Positions 1-44,435 of a stretch of 44,435 nt of DNA are shown in pieces. Each line of letters opens with the position of its first letter. Positions within the stretch are counted from its first letter, which is position 1. The DNA is from Marinobacterium litorale DSM 23545. GTDB lineage: Bacteria; Pseudomonadota; Gammaproteobacteria; Pseudomonadales; Balneatricaceae. The position numbers and the translations under genes are program-made. The stretch covers positions 1 through 44,435 of the forward strand of contig NZ_AUAZ01000033.1 in NCBI RefSeq assembly GCF_000428985.1, written 5' to 3'. The notes beneath the pieces are model-generated. The model made no database searches, was not told the origin of the DNA, and was given only the letters and a program-made list of their open reading frames with translations.

Positions 1-318
<318 letters not shown>

Positions 319-321
319 GAT

Positions 322-345
322 AAAAAACGGCTCCCGAAGGAGCCG
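322..345 (-). terminator. Intrinsic terminator of the aldehyde dehydrogenase gene, group IIC intron target
   Basis: On the minus strand a perfect 7-bp stem CGGCTCC/GGAGCCG closes on a TTCG tetraloop and is followed by six T. It sits about 115 bp after the aldehyde dehydrogenase stop. The intron starts three bases after the T tract, as known for IIC introns that home to terminator hairpins. The terminator itself stays intact. Confidence 0.9.
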
Positions 346-461
346 CAGAAGTGTGCTTTGGAATGACGGCGGCTTTGTGGGGGACAAAACCGGAAAGCAC
401 TGGAGGCGGCGAACCGCCTCCGGACACGTCCATGTGCGAACACAACGGACAGAGAGGTGAA

Positions 462-1982
462 TCAGAAGAACCCGAGCGGATCGGTGCTGTAGCTGACCAG
501 CATGTTCTTGGTCTGCTGGTAGTGATCCAGCATCATCTTGTGGGTTTCACGGCCAACACCTGACTTCTTGTAACCACCGAAGGCAGCGTGCGCCGGGTAA
601 GCGTGGTAGCAGTTGGTCCAGACACGACCGGCCTGAATACCACGACCCATACGGTAAGAGCGGTTCATATCGCGAGACCAAACACCGGCTCCGAGGCCGA
701 ATTCGGTGTCGTTAGCGATTGCCAGCGCTTCCGCTTCATCTTTGAAGGTGGTCACAGCGACAACCGGGCCAAAGATCTCCTCCTGGAAGACGCGCATATC
801 GTTGCGGCCTTTCAGCAGGGTCGGCTGAATGTAGTAACCGTTGTTCAGCTTGTCACCAAGCTGCTCGGCAGCACCACCGATCAGGCACTCTGCACCCTCT
901 TCGCGACCGATATCCAGGTAGCCCAGAATCTTCTCGTACTGTTCCTGAGACGCCTGAGCACCGACCATGGTTTCGGTATCCAGCGGGTTACCACGCTTGA
1001 TCTGCTTGATGCGGTCGATGACCAGACCGATGAAGTCTTCGTAGATGCTTTCCTGGATCAGCAGGCGCGACGGGCAGGTGCAGACCTCGCCCTGGTTGAA
1101 GAACGCCAGTACGGTACCTTCAACACACTTGCTCAGGAAGCTGTCTTCGTGGTTCATCACATCTTCAAAGTAGATGTTCGGCGACTTACCACCCAGCTCA
1201 ACGGTGGACGGGATGATGTTATCAGCCGCGCACTTGAGAATGTGTGAGCCAACCGGGGTAGAACCGGTGAATGCGATCTTGGCGATACGGGTGCTGGTGG
1301 CCAGCGCCTGACCGGCTTCGGCACCATAGCCGTTAACGATGTTCAGAACGCCCGGCGGCAGCAGGTCACCGATGACTTCCATCAGGACCAGAATAGACGC
1401 CGGAGTCTGCTCGGCCGGCTTGAGCACGATGCAGTTACCGGCAGCCAGGGCCGGAGCGATCTTCCAGGCAGCCATCAGCAGCGGGAAGTTCCACGGGATA
1501 ATCTGGCCGACAACGCCGAGCGGCTCGTGGAAGTGGTAAGCGACAGTGTTCTCGTCGATCTCACCGATGGTACCTTCCTGAGCGCGGATGCAGCCGGCGA
1601 AGTAGCGGAAGTGATCGATAGAGAGAGGAACGTCTGCGGCCATGGTTTCGCGAACCGCTTTACCGTTATCCCAGGTCTCGGCAACAGCCAGACGCTCCAG
1701 GTTGGCTTCCAGACGGTCTGCGATTTTCAGCAGGATATTGGAACGCTCTGCGACAGAGGTACGACCCCAAGCGTCTTTCGCCTTGTGCGCGGCATCCAGC
1801 GCCAGCTCGATATCCTCTGCGGTAGAACGGGGGATTTCGCAGATTGCTTCGCCGGTGCACGGCGTGATGTTAGTGAAGTATTCGCCTTTGACGGGTGCTA
1901 CCCATTCGCCACCGATGTAGTTACCGTAGCGCTGCTGGAAAGTTACTACTGAACCTTCTGTACCGGGCTGTGCGTAGATCAT
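462..1982 (-). CDS. exaC: NAD-dependent aldehyde dehydrogenase (ExaC/PedI/AldB type)
   Basis: Soluble aldehyde dehydrogenase of 506 residues that oxidises aldehydes, typically acetaldehyde, made by the quinoprotein alcohol dehydrogenases of this window. Visible motifs are PWNFP with Asn165, ELGGKSPN with general base Glu262, and [12 protein letters not shown] with nucleophile Cys301, as in the whole ALDH family. I start at the ATG at 1982 because AAAGAGGC lies just upstream; a 17-residue longer reading would start inside the leader. Close full-length similarity to Pseudomonas ExaC is recognised from memory. It is transcribed alone, away from luxS, ends at a terminator hit by a group IIC intron, and has a TACTTTGGTACC box 130 bp upstream that may join it to the alcohol regulon. 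Confidence 0.93.
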
Positions 1983-2111
1983 TGTCGTAAGCCTCTTTGT
2001 TTTTATGTCCCAAGACTTCGCCGGAGGGGCCAAGCCGTTTTGTTAATCGACACTGGCATCTTAGGACTGGGATGCAAGCCCCGGTATGGTCCCTTGGCAG
2101 TGAAAAAGCGA

Positions 2112-2123
2112 TACTTTGGTACC
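2112..2123. promoter_or_regulatory. Candidate regulon box TACT-TT-GGTA upstream of exaC
   Basis: The sequence TACTTTGGTACC matches the inverted repeat TACT-NN-AGTA at seven of eight positions and lies about 136 bp before the exaC start. An 11-base stretch, ACTTTGGTACC, is repeated in inverse orientation upstream of the porin gene (37173-37183). The regulator is unknown; inference only. Confidence 0.4.
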
Positions 2124-2189
2124 GGTTTTTATCGCCCGCGACGACCCACTCCCGAACGCTTAATCCCTGAAAAAAGCGGCGTTAGAAGT

Positions 2190-2195
2190 TATAAT
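2190..2195 (+). promoter_or_regulatory. Candidate -10 element of luxS
   Basis: A perfect TATAAT lies 39 bp before the luxS start. The -35 hexamer at the usual spacing (CTGAAA, 2167-2172) is poor, so this is only a candidate sigma-70 promoter. Confidence 0.4.
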
Positions 2196-2233
2196 GGGAG
2201 ATTAAATCCACCTTATCCTTAGAAGGATGATCT

Positions 2234-2746
2234 ATGCCTCTTCTAGACAGCTTTACCGTCGATCACACACGCATGCACGCACCGGCAGTGCGTATCGCCA
2301 AGACGATGAACACCCCGAAGGGCGACCCGATCACCGTTTTTGACCTGCGCTTCTGCCTGCCTAACCAGGAGATTCTTTCAGAGAAAGGTATCCACACACT
2401 GGAGCACCTGTTCGCCGGTTTTATGCGCGAGCACCTGAACGGCGACGGCGTGGAAATTATCGACATATCACCGATGGGCTGCCGCACCGGCTTCTACATG
2501 AGCCTGATCGGCACACCGGGCGAGAAAGACGTTTCGAACGCTTGGCAGGCTTCAATGCAGGATGTCTTGAACGTGAAAACCGAGGGCGATATACCCGAGC
2601 TGAATAAATACCAGTGCGGAACCTACACCATGCACTCCCTGCAGGAAGCGCAGCAGATCGCCCGCAATATTCTGGATCGCGGCATTCAGGTCAACAGCAA
2701 CGCCGAGCTGGATCTCGACGAAGAGTTTCTGAAAGAACACAGCTGA
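2234..2746 (+). CDS. luxS: S-ribosylhomocysteine lyase LuxS
   Basis: Cleaves S-ribosylhomocysteine to homocysteine and DPD, the precursor of autoinducer-2, in the activated methyl cycle. The 170-residue protein has the family length. The metal site is complete: His54 and His58 in [10 protein letters not shown] and Cys128 in YQCGT, with the catalytic Cys83 in MGCRTGFY. A strong ribosome binding site AGAAGGATG precedes the ATG. It is a single-gene unit divergent from exaC; a REP hairpin follows its stop. No methyltransferase or nucleosidase gene is adjacent, so it is probably a housekeeping recycling enzyme, and signalling cannot be judged from sequence. Confidence 0.97.
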
Positions 2747-2758
2747 TTGGGGCTCCTA

Positions 2759-2805
2759 CCGGGCTACACCCACGTAGCCCGGATGCAGCGAAGCGAAATC
2801 CGGGA
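2759..2805. repeat. REP locus 1 (class A plus an inverted half copy)
   Basis: A class A REP (2774-2805) starts with GTAG and folds as CCCGGAT/ATCCGGG. It is preceded by the inverted fragment CCGGGCTAC (2759-2767), so the GTAG feet face each other. It lies between the convergent luxS and phhB genes. Confidence 0.85.
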
Positions 2806-2807
2806 GA

Positions 2808-3134
2808 TCACCCCAAATCATCAATTTTGGCGGCAATAATAAAGTCGTTCTCATGTAACCCATCGATCTTGTGGGTCCAGATCTCCACCTCCACATGCCC
2901 CCAGCCGAAGCTGATCTCGGGATGATGATCCTCTTCCTCGGCCAGCTCCCCTACCCGGTTCACAAAGCGCAAAGCCTCGGCAAAATTTTTGAACGCAAAC
3001 TCCCGCCGCAGCTTTTTTGCATCGGCGGACAGGGTCCACATGGGCACTTCGCGACTGAGTTCAGCAGCCTTTTCCGCACTCAGCGGCGGCACGCCACCTT
3101 TACAGGGTTCGCAGCTTTTTTCGGATAAAGCCAT
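2808..3134 (-). CDS. phhB: Pterin-4a-carbinolamine dehydratase
   Basis: Dehydrates 4a-hydroxy-tetrahydrobiopterin (or monapterin) during recycling of the pterin cofactor of phenylalanine hydroxylase. The 108-residue protein carries the signature EEEDHHPEISFGW (His70, His71) and a downstream His80, with the usual single-domain length. The ATG at 3134 is chosen because AAGGAGGC lies directly upstream; the open frame extends further 5' without support. No phenylalanine hydroxylase gene is beside it. It lies downstream of the NafY operon on the same strand, separated by a REP hairpin, so co-transcription is possible but not evident. Confidence 0.93.
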   Translation of the reverse strand: MALSEKSCEPCKGGVPPLSAEKAAELSREVPMWTLSADAKKLRREFAFKNFAEALRFVNRVGELAEEEDHHPEISFGWGHVEVEIWTHKIDGLHENDFIIAAKIDDLG

Positions 3135-3211
3135 GGATGCCTCCTTGATGCACCAGATGGGTTTGAACCCAGTGTAGTCAAGAAGGCCCGGTGATACCCG
3201 GCGCAACCTAT

Positions 3212-3243
3212 GTAGCCCAGATGGAGTAAAACGGAATCCGGGA
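3212..3243. repeat. REP locus 2 (class A, single)
   Basis: A GTAG-led class A unit with slightly degenerate left arm (CCCAGAT against ATCCGGG) between nafY and phhB on the minus strand. Confidence 0.75.
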
Positions 3244-3250
3244 TGATCCC

Positions 3251-3970
3251 CTACTCCTCGACAACCTGCTCCTCGGAACGGAAACGTTTCCGCTCCTCTG
3301 CCGACAGACCCAGTATTTTGGAGAACCAGGGTGGCGGTGCCTTGAATACCTGCTGGAACTCTTTGAGTTTCTCCGAAGCATCAATCACGTCCGGCACTTT
3401 GATCGGGTAGATATCAGCGCGAATCACCCGTGCAGCAGCGGGGCCACCCATGGTCTGTACGAACAACACCTGACAATCACGGATCAGGTCCACACGGAAC
3501 AGGTTCCGATCATCGGAGTCGTCCGCCTCAATGGCTGAACGAATATCCACCAGACGCATATCGGTAGGTGAAAGCTGGTAGATCAGGTAGCGCAGGCAGG
3601 AGCCAAAATGGCCATTGAGCAGATTGCCAGCATTGGATGCCACCGCCACTCGGACCGACCCCGGCAGATCACCGTCACGATAGGCTTCGATCTGCGGGAG
3701 ATCTTCATCGGATTCCTCCCCCCAGAGATAACGCACAGCCAGCTTGATGTTTTCCAGGCCGATACCGATATCTTCGCCATCCTCTTCGCCATCCAGACTG
3801 CCGATGCCGGTCTTGAGGTTGGTTACGGTCACCCGCTTGAGCGCTTCGTCATCCAGCGGAGTTCCCACTCGCTCATGCAGAATATCCAGCAACTCACCCA
3901 CTTCAACACCGGGCAAAACCCGGGCTGCCAGCGCTATACGCAGCGCCAACTCTCGATCCAACGCTTCCAT
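3251..3970 (-). CDS. nafY: NafY-like nitrogenase cofactor-binding protein
   Basis: NafY of Azotobacter binds FeMo-co and apo-dinitrogenase during nitrogenase maturation. This 239-residue protein has the two-domain NafY layout rather than that of short NifX: an N-terminal helical domain (about 1-65, RELALRIALAARVLPGVEVG) and a C-terminal dinitrogenase Fe-Mo cofactor domain (about 105-200) with VAVASNAGNLLNGHFGSC and FVQTMGGPAAARVI. A TGGAG site precedes the ATG by 7 bases. It is last in a minus operon after an ankyrin protein (14-bp gap), a rhodanese and an unknown protein. No nitrogenase structural or nif assembly gene is in the window, so the role is either inherited from a remote nif locus or altered. 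Confidence 0.85.
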   Translation of the reverse strand: MEALDRELALRIALAARVLPGVEVGELLDILHERVGTPLDDEALKRVTVTNLKTGIGSLDGEEDGEDIGIGLENIKLAVRYLWGEESDEDLPQIEAYRDGDLPGSVRVAVASNAGNLLNGHFGSCLRYLIYQLSPTDMRLVDIRSAIEADDSDDRNLFRVDLIRDCQVLFVQTMGGPAAARVIRADIYPIKVPDVIDASEKLKEFQQVFKAPPPWFSKILGLSAEERKRFRSEEQVVEE

Positions 3971-3984
3971 AGAAAACTCCAGGT

Positions 3985-4422
3985 TCAGGCAACAGAAACT
4001 GCACGCAATAACTTGAAGCTGGTCAGGCTCGCTGCCAGATCCAGTGCCGACATATCATCATCATTGCGAATCGCAGGATCAGCACCCAGTTCAAGCAGCA
4101 GGTGGACAATGGCATCTTTACCGCTGGAAGCAGCGTACGCCATGACCGTATTACCAGCCGGGTTGCGAAAATTGATATCACAGCCGGAGGCAACCAGCAG
4201 GCGAATAACCGCTTCGGACTCGGCGTAGCACGCGGCCCAAATTGCGTTATTGCCATACGCATCCACTGCACTGATATCGGCACCCTTCTCAATCAATTCA
4301 CTGATCAGGTCCGCATCGCCAGCCCGGGATGCCAGAATCAGCGCGCAATCACCTTCACCGTTCACTGAATTGACATCCTTTTCCTTCAAACCGCACTGGC
4401 TAAACCACTCAGCTTCCATCAT
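3985..4422 (-). CDS. Small ankyrin-repeat protein of the nafY operon
   Basis: A 145-residue soluble protein built of about three to four ankyrin repeats, visible as GDCALILASRAGDADLISEL, GNNAIWAACYAESEAVIRLL, GNTVMAYAASSGKDAIVHLL and a closing DMSALDLAAS. Ankyrin repeats are protein-binding scaffolds and no catalytic domain is present. GGGAGA precedes the first of two adjacent ATGs. The gene is 14 bp upstream of nafY and 23 bp downstream of the rhodanese, so it is almost certainly co-transcribed. Its partner may be one of these products; that is inference. Confidence 0.85.
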   Translation of the reverse strand: MMEAEWFSQCGLKEKDVNSVNGEGDCALILASRAGDADLISELIEKGADISAVDAYGNNAIWAACYAESEAVIRLLVASGCDINFRNPAGNTVMAYAASSGKDAIVHLLLELGADPAIRNDDDMSALDLAASLTSFKLLRAVSVA

Positions 4423-4445
4423 GACGGATCTCCCGCTTTTATTAT

Positions 4446-4739
4446 TCAGGTCCAGGCGGCAAAACCACCCTTGAGGCTGTACACATCCTTGAATCCGAAG
4501 TCGCTAAACATCTCGGCCACATGTTCACTGGCGTGCCCGTGGTAGCAATAGATCACCATGGGACGGCTCTTATCCCCCTTGAGCAGAAGGGTCTCACGCA
4601 GCCCTTCGTGCAGATGCATGGCGTTATCGATGTGCCCCGCCTTATAGTCTTTCACGTCGCGGCAATCGAGCAGCATGGTGCGCTCATCAGACAGCAGAGG
4701 CTTCACCTCATCCACGGTAACGGTCTTGAACTTGCTCAT
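4446..4739 (-). CDS. Single-domain rhodanese (GlpE/RhdN-like)
   Basis: A 97-residue sulfurtransferase with the active-site loop CYHGHAS and catalytic Cys65; the family carries persulfide sulfur on this residue. The end, YSLKGGFAAW, is typical of GlpE-like proteins. Azotobacter has a rhodanese, RhdN, in its nif region, and here the gene shares an operon with nafY, so a role in Fe-S or cofactor sulfur delivery is a fair inference, not a demonstration. The ribosome site AGGGAG lies somewhat far from the ATG. Confidence 0.9.
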   Translation of the reverse strand: MSKFKTVTVDEVKPLLSDERTMLLDCRDVKDYKAGHIDNAMHLHEGLRETLLLKGDKSRPMVIYCYHGHASEHVAEMFSDFGFKDVYSLKGGFAAWT

Positions 4740-4781
4740 CTGTCACAGGCTCCCTGTTGTGTATAAATCGGCTTGAAGGGA

Positions 4782-5204
4782 TCAATTAAGTGTGCGGGTG
4801 CGGCCCGCTTCACCACTGAGCCGATCGATCAGTGCGAAATACTCGTCACTGGCGAAGGCTTCACTCTGGCTCTCGAAAAAGCTGCGGGCGTTATCCACCG
4901 CGTCCTGCATCGCCGCGATCACGAACGCTTCCGCATGAACCGACTCCACCATGCGTCCCGGCACCGATGACTCGATCCGCAGGGTGTTGGAACGGGAATC
5001 GAAAGAGTGAAAACGCATGCCTTCGAAGGGCGGCGCTTCCTCCGAACCCGGCATCAGAAAATGCAGGTCCAAGTGAGGCGATCGGGTTTGCAGCGGATCG
5101 CGACGCTGCTGAGCAAGCCCGGCCGCCACACGCACCAGCGCTTTGTGGAAGGGGCTTTCATCGAGCTGGCGGTCCGGCAGGTACGCCCCGATATAGATAG
5201 CCAT
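4782..5204 (-). CDS. Uncharacterised protein heading the nafY operon
   Basis: A 140-residue soluble protein, not recognised. It has no signal peptide or membrane segment. Visible patches are MAIYIGAYLPDRQLD at the start, a central LDLHFLMPGSEEAPPFEGMRF, and a helical C-terminal half beginning MVESVHAEAFVIAAMQDAVDNA. AGGAGA stands 7 bases before the ATG at 5204. It is first in the operon with rhodanese, ankyrin and NafY proteins, which is the only hint to its job. Base and codon use look like the neighbours. Confidence 0.8.
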   Translation of the reverse strand: MAIYIGAYLPDRQLDESPFHKALVRVAAGLAQQRRDPLQTRSPHLDLHFLMPGSEEAPPFEGMRFHSFDSRSNTLRIESSVPGRMVESVHAEAFVIAAMQDAVDNARSFFESQSEAFASDEYFALIDRLSGEAGRTRTLN

Positions 5205-5420
5205 GGTATTTATCTCCTGATCCGAGTGTGTAAGATGCAGCAAAACCCCGGCCAGACTGTGCCACCCTGCAAAAACAGCAAGTTAAGCCATTTTCCAGGG
5301 CTCCATTCCTCGGTAACGCTGTTGTAAACCCGACAACCCTGTGGGGATCATTCCCAAGGCGCTGTATCTGATCGACGGCGAATCCGCTATTATCCGGGCG
5401 TTTTCATGGGAAGATGGCTG

Positions 5421-5738
5421 ATGATCGAACTTCAGGATCTGTTCTGGCTCACGCTGATCGGCTTCCTCTGTCTGGCCTGGTGGCAGGGGCAGAAGGTCAA
5501 GGAGATCGCCCTGCGTCGGGCGCGACGCGAATGCCGGGACCTCGACTTACAACTGCTCGACGACAGCGTGGCGCTGCGTGCAATCTGGCTTAAGCGGGAC
5601 GATGGCGGTCGCATCCGGGTCTGGCGACGTTACCGTTTTGAGTTCACCTCCACCGGCGATGAGCGCTATACCGGCGAGGTCGTTACGCTAGGGGTGGCCG
5701 TGACCGGATTCCATCTGGCACCCCACCGGCTGGGCTAA
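5421..5738 (+). CDS. DUF3301-like single-pass membrane protein
   Basis: A short inner-membrane protein of 105 residues: one N-terminal transmembrane segment (about residues 7-20, LFWLTLIGFLCLAWW), a basic helical linker and a C-terminal domain with RVWRRYRFEFTSTGDERYTG. This matches the DUF3301 pattern including RRECRDLDLQLLDDSVAL. I prefer the ATG at 5421, with GGGAAG eight bases upstream; another ATG at 5406 would add five residues. Function is unknown in the family. It is divergent from the nafY operon and 44 bp upstream of the lytic transglycosylase on the same strand. Confidence 0.8.
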   Translation: MIELQDLFWLTLIGFLCLAWWQGQKVKEIALRRARRECRDLDLQLLDDSVALRAIWLKRDDGGRIRVWRRYRFEFTSTGDERYTGEVVTLGVAVTGFHLAPHRLG

Positions 5739-5782
5739 AGCAATTGCAGAACACGGCAGTTAACGCCTAACATCCAAGTATC

Positions 5783-6538
5783 ATGAAAGTGTCACCTGCC
5801 TCTACCAAAGAGATGATCAGAACACGGTCGATATTCCAGCGCCGTCTGCTGGCGTTTTCCGGCGCGTTGCTGATAGCTACCTCCTTTGCCGCCCGCAGTG
5901 GAGAGATTCGTCGGATCGTGCACCCGGACGGACGGGTTGAGTACACCAATGTAGCCCCGGAACAGGCGACCAAACGCTATGGCGGCTCCGGCAGCAGTGA
6001 CACTATCTACAAGTATCGCCGTCCCGATGGCACCCTCTCCTTCACCGACCAACGCCCGGTGCACATCCGCAATTACGAGGTGATGCGCTTTGACTGCTAC
6101 GCCTGTCGGGTAAGCTCCACCGTTAACTGGCACACCACGCCGCTTAACCGTAGCGCATTCGAAAACAGCATCACCTCTGCGGCGGCACGCTACAACGTAG
6201 ATCCATCACTGGTACGCGCCGTGATTCATGCCGAATCGGCCTTCCGGGCCGATGCCCGTTCCAGTAAGGGCGCCATGGGATTGATGCAGCTAATGCCCGG
6301 CACCGCCGATGATCTCGGTGTGGCCGATGCGTACGACAGTGCCCAGAATATTGATGGCGGCGTACGTTACCTGGCCGCCCTGCTTGAGCGCTATCGTGGC
6401 GATACACGTCTAGCGACAGCGGCCTACAACGCAGGGCCCGGTGCCGTGAACCGGTATTCCGGTATTCCGCCCTATGCGGAGACACAAGCCTACGTGGAGC
6501 GCGTGGCAATTTTGCGAGACCGATACGCACAGCCGTAG
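5783..6538 (+). CDS. Periplasmic lytic transglycosylase with N-terminal DUF4124 region
   Basis: Predicted murein lytic transglycosylase of 251 residues. A signal segment (LLAFSGALLIATSFA) is followed by two DUF4124-like motifs (IVHPDGRVEYTN and YRRPDGTLSFTD) and a C-terminal SLT domain from about residue 125. The SLT domain shows the catalytic Glu in HAESAFRADA, then GAMGLMQLMPGTA and TAAYNAGPGAV. The start could also be the ATG at 5813; neither has a clear ribosome site. The stop codon TAG is the last three bases of the GTAG foot of a class B REP element, so the present C-terminus may have been set by that insertion. A bidirectional terminator follows. Confidence 0.9.
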   Translation: MKVSPASTKEMIRTRSIFQRRLLAFSGALLIATSFAARSGEIRRIVHPDGRVEYTNVAPEQATKRYGGSGSSDTIYKYRRPDGTLSFTDQRPVHIRNYEVMRFDCYACRVSSTVNWHTTPLNRSAFENSITSAAARYNVDPSLVRAVIHAESAFRADARSSKGAMGLMQLMPGTADDLGVADAYDSAQNIDGGVRYLAALLERYRGDTRLATAAYNAGPGAVNRYSGIPPYAETQAYVERVAILRDRYAQP

Positions 6539-6569
6539 CCCGGCAGAAGCCAAAGGCGGGTGCCGGGAA
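6535..6569. repeat. REP locus 3 (class B, single)
   Basis: A class B unit: GTAG, then stem CCCGGCA/TGCCGGG around a 17-base loop. The TAG inside its foot is the stop codon of the lytic transglycosylase gene. Confidence 0.85.
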
Positions 6570-6594
6570 ACTCCCGACACGCTAAACAAAACGT

Positions 6595-6617
6595 AAAAAG
6601 GGCCCGCAGGCCCTTTT
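6595..6617. terminator. Bidirectional intrinsic terminator between transglycosylase and pedH
   Basis: A 9-bp perfect stem AAAAGGGCC/GGCCCTTTT with loop CGCA gives a T tract in both directions. It separates the plus-strand transglycosylase from the convergent pedH gene. Confidence 0.92.
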
Positions 6618-6641
6618 GAAAGTGGAGAGTTGGATTACACC

Positions 6642-8420
6642 TTAACGGCTGGCCATCTCAGCGCTGGCCGGAAGTTTGAAGGTCCAGACGGAGCCGCCCT
6701 GGTTCAGGTGCTTAACGCGCTTGGCAACTTCACCACCCCACAGTGGTACCGCGCCACCCCAGCCGGAAACAACGGAGACATACTGCTCGCCATCCATTTC
6801 CCAGGTGATCGGTGAACCAACGATGCCGGAACCGGTGTTGAACTTGTACAGCATCTCACCGGACTCGGCGTTGAATGCCATCAGGTAGCCTTCCGGGTTA
6901 CCGGTGAAGACCAGGTTACCCGCTGTGGCCAGAACACCACCCCAGAGCGGTGCGTAGTTTTCATAACGCCACGCCTCTTTGCCGGTCTTCGGATCGATGG
7001 CACGCAGAACACCGATGTACTCTTCGTTGGTCGGATGGATGGTGAAACCGGCACCCAGATAGGCAGCGCCTTTCTTGTAGTTAACCGGCTCGTTCCAGAT
7101 ATCCATCTCCCACTCGTTGGAGGGGACATAGAAGTATCCGGTGTCCTGGCTGTAAGCCATCGGCATCCAGTTTTTGCCACCCAGGAATGACGGAGCCGCT
7201 ACAACGGTCTCGCCTTTCTTGGCCGCTGCCGGGTTGCCCGGGCGGTTAGCATCGTCATAGATCGGACGGCCATTCTCGTCCAGGCCCTTGGCCCAGGTCA
7301 TCTTATCCACGAACGGGAAGCCGCGGATAAATTCACCGTTCTCACGGTTCAGGACGTAGAAGAAGCCGTTACGGTCAGCGGTAGCAGCCGCCTTCACGGT
7401 TTTGCCATTCTCTTCATAGTCGAAGGAGATCAGCTCGTTCACACCGTCGTAGTCCCAGCCGTCGTGCGGCGTGGACTGGAAGTGCCACTTGATGGTGCCG
7501 TCATCCGGGTCGATCGCCAGGCGTGAGGAGGAGAACAGGTTGTCACCCGGACGCATGTGGGAGTTCCAGGGAGCCGGGTTACCGGTACCGATCAGTATGC
7601 TGTCGGTATCCGGATCATAGTACCCACCCAGCCAGGTTGCCGCGCCACCGGTCTTCCAAAGGTCACCCGGCCAGGTCTGGCCCGGCTTGCCACCAGAGAT
7701 GCCGTTTTCGACTTTCTTGCCGTCTTCGTAGACATAGCCCATGTGACCTTCCACGGTCGGACGAGTCCACACCAGATCACCGGTTTTGGCGTCGTAGGCT
7801 TCCACCTTACCGACCACACCGAACTCACCACCGGAGACACCGGTAATGATCTTGCCCTTAACAATCATCGGAGCCGCAGTCAGCGAGTAACCTTCCTGAT
7901 AATCGGCAACGGTCTTCTTCCACACGGTCTTACCGGTGTCCTTGTTCAGAGCCACCAGCTTGGCATCCAGTGTGCCGAAGATCACCAGATCGTCGTAGAG
8001 TGCTACACCACGGTTGATGACGTCACAGCACGGCATGATGCCGTCTGGCAGACGGGCGTTGTATTCCCATAGCTCTTCGCCGGTTTTGACATCAACGGCG
8101 AATACGCGGGAGTAGGAACCGGTCACGTACATGACACCGTCCTTCACCATCGGCTGAGATTCCTGACCACGCTGCTTCTCACCACCGAAGGAGAAGGACC
8201 AGACCGGACGCAGCTCCTGGACGTTGTCAGTGTTGAGTTTGGTCAGCGGGCTGAAACGCTGCCCCTGGACGCCGAGACCGTTGGAGACGACATCATCTGT
8301 CGTCAAATGGTCTTTCAAGATATCTTCGTCGGTTACACCGGCCTGTGCAACGCTAGCCGTGGACATCGCTGCAACGAGGGCAGTAACTGCAAAGCCTGTA
8401 CTGAGCCCGAGTCGTTTCAT
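6642..8420 (-). CDS. pedH: PQQ-dependent alcohol dehydrogenase, lanthanide type (PedH/ExaF-like)
   Basis: Periplasmic quinoprotein that oxidises short-chain alcohols to aldehydes and passes electrons to a c-type cytochrome. The 592-residue precursor has a signal peptide ending near residue 27 (SVAQA) and the eight-bladed propeller. A vicinal Cys131-Cys132 pair sits in PDGIMPCCD. The catalytic motif reads WDYDG with Asp323 and Asp325. The second Asp is the established mark of lanthanide-binding enzymes (XoxF, ExaF, PedH); calcium enzymes have Ala, Ser or Thr there. The paralogue at 15866 has Ser. AAGGAGAC precedes the ATG. It lies 190 bp below an ABC transporter gene of the same strand with a REP pair between, so it probably has its own promoter. 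Confidence 0.94.
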
Positions 8421-8554
8421 TGTCGTCTCCTTTACGGATCATTCTTATTGGATGCGGGGAATTTCCCGGTTGACCGGGATTTCCTCCCGATTCTGACCCT
8501 ATTCTTGTTGCCGACCCGATTTTCAACAATTGACCGCCCGAAGCAGTTTTCTCC

Positions 8555-8567
8555 TCACTTGGTAGTA
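8555..8567. promoter_or_regulatory. Weak regulon-box-like site upstream of pedH
   Basis: TCACTTGGTAGTA resembles the TACT-NN-AGTA repeat but with altered spacing. It is about 140 bp before the pedH start, a distance like that of the weak boxes at exaC and cytochrome c550. Low confidence. Confidence 0.22.
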
Positions 8568-8580
8568 ATACTCGACCATC

Positions 8581-8653
8581 CCCGGCATACGCCTCCGGCT
8601 TCTGCCGGGCTACAGAGAGGCGTAGCCCGGATGGAGTGAAACGGAATCCGGGA
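8581..8653. repeat. REP locus 4 (REPIN: inverted class B plus class A)
   Basis: An inverted class B unit (8581-8613) and a class A unit (8622-8653) face each other with their GTAG feet inward, eight bases apart. The pair overlaps the 3' end of the ABC ATPase gene: the last residues and the stop codon of that gene are REP sequence. Confidence 0.92.
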
Positions 8654-9221
8654 CAGTAAGAGGAACTATCTCGGTTTCCAGTACCTGCGCGTCCTTCGGG
8701 TCATGCGACACCAATACAAGGCTCAGCTCGGGGCGGCGCTCCAACATCCGGCAAAGCAGCTCGCGCATCTGCTGTGCTGTGGGCGGGTCCAGCGATACCA
8801 ACGGCTCGTCAAGAAGAAGCAGATCCGGGTTATACGCTAACGCCCTAGCAAGCGCGGCGCGGCGTGCCATGCCCAACGACAGCTCTCTCGGGTAATGCGC
8901 TTCAAAGCCATCCAACCCCACCTCATTCAGCAGAGAGTGGATGACATCGGGGTTGGCCCCCACCATGGCCAGGTTCTGCTGCACTGTGCGCCAGGGGAGT
9001 AATCTCGGCTCCTGGAACATGTACGCTATCCGCGCACCTCTCGATAACCGGCGCTCCCCCTCAAAGTCGGTATCGAGACCGGCAATGATATTGAGCAGCG
9101 TGGTTTTGCCACAGCCGGAAGGCCCAACCAGCGATAGCCGCTGCCCCTGCCGGATCGACAGATGCATCACGCCCAGCACCGGCTGTTGAAAGCACTTACT
9201 GACCAGGTTGAGATCAAGCAC
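8610..9221 (-). CDS. ABC transporter ATP-binding protein (SsuB/TauB type)
   Basis: ATPase of a nitrate/sulfonate/taurine-class importer. Walker A is GPSGCGKTT, the Q loop MFQEPRLLPW, the signature region LSLGMARRAALARAL, Walker B LLLLDEPLVSLD and the H loop LVSHD. I start at the GTG at 9221, which overlaps the permease stop (GTGCTTGA), giving 203 residues; the longer open frame lies wholly within the permease gene. The C-terminus (SLHPGYASL) and the TAG stop are encoded by a REP pair, so the tail is recently rewritten and probably dispensable. Substrate is unknown; the transporter is wedged between cytochrome/MxaJ-like genes and pedH. Confidence 0.9.
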   Translation of the reverse strand: MLDLNLVSKCFQQPVLGVMHLSIRQGQRLSLVGPSGCGKTTLLNIIAGLDTDFEGERRLSRGARIAYMFQEPRLLPWRTVQQNLAMVGANPDVIHSLLNEVGLDGFEAHYPRELSLGMARRAALARALAYNPDLLLLDEPLVSLDPPTAQQMRELLCRMLERRPELSLVLVSHDPKDAQVLETEIVPLTVPDSVSLHPGYASL

Positions 9222-9972
9222 AGGCCACCCCGCCCTGCCAGCGTCTTGCTCGTTGCTCCAGAGGTTGAAGCACAAGCCACTCAATCAACTGCACCACCAA
9301 AATAAAACTGAAGCTGTAGGCAAGAATCGCGGCCACGTCGAACAGTTGAAACGCCAGGTGCAGCTGAAACCCGATACCGTCGGAACGCCCCAACAGCTCC
9401 ACGACCAACACGATTTTCCAGATCAATGCGAGTCCGGAGCGCATGGCCCCCATCAGATAGGGGAAGAGCTGCGGTAACCAAAGATCCAGTACCTTCTGGC
9501 TCAGCGTAAAGCGGTAGATCCGCGCCACCTCGTCCAGCTGCGGGTCCATATTTCGGGCACCCTCCCGCAGCGTTACCGCCACATTAGGCACCTTGTTCAG
9601 GATCACGGCCAATACCGCCGCAGCCTCCACCAAGCCCATCCAGACATAGAGAAGAATAATCAGCACCAGAGCAGGCAGGTTCAGCATCAGCACCAGCAGT
9701 GGATCGAGGGCGCGACTCACCCGCTGACTGCGTCCCATCACCCAGCCCAAAAGGGTTCCCAACAGCATCGCCATCACAAAGGCGATCGCTACCCGGCGCA
9801 GAGTCACCAGCAGATGATGTAGCAGGTTGCCGCTTACGAACTCCTGGTAACCCGTCAGCAACACCTGATAGGGACTGGGCAGTAGAGGGTCGTTCAGATA
9901 ACCGGCGATGAGCTGCCATAGCAGGAGCAGTGCTCCAACCACCAACAGGTAATCACCGATACGGGAGCGCAT
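9214..9972 (-). CDS. ABC transporter permease (SsuC/TauC type)
   Basis: Inner-membrane permease of 252 residues with about six hydrophobic segments and the EAA-loop region that contacts the ATPase (EGARNMDPQLDEVARIY, later LPYLMGAMRSGLA-like LFPYLMGAMRSGLALIW). This is the binding-protein-dependent permease family of sulfonate, taurine and nitrate importers. The ATG overlaps the stop of the substrate-binding gene (ATGA), and its own stop overlaps the ATPase start, so the three genes form a tight translationally coupled operon. The transported compound cannot be read from the sequence. Confidence 0.92.
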   Translation of the reverse strand: MRSRIGDYLLVVGALLLLWQLIAGYLNDPLLPSPYQVLLTGYQEFVSGNLLHHLLVTLRRVAIAFVMAMLLGTLLGWVMGRSQRVSRALDPLLVLMLNLPALVLIILLYVWMGLVEAAAVLAVILNKVPNVAVTLREGARNMDPQLDEVARIYRFTLSQKVLDLWLPQLFPYLMGAMRSGLALIWKIVLVVELLGRSDGIGFQLHLAFQLFDVAAILAYSFSFILVVQLIEWLVLQPLEQRARRWQGGVACA

Positions 9973-10925
9973 CAGGGCGCCACTCCACGGAAGATCGAAA
10001 CCGGCAGTGGCTTTTCGCTGTGACTGATCAATGGCCAGGCGGTACGGGCAGAGCTGATCAGATCATCATCGAGATGGGAGGCGGGCTCACCACGACGAAA
10101 CCCCTCTTTAAGGGCCGCATATTCTGCATCACTCTTTGCCCGCATTAACGGCTTAATAGCCACCCACGGCGAATCGTCACGCAGTGCCTCTTTGGCCTGC
10201 GCCACCGAGCGAACGAACCCTTCAGCCAGTTCGGGGTTTTCAACTACCCACTCCTCATGGGCCAGGTAGCCCAGAGTGGGCAGCCGGGGATCGACCCCCA
10301 ACGCGGTTACCATCGAGGCAGCCGTAAAGGCGGGCCGGTAGTGACGGGTAGAGGTTAACCGGTCGGCAAAATGCCAGAACGTCAGCAACGCATCGATACG
10401 CCCGGCCTCAAGCTCGCGGCCAAGTAGTGGCGGCGCTCCGAAGCTCACTTCGGCCTTCTCTGCCAGATCGATACCCTTGAGCTGTGCCGCCGCACTGAGC
10501 AACTGCCAGCTTTTGCCCTGGGGCCCACCCGCCACTCCGATTCGCTTGCCCACCAAATCAGATACAGCGTTGATCGAGGAATCACTCGCAACGACCACTT
10601 CGCCAATCCGCGCCGAAAACGGCACGAAGCGTATGGGCTCTCCGGCCAGCGTACGCTGAGCCGCCCAAACCCAATCAGCCACGATCCAGTCCACGCTGCC
10701 GGATGTCAGCGCCAAACGGCCGGCCGAACTGTTCGCCAGCGGCCGCAACTCCAGGCGGTAGCCATTCCGGCGGTCCCGCCCGGCTGTCTGAATATGGGAC
10801 AGCTCCCAATGCGCGGTTCCAAACTGCAACATACCCACCCGAACAACGGGCAGATCAGCGGCATTAAGAACAGCAGGCAAATAAAGAGCAACGAGAATCA
10901 AAATACGCAGGGCGGTAGCTTTCAT
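9972..10925 (-). CDS. Periplasmic substrate-binding protein of an SsuA/NMT1-like ABC importer
   Basis: Secreted binding protein of 317 residues with a signal peptide (LILVALYLPAVLNA, cleavage about residue 22). The fold motifs of the SsuA/TauA/NMT1 superfamily are visible: VRVGMLQFGTAHWEL, DWIVADWVWAAQ, VSDLVGKRIGVAGGPQG and GRIDALLTFWHFADRL. It is first of the three ABC genes and lies 195 bp after the MxaJ-like gene, with hairpins between. The association with lanthanide-type alcohol dehydrogenase genes suggests import of a compound linked to alcohol oxidation, the cofactor or metal, but nothing in the sequence decides this. Confidence 0.88.
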   Translation of the reverse strand: MKATALRILILVALYLPAVLNAADLPVVRVGMLQFGTAHWELSHIQTAGRDRRNGYRLELRPLANSSAGRLALTSGSVDWIVADWVWAAQRTLAGEPIRFVPFSARIGEVVVASDSSINAVSDLVGKRIGVAGGPQGKSWQLLSAAAQLKGIDLAEKAEVSFGAPPLLGRELEAGRIDALLTFWHFADRLTSTRHYRPAFTAASMVTALGVDPRLPTLGYLAHEEWVVENPELAEGFVRSVAQAKEALRDDSPWVAIKPLMRAKSDAEYAALKEGFRRGEPASHLDDDLISSARTAWPLISHSEKPLPVSIFRGVAP

Positions 10926-10959
10926 GGCAGCTCTTGGTTTTATTTTCAGTGGCCGACAG

Positions 10960-10978
10960 GCAAACCTCTGGGGTTTGC
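10960..10978. other. Hairpin upstream of the SsuA-like gene
   Basis: A perfect 7-bp inverted repeat GCAAACC/GGTTTGC with five-base loop lies 35 bp before the start of the binding-protein gene. There is no T tract; it could be a leader hairpin or an operator. Confidence 0.4.
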
Positions 10979-11065
10979 GAACGATACCTTAAGCCTGAGC
11001 AACTCCAGAAAGGGACAACATACGACTTTGGCACCCCTTGCCGTGGTATTTGGTCGTAGATATAA

Positions 11066-11091
11066 GAAACCCCGGCGACTGCCAGGGTTTC
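11066..11091 (-). terminator. Possible terminator or attenuator after the MxaJ-like gene
   Basis: On the minus strand a stem GAAACCCTGGC/GCCGGGGTTTC with loop AGTC follows the stop by about 30 bp. The T tract is poor (CTTAT), so it may only reduce read-through into the downstream ABC transporter genes. Confidence 0.5.
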
Positions 11092-11120
11092 GATTCAGCG
11101 CATGGAGCCGTGACAACGCA

Positions 11121-12035
11121 TCAGGGCGTATCGATGTAAAGGCTGGGTTTTTCGTAAGTCACGCCGTAGCGAGCAAACAGCTCGGCCATGGATCCATCAC
11201 GGATCATCCGGTCGAACAGGGTCTCCACCGCATAACCCAGGTCACGACTGTCTTCCGCGACGGCGACACCGATATCCCAGGCCTGCTTGCCCATGGCGGG
11301 AAAGCCGTTCTCTGCCCGGTGATATTGATCACCGGTTTCGCGGTGCAGCAGCCAGTCGATCTCGGAGCGCATCCCCATCACGGCACTGACCTCACCCGCT
11401 TTCATGGCAGAAAATGCCTCGCGAGGGTTGGCGTAGTGATGGGTTTTATCACGCATCCGCCCCTGCAATGCAGACGTCAGATAGAAAGCCGGCAGGCTAT
11501 CAACCTCAACACCGATGGGGTGGTACTGAAACTTGGCCAGGGTACGAACCGAATCCAGCTTTTGGGTATCGAATGCCAGCTGCCAGCGCTCCTGATGATA
11601 AGGGGACATCATCACCACCAGCTCGTTAACCAGCAGCCCCAGGGAATCGCGCTTATAGGAGAAGTCACGATCATAAGGTACACGCAACATCACATCCGCC
11701 ACATTCTTCAACGCCAGCGGATTATCTTCGTCCTTATCGAGGTAGTGCCCTTTCCAGACGTTGTTACGCAGGTCATCGTCCAGCGTTTCGTCCGGCGTCA
11801 TCCAGTGCAGGCGGAACTCGACACCCAGCTCCTTGGCGATAGCACGGCCAAGATCCACATCGATCCCCACCGCCTTATCGCCCTCCATGTAGGAGTATGG
11901 CGGAAAGTCGCGATAAGCACCGATACGGACAAACCCGGAGGCGATCACATCATCGTATACCCGCGCCTGCGACGGCCCGCCGATCAACAGCAGGCCGGCT
12001 GCGAGCAGACCGAGAAAGTTACTCCATCTCTTCAT
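11121..12035 (-). CDS. Quinoprotein-associated periplasmic binding protein (MxaJ/XoxJ-like)
   Basis: Predicted periplasmic protein of 304 residues with signal sequence (FLGLLAAGLLLIGGPSQA) and the type 3 solute-binding fold: FVRIGAYRDFPPYSY, DKAVGIDVDLGRAIAKELGVEF and GEVSAVMGMRSEIDWLL. Relatives (MxaJ, XoxJ and the quinoprotein dehydrogenase-associated binding family) are coded beside PQQ alcohol dehydrogenases and are thought to help mature or interact with the dehydrogenase rather than to transport. I start at the ATG at 12035 with GGATG upstream; an ATG three codons earlier is possible. The gene overlaps the 3' end of the cytochrome c550 gene, so the two are coupled. Confidence 0.88.
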   Translation of the reverse strand: MKRWSNFLGLLAAGLLLIGGPSQARVYDDVIASGFVRIGAYRDFPPYSYMEGDKAVGIDVDLGRAIAKELGVEFRLHWMTPDETLDDDLRNNVWKGHYLDKDEDNPLALKNVADVMLRVPYDRDFSYKRDSLGLLVNELVVMMSPYHQERWQLAFDTQKLDSVRTLAKFQYHPIGVEVDSLPAFYLTSALQGRMRDKTHHYANPREAFSAMKAGEVSAVMGMRSEIDWLLHRETGDQYHRAENGFPAMGKQAWDIGVAVAEDSRDLGYAVETLFDRMIRDGSMAELFARYGVTYEKPSLYIDTP

Positions 12036-12465
12036 GCCGCACATCCAGGTAAGTCTTGATCGCCCAGAGCGCTTCCTGGCTCAACGTCTCGGCCATCTTC
12101 GGCATGTACACCTTGCCATCACGCACGGCACCGTTGATGACACGGTACTTGTACCAGTCATCGCCATCGTAATCCGGCGTCAGCAGGCGCAGGTCCGGTG
12201 CAATACCGCCGGAGATCGCTTCCAGCCCGTGGCAGCGTGCGCAGTTCTGGTTATACGCGGAGGCACCGATTTCGTACGCCTTTTCAAAGTCATCGCTCGG
12301 TTTACGGTAGGGGTTGGTGTCAGGCCACTCCTCGCCCAGTGGGGTAAGCCCCTCAACGTCAACAGCCTGGGGCGTTACGTCGCCATGAGCCAGTGCCTGG
12401 GAACTGATACCCGCCGTCATCAGAGCCGACAGCGCCAGAGCGGGAACAGAGAGATGCTTTGCCAT
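12019..12465 (-). CDS. pedF: Cytochrome c550, electron acceptor of the PQQ alcohol dehydrogenases (PedF/ExaB-like)
   Basis: Periplasmic monohaem cytochrome of 148 residues. A signal peptide ends near SSQALA (residue 26). The haem site is CARCH (Cys75, Cys78, His79) and the likely sixth ligand is a Met in VYMPKM (121 or 124). The PedF pattern includes WPDTNPYRKPS and APDLRLLTPDYDGDDWY. By family it takes electrons from PedE and PedH and hands them to the oxidase. It heads a unit with the MxaJ-like gene and perhaps the SsuABC-like transporter. A half-conserved regulon box lies about 130 bp upstream. Confidence 0.93.
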   Translation of the reverse strand: MAKHLSVPALALSALMTAGISSQALAHGDVTPQAVDVEGLTPLGEEWPDTNPYRKPSDDFEKAYEIGASAYNQNCARCHGLEAISGGIAPDLRLLTPDYDGDDWYKYRVINGAVRDGKVYMPKMAETLSQEALWAIKTYLDVRHEEME

Positions 12466-12591
12466 AATACTTCACCCGTTTTTGTTATGAACTCTGTCTG
12501 CCTCGCAGAAAGATCCACGAGAGCAGTATTGAATTCATAATGGATGAGGTAGCGCCGCTGTTGGATTGAACCTTGGCAGGTTTGGACAGGG

Positions 12592-12603
12592 TCTTTAGTA
12601 CTA
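12592..12603. promoter_or_regulatory. Candidate regulon box upstream of cytochrome c550
   Basis: The sequence TCTTTAGTACTA keeps the right half (TTAGTACT) of the palindrome seen in perfect form before erbR (31072-31089), with a poor left half. It lies about 133 bp before the cytochrome gene. Confidence 0.4.
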
Positions 12604-12627
12604 GTTCAGGGTGGCCATATCACGGAT

Positions 12628-12655
12628 AAAAAAGAGGAGGTGTCGCGGCACCTCC
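12628..12655 (-). terminator. Intrinsic terminator of the YeeN gene
   Basis: On the minus strand GGAGGTG/CACCTCC with a six-base loop is followed by TCTTTTTT. It ends the YeeN transcript before the cytochrome c550 promoter region. Confidence 0.88.
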
Positions 12656-12702
12656 CCTTGCGCCCCACACTGTGAGGCGTTACTTATCCTGTGGTCAGCC
12701 CT

Positions 12703-13419
12703 TCAGAACTCGACGTTGTGGTACACCTGCTGAACATCGTCCAGATCGTTCAGGATCGCCATAAACTTCTCGAACAGCGCCACATCGTCACCACTGAGGC
12801 TGGTGTAGCTCATCGGGATGAACTGGATCTCATCCACGTCAAAATCGATATCGCCAAAGCGTTCGATCAGCGCAGTCTTGGCCTTGAAGTATTCAGTATT
12901 GGGGGCAAAGACGGTAATTTTACCCTCTTCGTTTTCGATATCGGTGACATCCACGTCCCCTTCCATCAGCGCTTCAAGCACCGCTTCTTCATCGTCCCCG
13001 GCAAAGACGAAGATGGCGCAGTGATCGAACATGTGGCTGACGCTCCCTTGAGTGCCAATCTTGCTCTTGGTCTTGGTGAACGCCTGGCGCACGTCGCCAA
13101 AGGTGCGGTTGGGGTTGTCGGTCAGGCATTCAATAATTGCCATGCTGCCGCCGGGGCCATACCCCTCGTAACGCGCCGGAGAGTAGTCTTCACCGCCACC
13201 GCCCTTGGCCTTGTCGAGCGCTTTCTCGATCACGTGGGCAGGTACCTGCTCCTTCTTCGCACGATCGATCAGGCCACGCAGCGCCAGGTTACCATCGGGG
13301 TCGGTTCCGCCTGACTTGGCCGTGACATAGATTTCACGCCCATAACGGCTGTAGAGCTTGGCCTTCATGTCGGAGGTTTTGGCCATTGACTCTTTGCGGT
13401 TCTGATACGCCCTGCCCAT
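12703..13419 (-). CDS. yeeN: YebC/PmpR family protein, YeeN branch
   Basis: A 238-residue cytoplasmic protein of the YebC/TACO1 family. The N-terminus [20 protein letters not shown] is the YeeN variant rather than the YebC one (MAGHSKW). Further motifs are [19 protein letters not shown] and [14 protein letters not shown]. Family members act as DNA-binding regulators or as ribosome-associated factors that relieve stalling; which applies here is unknown. GGAG lies about 12 bases before the ATG. The gene is monocistronic with a clear terminator and looks like a housekeeping gene embedded in the alcohol oxidation locus. Confidence 0.93.
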
Positions 13420-13582
13420 GCGGTGGTTTCTCCGGTAGTGATCTTAAAGCAGGCGATTTTACTGCGAACCGACCAGCCTGAACACTGCGTATTTCAGCCG
13501 TTCCAGGGTTTGTGTTATTGCGATACCGCTTAAGAATTCTCGGTACATCTAAGATCCATAACAATCAATACGGCGCATGCGA

Positions 13583-15283
13583 TCAGGCAGGACGTTGCTC
13601 AGGCGCTGCGGAATACTGAGTACCCACCCGTTGTCGGCTCTCTTCGATCAGCTCCAGCAAAGTGTGCGCGTACTGTTCAGCCCTTTCTGAGTCCATCCAC
13701 TGGGCGTAATCGATCTGGCTCAGGTTGTCTTGTTTGCCAAGCAGCCAAGATGAATCGATATGATCGATGATTAGCTGGGTGTTATCGTCCATAAACTGCT
13801 CAAGGGCGTTTTGAGCCGATGATAGCCCACCTTCATTCAGGGTTGCGGCGGGCCGGTTGAAGCGGAAATTCTCGATCAGTTGATCGAGGGTCATCTGCAT
13901 ATCAGGATGACTGGCTCTGAGCGCGAAGAACTTTTGTGTGAGTTGATTAAAACGCGCCTGGGCATCGCTGATCAGGCTCTGCCGGATCTCTTCAGGCTGA
14001 CTGTTCAGATAGTCAACTCCCTGCCAGGCATGATCCCGTAACACCCTTGCATTCGCCCCTTTCTCCCACGGCTCCAGCCCATACTGCTGGAAAACCATTT
14101 GCTCTGCACGCCGACCATTTTCCTCAATCCTTTGCCACTCCACCCGACTTTGGGGGAATTCATCCAGTTTACGTTGCAGGTCCGCGACGGCTTGGATACC
14201 CAGTTTATGCTGTTCGGCAAAGGCATTGAGCGCGTCAGCCGCTGGGTGCGTGCTTCCATCGGGCTGCTGCCCGATAGGATTCCCCGCTTTAACGTTATCC
14301 AGCAGGTCCTGCAGATTAAGGGCAGGGTCAACGTCCGAGAATACACGGTAAAACTCATCACTGAGCGGCTGGTAAAGGGTTTGATAGGACTGGATTAAAC
14401 TCTGTTTTTCACTGTTATACATCTGACTGGACACTGCATTTTTCAGCATATTGGCATCCCCAACCCGCAGGCCGATCTCGATAAAACGCTGAGACAGATC
14501 ACGGGCTGCCTGAGGATCCAAGGTCCCATTTGCCTGATGACGCCCATAGACGTCGTTAAAAACGTTAAAGCGCGCGTCAGATTCAACCAGCCCGCCGTTA
14601 CCTTCCCTTTCCATCTGATAAACGGCGGTGCTAGCGAGCGCCTCACTGCGTTCGCGGGAACCTTCCAAGCCAGAGTAGCGGTGCATTTCAATGACTTTAT
14701 CGACCTCCTCAGACCGCGGAATCTGCTGTTGATCGAGCCAATCCCCCAAGTGGCCGGGTACCTGCTTCAAGTTCTCATACTGCTCCAGCATTTTCTCGAT
14801 AGCCGGTTGGTTCTCTTGCCAGAACCGGTTCAACGTGTCTGCGTTTGGAAGCATCGAGCCATTGGCATTCTCACTGGGGGAACGTCCGGCTAACGCGTTT
14901 TCCGCCAGTTGATCAAGCTCCACCGATACCGGGAACTCTTCATCGAGCGTCTCTGCCAGTTTGTAAGAGAGCGAAAAATAGTCATCCAGGTAGGCCGCGG
15001 CATAGCCTCGCCGCTGCTCCACCATTTGCTCCAGGTAACCGGCGGCTTCAACCCCTGCCGGCCCGGCTTCCATCAGAGCCCACCATTGGTTATTGGCCTG
15101 CTCGCTCCATTGAGTCATCTCGACTCTGTGCATACCCTCGTCAGACATAAACGCCATCGAGGTTGTGAACTCGCCCACCAGGCCCTGATTAACGAGATCA
15201 TAAACCTCTTTATGGGTGGCTGACTTTGCCTGTATCTGGCTCGGAGTACTGTTGGGCAGTAAAGATGTAATGGAGATGCTCAC
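13583..15283 (-). CDS. Unknown 566-residue helical protein with three internal repeats
   Basis: Not recognised. It starts with GTG at 15283 behind GAGGAAGG and has no signal peptide or membrane segment. It is rich in Gln, Glu, Leu and Ala and should be mainly helical. Three copies of a module of about 50 residues can be aligned by eye: VELDQLAENALAG...LPNADTLNRFWQENQPAIEKM (about 120-170), LNLQDLLDNVKAG...HPAADALNAFAEQHKLGIQAV (about 325-370), and MTLDQLIENFRFN...LSSAQNALEQFMDDNTQLIIDHI (about 475-525). The first two share a longer preceding helix. No cysteine was noted. It stands alone between YeeN and the 580-bp pedE leader; the N-terminal Ser/Thr/Pro-rich 20 residues could be a secretion signal or only disorder. 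Confidence 0.85.
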   Translation of the reverse strand: MSISITSLLPNSTPSQIQAKSATHKEVYDLVNQGLVGEFTTSMAFMSDEGMHRVEMTQWSEQANNQWWALMEAGPAGVEAAGYLEQMVEQRRGYAAAYLDDYFSLSYKLAETLDEEFPVSVELDQLAENALAGRSPSENANGSMLPNADTLNRFWQENQPAIEKMLEQYENLKQVPGHLGDWLDQQQIPRSEEVDKVIEMHRYSGLEGSRERSEALASTAVYQMEREGNGGLVESDARFNVFNDVYGRHQANGTLDPQAARDLSQRFIEIGLRVGDANMLKNAVSSQMYNSEKQSLIQSYQTLYQPLSDEFYRVFSDVDPALNLQDLLDNVKAGNPIGQQPDGSTHPAADALNAFAEQHKLGIQAVADLQRKLDEFPQSRVEWQRIEENGRRAEQMVFQQYGLEPWEKGANARVLRDHAWQGVDYLNSQPEEIRQSLISDAQARFNQLTQKFFALRASHPDMQMTLDQLIENFRFNRPAATLNEGGLSSAQNALEQFMDDNTQLIIDHIDSSWLLGKQDNLSQIDYAQWMDSERAEQYAHTLLELIEESRQRVGTQYSAAPEQRPA

Positions 15284-15865
15284 TATGCCTTCCTCAATTC
15301 AATCCGTTGACCGAAGCTGTCGAGCAAAATCCACTCCAGATAAACTTTTTTGTTTATATATCAACTCTCTAAGATAAATACAGGCCACTTCAACGGCAGA
15401 TAGGCGCCTCTCATTTGGGTCGACGGCGGCAAACGACTTCCCCTGCTGAGTTGATAGATATTGAACGTCCCCTCAGCTCAGCGAGCTGCCGTAACTTGGC
15501 AGACTCAAGCATAAAGAGGTCGCCACCCTGGTCGGCATTGCTCCCATGAACCGTGAAAGTGGCTCCTAAGCCATAACTCGAACAGTCATAGGGGCCTCGT
15601 CCGTATCCTGCCCTGCGGCGCGACCTTCTTTTTCATCTTGTCGATTAATCCAATACTAACCGGAGGAATTAGAACCTTGGATCTGCCTGTTTAGGTCCTG
15701 GGAATACAGCGCTTTGGAATTAGGTTTTTTTCCCTCGTGATTCAAGCCCGGTTCCCGGATTAGCAGGGCCCGGCTCCCTCTGATCTGCCGCGGGTGATAG
15801 CAAGAATGTAGGGGACATTGGAGCAGTGCTTGCTGCCCCTAACCAAACCAGAAAAGGCTATCCCA
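15284..15865. other. Long intergenic region upstream of pedE
   Basis: No gene is supported in these 582 bp. Near the left is an AT-rich inverted repeat ATAAAC-TTTTTT-GTTTAT (15340-15357) about 57 bp upstream of the 566-residue protein gene, which may belong to its promoter. Further right are a purine-rich GGAGGAATTAGAA with no reading frame behind it, and a run of seven T (15725-15731). No TACT-NN-AGTA box was found. Such length before an inducible dehydrogenase gene suggests a regulated promoter or a long leader. Confidence 0.5.
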
Positions 15866-17725
15866 ATGACAACAAAAACAGAAAATCTGAACCTGAAACC
15901 GCTGACAGCGATCATGCGTGTGGCTGCGCTGGGCGCTACACTCGGGCTTTCCACTTTGTCCGCCAACGCTGCAAACTCTTCCGTTACCTGGGAGGACATT
16001 GTCAATGACCAGGCAACGCCCGAAGACGTTCTGGGATACGGCATCGGCCCCAAGGCACAACGTTACAGTCCAATGGCCAAGATCAATACCGACAACGTAA
16101 AGAAGTTGGTACCGGCCTGGTCCTATTCATTTGGTGATGAAAAGCAGCGCGGACAGGAATCCCAGGCACTGGTCCATAACGGAGTCATCTACGTCACCGG
16201 CTCCTACTCCCGTGTGTTCGCCATCGATGCCAAGACAGGTAAAGAGATCTGGTCCTACACTGCGCGCCTGCCTGATGGCATCCGCCCCTGCTGTGATGTG
16301 GTCAACCGCGGCGCGGCAATTTTTGGTGACAAGATATTCTTTGGCACCCTGGATGCGGGTATTGTCGCGCTGAACAAAGACACCGGTAAGGTAGTATGGA
16401 AAGAAGTGTTTGGTGACTACCAGGCCGGTTACACGATGACCGGCGCGCCAACTCTGATCAAGGATCAAAAGACGGATCGCGTGCTGCTAATCCACGGCAG
16501 CTCCGGTGACGAGTTTGGCGTTGTCGGAAAGCTCTTTGCCCGTGATCCGGATACGGGCGAAGAGGTCTGGATGCGCCCCTTCGTGGAAGGCCATATGGGC
16601 CGCCTCAACGGCGAGGAGAGCACACCGACAGGTGATCCCCGTGCACCAAGCTGGCCCGATGATCCCAACTCACCCACCGGTAAGGTAGAAGCCTGGAGCC
16701 ACGGCGGCGGCGCCCCCTGGCAAAGCGCCAGCTTCGACGTTGAAACCAACACTATTATTGTTGGCGCAGGCAACCCGGCCCCTTGGAACACCTGGAAGCG
16801 TACATCCGAGGGCGGCGACCCTCATGATTACGATAACCTCTACACGTCCGGACAGGTCGCCGTTGATCCGAGCACCGGCGAGGTGAAGTGGTTCTACCAG
16901 CACACACCCAACGATGCCTGGGACTTCTCCGGCAACAACGAGCTGGTGCTGTTCGAGTATGAAGACAACGGTGAAACCATCAAGGCGACTGCCCACGCCG
17001 ACCGCAATGGCTTTTTCTATGTGGTCAACCGTGAGAACGGTGATTTTATTCGCGGCTTCCCCTTTGTTGACGGTATCACCTGGGCGACTCACATCGACGA
17101 GGAAACCGGTCGCCCGGTAGAAGTAGAAGGCCAACGCCCACCCAAACCCGCACCCGGTGAAAAGCGCGGCGAGTCCATAGAGGTATCCCCTCCTTTCCTG
17201 GGCGGCAAAAACTGGAATCCCATGGCCTATAGCCAAGACACCGGCCTGTTCTACGTGCCAGGCAACCACTGGAAAGAGGACTACTGGACAGAAGAGGTCT
17301 CCTACAAGAAAGGCTCCGCCTACCTGGGTCAGGGTTTCCGGATCAAGCGTATGTATGACGATCATGTCGGCATCCTGCGCGCATTCGATCCAAAAACCGG
17401 CGAAATGGCCTGGGAGCATGAAGAGAGCCTACCGCTCTGGTCCGGTGTGTTAACCACTAAGGGCGGGCTCGTGTTCACCGGTACCGGTGACGGCTATCTG
17501 AAGGCATTCGATGCCGAAAACGGCGAGGAGCTCTGGAGCTTCCAGACCGGTTCCGGAATCATCTCATCACCGATCACCTGGGAGATGGATGGCGAGCAAT
17601 ATGTCGGTATTGCCTCCGGTTACGGTGGTGCGGTGCCGCTTTGGGGGGGCGATATGGCTGTACTGACCAAACCTGTTCCTCAAGGGGGCTCATTCTGGGC
17701 ATTCAAACTGGCTGACTTCGACTGA
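15866..17725 (+). CDS. pedE: PQQ-dependent alcohol dehydrogenase, calcium type (ExaA/PedE-like)
   Basis: Periplasmic quinoprotein ethanol dehydrogenase of 619 residues. It has a long signal sequence ending in STLSANA (about residue 35), the propeller repeats, and the vicinal Cys142-Cys143 pair in PDGIRPCCD. The catalytic motif is WDFSGNN with Asp353 and Ser355; a small residue at the second position marks calcium-dependent enzymes, in contrast to Asp325 of the paralogue at 6642. I start at the ATG at 15866; an in-frame TTG at 15818 would spoil the signal peptide. Only a weak AAGG precedes the ATG. The pentapeptide-repeat gene follows 62 bp later across a large hairpin. Electrons should pass to cytochrome c550. 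Confidence 0.94.
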   Translation: MTTKTENLNLKPLTAIMRVAALGATLGLSTLSANAANSSVTWEDIVNDQATPEDVLGYGIGPKAQRYSPMAKINTDNVKKLVPAWSYSFGDEKQRGQESQALVHNGVIYVTGSYSRVFAIDAKTGKEIWSYTARLPDGIRPCCDVVNRGAAIFGDKIFFGTLDAGIVALNKDTGKVVWKEVFGDYQAGYTMTGAPTLIKDQKTDRVLLIHGSSGDEFGVVGKLFARDPDTGEEVWMRPFVEGHMGRLNGEESTPTGDPRAPSWPDDPNSPTGKVEAWSHGGGAPWQSASFDVETNTIIVGAGNPAPWNTWKRTSEGGDPHDYDNLYTSGQVAVDPSTGEVKWFYQHTPNDAWDFSGNNELVLFEYEDNGETIKATAHADRNGFFYVVNRENGDFIRGFPFVDGITWATHIDEETGRPVEVEGQRPPKPAPGEKRGESIEVSPPFLGGKNWNPMAYSQDTGLFYVPGNHWKEDYWTEEVSYKKGSAYLGQGFRIKRMYDDHVGILRAFDPKTGEMAWEHEESLPLWSGVLTTKGGLVFTGTGDGYLKAFDAENGEELWSFQTGSGIISSPITWEMDGEQYVGIASGYGGAVPLWGGDMAVLTKPVPQGGSFWAFKLADFD

Positions 17726-17733
17726 TTACCGGC

Positions 17734-17769
17734 TCGATGGGGGAAGGAGCCAGCTCCTCCCCCCATCGA
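17734..17769 (+). other. Large intercistronic hairpin between pedE and the pentapeptide gene
   Basis: A 17-bp stem with one mismatch, TCGATGGGGGAAGGAGC against GCTCCTCCCCCCATCGA, closes on a two-base loop. No T tract follows, so it is more likely an mRNA processing or 3'-stability element, or a partial terminator, than a full stop. Confidence 0.75.
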
Positions 17770-17787
17770 CTTTCAAGGGAGACAAGC

Positions 17788-18402
17788 ATGATCAAGACTC
17801 TTCGCATTACCGCCCTTGTGGCACTGGCCAGCAGCGTCGCTTTCGCCTGTGAACCCGCCCCAAAAGCCCAGTGCAATGGCGCGGATTTGCGCGATCAGGA
17901 CTTAAGCTCGCTGGACCTGCGTGGGATTGAGCTTAAGGGCGCAGACCTTCGCGGCGCCGACCTACGCCACTCCAATCTAAACGATGCCAACCTGAGCGGC
18001 GCTGACCTGCGCGAGGCTGATTTAACCCGTGCACGACTGGAACAAGCCAGCCTTAGGGGCGTAAGGGCCGACCACGCCAACCTGACAGCCATCTCTGGCT
18101 GGGCACTATTCGCCCAAGGCGGTTCATTTGTAAATGCACGTTTTGACGGTGCAGACCTTTCATTTAGCCGATTCTCCGGTGCCAACCTGATGGGCGCGAG
18201 CCTCTATGCGGCAACGCTGGAGATGTCCTGGCTATCGAAGGCAAGGCTGGATGGCGCAGACCTTCGCAATGCCGACCTTCAGGAGGCTAAGCTCTATAAT
18301 GCATCGCTCATGAACGCTGATCTTACTGGCTCGCACATCCGCTTTGGAATCTTTCAGGATACAGCCATGGATGGCTGTACCGCCTGTCCATTCGACTGGT
18401 AA
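17788..18402 (+). CDS. Periplasmic pentapeptide-repeat protein of the alcohol oxidation locus
   Basis: A 204-residue exported protein: signal peptide (RITALVALASSVAFA, cleavage before Cys) and then tandem A(D/N)LXX repeats such as ADLRGADLRHSNLNDANLSGADLREADL, forming a right-handed beta helix; the repeats are interrupted near the middle by ISGWALFAQGGSF. It ends in CTACPFDW, and Cys near both ends could form disulfides. Pentapeptide proteins are coded beside pedE in Pseudomonas putida as well, with no known function. AAGGGAG stands upstream of the ATG at 17788. It is co-directional with pedE and probably read through the hairpin between them. Confidence 0.88.
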   Translation: MIKTLRITALVALASSVAFACEPAPKAQCNGADLRDQDLSSLDLRGIELKGADLRGADLRHSNLNDANLSGADLREADLTRARLEQASLRGVRADHANLTAISGWALFAQGGSFVNARFDGADLSFSRFSGANLMGASLYAATLEMSWLSKARLDGADLRNADLQEAKLYNASLMNADLTGSHIRFGIFQDTAMDGCTACPFDW

Positions 18403-18443
18403 CAAAAACGGCCTATGATGGTGGCCTAGCGAGTACCAAGCAA

Positions 18444-18473
18444 GGCCACTGGCCACTGGCCACTGGCCACTGG
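18444..18473. repeat. Heptanucleotide tandem repeat (GGCCACT x4)
   Basis: Four perfect head-to-tail copies of GGCCACT plus GG lie between the convergent pentapeptide and pedR2 genes. Copy number may vary by slippage; no coding frame is affected. Confidence 0.95.
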
Positions 18474-18525
18474 CGTTATTCATGAGTGCCGGCTGTGAGG
18501 CCAGCAAGTTTTCGGGAGAGCCAGA

Positions 18526-18570
18526 CTTTTCAAGCAGACCGCTCATAAGGTCATGAGGTCTGCTGAAAAG
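18526..18570. terminator. Hairpin at the 3' end of pedR2
   Basis: CTTTTCAAGCAGACC (18526-18540) pairs with GGTCTGCTGAAAAG (18557-18570) with one bulged base and a 16-base loop. It overlaps the pedR2 stop codon and lies between converging genes. The T-rich arm ends give weak terminator character for both strands. Confidence 0.5.
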
Positions 18571-19201
18571 AAGCGCTGGGCACTAATCCACTGGTAAATG
18601 CCAGATGGACCAACTCAGCTGTAGAGCGGATACCCAGTTTCTGTTTCAGCAATGCGGTGTGGTTCGCCACGGTTTTGGCGCTGATATTAAGGTGCTCCGC
18701 AATATGCTGCGACGATAACCCCCGGGCCAACATGGTAAACACCTCCATTTCCCGCTGAGTCATACCCTTAAGACGCCGGTCGGTGCCATCCTGCTGGCAG
18801 GCCAGGCGGGTCGCAAGCTCATGCTCCACATAGGGTTTGCCCTTTAAGGCAGCCCGCACAGCATCCACCATCACCTGAGGCGGACAGCTTTTAGTGATAT
18901 AACCCAGAACGCCCAGTTGCAGCGCCTGGTTGGCCAGCGGTGTTTCCTCGTACATCGAAAACACAAGAATACGTGCCTCGGGCTTGCGCTCCAGAATCAG
19001 GCGCGCGACCTCCAGGCCACTGATATCCGGCAGATGGATATCAAGTACGGTGAGCTCAGGCTGCTGTTTTTGCCATACCGAGAACGCCTCGCGTCCACAA
19101 CCAACCTGCAACATCTCGTAACCCGGCAGCAGCGCATCCAGCAGGCTTGCATAGCCATGACGCACAACCGCGTGGTCGTCACATAACAGTATTTTAGGCA
19201 T
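18551..19201 (-). CDS. pedR2: LuxR-family response regulator of the quinoprotein locus (PedR2-like)
   Basis: A 216-residue NarL-type regulator: receiver domain (about 3-120) with acidic pocket DD at 8-9, phospho-acceptor Asp54 (TVLDIHLPD) and Lys in ITKSCPP, then a LuxR helix-turn-helix (MTQREMEVFTMLARGL, about 145-200). The start at 19201 overlaps the stop of the kinase gene and has GGAGGGG upstream. The order kinase-regulator-pentapeptide-pedE matches the P. putida ped locus, where PedS2/PedR2 governs the switch between calcium and lanthanide enzymes, so that role is inferred here. EraR or MoxX are alternative names for relatives. Confidence 0.88.
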   Translation of the reverse strand: MPKILLCDDHAVVRHGYASLLDALLPGYEMLQVGCGREAFSVWQKQQPELTVLDIHLPDISGLEVARLILERKPEARILVFSMYEETPLANQALQLGVLGYITKSCPPQVMVDAVRAALKGKPYVEHELATRLACQQDGTDRRLKGMTQREMEVFTMLARGLSSQHIAEHLNISAKTVANHTALLKQKLGIRSTAELVHLAFTSGLVPSASFQQTS

Positions 19202-20468
19202 ATACCCCTCCAGACAGACTTCTGACCGGCAACTCCAGCAGCACTCCCAAACCTTCGCCTTGTGTCGACTCCAGGCGCAATGTCCCACCCAGAGAGCGAG
19301 CGCGTTCGTGCATGGAACGTAAACCCACCCCTGAACGGGCCCCCGGTGCCAGTCCACAACCGTTGTCCTGAACCGATATTCGAAGGCATTTTTCGGAACC
19401 ATCGACGCGCACGACCACCCGGGTCGCCCCTGCGTGCCGGGCGCTGTTGGTAAGCGCCTCCTGCACCAGCCGATAGATATGTGTCGCCGAATCGATATCG
19501 AGCGGCGGGATAGCACTGAAGCTCTCGATATGACAATTGATCGCGCTGGATTCTCGCCAACGCTGGACCAAGTCGCTCAACGCATCACTCAGTCCAAGCT
19601 CTGTGAGCACCACAGGGTGCAGGGAGTTGATTAACCGACGAAACCCGGTCTGCATAGCGGTGCAATCCGTCTGAATTCTTCGGGCGGTTTCGACCACTTT
19701 TCCCTCGTTGCCGGAGCACGTTTCCACCAACAGCGCACTGGCTTGAATACCCGCCAAGTATTGGCCAAGGTCGTCGTGTAACTCACGGGCCAGACGACTT
19801 CTTTCCCGTTCCTGTAAGGTCATCAACTCTTCAGTAAGGCGTTGGTTGTCCTGGCGTTCCGACTCCAACGCCGATGCCATACCGGATAGATAGCGCGAAA
19901 GTTTTCTCAATTCCGGCTGATTGTAAGCGCGTAAACGGGTGGAAAAATGGGTTGCCGGGTATCGATCAAGCGTACCGACCAAATGGCGTAGGAGGCGGTT
20001 CCCGCGCAGTAAGCCCCAGGCCACTGCAAGGACTGACAGCACTGCCGCCGACGCAAACAGCCCGATCAGCTGCAGCACTGAGTCCCACACCTCCTCGACT
20101 TCATCCGTTGGATCGCTGCTCAGTATTAGCCAGCGGCCATCTGCCAACCGAAACTGTCTCTCTGGATACGCAACGTTGTCAGCCCAAACCAAATGCATAA
20201 ACCAGGTTGGCACCTCGCTCGACAACGGCTGGGACTCGGAGAGGCCATCGAGCGTTAACCTGACATGGCGTAACTTTAGATCCAACAGTGTTTCCAGCGT
20301 ACCGGAGTCCGCCAGGGTAGCCGCCATCAACGCACTGGTTTGCGCCATGGCGGCTTCCAGCTCACGCTGCACATCCTTCCTGGCCTGTCCAATGATACCT
20401 GCAAGGCTCAGCAGTGTAGCAACGAGGAACAGCGCAAGAATAGACGCGTGGAGCCGCCAGTTTCTCAT
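19194..20468 (-). CDS. pedS2: Sensor histidine kinase with MoxY/LapD-type periplasmic domain (PedS2-like)
   Basis: A 424-residue inner-membrane kinase. Two transmembrane segments (about 8-27 and 131-153) bracket a periplasmic domain of about 100 residues of the LapD_MoxY_N type. A HAMP-like linker leads to a HisKA_3 dimerisation domain with His231 in LARELHDDLGQYLAG, and an HATPase domain with LVQEALTNSARHAGA, DNGCGL and GVGLRSMHERA. Related PedS2 reports lanthanide presence in P. putida; the same job is plausible since both metal types of dehydrogenase are present here. The gene overlaps pedR2 by 8 bp and begins 3 bp after the cupredoxin-like gene, forming one operon. Confidence 0.9.
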   Translation of the reverse strand: MRNWRLHASILALFLVATLLSLAGIIGQARKDVQRELEAAMAQTSALMAATLADSGTLETLLDLKLRHVRLTLDGLSESQPLSSEVPTWFMHLVWADNVAYPERQFRLADGRWLILSSDPTDEVEEVWDSVLQLIGLFASAAVLSVLAVAWGLLRGNRLLRHLVGTLDRYPATHFSTRLRAYNQPELRKLSRYLSGMASALESERQDNQRLTEELMTLQERERSRLARELHDDLGQYLAGIQASALLVETCSGNEGKVVETARRIQTDCTAMQTGFRRLINSLHPVVLTELGLSDALSDLVQRWRESSAINCHIESFSAIPPLDIDSATHIYRLVQEALTNSARHAGATRVVVRVDGSEKCLRISVQDNGCGLAPGARSGVGLRSMHERARSLGGTLRLESTQGEGLGVLLELPVRSLSGGVYA

Positions 20469-20470
20469 AC

Positions 20471-20905
20471 TTATTTAACGATGAACTCGCCCACCATCCC
20501 CTTGTTTTCCAGCCCCTCCGAGTAGAACTCGAAGGTGCCCGGTTTGATCGGCACAAAGAAGATTTCGGCTTCGCCTTCCTGTTCGAACTCCAGTTCGGTC
20601 AGGGTCATCGCCTTGATCTCCATGTCGCCCGCTTCCACTTTGCGCAGGTAGATCTTGGTGAAGAACTCCGGGGACTGGATCGCGTACTCTTTGCGGCCGG
20701 AGGAAATGATCTTCAGGCTGTAGGCTTGCCCGGTCTCCATCTCGTAGCGTTTGTGTGACATGGAGTAGTCGGACTCTTCACTGCCCAGCACAAGATCGGG
20801 CAGCTCCATGGGGCGTGTGGTCAAGTCTCCTGCGGCCTGGGCGCCTGCGCTCAATAGCAGGGTGACGCCAAGTGCAGCGATTCCTTTGCCGATGTGATTT
20901 TTCAT
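20471..20905 (-). CDS. Periplasmic cupredoxin-like protein without copper cysteine
   Basis: A 144-residue exported protein. The start is the ATG at 20905 with AAGGGGAG upstream; the signal peptide is GIAALGVTLLLSAGAQA. The mature part resembles a single cupredoxin fold: GQAYSLKIISSGRKEYAI, EIFFVPIKPGTFEFYSEGLENKGMVGEFIV. It contains no cysteine, and the usual Cys-His-Met copper cluster before the last strand is missing, so it may bind no copper or use another site. It is first of the operon with pedS2 and pedR2 and divergent from pedA1, sharing a perfect regulon box. A partner role in sensing or metal handling is conceivable but unproven. Confidence 0.85.
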   Translation of the reverse strand: MKNHIGKGIAALGVTLLLSAGAQAAGDLTTRPMELPDLVLGSEESDYSMSHKRYEMETGQAYSLKIISSGRKEYAIQSPEFFTKIYLRKVEAGDMEIKAMTLTELEFEQEGEAEIFFVPIKPGTFEFYSEGLENKGMVGEFIVK

Positions 20906-20976
20906 GGGGCTCCCCTTGTTCCGGTTGTTATTGGTTTCCTTATCCATGCTAAAGCCGCCCCCGCCGGACAAAATGC

Positions 20977-20988
20977 TACTTGAGTACC
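20977..20988. promoter_or_regulatory. Perfect TACT-NN-AGTA operator between pedS2 operon and pedA1
   Basis: TACTTGAGTACC contains the perfect inverted repeat TACT-TG-AGTA, about 77 bp before the cupredoxin gene and 91 bp before pedA1. The 16 bases AATGCTACTTGAGTAC (20972-20987) recur exactly at 35782-35797 upstream of nosP. Probably a binding site of a LuxR-family regulator serving both directions. Confidence 0.7.
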
Positions 20989-21072
20989 ATTTGTTTGCGA
21001 CCTTAAGCATATTTCCACTGCGCAGCCGGCCCCCTAAGCTGACTGTATCGATAACAACAACAAGTTCGACCT

Positions 21073-22242
21073 ATGCTGAAAACCACACGTCATCTGGCAT
21101 TTGCCGGGCTGATGCTCGCGCCGATTGCCGCCACAGCGACTCCGCTGACTATGGAGATCGGCTACATCGGCGAGATCGTCGATGCGGGCCCTGTGCTCTC
21201 CAATATCATTCCGGAGCCGGAAGATGCCGGCCTGCAGGGTGCCCGTCTGGCAATTACCGACAGCAACACCACCGGTCGTTTCCTTAAGCATCACTACCAA
21301 CTGCACGAAGTTCAGAGCAGCGATTCGCAGGCGCTGCGCGAGGAAGCTTTGGCGCTCTACCAACAGGGCGTGAGAGCCTTTGTTCTGAATACTTCGGCAA
21401 CAACACTCGCGGGACTGCGTGAAGCGCTGCCGCTGGATGCGCTGTTGATTAACGCGGGAAGTCGTTCCGATAAGCTGCGTACCGAGCAGTGCCTGCCCGA
21501 ACTGCTGCACACGATCCCCTCCCGCGCCATGCTGGCGGATGCCCTGGCTCAATGGCTGATGATGCGCCGCTGGAACCGTTGGATGCTGGTGCGCAGCAAC
21601 ACCGAAGAGGACAGTGCGTTTGCTGCGGCGATTAACCGTGCAGCTCACCGCTTTGGTGGCCGGATTGTGGAGGAGAAAGCCTGGAGCTTTGATACCGACC
21701 TGCGCCGTACCGCTCAAAAGGAGCTGCCCCCGTTTACCACCGGTGAAGAGTACGACGTGGTCATTGTGGCGGATGAACGCGGCGATGTGGGCGAGTTTTT
21801 GCCCTATAACACGGGCCTGCCCCGCCCGGTTGTCGGTACTCAGGGAATGATGCCGGTAGGCTGGCACAAAATGATCGAGGCCTGGGGCGCGGCGCAGCTG
21901 CATAGTCGCTTTGAGCAACAGGCCGAGCGCTGGATGAACGAGAAAGATTATGCCAGCTGGGCAGCCGTGCGCACCATTGCGGAGGCGGTGACACGGACCA
22001 ATGCCACCGATAAGCCGACACTTCAAAATTACATTTTGTCAGATCAGTTTGAGCTTGCTGCTTTTAAAGGGCGGAAACTGAACTTTAGAAACTGGAGTGG
22101 CCAACTCCGTCAGCCTATCGCGCTGGTTCACCCCCGTGCACTCGTTTCCAGCTCTCCGCAAGAGGGCTTTCTCCACCCCAAAACCGACCTGGACACTCTC
22201 GGCTTCGATGCGCCCGAGAGCCGTTGTCAGGTTGCTGAATAA
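21073..22242 (+). CDS. pedA1: ABC-type binding protein of the PQQ alcohol dehydrogenase system (PedA1-like)
   Basis: Periplasmic protein of 389 residues with signal peptide (HLAFAGLMLAPIAATATP) and a Leu/Ile/Val-binding-like fold: ALALYQQGVRAFVLNTS, RAMLADALAQWLMMRRWNRWMLV, and YDVVIVADERGDVGEFLPYN. It belongs to the family of binding proteins found only with PQQ alcohol dehydrogenase systems. In P. putida the PedA1A2BC transporter is needed for growth that depends on rare earth elements, so lanthanide uptake is the likely role. No good ribosome site is seen before the ATG. First gene of a four-gene operon with pedA2, pedB and pedC. Confidence 0.88.
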   Translation: MLKTTRHLAFAGLMLAPIAATATPLTMEIGYIGEIVDAGPVLSNIIPEPEDAGLQGARLAITDSNTTGRFLKHHYQLHEVQSSDSQALREEALALYQQGVRAFVLNTSATTLAGLREALPLDALLINAGSRSDKLRTEQCLPELLHTIPSRAMLADALAQWLMMRRWNRWMLVRSNTEEDSAFAAAINRAAHRFGGRIVEEKAWSFDTDLRRTAQKELPPFTTGEEYDVVIVADERGDVGEFLPYNTGLPRPVVGTQGMMPVGWHKMIEAWGAAQLHSRFEQQAERWMNEKDYASWAAVRTIAEAVTRTNATDKPTLQNYILSDQFELAAFKGRKLNFRNWSGQLRQPIALVHPRALVSSSPQEGFLHPKTDLDTLGFDAPESRCQVAE

Positions 22243-22254
22243 AAGGATACCGCC

Positions 22255-23226
22255 ATGAAATTTCGTGCATTGGCTCCCTCTCTGATCGCGGCTGCGCTGA
22301 CGGTCAGCTCCTACGCTCAGGCGGGCCTGGCTTACATCTCCAACGAGAAGGACGATACGCTCTCCGTGCTGGATCTAAACACCTGGCAAGTGATTGATAC
22401 GATCGATGTGGGGGAGCGGCCCCGGGGCATCATCCTGTCCAAGGATGGCTCCAAGCTCTACATCTGCGCCAGTGATTCCGACACCGTGCAGGTGATGGAT
22501 CTGGCTACACGCAAGATTATCGCCAACCTCCCCTCCGGGGCCGACCCGGAGCAATTCTCACTGCACCCGGATGACCGCAAGCTTTATATCTCCAACGAGG
22601 ATGATGCGCTGGTTACCGTGGTGGACACACAAACCCACGAGGTGCTGGCGCAGATAGAGGTGGGCGTAGAACCCGAGGGCATGGCGGTCAGCCCCGATGG
22701 CAAGTGGGCGGTCAACACCAGCGAAACCACCAACATGCTGCACTGGATCGATACCGAGACCCACGAGCTGGTCGACAATACATTGGTGGACCAACGTCCG
22801 CGCCACGTGGAGTTCCGGGAAGATGGCCAGCTGCTCTGGGCCTCCTCCGAGATTGGCGGTACGGTTTCGGTAGTGGATGTACCCAGCCGCCAGATCATCA
22901 AGAAACTTAACTTCGAAATTAAAGGGATCCACCCGGACAAGATCCAGCCGGTGGGTGTGAAGCTCTCCGCCGATGGCAAATACGCCTTTGTCGCGCTGGG
23001 CCCGGCGAATCATGTGGCCGTGGTGGACACAAAGAGCTACGAGGTGGTGGATTATCTGCTGGTAGGCCGTCGCGTCTGGCATATGGAGTTCACCCCGGAT
23101 AACCAGTATCTGCTGACCACCAACGGTATCAGCGGCGATGTGTCGGTGATCAATGTGGCCGACCTCAAGGTGGAGCGCTCAATCAAGGTGGGCCGCTACC
23201 CCTGGGGTGTGGTGACCACGCCCTGA
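22255..23226 (+). CDS. pedA2: Periplasmic YVTN-type beta-propeller protein (PedA2-like)
   Basis: A 323-residue exported seven-bladed propeller: signal peptide (PSLIAAALTVSSYAQA), then blades repeating the pattern LYISNEDDALVTVVDTQTHEVL, VSVVDVPSRQIIKKL and VAVVDTKSYEVVDYLLVG. The family is coded within PQQ catabolism ABC operons and is part of the PedA1A2BC set. It may be a second periplasmic component that binds metal or docks to the transporter. AAAAGGA stands before the ATG. The stop overlaps the pedB start (TGATG). Confidence 0.9.
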   Translation: MKFRALAPSLIAAALTVSSYAQAGLAYISNEKDDTLSVLDLNTWQVIDTIDVGERPRGIILSKDGSKLYICASDSDTVQVMDLATRKIIANLPSGADPEQFSLHPDDRKLYISNEDDALVTVVDTQTHEVLAQIEVGVEPEGMAVSPDGKWAVNTSETTNMLHWIDTETHELVDNTLVDQRPRHVEFREDGQLLWASSEIGGTVSVVDVPSRQIIKKLNFEIKGIHPDKIQPVGVKLSADGKYAFVALGPANHVAVVDTKSYEVVDYLLVGRRVWHMEFTPDNQYLLTTNGISGDVSVINVADLKVERSIKVGRYPWGVVTTP

Positions 23227-23987
23227 TGCCCGTTGGAGTCGCCGTGATGACCGAGCCCGCCACGCTGGAGATCGAACACGTCAGCCATCACTATGGTGCC
23301 CGGGTGGCACTGGATGATGTGTCTCTGACGCTGGAGCCGGGCCGTTTTAATGCGCTGCTGGGCCCCAACGGGGCGGGCAAGTCCACCCTCTTCGCCCTGC
23401 TTACCCGGCTCTATCGGATTCAGCAGGGTGAGATCCGGTTTCAGGGCGCCTCGATTGAGCAGGTACCCAAACGGCTTCTTGCAAGCCTGGGTGTTGTGTT
23501 TCAGCAGAGCACGCTGGACCTGGATCTGACCGTACTGCAGAACCTGGAGTATCACGGTGCCCTGCACGGCCTATCGACCAGAGAGATCCGCCACCGTGCC
23601 GACCGGGAACTGAGCTGGCTTGGCCTCGCTGACCGTAAAAAGGAGAAGGTACGCGCCCTGAATGGTGGGCACCGCCGCCGGGTTGAGATCGCCCGCGCTC
23701 TGCTTCACAAACCACGCCTGCTGTTGCTGGATGAAGCCAGCGCCGGGCTGGATATTGCCTCGCGGCAGGCGATCAATATGGCAGTGCGATCACTCTGTGA
23801 CGAGCGCCAGCTGACCGTGCTCTGGGCCACCCACCTGCTGGAGGAGCTTCAACCGGCGGACCCCACCGTGATTCTCCATCAGGGAAGGGTTAAGGCATCA
23901 GGTACCGGTGCCTCCCTGTGCGAAGCCAATCATTGCGAAGGTATCGCCGCGTTGTTTGAGCATTTCACCATGCAGGGGCCCGACTGA
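23226..23987 (+). CDS. pedB: ABC transporter ATP-binding protein (PedB-like)
   Basis: ATPase of 253 residues. Walker A is GPNGAGKSTL, the Q loop VVFQQSTLDLDLT, Walker B LLLLDEASAGLD and the switch His in WATHLLEE. The signature is NGGHRRRVEIARAL instead of LSGGQ, a variant typical of ATPases attached to PQQ alcohol dehydrogenase systems. The ATG overlaps the pedA2 stop; a second ATG at 23247 is equally possible. Its stop overlaps pedC. Confidence 0.9.
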   Translation: MPVGVAVMTEPATLEIEHVSHHYGARVALDDVSLTLEPGRFNALLGPNGAGKSTLFALLTRLYRIQQGEIRFQGASIEQVPKRLLASLGVVFQQSTLDLDLTVLQNLEYHGALHGLSTREIRHRADRELSWLGLADRKKEKVRALNGGHRRRVEIARALLHKPRLLLLDEASAGLDIASRQAINMAVRSLCDERQLTVLWATHLLEELQPADPTVILHQGRVKASGTGASLCEANHCEGIAALFEHFTMQGPD

Positions 23988-24790
23988 TGAACATTGCGAC
24001 CTACCTACACGCCTTTAACGGCGTGGTTAAACGCGAATTCTGGCGCTTTATTCAGCAGCGCAGCCGTTTTCTCAGTGCCCTGGTGCGCCCACTACTCTGG
24101 CTGGTGGTATTCGCCGCTGGTTTCAGGGCAGCGCTGGGCGTAGCGATCATCCCGCCCTACCAGACCTACATCACCTACGAGACTTACATTGCACCGGGAT
24201 TGTGCTGCATGATCCTTCTGTTTAACGGGATGCAGAGCTCGTTGTCCATGGTCTACGACCGGGAGATGGGCAGTATGAAGGTACTACTGATGAGCCCGAT
24301 CTCCCGCGCCTGGCTGTTGATCAGTAAGCTGGTTGCCATTGCCCTGATCTCGCTACTGCAGGTTTATGCGTTTATCGGTATCGCCTGGGTTGCCGGAGTA
24401 GAGCCGCCGGTACTGGGTTTGTTGGCGGTGCTTCCGGCTTTGCTGCTGGTTGCCGTGATGCTGGGCGCCATCGGCCTGTTTCTCTCGGCTCGGATCAAGC
24501 AGCTGGAGAACTTCGCCGGGGTGATGAACTTTGTCATCTTCCCCATGTTTTTCCTCTCGTCAGCGCTTTATCCGCTCTGGAAGATGCGCGAGTCCAGCGA
24601 GTGGTTGTACTGGATCTGTCAGTACAACCCGTTCACCCACGCGGTGGAGTTGGTGCGCTTCGCGCTCTATCTGGAACTGAACGGACAGGCATTGGCGATT
24701 ACCGCCGGTGCCACCGCTCTGTTTACGGTATTGGCGGTGATCAGCTTTAACCCGGAAAAAAGCGTACGGGCTGCACCTGTTAGAAAGTGA
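23987..24790 (+). CDS. pedC: ABC-2 type transporter permease (PedC-like)
   Basis: Inner-membrane permease of 267 residues with about six transmembrane segments and the ABC-2 family features (FWRFIQQRSRFLSALVRPLLWL at the start, GMQSSLSMVYDREMGSMKVLLMSP in the first loop). ABC-2 permeases are usually exporters, yet the PedC/LutF branch is linked genetically to lanthanide uptake. It is last in the pedA1-A2-B-C operon, with overlapping ATGA junction to pedB; 18 bp separate it from the convergent MFS gene, without an obvious terminator. Confidence 0.9.
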   Translation: MNIATYLHAFNGVVKREFWRFIQQRSRFLSALVRPLLWLVVFAAGFRAALGVAIIPPYQTYITYETYIAPGLCCMILLFNGMQSSLSMVYDREMGSMKVLLMSPISRAWLLISKLVAIALISLLQVYAFIGIAWVAGVEPPVLGLLAVLPALLLVAVMLGAIGLFLSARIKQLENFAGVMNFVIFPMFFLSSALYPLWKMRESSEWLYWICQYNPFTHAVELVRFALYLELNGQALAITAGATALFTVLAVISFNPEKSVRAAPVRK

Positions 24791-24808
24791 CTAACCGACA
24801 CGCAACCA

Positions 24809-26203
24809 TCAACTGCGCTGGAGCCGCCCGCGTCGCCAGGAAGTCGTGGCCGCCATCAGGGTATAAACGGCACAGATCAGAAACGCGATGCTCAGGGCGT
24901 TCATCAATGCCGGGTACTGCTCCGGCTCAATCTGGGCATTGCCGATCAGCCAGTTGAACAGGAATACGACGACAGCCATCCCCAGCATATTGCCCAAACT
25001 GCGGGAGATGTTAAGCAGTGATGAACCCACGCCCAAACGCTCAACCGCAATCGATGAGAGCGCCGCATTGTTGTTAGGCGATGAAAACAGGCCAAAACCC
25101 AGCCCCATCATCATCAGCGTGATCCCCACCTGCCACAGTGAGCTATGCATATCCAGGGTTGAGAGGCTGATAAACCCGGCACCAAACAGCAGGCAGCCCA
25201 GTGTCGCCGGGATACGTGGCTCCAGCCGATCCGACAAGCGCCCTGCCAGCGGCGCAACCACCACCATCACCAGTGCCTGCAGCAGCATCAGGTTACCCGC
25301 TTCGGAGGGTGACAGCGCCTGGATATACTGGAGATAGAGGCTAAGCATAAACTGCAGCGGATAGTTGGCCCCGTACATCAAAAAGCTGGATTGAATAGAG
25401 CGGAAAAACACCGTATTCGCCATCAGCCGACGGACCCGTATCAACGGGTATGGGGCATGCTCCTGCTGATATACAAAGCCGGCAAAGCCACCCAGCCCCA
25501 TCAGCGTCAGCAGGATACCGGTCAGGGATGGCAGTTCGGAAATCCCCACAAACAGGGCTGTGGCCGCCAGTGTAAACAGCACGCTGCCGATCCAGTCCAT
25601 GCGCTCGCCATGGGCGATCTGAGATTCTTTCACGTGGATACTGACCATGATCCAGGTCAGCACGGTCAGTGGGATAGGCGCTAGAAAGACGGCATGCCAT
25701 CCCCAAAGCTCAGTCAGCCATCCGCCGATCATGGGTCCGCAGGTCAGGCCCAGATAGACCGAACCGGACGTTAATCCCAGCGCCATTCCCCGGCTCTTAC
25801 TGTCGAACACCTCGGTGATGATCGCCATACCGGTGCCGAAAATCATCGCCCCCGCGATTCCCTGTAAAAGCCGCAGAAGCAATAACGGACGAATATCGTC
25901 AATGACGGTAACGGCCAAGGAGCTCAGTGCAAAGAGCAACACCCCGGCCAGAAAAACACGACGACGGCCCAGCATATCGGCCAGCCGCCCGGCCGGAAGC
26001 TGCAAGGCGACCGCACCAAGCAGGTTCATGGTCGGCACCCAGCTCACCAACACCGCATCCGCCTGCAGATCACGTGCGATCGCCGGTAACGCCACATTCA
26101 CCGCCGACAGACTCATCGGCATCAGGAAGGTGGCTACACAGATGCTCATCAGTGTGAGCCAGCGGGCAGGGTTGGATGGAATAGGCTGTTCGTCTTGGGT
26201 CAT
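24809..26203 (-). CDS. MFS drug exporter, DHA2 family (EmrB/QacA type)
   Basis: A 464-residue integral membrane transporter, probably with 14 helices. The DHA2 marks are visible: LPAIARDLQADAVLVSWVPTMNLL near the first loop, GRLADMLGRRRVFLAG (motif A), RLLQGIAGAMIFGTGMAII, and GLTSGSVYLGLTCGPMIGGWL (motif C). Such proteins export lipophilic drugs or metabolites with protons. The start at 26203 lacks a strong ribosome site. It converges on pedC and has no adjacent regulator or membrane-fusion gene, so the substrate is open. Confidence 0.88.
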   Translation of the reverse strand: MTQDEQPIPSNPARWLTLMSICVATFLMPMSLSAVNVALPAIARDLQADAVLVSWVPTMNLLGAVALQLPAGRLADMLGRRRVFLAGVLLFALSSLAVTVIDDIRPLLLLRLLQGIAGAMIFGTGMAIITEVFDSKSRGMALGLTSGSVYLGLTCGPMIGGWLTELWGWHAVFLAPIPLTVLTWIMVSIHVKESQIAHGERMDWIGSVLFTLAATALFVGISELPSLTGILLTLMGLGGFAGFVYQQEHAPYPLIRVRRLMANTVFFRSIQSSFLMYGANYPLQFMLSLYLQYIQALSPSEAGNLMLLQALVMVVVAPLAGRLSDRLEPRIPATLGCLLFGAGFISLSTLDMHSSLWQVGITLMMMGLGFGLFSSPNNNAALSSIAVERLGVGSSLLNISRSLGNMLGMAVVVFLFNWLIGNAQIEPEQYPALMNALSIAFLICAVYTLMAATTSWRRGRLQRS

Positions 26204-26305
26204 GGATCAGTGATAGTTCGCCATTAAAGTTAATATCTTAACAGCGCCCAACAAAAAGTGTAATGGATATTACGGGCTGAGGGCGTAAGATACTCAGGTG
26301 GTGTT

Positions 26306-26373
26306 CCCGGCGTACGCCTGTGGCTTCTGCCGGGCTACAAGTTTGGCAGTCTGGAGTGAAGCAGAATCCGGGG
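26306..26373. repeat. REP locus 5 (REPIN: inverted class B plus decayed class A)
   Basis: An intact inverted class B unit (26306-26338) is followed by a degenerate class A copy (26342-26373) that has lost its GTAG and left stem arm but keeps GGAGTGAAGCAGAATCCGG. Confidence 0.8.
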
Positions 26374-26381
26374 AGGTGTGC

Positions 26382-26906
26382 TTAGAGAAACAATCCGCGG
26401 TCGCGGCGGGGTTTGCGGAAGCTGGCAAAGAAGAGAATAAATGACACCAGCACCCAAATGGCTGAAATCACCATCAACGCCTCTGCCATGGTGACATTGA
26501 ATGCAAGCTCCGGTGTATAACCACAGGGCTCCCAGGGCTCAAACAAGGTGGGTGACCACTGATGCAGTGGCAGCCAGTCCGGGAACTCGGGATCCATGGT
26601 GCAGCTGTCGATAATCGTCCCCTGCTCCACGCCCAGCGTTATATAGCTGGATCGGAGCAGTCCGACACCCAACGCCAGTGATGCCAGGTGTCCCAGAAAG
26701 GCAAGCGGGCCGCCGAAGATCATCATCAGTAACGCGACCGCTCCCAGGCCAAAAATCCAGGCGCGGATATGAACACAGAGAACACAGGGACCGTAATCGA
26801 GGATGTATTGGTAGTAGAGTGCCGTCCCTTCGAGCACCACGCAGGCCAACAGAACTAAAAACCAGAAGATTCGGCTGCGCGCAATCGAAGACAGAGCGTT
26901 AATCAT
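26382..26906 (-). CDS. dsbB: DsbB-family disulfide bond formation protein
   Basis: A 174-residue inner-membrane protein with four transmembrane segments that reoxidises DsbA with quinone. Both redox pairs are present: Cys41/Cys44 in GPCVLCVHIRAW and Cys102/Cys128 in the second periplasmic loop (IDSCTMD, EPCGYTPEL). Length and spacing fit DsbB. No dsbA is next to it. It is divergent from the mdlA gene. Vicinal disulfides of the two alcohol dehydrogenases and the haem sites need periplasmic thiol chemistry, but a specific link is only conjecture. Confidence 0.9.
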   Translation of the reverse strand: MINALSSIARSRIFWFLVLLACVVLEGTALYYQYILDYGPCVLCVHIRAWIFGLGAVALLMMIFGGPLAFLGHLASLALGVGLLRSSYITLGVEQGTIIDSCTMDPEFPDWLPLHQWSPTLFEPWEPCGYTPELAFNVTMAEALMVISAIWVLVSFILFFASFRKPRRDRGLFL

Positions 26907-27044
26907 GATTGTCCCGTCAAATCAAAGAGGTGGAAGATTCTGTAATTGTTATTGGTTATCACTGGCAAAAATCTGTTTCCTGCCAACATTAGTACTGTAA
27001 ACCGTTGTAACCTACAACCCTGTGCATTCAAAGATATTAATTTT

Positions 27045-28787
27045 ATGGGCCTTTTTCGCGATTTAAGCTGGTTTTTCCGGGACCAATGGCGAACTTATAC
27101 GCTGGCACTGATGATGCTCGCCGCCGTGGCCAGCCTCAACATGCTGATCCCCTGGCTGGTTGCACAAGCCGTCGATGCGTTGAGCCAGACTCCGCTTACG
27201 CTGTCCGCCGTTGAGCCTTTTTTGTTGGGCCTGGGCGGCGCTGGTGTCACCATCTATGCCTTGCGTATCGGATGGCGCCGGGTATTGTTCGGCACCGCTT
27301 ACCGGTTAGGCCACCGTTTGCGCAAATCGTTCTATCAACGCTTGCTCGGGCAAGGCCAGGCTTTCTATGCCGCCCATAACACCGGCGACCTTATGGCTCA
27401 GGCCACCAACGATATCGACGCTATTGAGGTCGCAGCCGGCGAAGGGATTTTGTCCGGATTCGATGGGGCACTGACCTTTGTATTGGTTCTAGTGATGATG
27501 TTTGCCGTCATCGACTGGCGTTTGACGCTGGTCGCGCTAATCCCCTTTCCCGTCATGGCCTGGGGGTTTCAGCGCATCGGTCACTCCATCCATCGCTACT
27601 TCCACCAAGCGCTGGAGCGCTTCTCCGAGCTTAACGACCATACTCAGGAATCGATGACCGGTATTCGGCTGACCCGGGTGATGGGCCTGGAATCGATCCA
27701 TGGCGAGCGCTTCGATCAGATCAGTGAGGATGCCGCACGGGCCAACTATGCGGTAGCCCGTAGCGAGGCGATGTATGAACCGGTGGTGTTTCTCTGCATG
27801 GGTGCCTCCATGCTGCTGACACTCACTTATGGTGGCTATCTGGTGGTGTCCGGTAGTTTGAGCGTGGGTGAGCTGACCGGCTTTACCCTTTATCTGGTCC
27901 AGCTGATCTGGCCCATGTTTGCCTTTGGCTGGCTGCTCAATATCATTGAGCGCGGCAGTGCCGCCTGGAAGCGGGTGGACCGCCTGCTGCAAACCCCTGA
28001 CAGCATTCCCGATGAAGGCACACACGAGTTCACAGCTCCGCGCTTTGAGGTCACCAACCTGGTGTTTGCGCCGCAAGCCGGTTCGCCACCGGCGCTGGAT
28101 GGTGTCAGCCTCCGGCTGGAGCCGGGGCAGCGCCTGGGCATTGCGGGGCCAACGGGTGCGGGCAAGTCACTGCTTTTACAGCTGCTGATGCGTTACTGGG
28201 AGAGCCCTGACCCCACCATGATCCAACTGGAAGGACGGCCGTTAAACGAATACCGGTTGCCATCGCTGCGGGGCGCGTTTGCGTATGTACCCCAGGATCC
28301 TTTTCTGTTCAGTCTGACTGTGGGCGAGAACATCGCGCTCTATCGCCCGGACGCGAGTGATGACGAGATTATGGAAGCCGCACGTGCAGCGGCTATCGAT
28401 CAGGAGATCGAGCACTTCCCCTATGGACTGGATACCCCCGTGGGCGAGCGCGGCATATCGCTGTCGGGGGGCCAACGGCAGCGTCTGGCGATTGCCCGCG
28501 CGCTACTGAGCAAAGCACCGATTCTGGTCCTCGATGACACCCTTTCTGCGGTTGATACCCGCACCGAACGACGAATCCTGGAGCAGCTGGAGCGCCATGG
28601 CGATAATCGCACGGTGCTGGTGGTGAGCCATCGACTGTCAGCATTAAGCCATTGCGACCGCATTATGGTGCTGGCCCACGGCGAATGCATCGAGTCGGGC
28701 TCCCATGACGAGCTGCTGGCTGCCGATGGCTGGTATGCCCGAATGTGGACCTATCAGCAGCTGGAGGCGGACCTGGATGCACACTGA
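27045..28787 (+). CDS. mdlA: ABC exporter half-transporter (MdlA-like)
   Basis: A 580-residue fusion of six transmembrane helices (about 15-300) and an ATPase domain. Walker A is GPTGAGKSLL, signature LSGGQRQRLAIARALL, Walker B LVLDDTLSAVD, and the H loop VVSHRLSAL. It is closest to the MdlA half of heterodimeric multidrug-like ABC exporters. The start is the ATG at 27045 (MGLFRDLSWFFRDQWR); the ribosome site is weak. It overlaps the next gene by 11 bp. The substrate is unknown. Confidence 0.88.
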   Translation: MGLFRDLSWFFRDQWRTYTLALMMLAAVASLNMLIPWLVAQAVDALSQTPLTLSAVEPFLLGLGGAGVTIYALRIGWRRVLFGTAYRLGHRLRKSFYQRLLGQGQAFYAAHNTGDLMAQATNDIDAIEVAAGEGILSGFDGALTFVLVLVMMFAVIDWRLTLVALIPFPVMAWGFQRIGHSIHRYFHQALERFSELNDHTQESMTGIRLTRVMGLESIHGERFDQISEDAARANYAVARSEAMYEPVVFLCMGASMLLTLTYGGYLVVSGSLSVGELTGFTLYLVQLIWPMFAFGWLLNIIERGSAAWKRVDRLLQTPDSIPDEGTHEFTAPRFEVTNLVFAPQAGSPPALDGVSLRLEPGQRLGIAGPTGAGKSLLLQLLMRYWESPDPTMIQLEGRPLNEYRLPSLRGAFAYVPQDPFLFSLTVGENIALYRPDASDDEIMEAARAAAIDQEIEHFPYGLDTPVGERGISLSGGQRQRLAIARALLSKAPILVLDDTLSAVDTRTERRILEQLERHGDNRTVLVVSHRLSALSHCDRIMVLAHGECIESGSHDELLAADGWYARMWTYQQLEADLDAH

Positions 28788-30549
28788 AAACAAACGCCGC
28801 TCAGGCGCCTTCGCGCTGCTCACAGGCTACATTTATAAAGACCGTCCGCTACTGATCAAAGCAGTCATTTTACTGTTGCTGGCCACGGCCGCCGATGTGG
28901 CCGGCCCGCTGTTGGCCAAGGTCTATATCGATGACTACCTGCTTGAATCAAACTTTGCCGCACTGCCCCTCGGCGCGCTGTTAACGGCCTATCTGGTAAC
29001 CCAAGTGGGCGCGGCCTGGCTGCGCTATCGGCAGACGTTGCGGTTTACCGATATGGCACTCGATGCGGTTCTCGATATTCGTCGCCGGGTGTTCAGGCAT
29101 GTACTCACCCTGCCCATCGCCTGGTTTGACCGGGCCGCAACCGGCCAGCTGGTGAGCCGCATCACCAATGACACCGAAGCGATCAAAGACCTCTATGTGC
29201 AGTTTCTCTCCACGGTACTGACCAACGCGGTGCTGTTGATCGGTATCCTGATCGCCATGGCGGTGCTGGATCTGACACTGATGATGATCGCCCTGGCGCT
29301 GGTGCCGGCGGTACTGGGGATGATCTATCTCTATCAACGGCTCAGTGGCCAGGCGGTTGCCGACACGCGACAGCGGCGGTCCGAGATCAACAACCGTATC
29401 AGCGAATCCATCGCCGGTATGACCGTGATCCAGGCGGGTAACCAGCAACAGCGCTTCGATAACGAGTTTGAGACCCTCAATGAAACCTACTACCAGGCCC
29501 GTGTACGTACGATACGGGTCAGCGCCTATCTGTTGCGTCCCGCTATCGACCTGCTCAGCGCGTCTGTACTGATTGCTGTGATCTGGGGCTTTGGCCTTGC
29601 ACAGGTAGAGGGCATTGCCGAGATTGGTGTGCTCTATGCGTTTCTTAACTATTTAGGGCGTTTTACTGAGCCGTTGGCGGAGATTACCCAACGCTTTAAC
29701 CTCTACCAGCAGGCGATGGTGGCCGGCGCGCGAGTCGAATCTTTACTTCAGGAATCAAGTAGTGACAGCAGCGGCACCATCGCCGAGATCCGTGAGGGTG
29801 GCATCTCGCTGGATCATCTGACCTTCGCCTATCATCCCAACAAGCCGGTCTTACAGGATATCTGCCAGGAGATACCCGCGGGCAGTTTTATCGGAATTGT
29901 GGGTCATACAGGCAGTGGCAAATCTACGCTGATCAACCTGCTGCTCGACTTTTACCGGCCCGGCGCAGGAACGGTGCGTATTGACGGGAAAAATCTCGCG
30001 GACTACACCAGTGATGCGATGCGTCGCGGCATAGCGCTGATCCCCCAGGAGCCGTTTATTCTGGCCGGTAGCATCCGTGACAATATCGACCTGGGCCGAG
30101 GCCTGTCGGATGAGGTGATCAGGCAAAGCGTTGATGATGCAGCGCTGACACCGGCCCTGGAGCGTTTGCCGGACGGGCTCGATACCTGGCTGGGCGAACG
30201 CGGTACGCGGCTCTCTACCGGCCAACGCCAGCAGCTGGTTATTGCTCGGGCCTTGGCCGGTAAACCCAGGATCTTGTTACTGGATGAGGCGACCGCCAAT
30301 GTGGACAGCGAAACCGAAACCGTGGTTCAGCGGGCGCTGGAGCGGTTGCGCGGACAGATCACGCTCATCGTCGTTGCCCACCGACTATCGACAATCCGGC
30401 GGGCAGACCGCATTCTGGTACTCCATCACGGGAAGCTGGCCGAACAGGGCAATCACCAACAGCTGATGGCGCAGGAAGATGGTATCTACCGCGGGCTGTA
30501 CAACCTGCAATACCAGGCCCACCAGATCGAGCTGGCGGAACATCAGTAG
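28777..30549 (+). CDS. mdlB: ABC exporter half-transporter (MdlB-like)
   Basis: A 590-residue partner of the preceding gene: six transmembrane helices and an ATPase domain with Walker A GHTGSGKSTL, Walker B ILLLDEATANVD and H loop VVAHRLSTI. The signature is LSTGQRQQLVIARAL, with Thr in place of the first Gly of LSGGQ, so one of the two ATP sites of the heterodimer may be weakened, common in such pairs. The ATG at 28777 lies inside the end of mdlA (11-bp overlap), implying translational coupling. It converges on and overlaps a PilZ gene by 7 bp. Confidence 0.88.
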   Translation: MHTENKRRSGAFALLTGYIYKDRPLLIKAVILLLLATAADVAGPLLAKVYIDDYLLESNFAALPLGALLTAYLVTQVGAAWLRYRQTLRFTDMALDAVLDIRRRVFRHVLTLPIAWFDRAATGQLVSRITNDTEAIKDLYVQFLSTVLTNAVLLIGILIAMAVLDLTLMMIALALVPAVLGMIYLYQRLSGQAVADTRQRRSEINNRISESIAGMTVIQAGNQQQRFDNEFETLNETYYQARVRTIRVSAYLLRPAIDLLSASVLIAVIWGFGLAQVEGIAEIGVLYAFLNYLGRFTEPLAEITQRFNLYQQAMVAGARVESLLQESSSDSSGTIAEIREGGISLDHLTFAYHPNKPVLQDICQEIPAGSFIGIVGHTGSGKSTLINLLLDFYRPGAGTVRIDGKNLADYTSDAMRRGIALIPQEPFILAGSIRDNIDLGRGLSDEVIRQSVDDAALTPALERLPDGLDTWLGERGTRLSTGQRQQLVIARALAGKPRILLLDEATANVDSETETVVQRALERLRGQITLIVVAHRLSTIRRADRILVLHHGKLAEQGNHQQLMAQEDGIYRGLYNLQYQAHQIELAEHQ

Positions 30550-30890
30550 TGCAGATGGCGTTCTACAAAACGATCGACAATCGCGACTTCGTCATCGGGC
30601 AGGCTAATGATGGTAAGGCCCAGCGCCGTCCGATTGATCGATAACCGGCGCTTATACACGACACGGCAGAGTGCATTGATCGGTTCGCCATCCAGTTGAA
30701 AGCGCAGCTGCACATCCAGCCCACCACATCCGGGGGGTGCCTGGAGCTTCGTCAGCTCCCCGTCTCCTTCGATCAGAAAGCCGCTCAAGCTGATATTTAC
30801 AAGGCTGACCGGGTAAGCCTGCCCCTCAAAACGGACCAGACCACTGAGGTCTGTGGCCACGCGCGGGTGCAATCGGCGCTCTAGTTGCAT
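30543..30890 (-). CDS. PilZ domain protein (cyclic di-GMP receptor)
   Basis: A 115-residue single PilZ domain. The two halves of the c-di-GMP site are present: RRLHPRV (RxxxR, residues 5-9) and NISLSG (N/DxSxxG, about 33-38). The rest includes LRFQLDGEPINALCRVVYKR and GLTIISLPDD. It would sense c-di-GMP in the cytoplasm. Its target is unknown. It overlaps the end of mdlB on the other strand and is upstream of, and divergent from, erbR. Confidence 0.88.
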   Translation of the reverse strand: MQLERRLHPRVATDLSGLVRFEGQAYPVSLVNISLSGFLIEGDGELTKLQAPPGCGGLDVQLRFQLDGEPINALCRVVYKRRLSINRTALGLTIISLPDDEVAIVDRFVERHLHY

Positions 30891-31071
30891 GATGAAACGC
30901 GTTCCTCTGGATGGAGCTATAGTTACAGGAAGCTCGGAAAAATCATATCCTGCCGATCACTAACCACGGCGGCTTTGGTCTGTGGTCGGTGGATATTCTG
31001 GTCGTCAGTTGTCTAATTATGACAAAATACACGCCAATTAACATTGAGTTATATCTAAACGCAGCCGCAAT

Positions 31072-31089
31072 CCAGTACTTTAGTACTGG
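31072..31089. promoter_or_regulatory. Perfect palindromic operator upstream of erbR
   Basis: CCAGTACT-TT-AGTACTGG is an exact 8-bp inverted repeat with a two-base spacer, about 98 bp before the erbR start. It contains the TACT-NN-AGTA core shared with the sites at 20977 and 35787. It may mean autoregulation or control by PedR2. Confidence 0.75.
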
Positions 31090-31178
31090 TCCGCTGCCAC
31101 GATGGTTGAATTCATCCATTGGCGCTAAGCAGGTTTAATGAAACTCCCGATAATAAACACCATAAGAGGGATCAATAC

Positions 31179-31847
31179 GTGTACCGAATATTGATTGCCG
31201 ATGATCACCCGCTGTTCCGTGAGGCGATCACCAATGTTATTCAAACCGGCTTTCCCGGCTCGGAAACGATCGAGACCGAAGACCTGGAAACCGCCCTCAA
31301 GCTTGCCACGGAAGATGACGAGCTTGATCTGGTGTTGCTGGATCTGAATATGCCGGGCATGCATGGTCTCAACGGATTGATATCCCTGCGTAATGAAGCG
31401 CCCACAGTACCGGTGGTGATTGTCTCTGCCGAGGATGATAAGCAGATCGTTTTGCAGGCGATAACCTGCGGTGCGGTCGGCTTTATCTCTAAATCCTCTC
31501 CCCGCCCTCAGATGACCGAGGCCCTGCAACAGATTCTGAATGGCAACGTTTACCTGCCCTCCGACATCATCCGTTCGGAAGCCGGCGATAACCGCCGCCA
31601 TCGCCGCATGAATGACCCGCAGATTCCACCGGAGCTGCTCAACTCCCTGACCCGAAGACAACTGCTGGTGTTGGAGCGGATGGCACAGGGTGAATCCAAC
31701 AAGCAGATTGCCTACAACCTCAACATTGCAGAAACAACGGTAAAAGCCCACGTTTCCGCAATTTTGCGCAAGCTCGGCGTTCACAACCGGGTTCAGGCGA
31801 TTCTCTCCGCCAGCGATATCGATTTCGCGCATTACCTGCGGCGGTAA
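31179..31847 (+). CDS. erbR: LuxR-family response regulator (ErbR/AgmR/PedR1-like)
   Basis: A 222-residue regulator: receiver domain with DDH at 8-10, phospho-acceptor Asp55 (VLLDLNMPG) and Lys in ISKSSPRPQ, a linker, and a LuxR helix-turn-helix ([26 protein letters not shown]-terminal 60 residues). The start is the GTG at 31179 with AAGAGGG nine bases upstream; a longer frame from 31119 lacks support. ErbR/AgmR proteins activate quinoprotein ethanol oxidation genes in Pseudomonas. Its neighbour on the other side of a REP pair is nahK-nosP, as in P. aeruginosa where erbR and that pair are close. An operator palindrome precedes it. Confidence 0.85.
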
Positions 31848-31874
31848 TCGTTCCGGCTATGGCAGCCACCCCTT

Positions 31875-31944
31875 CCCGGATTCCCGCTTCGCTCCATCCG
31901 GGCTACCCGTAGCCCGGCAGAACCCGAAAGGCACATGCCGGGAA
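31875..31944. repeat. REP locus 6 (REPIN: inverted class A plus class B)
   Basis: Inverted class A (31875-31906) and class B (31909-31944) with GTAG feet inward, two bases apart, between the convergent erbR and nahK genes, where the hairpins may act as a transcription barrier. Confidence 0.9.
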
Positions 31945-31971
31945 AGCCCCCAATCAGACACTCCCCGCTCC

Positions 31972-34557
31972 TCACCCATCAATCAAATGGCTGAGCATCG
32001 TCTTGAGCTTTAACGGCCGGATCGGCTTATGCATCAGCTGGTAGCCGAGCTCGCGCATCTGTTGCTTAAGCTCGTTGCTGTAGTTCGCCGTAACCATCAA
32101 GACCGGCGGCTGGTCCGGCCGCTGCTGCATGATCTCGGCGACCACATCCACCCCGTTTACATCGTTATCGAGATGGTAGTCGGCAATCAAAAGATCGAGC
32201 GGCGCGGTACCCACGGCGAGCTGTTCACGCAGATGCTCCAGACTCAGGGCCGTTACCGTCTCACACCCCCAACCGCCGAGCAGCGTGGACATACCATCGC
32301 AGATCGACTGGTCATTATCGATCATCCAGATATGACGTCCGCGCAGTCCCTCACCAAAGTCACGGTGCTGAAGCTGGGGCACGGTATGCTGTGGAGCCAG
32401 CTCACCGTAGGGAAGCAATATGGAGAACAGGGAACCTCGCCCCGGTTGCGAGAGCACGTTGATCGAATGGCCGAGCATGCGGGCGATCTTCTCGACAATC
32501 GCCAGCCCCAGTCCCAGCCCCTTGTCCTGACCGGTGTTTTTACCCCGTTTGAACTCCTGGAAGATGGTTTCAAGCTGATCCGTGGGGATGCCACTCCCGG
32601 TATCCAGAACCTGCAACTCCAGTCCGTCAGGGCGGCGACGGCATCCCAGCAGAATGCGTCCACCGGGATCGGTATAGCGTACGGCGTTGGAGAGCAGGTT
32701 ACGCACTACCCGGGCCAGCAGCGCCGGGTCGGTGCTGACTACTGCACTGGATATCACCGAGTCGAATGCCAGGCCCTCACTCTGAGCGATATGGGTATAT
32801 TCGGAGGCGATATTATTGAGCAGCTCACTTACATTGAATGCGGAGATATCCGGCTTGATCGCCCCGGCATCCAGCTTGGAGATGTCCACCAACGTACTGA
32901 GCAGGCGTTCCACATCCTCCAGCGAGTTACTGACGGAGCCGATCAGGTGGCCGATGCGCTCCGGCATGGGCTGGTCGAGCAAGGCACCGGTAAACAGACG
33001 CGCTGCGTTCAGCGGTTGCAACAGGTCGTGACTGACAGCGGCCAGGAACTTGGTCTTCGAGAGATTAGCCTGTTCCGCCTCGCGCTTGGCTTCCCGCAAC
33101 CGCGACTCGATGGTCTTACGCTCACCGATCTCCTGACGCAGCTGCTGGTTAAGGTCGGTCAGCTCGGAAGTACGCTCACGCACACGCTGCTCCAGGTTCT
33201 GATAGGCCTGCTGCAATGCCATGGCGGTACGACGACGCTCGGTGATATCGCGGATCATGACGAAGAAACCCACCGGCTTGCCCTGGGTACCGATATTGGG
33301 CACGTAGGCCTTGAGCAGATAGCGGTTCTCACCGACCGCATTGGGCTCTTCGATCTCGAAGGTGACGCTCTCTCCGGCCAGTGCCCTTTCAGCATAGGGT
33401 CGCAGGCGCTCAAACTGGGCCTCGCCGTGCACCCGGCCAATGGTTTCTCCCAACAACGAACCGCGCGGCCAGCCATACCAGTCATCATAAACCTTATTGG
33501 TAAACTGGTAGCGCAGATCCTCACCCACATAGGCGATCAACGCGGGGACATTATCGGTGATCAAACGGATCCACTGCTCGCTCTCTCGCAGGGTTTCGGC
33601 GTATCGGGAGTGTTCGGTGATATCGGTATAAGTGTTTACAAAACCGCCTGCAGACAATGGATGGGTACGAATTTCGACCACTCTGCCATCGCTTAGCTCC
33701 TGGGTTAACTCGCGTAGCGGCTGATCCTGCTCGTCCCGGCTGCGCGGGGTCAATAACGCCACTTCGGAGCCGGACATCAGGGTTTCAAAGCGCGGGGCAT
33801 CGGTGAGTGCTCCTGAGCGAAGCCCGGTCAGGTTTAGGAAAAGGTCGTTCCAGATCTCCACGCGGCCGGCGGCATTAACCAGTGCGACGCCCTGGGAGAG
33901 GTTGTCCACGGTGCTCTGCAGCAAGCGGGATTTCTGCGCCAGTGCCTGCTCGCGCTGGGCTGCCTCCGAGGCTTTCAGCTCGGTGATATCGGTATAAAGT
34001 GCTACCAGCCCGCCATCGCCAGTCTCACGGCTGCTCATCTGCATCCAGCGACCGTTGCAGAGGCGGTAGATATTGGCTTCTTCGCCCTGCCCGACCTGGG
34101 TTTCCACAATCAGGTTGCGCTCCAGCCCCAGCTCCAGGCAGCGCGACAGGGAGATACCGCGCTGAATGTCTACGCCGCACAGAGCCCAGATCTCACGAAA
34201 GCGGTTATTGAACAGCACCAGCTTTTTATCCGCATCAAACAGCGCGAACGCATCAGAGATACTTTCGATGGCGTCGATCAAGCGCTGGTGGGCGGTGGCG
34301 GCCTCTTCGTTGGCTTGCTTAAGCGCCTGGTTACTGTGTTTGAGATCGTGCAAAGCGGCGTTGAGCGCCTCGGTACGTTCACGTACCTGTTCCGCCAGAA
34401 TGACCGAATGTTCGAACGCGGCATAGGGCTCTGCCCGCAAACCACTGCTGGCCTCGACCCGTTCAACCAACGCGTTACGAATTTTATTCAGGCGAGCATT
34501 TTCAGCCTCCAGTTCTGAAATACGGGCGCGGAGCTGCTCCGGGCTCTGTTCATCCAT
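31972..34557 (-). CDS. nahK: Hybrid sensor histidine kinase NahK/ErcS'-like
   Basis: A soluble 861-residue kinase: coiled coil (about 1-90), two PAS_7-type domains (about 95-210 and 220-340), a further PAS domain (about 350-465), coiled coil, HisKA with the His in AAVSHDLLQPLNAARLF, HATPase (LLSNAVRYTDPGG, DTGSGIP, GLGLGLAIVEKIARML) and a C-terminal receiver with Asp in LLIADYHLD. No membrane segment is seen. This matches NahK (ErcS'), which is paired with the nitric oxide sensor NosP and has been linked to ethanol oxidation control. The ATG at 34557 overlaps the nosP stop by 8 bp, setting the start. Confidence 0.9.
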   Translation of the reverse strand: MDEQSPEQLRARISELEAENARLNKIRNALVERVEASSGLRAEPYAAFEHSVILAEQVRERTEALNAALHDLKHSNQALKQANEEAATAHQRLIDAIESISDAFALFDADKKLVLFNNRFREIWALCGVDIQRGISLSRCLELGLERNLIVETQVGQGEEANIYRLCNGRWMQMSSRETGDGGLVALYTDITELKASEAAQREQALAQKSRLLQSTVDNLSQGVALVNAAGRVEIWNDLFLNLTGLRSGALTDAPRFETLMSGSEVALLTPRSRDEQDQPLRELTQELSDGRVVEIRTHPLSAGGFVNTYTDITEHSRYAETLRESEQWIRLITDNVPALIAYVGEDLRYQFTNKVYDDWYGWPRGSLLGETIGRVHGEAQFERLRPYAERALAGESVTFEIEEPNAVGENRYLLKAYVPNIGTQGKPVGFFVMIRDITERRRTAMALQQAYQNLEQRVRERTSELTDLNQQLRQEIGERKTIESRLREAKREAEQANLSKTKFLAAVSHDLLQPLNAARLFTGALLDQPMPERIGHLIGSVSNSLEDVERLLSTLVDISKLDAGAIKPDISAFNVSELLNNIASEYTHIAQSEGLAFDSVISSAVVSTDPALLARVVRNLLSNAVRYTDPGGRILLGCRRRPDGLELQVLDTGSGIPTDQLETIFQEFKRGKNTGQDKGLGLGLAIVEKIARMLGHSINVLSQPGRGSLFSILLPYGELAPQHTVPQLQHRDFGEGLRGRHIWMIDNDQSICDGMSTLLGGWGCETVTALSLEHLREQLAVGTAPLDLLIADYHLDNDVNGVDVVAEIMQQRPDQPPVLMVTANYSNELKQQMRELGYQLMHKPIRPLKLKTMLSHLIDG

Positions 34558-35710
34558 CGCGGTTGCGCTTGCCGATGACGACGCCGGTAAAGGTCTGGTT
34601 GATGTGCATACCGTCATACTGTTCACCATAGGTGTTGAAGCCAATTACACGATGTTGCTGAAGGAATTCCGACATCCGCTGATCCTGCTCCCGGTGCTCC
34701 AGTTCCAGACGCCGCAGAAAACAGTCACAGCCCAGCGTGATCAACGGTGGACCCACCTCGGTTTCAAGACGGGTGAAGACACTGTTCAGGTCCTCGATCA
34801 TCGAGCCCGGCTGCATGGCCGTGAGTACAATGCCGTTCTCCACCGCACAGTAGAACGTCAGGCTGCCATCCTCGTTAACCCGCTGAATGGAGCGCACGTA
34901 GTACTCCTGGCCGATACGAACCGCCACCGGGTTCAGCGCAAACACCTTATGATCCAGCGCGTCCAGCGGCACGCCGACCACCCGGGCATACTCCTCGGCT
35001 GCGGGTATGGCGTTAAGTTCAAAGACGGTACGGGTCGCCGGGTCAGCGGCGGTCACCACCAATTTTTCCTCCAGGGACGTCATGTGGTGGGTGGTAAATA
35101 CTTCGAAATCGAGCGGCGTTGAGATCAACACGACAATAGCGGCCTGGGTATAGAAGCGGCCTTTGTGATAAACGTGGGTATTGGTCAGGTGGTTATCATC
35201 CCCCGCGGAGCCCCCAAAAGAGGGGATACTGCCAAGCGCCGAGTTCAGCGTCATCAGCACCAGCTCCTCCTGGCTGGAGAGCCCATCCAGCAGCGTCAGG
35301 GCAAAGCTGTGCCCTTTTATCGGAGCGACCTGACGCGAGCGGCTCTGGGTAACGAGCCCTGAAACCAGGTTCTGGGCATCGTTGAGGCTGAACCCCTCCA
35401 GCGATTCGATCAGTGCCACATCGATTGAAAACAGGTTTTGATCAAACCCCACCGCCGTAATCGAGCCCCGGTCGTACCCGCGCGGTGTCACCTCGCCCGC
35501 CGTGGTGCAGCCGGCCAGCTCGACGCCATCAAATGCCAGATGCAGCTCGCGACTCAGCGTTTCAAGGTCGTATTCGGCGGAACAGAAGAAAAGCACAAAC
35601 CCGAGGTCCGGCCCCATCAATTGATCGGCCAGCTCTTGCGCCGCCAGCTTCGCATCCTGCTGCTTCGAAAGCGCGGTTTTCACCGGCTCTTTGATAAAGG
35701 GGGCATTCAT
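34550..35710 (-). CDS. nosP: FIST-domain sensor NosP-like
   Basis: A 386-residue cytoplasmic FIST protein: FIST_N (about 35-230; FFCSAEYDLETLSREL, CTTAGEVTPRGYDRGSI, SFGGSAGDDNHL) and FIST_C (about 235-380; YARVVGVPLDALD, LTAMQPGSMIEDL, FNTYGEQYDGMHINQT). NosP proteins of this family bind haem and nitric oxide and modulate the kinase coded next to them. The gene overlaps nahK and shares its promoter, with a perfect TACT-NN-AGTA box 82 bp upstream. Haem ligation cannot be verified here. Confidence 0.88.
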   Translation of the reverse strand: MNAPFIKEPVKTALSKQQDAKLAAQELADQLMGPDLGFVLFFCSAEYDLETLSRELHLAFDGVELAGCTTAGEVTPRGYDRGSITAVGFDQNLFSIDVALIESLEGFSLNDAQNLVSGLVTQSRSRQVAPIKGHSFALTLLDGLSSQEELVLMTLNSALGSIPSFGGSAGDDNHLTNTHVYHKGRFYTQAAIVVLISTPLDFEVFTTHHMTSLEEKLVVTAADPATRTVFELNAIPAAEEYARVVGVPLDALDHKVFALNPVAVRIGQEYYVRSIQRVNEDGSLTFYCAVENGIVLTAMQPGSMIEDLNSVFTRLETEVGPPLITLGCDCFLRRLELEHREQDQRMSEFLQQHRVIGFNTYGEQYDGMHINQTFTGVVIGKRNRDG

Positions 35711-35786
35711 AACCCGATACTCCCGATAACGGTGGAGAGACTTACTCTAGTTGATTGTAGGCGTTGGAGACACGGGGAGGTAATGC

Positions 35787-35798
35787 TACTTGAGTACT
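35787..35798. promoter_or_regulatory. Perfect TACT-NN-AGTA operator upstream of nosP-nahK
   Basis: TACTTGAGTACT, with the 16-base identity AATGCTACTTGAGTAC shared with the pedA1/cupredoxin intergenic site. Centre about 82 bp before the nosP start. Suggests the sensor operon belongs to the alcohol regulon. Confidence 0.7.
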
Positions 35799-35842
35799 GA
35801 AAAGGCTATCTGGCGGGTGTAGAAGTCAGCGTGTCGGTACCG

Positions 35843-35893
35843 GAAAAATAAAAGCCGCGATCCGGATGAAGGGGGGAAGTTCCGAATCGCGGC
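35843..35893 (-). terminator. Intrinsic terminator of the porin gene
   Basis: On the minus strand GCCGCGAT pairs with ATCGCGGC across an imperfect inner stem and is followed by TTTTATTTTT. It lies 29 bp after the porin stop. Confidence 0.88.
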
Positions 35894-35921
35894 CAGCGGT
35901 GAAGCTGAAAGATGATGATTA

Positions 35922-37016
35922 TTACCAGGTCAGCACCGCACCCACTGCGAGGGTATCCATATCGGTACCGCCTTCCGGTTCATAGACACTGTATTCACCG
36001 ACAAGTTTCAAGTTGTCGTTAATATCATAGAACAGCGCCCCGGCGGAAAGTTCACTTTCGGTACCGCCCGCATCCACACTGCCGTAGGAAAGAACCCCAC
36101 GCACTGCATTATAAGTGTAGGACGTCTGCACCAGATAGCCATCCGAATCCATATCCGCTGCGCTGGAAAGCGTATTGCTGGCGAATGTGGTCGGGATACC
36201 TTCCTGGTCAAAACCGGACGCGGTCAGCTTGAAGCCGCCAACGGCAACCTGAGCCCCGTAGGCAACACCCTGAGCGTCAACGGTAGTGCTGGTGCTATCG
36301 ATCGTTTCACCGGCAGCACCGCTGAGCCAGGCCTTGAACATGCCGCCATCAAACGCACGGGCATAGGTCAGCTCAGCTTCGAAACGCGGCTCTTCGCTGT
36401 AAGTAGCCGGGCTGGTGCTGAAGTCGTAGCTCGGATCCAGGATACCGGCAGCGATCTTGAAGCCGTTCAGATCCGGTGAGCGCCAGGTAATCTGTGCATT
36501 GGGGTTGGCGTAGGGGTAACCGGTGGTGATATTACCGAAGGTGGTCCGTGTAGTACCCTGGGGCGCAAAGCCGACGCCGAGCAGCAGCTCGTCGTTAAAG
36601 ATGTTGCTGCGCGCATAAAGACCAAAGTCCTTACCGAACAGGACCTGACCGAAATCGCCATCGACAGTGGCGTAGAACTGACGTACATCGATAGCGGTGT
36701 CGGTTTTGGACGCGTTAGCGGTGCCCAGATCGTTGGAGTCGTTGATAGTCACCCAGAACGAGGAGCGGCCACCGAGCTTCAGGTCGCCCTGCTGCTTGCC
36801 TACATTGAAACCGATGTAGTTAGGCAGGAACCCCATCCGGACACGGGATACATTCTGATCCCCTTGATCCTGATAGGTATAGAAAGCGTTTAGCAGACCA
36901 TCGGCAGAGAAAGTCGTACCCTTGTGATCGTACAGCTTGATCTCAGCCTGGGCCGTAGCGGCTGAGGCCGCGACGGCCAGCGCCAGCAGCGAGCGGGTCA
37001 GTTTCTTGTTGTTCAT
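35922..37016 (-). CDS. Outer-membrane porin, Gram-negative general type
   Basis: A 364-residue precursor with signal peptide (SLLALAVAASAATAQA) and alternating beta-strand pattern typical of 16-stranded porins (Porin_4-like): EIKLYDHKGTTFSADG, VRQFYATVDGDFGQVLFGKDFG, LTYARAFDGGMFKAWLSG. The last residues are AVGAVLTW, an aromatic end as the BAM signal requires, though Trp replaces the usual Phe. It would allow passive uptake of small solutes. It is monocistronic with a strong terminator. A weak regulon box 161 bp upstream hints at shared control with alcohol oxidation. Confidence 0.9.
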   Translation of the reverse strand: MNNKKLTRSLLALAVAASAATAQAEIKLYDHKGTTFSADGLLNAFYTYQDQGDQNVSRVRMGFLPNYIGFNVGKQQGDLKLGGRSSFWVTINDSNDLGTANASKTDTAIDVRQFYATVDGDFGQVLFGKDFGLYARSNIFNDELLLGVGFAPQGTTRTTFGNITTGYPYANPNAQITWRSPDLNGFKIAAGILDPSYDFSTSPATYSEEPRFEAELTYARAFDGGMFKAWLSGAAGETIDSTSTTVDAQGVAYGAQVAVGGFKLTASGFDQEGIPTTFASNTLSSAADMDSDGYLVQTSYTYNAVRGVLSYGSVDAGGTESELSAGALFYDINDNLKLVGEYSVYEPEGGTDMDTLAVGAVLTW

Positions 37017-37171
37017 ATCATCCCCTTGATGAATTTGTCATGACAGTCAGGGCCCGCCTTCCAGACCCTGCTGACCGATGATTATTCGCGCACGGGGAGT
37101 GCATAAAAACTGATCAGAGGATGGATTTTTCCTGTGCTTTGAAAGAGATACATAAGTGGCTTAAAGGAATA

Positions 37172-37183
37172 GGTACCAAAGTG
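37172..37183. promoter_or_regulatory. Weak regulon box upstream of the porin gene
   Basis: GGTACCAAAGTG reads TACC-AA-AGTG, six of eight matches to the palindrome. Its reverse complement shares ACTTTGGTACC with the exaC upstream site. Confidence 0.35.
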
Positions 37184-37329
37184 ACAATGGGATTACTGAC
37201 CGAATGTGATCGAAGGAAGCAGGACCAGGGACCCAAAACAGAGCGTTTCTTGCGACTTTGGTAGAGAATTAGCAGTGCGAGGGCAAAACGTAAGCCGGTA
37301 GGCGCAGGCGGCAGATGCGAGGTGGGTTT

Positions 37330-37404
37330 CCCGGATTTCGCTTCGCTACATCCGGGCTACAGCAAGAACCTAGCCCGGCAGAGGCCATTGGCCGTATGCC
37401 GGGG
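37330..37404. repeat. REP locus 7 (REPIN: inverted class A plus class B)
   Basis: Inverted class A (37330-37360) and class B (37370-37404) separated by nine bases; the class B foot reads CTAG instead of GTAG. Located just after the rraA stop. Confidence 0.88.
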
Positions 37405-37417
37405 TTTTAGTCGCGGA

Positions 37418-37903
37418 TCAAGCCAGTTCCAGTTTCTGCGGCGAAACCAGCAGGCCGTTGTTGTCGCCGTAGATGAATTCGCCGGGACGGAAGGTAACGC
37501 CGCCGAAGGTCACTTCCACGTTAAGATCACCCAGGCCACGCTTTTCGGTTTTCATCGGATGGGTACCCAGCGCCTGAACACCGATATCGGTCTCGCCAAT
37601 GGCGTTCACATCACGGATACAGCCATAGATCACAATCCCTTCCCAGCCGTTCTGGGCGGCTTTTTCCGCCAGCATATCGCCCAGCATGGCACGACGCATG
37701 GAGCCGCCACCATCGACCACCAGAACCTTACCCTCGCCCGGCTGGGCGACTTGCTCGCGGACCAGGGAGTTATCCTCGAACGCCTTGATGGTTACGATTT
37801 CGCCGCCGAAATTCTCACGGCCGCCAAAGTTGCCGAACATCGGTTCAACGACTTGAACCAGCTCGGGAAATTGGTCGCAGAGGTCAGGCAGTAGATCTTC
37901 CAC
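37418..37903 (-). CDS. rraA: RraA family protein (RNase E regulator / aldolase fold)
   Basis: A 161-residue protein almost collinear with Pseudomonas and E. coli Rra[67 protein letters not shown] and [11 protein letters not shown]. RraA binds RNase E and dampens RNA decay; the same fold includes 4-hydroxy-4-methyl-2-oxoglutarate aldolases, and GD-x-x-A and RDV residues of that site are kept. I choose the GTG at 37903 because GAGGAG lies seven bases upstream and homologues begin there; the open frame runs 20 codons further. Confidence 0.92.
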
Positions 37904-37997
37904 GGTTGACTCCTCATTGTTGGATAAAGCGGGCATGTTCGCCGATTCATTGTGCAATTGCACTACAACTTAAGGCCAGACTTAATGGCCTGTCCAC

Positions 37998-40900
37998 TCA
38001 CTGCCCGGATAGAACACCCAGTAGTACCTGAACCGGATGGGGCAGCTGCTGCTCGTCCATCCGTTTCACCTGCGAGCGGCAGGAGTACCCGGTGGCCATC
38101 AGCTGACTCTTGTGTTCTGGGTTGTTAACCAGTTCGCGCCAGCTCAGGTCATAGATATCCCGCGAACGATAGTAGTTACGCGTTTCATGGCCAAAGGTAC
38201 CGGACATACCGCAGCAACCCACCGGCATAATCTCCAGTTTCTGGCCAAAAGCGCTGAAGATCGCCTGCCACTGCTTGAGCGACGCCGCGGCCGAGGTTTT
38301 CTCGGTGCAGTGCGCCAGCAGTTTGTAGCGCGCCGAAGGCAGGTCACGTTCCAGATGGATATTGCCCAGCTCATCGGCCAACCACTCCTGGATCAACTTA
38401 ACCGGGGGCAGTTCGCCGTCCACTGCATCAGCGTACTCCTGGCGGTAGGTCAGGGTCATGGAGGGGTCGATCCCCACCAGCGGCAGACCGGTTTGGCCCA
38501 ACGCGCTGAGCATCTCGGCATTACGCTTGGCCGCTTTATCGAATGCTTTCATAAAACCGTGCACGTGCAGCGGCTTACCGTTGGGCAGGTAGGGAGCGAC
38601 CATCACGTAGTAGCCAAACTGCCCCAGCAGATCGATCAGATCCAGAACCAGCTGTGTCTCGAAGTAGGAGGTAAAGGCATCCTGTACGATGATGACCGCC
38701 CGTTCGCGTTGTTTCTCGCTCAGCGCCGCAATCTGCTCCGATGTCGCCCATTCAATTCCCCGCTCCGTCATGCCCTGACGCAGGCTGTGAGTACAGATAA
38801 CGGGGCTATCCACCATACCGACGATCCGGCGCATCACCGCCCGCACCAGCGAATTGCGCATGGCCCAGTTATAGGGCGCCGGGAACCGGGAGAGGCTGGG
38901 AATCATATACTCCAGGCTACCGATCAGATAATCCTTGGCCGGGCGCAGGTAACGGCTGTAGTAGAGCTCAAGGAATCGCGCCCGGAAATCAGGCACGTTA
39001 ACTTTGATCGGGCACTGCCCGACACAGGATTTGCAGGCCAGACAGCCAGCCATCGCCTCGTGGACCTCATTGGAGAAGTCATACTCTCCGTGGTCACGGC
39101 GCCAGGTGTTGCGAATTTTCGCAGGGAGACTCAGCAGGCCGGAGCTTGCTCGCAGCTCACGTGCCTCTCCAACCGGATCAACGCCCTCCTTCGCCAGCAA
39201 CCGCAGCCACTCACGAATCAGCGATGCACGTCCTTTGGGTGAGTGGATGCGTTCCCGCGTACCCTTCCAGGAGGGACACATGGCATCTTTGGGGTCGTAG
39301 TTATAACAGGCACCATTGCCGTTGCAATGCATGGCGGAGTCGTACTGCTCACGCGCACTCTGCGGAATCGTTCGATCAAGCTGTCCGCGGGTGGTCACTT
39401 CATCGATCTTAAGAAGCTGCGCGCCCGCCAAAGCCGGTGTGGCGATTTTACCCGGGTTGAGCTGATTGCGGCCATCAAAGGCGCCCTTGATCGCCTGCAA
39501 CTGCGGGTACAGATCACCGAAGAACTCAGGCGCATACTCCGAACGCACCCCTTTGCCGTGTTCGCCCCAGAGCAGGCCTCGATACTTCTTGGTTAACGCA
39601 GCAACACCATCGGTCAGGGTGCGAATCAGGGTTTCCTGCTCCGGGTCCTTCATATCAATAGCCGGGCGCACATGAAGTACACCGCAATCGACGTGGCCGA
39701 ACATGCCATAGGCCATTCCGTGGCTATCGAGCAACGCACGGAACTCCATGATGTAATCGGCCAGATTCTCCGGCGGTACGGCGGTATCCTCAACAAAGGG
39801 AATCGGGCGCTTCTGTCCTTTGGCATTACCCAACAGACCTACGGCGCGCTTACGCATGCCCCAAATCTTGCCGATTTCACCGGCGCCAAACGCCACCGTA
39901 TAGCCAAAGCTTGCACCTTCACTGCCCTTCACCTGCGTGAGATGGGCTTCAAGAGCAGCTACTTTCCGCTTCAACTCCTCCTCGTCATCACCGGTGTATT
40001 CCACCAGGTTGATGCCACGGATCTCCGGCTCTCCCTCATGAGAGGGAAAATAGTCGCTGACGCTGTCCCAGACGATATCCTCCATCGCCAGATTAAGCAC
40101 CTTGGAGTCCACCGTCTCAATCGATGTGGGGCCCCAGCTCATCAACGCCTGAGCATCTCGCAGCGACGCCTCGAAGCTGTCGTACTTGATGTTAACCAGC
40201 GCGGCGTACTTGGGTATCGGCAGGACATTCAGCTTGGCCTCGGCGATAAACGCCAGCGACCCCTCCGCACCGCACAGAATATTATTGAGGTTGAAGCGGC
40301 CCTGTTCATCACGGATATGAGCAAGATCGTATCCGGTCAGGCAGCGGTTCAGCGGTGGAAATGTGTCCGCGATCTGATCGCCATACTCGCGCTGGATTCG
40401 GTCCAGTTCGCGATGCACCTCACCGATCCGGTCATCCCGCTGTTGGGCGCGGTTTAGCGCCTCATCATCCACCGGCCCTGAGAGCCAGGTTTCGCCGCCC
40501 AGCCAGACGCTGGTCAGCTCCAGCACGTGGTTCCGGGTCTTGCCGTACATCACGGAGCCCTGGCCGCTGGCATCGGTATTGATCATGCCGCCGATGGTGG
40601 CACGGTTGCTGGTCGAGAGTTCTGGCGCAAAGAACAGTCCGTAGGGTTTCAATGCCGCATTGAGTTGATCCTTGACCACCCCACTCTGGACCCGCACCCA
40701 ACGTTCATCCGGATTGATCTCGAGAATCCGGTTCATATGGCGGGAGACATCCACCACCAGTCCATCGGTCAGCGACTGGCCGTTGGTTCCCGTACCGCCG
40801 CCCCGGGCGCTGAGCACCACATCATGAAAACGCGGCTCATCCGCCAGGCGCGCGATCTTGACCAGATCCGCCGTGTTGCGGGGATATAGCACCGCCTGAG

Positions 40901-41054
40901 GCAAAATCTGATAGATGCTGTTATCGGTGGAAAGCACCACACGGTTGGCATAATCCGGATTCAGGTCACCCTCAAAGCCCGCTTCTTTCAGAGCGTCGAT
41001 AAAGGCCAGGTAGAGCTCGCTAATGGTCTGGGTTTCGGCAATACGTGGGATCAT
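37998..41054 (-). CDS. ydiJ: FAD/Fe-S dehydrogenase of the YdiJ type (D-2-hydroxyacid dehydrogenase)
   Basis: A 1018-residue flavoprotein: PCMH-type FAD domain (about 45-280; VVLSARGGGTGTNGQSLTDG, STSNRATIGGMINTDASGQGS), FAD-oxidase C-terminal domain (GLLWGEHGKGVRSEYAPEFFG), a ferredoxin-like Fe-S domain (CLACKSCVGQCPIKVNVP, about 680) and C-terminal CCG motifs (GCCGMSGTFGHE). E. coli YdiJ oxidises D-2-hydroxyglutarate; other relatives act on D-lactate. It is divergent from a LysR regulator, which is its likely regulator. The annotated ATG has no strong ribosome site. Confidence 0.9.
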   Translation of the reverse strand: MIPRIAETQTISELYLAFIDALKEAGFEGDLNPDYANRVVLSTDNSIYQILPQAVLYPRNTADLVKIARLADEPRFHDVVLSARGGGTGTNGQSLTDGLVVDVSRHMNRILEINPDERWVRVQSGVVKDQLNAALKPYGLFFAPELSTSNRATIGGMINTDASGQGSVMYGKTRNHVLELTSVWLGGETWLSGPVDDEALNRAQQRDDRIGEVHRELDRIQREYGDQIADTFPPLNRCLTGYDLAHIRDEQGRFNLNNILCGAEGSLAFIAEAKLNVLPIPKYAALVNIKYDSFEASLRDAQALMSWGPTSIETVDSKVLNLAMEDIVWDSVSDYFPSHEGEPEIRGINLVEYTGDDEEELKRKVAALEAHLTQVKGSEGASFGYTVAFGAGEIGKIWGMRKRAVGLLGNAKGQKRPIPFVEDTAVPPENLADYIMEFRALLDSHGMAYGMFGHVDCGVLHVRPAIDMKDPEQETLIRTLTDGVAALTKKYRGLLWGEHGKGVRSEYAPEFFGDLYPQLQAIKGAFDGRNQLNPGKIATPALAGAQLLKIDEVTTRGQLDRTIPQSAREQYDSAMHCNGNGACYNYDPKDAMCPSWKGTRERIHSPKGRASLIREWLRLLAKEGVDPVGEARELRASSGLLSLPAKIRNTWRRDHGEYDFSNEVHEAMAGCLACKSCVGQCPIKVNVPDFRARFLELYYSRYLRPAKDYLIGSLEYMIPSLSRFPAPYNWAMRNSLVRAVMRRIVGMVDSPVICTHSLRQGMTERGIEWATSEQIAALSEKQRERAVIIVQDAFTSYFETQLVLDLIDLLGQFGYYVMVAPYLPNGKPLHVHGFMKAFDKAAKRNAEMLSALGQTGLPLVGIDPSMTLTYRQEYADAVDGELPPVKLIQEWLADELGNIHLERDLPSARYKLLAHCTEKTSAAASLKQWQAIFSAFGQKLEIMPVGCCGMSGTFGHETRNYYRSRDIYDLSWRELVNNPEHKSQLMATGYSCRSQVKRMDEQQLPHPVQVLLGVLSGQ

Positions 41055-41110
41055 ACGGGCATCCGTTGTGTCGGCAGTGGTCAGATTTCGCGCTATGATG
41101 CAAAATCATC

Positions 41111-41132
41111 ATTTATCAATCAAACGATAAAT
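41111..41132. promoter_or_regulatory. LysR-type operator between ydiJ and its divergent regulator
   Basis: ATTTATC-N8-GATAAAT is a perfect 7-bp inverted repeat containing the T-N11-A core of LysR sites, in an AT-rich 94-bp divergent promoter. A second small palindrome ATTTATAAAT follows at 41133-41142. Confidence 0.75.
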
Positions 41133-41148
41133 ATTTATAAATTAATTG

Positions 41149-42087
41149 ATGATTACGAATAATATATCGATTCGCCAGCTACAGGCCTTTGTCCGTATCG
41201 CGACCACGGGCAGTTTTACCCGGGCTGCCGAGCAACTGCACCTGACTCAATCCACGTTGACCGCACAAATTAAACAACTGGAAGATCAGGCAGGCCTCAA
41301 ATTGCTGGACCGTACCACCCGCCGAGTTGTCGTAACCGTGGAAGGCGAGCGTTTTCTACCGGTCGCCGAGCGGCTGATCTCAGACTTTACCGCAGCCATC
41401 AACGACCTCCAGTCCCGTGCCGAGCTGCAGCAGGGCCAGGTCAGTCTTGCCGGCTCCCCGTCCGTGGTCACCCGGCTGCTGCCCGACGCAGTCAAGATGT
41501 TCCGTCAACAGCACCCGGCTATCCATATCCATATCCGCGATGACAGCGCGGGCAGCCTGGAGCGCCGTGTACTCGATAACGAAGTGGACTTCGCCATCGC
41601 TGGCAATCACTCCCAGCAACCGGAGTTGCGCTACCAACCTATCTTAAAAGACAGATATGGCATGGTCCTCCCGAGCGGACACAAGTACGCAGACCGGGAG
41701 CAGCTTAACTGGGAGAGTATCGCCCGGGAGCCTTTGGTGCTTCTGAGCCCGGATACGGGCATTCGCGCCCAGCTGGAGCGATTTTCCCAAGCGGGTTTAC
41801 CGCTGGAGCTTGGCAACACCACACTGGAAGCCACCAACCCGGCGGGGCTCGCCGCCCTGATCAACGCCCAACTGGGCGTCACCCTGCTCCCGGCCCTGGC
41901 GGCCGATACAGACTCCTTCGCCAGCCTGCGGTTTATTCCAATGGAGGCACCTGCCCAGTATCGCGAGATCTGCCTGATCACCCGCAGGGGACGTGCCTTA
42001 AGCCCGGCCGCCGCCGCCCTGCTGGAGGCGGTGCGTACGCAGATCACTCAGGCAGCATTACCTCGGTGGGTAGAGTCATTGGCTTAA
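41149..42087 (+). CDS. LysR-family transcriptional regulator divergent from ydiJ
   Basis: A 312-residue LysR protein: N-terminal winged helix-turn-helix (IRQLQAFVRIATTGSFTRAAEQLHLTQSTLTAQIKQLE, about 8-65) and a substrate-binding domain (about 90-300; VSLAGSPSVVTRLLPDAV, FAIAGNHSQQPELRYQPIL). Start at the ATG at 41149; the preceding TTG is less likely, and there is no clear ribosome site. By position it should respond to a 2-hydroxyacid or related metabolite and control ydiJ, the usual LysR arrangement. Confidence 0.9.
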   Translation: MITNNISIRQLQAFVRIATTGSFTRAAEQLHLTQSTLTAQIKQLEDQAGLKLLDRTTRRVVVTVEGERFLPVAERLISDFTAAINDLQSRAELQQGQVSLAGSPSVVTRLLPDAVKMFRQQHPAIHIHIRDDSAGSLERRVLDNEVDFAIAGNHSQQPELRYQPILKDRYGMVLPSGHKYADREQLNWESIAREPLVLLSPDTGIRAQLERFSQAGLPLELGNTTLEATNPAGLAALINAQLGVTLLPALAADTDSFASLRFIPMEAPAQYREICLITRRGRALSPAAAALLEAVRTQITQAALPRWVESLA

Positions 42088-42092
42088 TGCCT

Positions 42093-42125
42093 GTAACCCG
42101 GTTGCAGCGATAGCGAAATCCGGGA
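42093..42125. repeat. REP locus 8 (class A, single), downstream flank of the RAYT gene
   Basis: A slightly decayed class A unit (GTAACCCGG, then AATCCGGGA) ten bases past the stop of the RAYT gene. Confidence 0.75.
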
Positions 42126-42134
42126 CTGCTATCC

Positions 42135-42644
42135 CTATTCCCCAAAATTACCGGATAGATCGTATTCCGATTCACCCCAGTCCGGCGTGTAGAAACCGGC
42201 GTTAACAAAACGCCAGAAACTTGAATAAGCCCAGTTTGCCGGGGAGTCGGTCAACCCGTGTTTGACCGGGTTAAGGTGGATGTAATCCCGGTGGATATTC
42301 AGATCATTCTCGCTGGTTATCGTATACTCCCAGAAACGCGGTTGCCAGAGACCACGGCGACCTCTCTTACCCGACCGGCTTAAGCGCCGGGAGAAATCGG
42401 CCTTGATGCTCTGCCAACGCTTCGAGTAATCCGCATCATCCTCGGGCAACCTCCATATAGCATGCAGGTGGTCCGGTAATATCACCGAGGCGTCGATCAC
42501 AAAGGGAGATTTCTTAAGAACAGCGCGATGAGCGTCCCTCAACGCTTCGATATGATCAATCAACGTGTTACTGCCGCGATCTTTGAGGGTGACGGTGAAA
42601 AAACAGGTGCCGCCTGGTACGTAATTACGGCGGTAGTTGACCAT
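42135..42644 (-). CDS. REP-associated tyrosine transposase (RAYT, Y1 HuH family)
   Basis: A 169-residue single-strand DNA transposase-like enzyme. The HuH metal motif is HLH (His59, His61 in PDHLHAIW) and the catalytic Tyr is probably Tyr121 in YIHLNPVKHGL; RRGLWQPRFWEYTI is another family landmark. RAYTs recognise REP hairpins with a GTAG foot and are thought to spread them. This gene lies between REP locus 8 and REP locus 9 and is the obvious enzyme for the nine REP loci in the window. It lacks inverted-repeat ends of its own, as expected of a domesticated element. Confidence 0.93.
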   Translation of the reverse strand: MVNYRRNYVPGGTCFFTVTLKDRGSNTLIDHIEALRDAHRAVLKKSPFVIDASVILPDHLHAIWRLPEDDADYSKRWQSIKADFSRRLSRSGKRGRRGLWQPRFWEYTITSENDLNIHRDYIHLNPVKHGLTDSPANWAYSSFWRFVNAGFYTPDWGESEYDLSGNFGE

Positions 42645-42716
42645 CCTTGGTCCTCCATCGACTGTGTTGTTCCATTTATCCTAGTGGCAGGAGCCTGAAG
42701 ACATATAGCGGGAATT

Positions 42717-42790
42717 CCCGGCATGCGCCTTTGGCTTCTGCCGGGCTACGTGGTGGCTGTAGCCCGGATGCAGCATAGCGGAATCCGGGA
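42717..42790. repeat. REP locus 9 (REPIN: inverted class B plus class A), upstream flank of the RAYT gene
   Basis: Inverted class B (42717-42749) and class A (42759-42790) with GTAG feet inward, nine bases apart, between the RAYT gene and the end of the UbiH/UbiF-like gene. It is among the best preserved pairs. Confidence 0.92.
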
Positions 42791-42795
42791 GCCAT

Positions 42796-44004
42796 TTACC
42801 GAGCCAAAGCTGGCAAGTCGCCCTCTAACCCCATGGCGAACTGCATCACACGCTTCTTGGCAAAAGGCAGTTTCTCGGCGGCCCCCAGCCCCAGATTACG
42901 CAGGAGTTTCAGGGGCGCCGCATCGTTGCTAAAGACCCGATAGAAAGCATCCATGGTCTGCATCATCAGCAGGTTATGGCGGCGGCGGCGTTTCTCATAA
43001 CGTTTGAGGGTGGCAAGAGAGTCGATCGCCTCGCCGGCGCAGTGTGCGTCGAGAAGCTCTTCGGCCAGCACCGCCACATCGAGAAAACCGATATTGACGC
43101 CCTGCCCGGCAAGCGGGTGGATCATATGCGCGGCGTCGCCGGCCAACACCACGCCCTCTGCACAATAATGCTGAGCATGCTGCCGGCGCAGCGGAAAGAA
43201 GCCACGCTCGACAAGACGGTCGATACGTCCAAGCCGTTCCGGGAAGGTGGCAATCAGCTCTGACATAAAGGCGGTTTCCGGCAGATCCATCAGCCTACGC
43301 GCTTCGTTCGGCGTGTTATACCAGACCAGGGAGGCATTGGGCCCATCCAGTGGCAGGAAGGCCAATGGGCCTGTGGGCGTGAACTGCTGCCAGGTTATAT
43401 CCTGCTGCTCGTATCCGGTTTCCACTGAGGCGACCAGCGCATACTGGTCGTAATCCCATTTATGAACGCCTATACCGGCTGCATCACGCACCCTGGAGTT
43501 TCCACCGTCGGCCGCCACCAAAAGACGCCCGACAATCTCGCGTCCCCCCTCCAGAGTCACGACACTGGCACCGGGGGAGTAGTCGATGCTATCAACCCGC
43601 GCCGGACAGATCAGATCGATCCCGGACATCTGCTGTGCTCGTTCCAACAGCGCCAGCTGAACCAGCCGGTTCTCGACAATGTGCCCCAAATAGGGCTGAC
43701 CGATCCCCTCCGAGTCAAATTCAGTGGCCGCTCGATGATCGTCCGCTTCCCAGACGCGCATCCGGCGGTAGGGGCAAAGACGGCGGGACTGAATACCCTC
43801 CCAGGCGCCCAGATGACGCAGCAGGTTTTCGGACGCCAGGCTCAATGCCGACACCCGCAGATCATGGGGTTGCTCCGGGCTGAAGGCCTGCGGGTATTCC
43901 CGCTCCAGAAGCGCGATACTCAGGTCGCTTTCCGCCAACGCGCAAGCAAGCGCCGCACCGACCATGCCACCGCCTACGATGACGACATCAAAACGCTGAT
44001 CCAT
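42796..44004 (-). CDS. FAD-dependent ubiquinone biosynthesis hydroxylase (UbiH/UbiF/VisC family)
   Basis: A 402-residue flavin monooxygenase that should hydroxylate the ring of a ubiquinone precursor. The FAD motif is VVIVGGGMVGAALACAL at the N-terminus, followed by the middle DG motif (LLVAADGGNSRVRDAAG) and the GD motif VVLAGDAAHMIHPLAGQGVNIGFLD. The C-terminal stretch FYRVFSNDAAPLKLLRNLGL resembles UbiF more than UbiH, but the exact ring position is not safe to name. It is transcribed toward the RAYT gene, and a group IIC intron ends 94 bp upstream of its start, so its original promoter may have been displaced or replaced. Confidence 0.9.
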   Translation of the reverse strand: MDQRFDVVIVGGGMVGAALACALAESDLSIALLEREYPQAFSPEQPHDLRVSALSLASENLLRHLGAWEGIQSRRLCPYRRMRVWEADDHRAATEFDSEGIGQPYLGHIVENRLVQLALLERAQQMSGIDLICPARVDSIDYSPGASVVTLEGGREIVGRLLVAADGGNSRVRDAAGIGVHKWDYDQYALVASVETGYEQQDITWQQFTPTGPLAFLPLDGPNASLVWYNTPNEARRLMDLPETAFMSELIATFPERLGRIDRLVERGFFPLRRQHAQHYCAEGVVLAGDAAHMIHPLAGQGVNIGFLDVAVLAEELLDAHCAGEAIDSLATLKRYEKRRRRHNLLMMQTMDAFYRVFSNDAAPLKLLRNLGLGAAEKLPFAKKRVMQFAMGLEGDLPALAR

Positions 44005-44097
44005 TCCCCTTCTCCGACAGGTTGAACTGGCCGCTAGTATACCGACTCTATCGATTCGTGTTTTTGTGACACATCAAACTGTTATATCGAATCATGA

Positions 44098-44435
44098 ATC
44101 GAGTAGGAGGAGGTCTTGCGACCTCCGTCCTCTCACACCACCGTACGTGCGGTTCCGCATACGGCGGTTCATGATACACATTTAAGCCGATGATACTGAT
44201 CCATCAGCGATACCAGTCCGATGCGATCAAACACCTTCTTCGGCAACGCCTGATTCAAATGAGAGGCGCACGAGTTCCACCAAGGACCACGCCCATTGGT
44301 CGCACTGCGCCAAGCCCTGTCTTCAGACAGACCCAGTCGCATCAGCATCTTGACCCGGGTGAACGGCCGCTTCCATTGACGCCAGAGGATTTTGCGCAGA
44401 TGCCGGCGGATCCAGCCATCCAGCGCCTCGAAGCT
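44098..44435 (-). mobile_element. Group IIC intron, 3' end (partial, runs off the right edge)
   Basis: The minus strand shows the end of a maturase gene, then domain V (about 44138-44168) with stem CCGCCGU/ACGGUGG, a CG bulge and the tetraloop stem UGCG-GAAC-CGCA. The CGC triad is a mark of class C introns. Domain VI follows (GGAGGTCGCAAGACCTCC) and the intron ends CTACTCGAT at 44098. The 5' part is beyond the window. Confidence 0.88.
44169..44435 (-). CDS. ltrA: Group II intron reverse transcriptase/maturase, C-terminal 88 residues
   Basis: The partial frame enters at the right edge and ends in TGA just before domain V. It codes the maturase thumb (LDGWIRRHLRKILWRQWKR, LGLSEDRAWRSA) and the C-terminal FDRIGLVSLMDQYHRLK motif usual in bacterial intron proteins. 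The reverse transcriptase core is outside the window. It is not listed as a complete frame because its start is missing. Confidence 0.92.
   Translation of the reverse strand, partial: SFEALDGWIRRHLRKILWRQWKRPFTRVKMLMRLGLSEDRAWRSATNGRGPWWNSCASHLNQALPKKVFDRIGLVSLMDQYHRLKCVS

Follow-up and report, generated by a model that had tools for sequence, protein, structure and literature searches.

Does a short inverted repeat that recurs at this locus mark a shared regulon, and if so, which regulator reads it? In the window, i.e. the whole stretch of 44,435 nt that was analysed, the exact box TACTNNAGTA occurs only at 20977-20986, 31076-31085 and 35787-35796, which confirms the three perfect upstream copies of the original prediction. 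These copies stand upstream of pedA1, the erbR operon and nosP, respectively, and all are conserved. The 16 bases said to be identical between the copies at 20977 and 35787 are indeed present, and so is the 18-bp palindrome at 31076, in the form 8+2+8.

Occurrence of the box in the window and in its own genome

In 100 dinucleotide shuffles of the window, TACTNNAGTA occurred 0.07 times on average and once at most, versus 3 times in the real sequence; the earlier figure of about 0.7 chance copies per window was therefore an overestimate. The 4.38-Mb genome holds 17 such sites, and the 3 in the window fall within 1% of its length (binomial P 0.0006). The remaining 14 lie within an ORF (12) or between ORFs (2), according to our reading of mechanically called ORFs of at least 90 aa. 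Boxes with at most one mismatch number 9 in the window against 5.3 expected, and 6 of 100 shuffles reach 9. The enrichment is thus not clear, and counting one-mismatch boxes was dropped as evidence in itself.

A composite promoter element

Is the box used alone? It is usually paired with a related second site at a fixed distance, and this arrangement is kept in related bacteria. At erbR, pedA1, exaC and the cytochrome c550 gene, the box occupies positions 1-10, the second site 23-36 and a -10-like hexamer 59-64; no -35 element is visible in the alignment of these promoters. The features of the first two are as follows.

31076..31085, plus strand: distal box TACTTTAGTA of the erbR promoter, within CCAGTACT-TT-AGTACTGG (matrix score 50.4)
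31098..31107, plus strand: proximal ACTU-like site CACGATGGTT, then GAATTC; its first base lies 22 bp past the first base of the box
31134..31139, plus strand: -10-like TTTAAT of the erbR promoter (offset 59-64)
31179..31847, plus strand: erbR/agmR, NarL-family response regulator, GTG start
20471..20905, minus strand: cupredoxin-like gene, divergent from pedA1 (plastocyanin match weak, below cut-off)
20977..20986, plus strand: box TACTTGAGTA between the cupredoxin gene and pedA1
20999..21008, plus strand: proximal site GACCTTAAGC of the pedA1 promoter (in relatives TACTTTCTGC and similar)
21035..21040, plus strand: -10-like TAAGCT of the pedA1 promoter
21073..22242, plus strand: pedA1, ABC substrate-binding protein of PQQ-dependent alcohol dehydrogenase systems (TIGR03863)

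A matrix built from 20 promoters of relatives only gives erbR 50.4, pedA1 29.1, exaC 10.9 and c550 1.2 on the window, and the best score among 20 block-shuffled windows is -10.1. When the own genome was scanned with the relatives-only model, with 150 of 338 first-look candidates scored, two matches appeared at E<=10, both inside the window; the exaC and c550 sites were not recovered at this threshold.

In sequence, the second, proximal site matches ACTU, the motif read by the ErbR paralogue CrbR/ErdR. An ACTU matrix made from 11 acs promoters of this family and three published sites peaks on the composite at offset 23 (mean 3.07), the runner-up being -2.77 at offset 1. The peak is seen in all three promoter groups, with 4.08 for erbR, 0.85 for pedA1 and 4.39 for the window's exaC and c550. 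The hexamer starts 36-37 bases past the first base of the proximal site, the same as at acs. The distal box departs from the ACTU pattern, in which a promoter-adjacent GAC..GTC core precedes NAAT: it reads TAC..GTA, has no NAAT after it, and its predicted centre is near -65. The original prediction contained neither the composite architecture nor the ACTU-like proximal site, nor ErdR/CrbR as a rival binder.

Conservation at individual promoters

In relatives the element stands upstream of erbR, or of a CXXCW-erbR pair, at 29 of 29 loci. Eleven of these were outside the training set and score 24.9-52.2, some being near-copies of training rows; the best shuffled score for comparison is 6.7 among 533,722 shuffled positions. 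The distance from element to erbR is 712-888 bp in the 18 loci with an intervening CXXCW gene and 104-334 bp in the 11 without, so the element moves with the operon. The pedA1 box is conserved in relatives as well.

The original prediction had also listed weaker copies upstream of exaC, c550 and a porin gene. For exaC (2121, minus strand) and c550 (12600, minus strand) this is borne out by the relatives-only matrix and conservation.

2112..2121, minus strand: box TACCAAAGTA of the exaC promoter
2090..2099, minus strand: proximal ACTU-like site TGCCAAGGGA of the exaC promoter
2058..2063, minus strand: -10-like TAAGAT of the exaC promoter
462..1982, minus strand: exaC, aldehyde dehydrogenase (ORF listed from 2033; the ATG at 1982 gives the 506-aa form of relatives)
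12591..12600, minus strand: weak box TACTAAAGAC of the c550 promoter
12569..12578, minus strand: proximal ACTU-like site TGCCAAGGTT, then CAAT, of the c550 promoter
12537..12542, minus strand: -10-like CATTAT of the c550 promoter
12019..12465, minus strand: cytochrome c550 PedF/ExaB (TIGR04494)

The same composite arrangement was found upstream of exaC in 8 other genomes, retrieved with a model that contains the window's own exaC copy, and the c550 element upstream of pedF at 2 of the 7 relative loci carrying pedF. With a masked matrix exaC scores 9.8 and c550 10.8, and scores of 8.8-10.6 are reached at three spots in relatives where either no promoter is assigned or the box is only a reversed one; owing to this overlap, the two sites rest on the full matrix and conservation. 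The porin copy (37183) was rejected, its relatives-only matrix score being within the shuffled range. Upstream of the porin gene the exact box occurs at 0 of 22 loci, and a box with at most one mismatch at 5 of 22 against 2.8 expected.

The nosP-nahK promoter has the box alone, at the position where ACTU sits at acs.

35787..35796, minus strand: lone box of the nosP-nahK promoter, reading TACTCAAGTA on the nosP strand
35754..35759, minus strand: -10-like TACAAT, at offset 38-43 relative to the box, which is also the arrangement at acs
34550..35710, minus strand: nosP, nitric-oxide-sensing FIST protein (NF041558)
31972..34644, minus strand: nahK/ercS' hybrid histidine kinase (NF041832 over cut-off; NF041831 NahK below cut-off)

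The exact box precedes nosP at 20 of 27 loci versus 0.2 expected, and the control genes dsbB, ABC1 and FADox at 0 of 15. A near-copy of the box also lies at 35743.

Upstream of exaA no box was seen at 9 loci; a second exaA query gave 0 of 7, which is not a separate test because the genes are mostly the same. A further composite member in relatives is one pqqE. The box thus stands upstream of ethanol-oxidation regulon genes in several species (erbR, pedA1, exaC, pedF, nosP and one pqqE), and the proposal of a shared regulon box, for which conservation in relatives was looked for, is supported at the erbR, pedA1, nosP, exaC and pedF loci.

Candidate regulators for the box

At E<=1e-3 the element is found in 23 of 31 genomes with ErbR versus 1 of 26 without, and within the family alone in 22 of 27 versus 1 of 9, counts that are neither independent nor free of circularity because they take in related genomes and many ErbR genomes supplied model rows. 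The sole genome with the element but without ErbR, G030, is an assembly that lacks the nosP-nahK-erbR stretch. In eight of the 31 genomes with ErbR, nothing matches at this threshold. The 48 genomes of G224's family give only three weak matches (E 0.044-0.049), and the one in G224 itself stands upstream of pedA1. ErbR at E<=1e-70 occurs in 3 of 369 genomes sampled class-wide, the own genome counted, and a plasmid search returned distant relatives only (<60% identity, best 48%). The best solved relative of ErbR is NarL.

The original prediction named ErbR or PedR2 as the likely binder, and of these ErbR stands as the best candidate. Could a paralogue take part? The recognition helix of ErdR is nearly identical to that of ErbR, and ErdR is present in 29 of 31 ErbR genomes, in 13 of 26 others and in 34 of 36 family genomes. 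With such a helix and distribution ErdR stays a candidate binder.

One doubtful alternative has the two paralogues working at the same promoters: ErbR would occupy the distal TACTNNAGTA and ErdR/CrbR the proximal ACTU-like site, and alcohol and acetate signals would therefore be combined. The ACTU peak at offset 23 and the acs-like hexamer spacing agree with this, as do the published ACTU at -52 to -36 of acs (PMC5715377) and the near-universal presence of ErdR in the family. However, the pedA1 proximal sites show TACTTTC or GACCTTC instead of GACCAATGTC, ErbR could bind both sites because the two helices are so similar, and the genome-wide ErdR targets in P. aeruginosa on acetate do not include the agmR promoter in the available text of that study (PMC9927353). 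It is possible, though rather unlikely, that in Marinobacterium and its relatives the alcohol promoters are two-input, with ErbR and ErdR/CrbR at a fixed two-turn spacing, and nosP-nahK answers to ErbR alone. If true, the alcohol and acetate branches would be read jointly at one promoter.

That ErdR/CrbR alone binds all sites and ErbR acts elsewhere is quite improbable. The half-site geometry AC-N4-GT is identical and ErdR is in nearly all family genomes, but acs promoters carry GACCAATGTC with no TACTNNAGTA alongside in the displayed bases, and 7 of the 8 family genomes with ErdR and without ErbR lack the element (E<=1e-3), although those 7 lack pedA1 too, which makes this a weak test. The eighth, which has the element, is G030.

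The window also contains the gene for PedR2 (ExaE/EraR), close to pedA1 and the cupredoxin gene.

18551..19198, minus strand: pedR2/exaE/eraR response regulator, rejected as common binder
19194..20468, minus strand: pedS2 sensor kinase, partner of pedR2

Binding by PedR2 is very unlikely because 11 of the 23 searched genomes with the element have neither PedS2 nor PedR2; its recognition helix also differs, and no box is found at exaA, a gene reportedly controlled by EraR (PMC4686015). Chance repeats, or a DNA feature unconnected with regulation, would suit the 17 genomic copies, most of which outside the window fall inside ORFs, but are hardly credible given the fixed spacing in relatives and the conservation there of the nosP, erbR and pedA1 copies.

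A proposed model of the ErbR regulon

The element is conserved, keeps a fixed spacing, stands before the same member genes and co-occurs with ErbR. From the sequence comparison, the box is probably the operator of ErbR (AgmR), with predicted sites near -65 and -44 in a regulon that ErbR would activate. We infer ErbR binding, activation, the transcription starts, and that ErbR, not a paralogue, occupies each site. The starts are expected some 7 bases beyond the hexamers, which end at 31139, 21040, 2058, 12537 and 35754. In this scenario an ErbR dimer would sit on TACTNNAGTA centred near -65 at erbR, pedA1, exaC and c550, and a second dimer, two helical turns further downstream, on the degenerate ACTU-like site near -44; both together would recruit RNA polymerase to the promoter with its -10-like hexamer. 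At nosP-nahK one box would act directly at about -44. With ErbR sites at all these promoters, phosphorylated ErbR would activate the whole set together: its own gene, the aldehyde dehydrogenase and the electron-carrier cytochrome at once, and in the same sweep the lanthanide-uptake cluster and the NosP-NahK sensor pair.

A defined operator with its spacing and regulon shortens direct tests of ErbR-controlled genes. It opens the question of whether ErbR crosses with its acetate paralogue ErdR, bears on the reason for placing a nitric-oxide sensor pair in an alcohol regulon, and is relevant to alcohol-responsive promoters as tools.

Comparison with known systems

The NarL heptamer pairs and the DosR and FixJ operators are read by the same protein family as ErbR. 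FixJ likewise uses sites near -69 and -44, and the DosR operator has the same ACT-NN-AGT core; these operators differ from the ErbR-type box in sequence, spacing and regulon. No binding site of ErbR/AgmR was found in the open literature searched. An ErbR motif may be contained in DAP-seq work reported for the response regulators of P. aeruginosa. The HT-SELEX, ChIP-seq and AIDmut-Seq papers on P. aeruginosa give no motif for ErbR/AgmR in their available text.

The ACTU motif of CrbR/ErdR, described for acetate utilisation in Pseudomonas fluorescens (PMC5715377), has the same AC-N4-GT inverted-repeat arms, lies shortly before a sigma-70 promoter and is read by a close paralogue from the NarL family; the proximal site here matches it. 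Unlike ACTU, the distal box carries T and A at its outer positions, with its predicted centre near -65, and its target genes serve alcohol oxidation. The description of AgmR/ErbR dates from 1991, and its link to PQQ-dependent alcohol oxidation from 2002-2004 (PMC12997753). The erbR-region gene order in the window is that of PP_2662-2665, and the Pseudomonas ErbR/AgmR regulon, as described there, has the same regulator, the same order porin-nosP-nahK-erbR and overlapping targets, the ped cluster and pqq, in agreement with the content here (PMC12997753). That regulon is known genetically (PMC12997753).

Conservation of the box in upstream regions

The original prediction placed three perfect copies of the inverted repeat TACTNNAGTA in the window, and all of them are found, at 20977, 31076 and 35787. 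The mean in dinucleotide shuffles is 0.07 per window, so chance had been overestimated and the excess is larger than was supposed. The window makes up 1% of the genome sequence (4.38 Mb, 64 contigs), yet it holds 3 of the 17 exact sites (binomial P 0.0006). By inspection, 12 of the other 14 lie within ORFs and 2 between ORFs. Elsewhere in the genome, an exact TACTGCAGTA at L005:2544 has an intergenic position, 257 bp upstream of a small ORF resembling c-type cytochromes; the composite models described below missed this site. One-mismatch copies are not clearly enriched in the window, thus the weaker copies required a separate test.

Is the box kept in the same intergenic regions of relatives? 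An ErbR query gave 34 loci, of which 29 (L015-L043) come from Marinobacterium, Amphritea, Nitrincola and near relatives; the five distant matches (L044-L048) were left out. With the window counted in and mononucleotide shuffles as control, an exact box is present upstream of nosP in 20/27 regions (0.2 expected), within 900 bases upstream of erbR in 20/30 (0.5 expected), and upstream of pedA1 in 4/14, rising to 12/14 at one mismatch or fewer (2.0 expected). The predicted conservation is therefore observed at these three genes. No exact box was found upstream of the porin (0/22), exaA (0/9, and 0/7 with a second query returning mostly the same genes), dsbB (0/7), ABC1 (0/5) or FADox (0/3). No box was found upstream of the two PQQ alcohol dehydrogenase genes at 6642-8420 and 15818-17725, which may therefore be controlled otherwise, perhaps by PedR2.

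A composite element

Alignment of the erbR and pedA1 promoters, numbered with the box's initial T as position 1, shows a further site at 23-36 and a -10-like hexamer at 59-64 (TGTAAT, TAAGCT, TATGCT and similar). Inspection of 26 pedA1 copies in 25 genomes gave a box-to-second-site spacing of 22 bases in 24, two of them (L205 and L210) with a poor hexamer; the others are L215, a diverged second copy, and L200, whose element was found by the sequence model (locus L101). A full matrix built from 20 promoters of relatives, and a masked matrix, were run along the window, where the full matrix marks four places.

Matrix scores of the composite element in the window
Promoter: full matrix; masked matrix
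erbR: 50.4; 51.5
pedA1: 29.1; 15.6
exaC: 10.9; 9.8
c550: 1.2; 10.8
Best shuffled control: -10.1 (20 block-shuffled windows); 6.7 (533,722 shuffled positions)

Of the weaker copies originally proposed, those before exaC and c550 thus stand out from shuffled sequence, and the porin copy, with no exact box in its upstream set, falls away. The masked matrix has a higher background on real sequence, where three further places pass:

L021:9718, score 8.8, within the CXXCW gene
L028:9241, score 9.5, box read backwards
L028:16072, score 10.6, in an Amphritea locus, 111 bases upstream of its porin; the porin upstream set shows no enrichment

Before erbR, the masked matrix finds the element in 29/29 relative loci, 11 of them outside the training rows. 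A CXXCW-related gene (in L024 TIGR03865, the PQQ-associated CXXCW protein) intervenes in 18 of these loci, at a distance of 712-888 bases; without it, in 11, the distance is 104-334 bases. The window, where the box begins 103 bases ahead of the GTG at 31179, is of the latter kind. The element stays with the erbR operon. Two masked-matrix matches (L023:15225 and L042:4896) lie 125-138 bases before pedF, the training set holding no c550 promoters; the remaining five relative loci with pedF gave no match.

In the host genome, a sequence model made from relatives only gave two places at E<=10, both in the window (150 of 338 first-look candidates scored), and the exaC and c550 sites were recovered only by a model containing them, which limits their support. 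The exaC promoters of eight other genomes, retrieved with a model that contained the window's exaC copy, have the same arrangement, the hexamer starting at 59 or 60. One composite match lies before pqqE (TIGR02109, 584 bits). On the far side of the exaC box, with 2112-2234 between, lies the divergent luxS (2234-2746), which adjoins exaC also in four genomes of the same genus (G024, G027, G028 and G030); the box might conceivably bear on luxS expression. In G224, from a different gammaproteobacterial family and with an ErbR of 71% identity, the stretch separating pedA1 from a c550 relative contains a longer palindrome around TACTTTGGTA (L188:1500-1580).

What is the second site? According to PMC5715377, CrbR/ErdR, which is a paralogue of ErbR, controls acs through the ACTU motif, an imperfect inverted repeat at -52 to -36. 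In 11 of the 12 acs loci fetched from the family, (G/T)ACCAATGTCTAATT is followed about 37 bases on by a TATAA-type hexamer; no such site was found in L184. The host's own acs promoter (L174:13018) has an almost perfect ACTU motif, and the gene immediately downstream of acs is erdR/crbR. When a matrix of the 11 family sites and three published sites is run along the 41 composite promoters, the highest mean score (3.07) falls at offset 23 and the second highest (-2.77) at offset 1, the box itself. The peak recurs in each group separately (erbR 4.08, pedA1 0.85, window exaC and c550 4.39). By this sequence match, the second site is of the known ACTU type. At nosP, the palindromic box itself takes the ACTU position, with a -10-like hexamer at 38-43.

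Candidate binders

Either ErbR or PedR2 had been proposed as binder. Among 57 relatives, the element is present at E<=1e-3 in 23 of 31 genomes with ErbR versus 1 of 26 without (Fisher P 3e-8), and within the family in 22/27 versus 1/9 (P 3e-4), kinship being ignored in both tests; many of the ErbR genomes also supplied model rows, and at most 84 candidates were scored per genome. The sole exception is G030, of the same genus, with elements before pedA1 and exaC. In its assembly (L132:15116-16293) the porin match breaks off at residue 124 and the run of nosP, nahK and erbR is absent, so this looks like a recent loss leaving orphaned operators, or an assembly fault. As pedA1 occurs in 25 genomes, 24 with ErbR and the other G030, co-occurrence cannot separate target genes from regulator.

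ErdR is a possible binder too, above all at the proximal site. It is present in 34/36 family genomes, including 8 of the 9 without ErbR, and over the 18 letters that we take to be the recognition helix, where NarL also aligns, it is nearly the same as ErbR. That of PedR2 differs (SAKTVANHTALLKQKLGI). The PedS2 and PedR2 searches covered 23 genomes (24 of the 29 loci were submitted to the first of the two, L033 dropping out), all with the element, and they form two clean classes: 12 have long matches (PedS2 E 2.7e-63 or better, in two pieces in G022; PedR2 E 3e-71 or better) and 11 only weaker, generic ones. The element kept in these 11, together with the different helix, argues strongly against PedR2. 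The ErbR half of the proposal is the one favoured: the box is real and conserved, and it is probably an operator of ErbR.

Promoter layout and known systems

If the hexamers are real, the distal box would be centred near -65 and the proximal site near -44, two turns apart on the same helix face, and no -35 resembling TTGACA was seen by eye in the alignment. Such a layout would suit an activator-dependent promoter, and FixJ targets have a similar one. This would leave leaders of roughly 26 to 70 bases for erbR (GTG 31179), pedA1, exaC, c550 and nosP. Binding, activation and start sites are inferred here.

As an object the element is ordinary. What it adds is a proposed site for a regulator whose binding site did not turn up in the openly accessible literature searched, though one may be described elsewhere, and a sharp question: does ErbR share sites with ErdR? 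NahK's alternative name, ErcS', fits the link of nosP-nahK to ErbR. The genetics of the Pseudomonas ErbR/AgmR regulon, as reviewed in PMC12997753, agrees with the regulon here, including the gene order porin-nosP-nahK-erbR.
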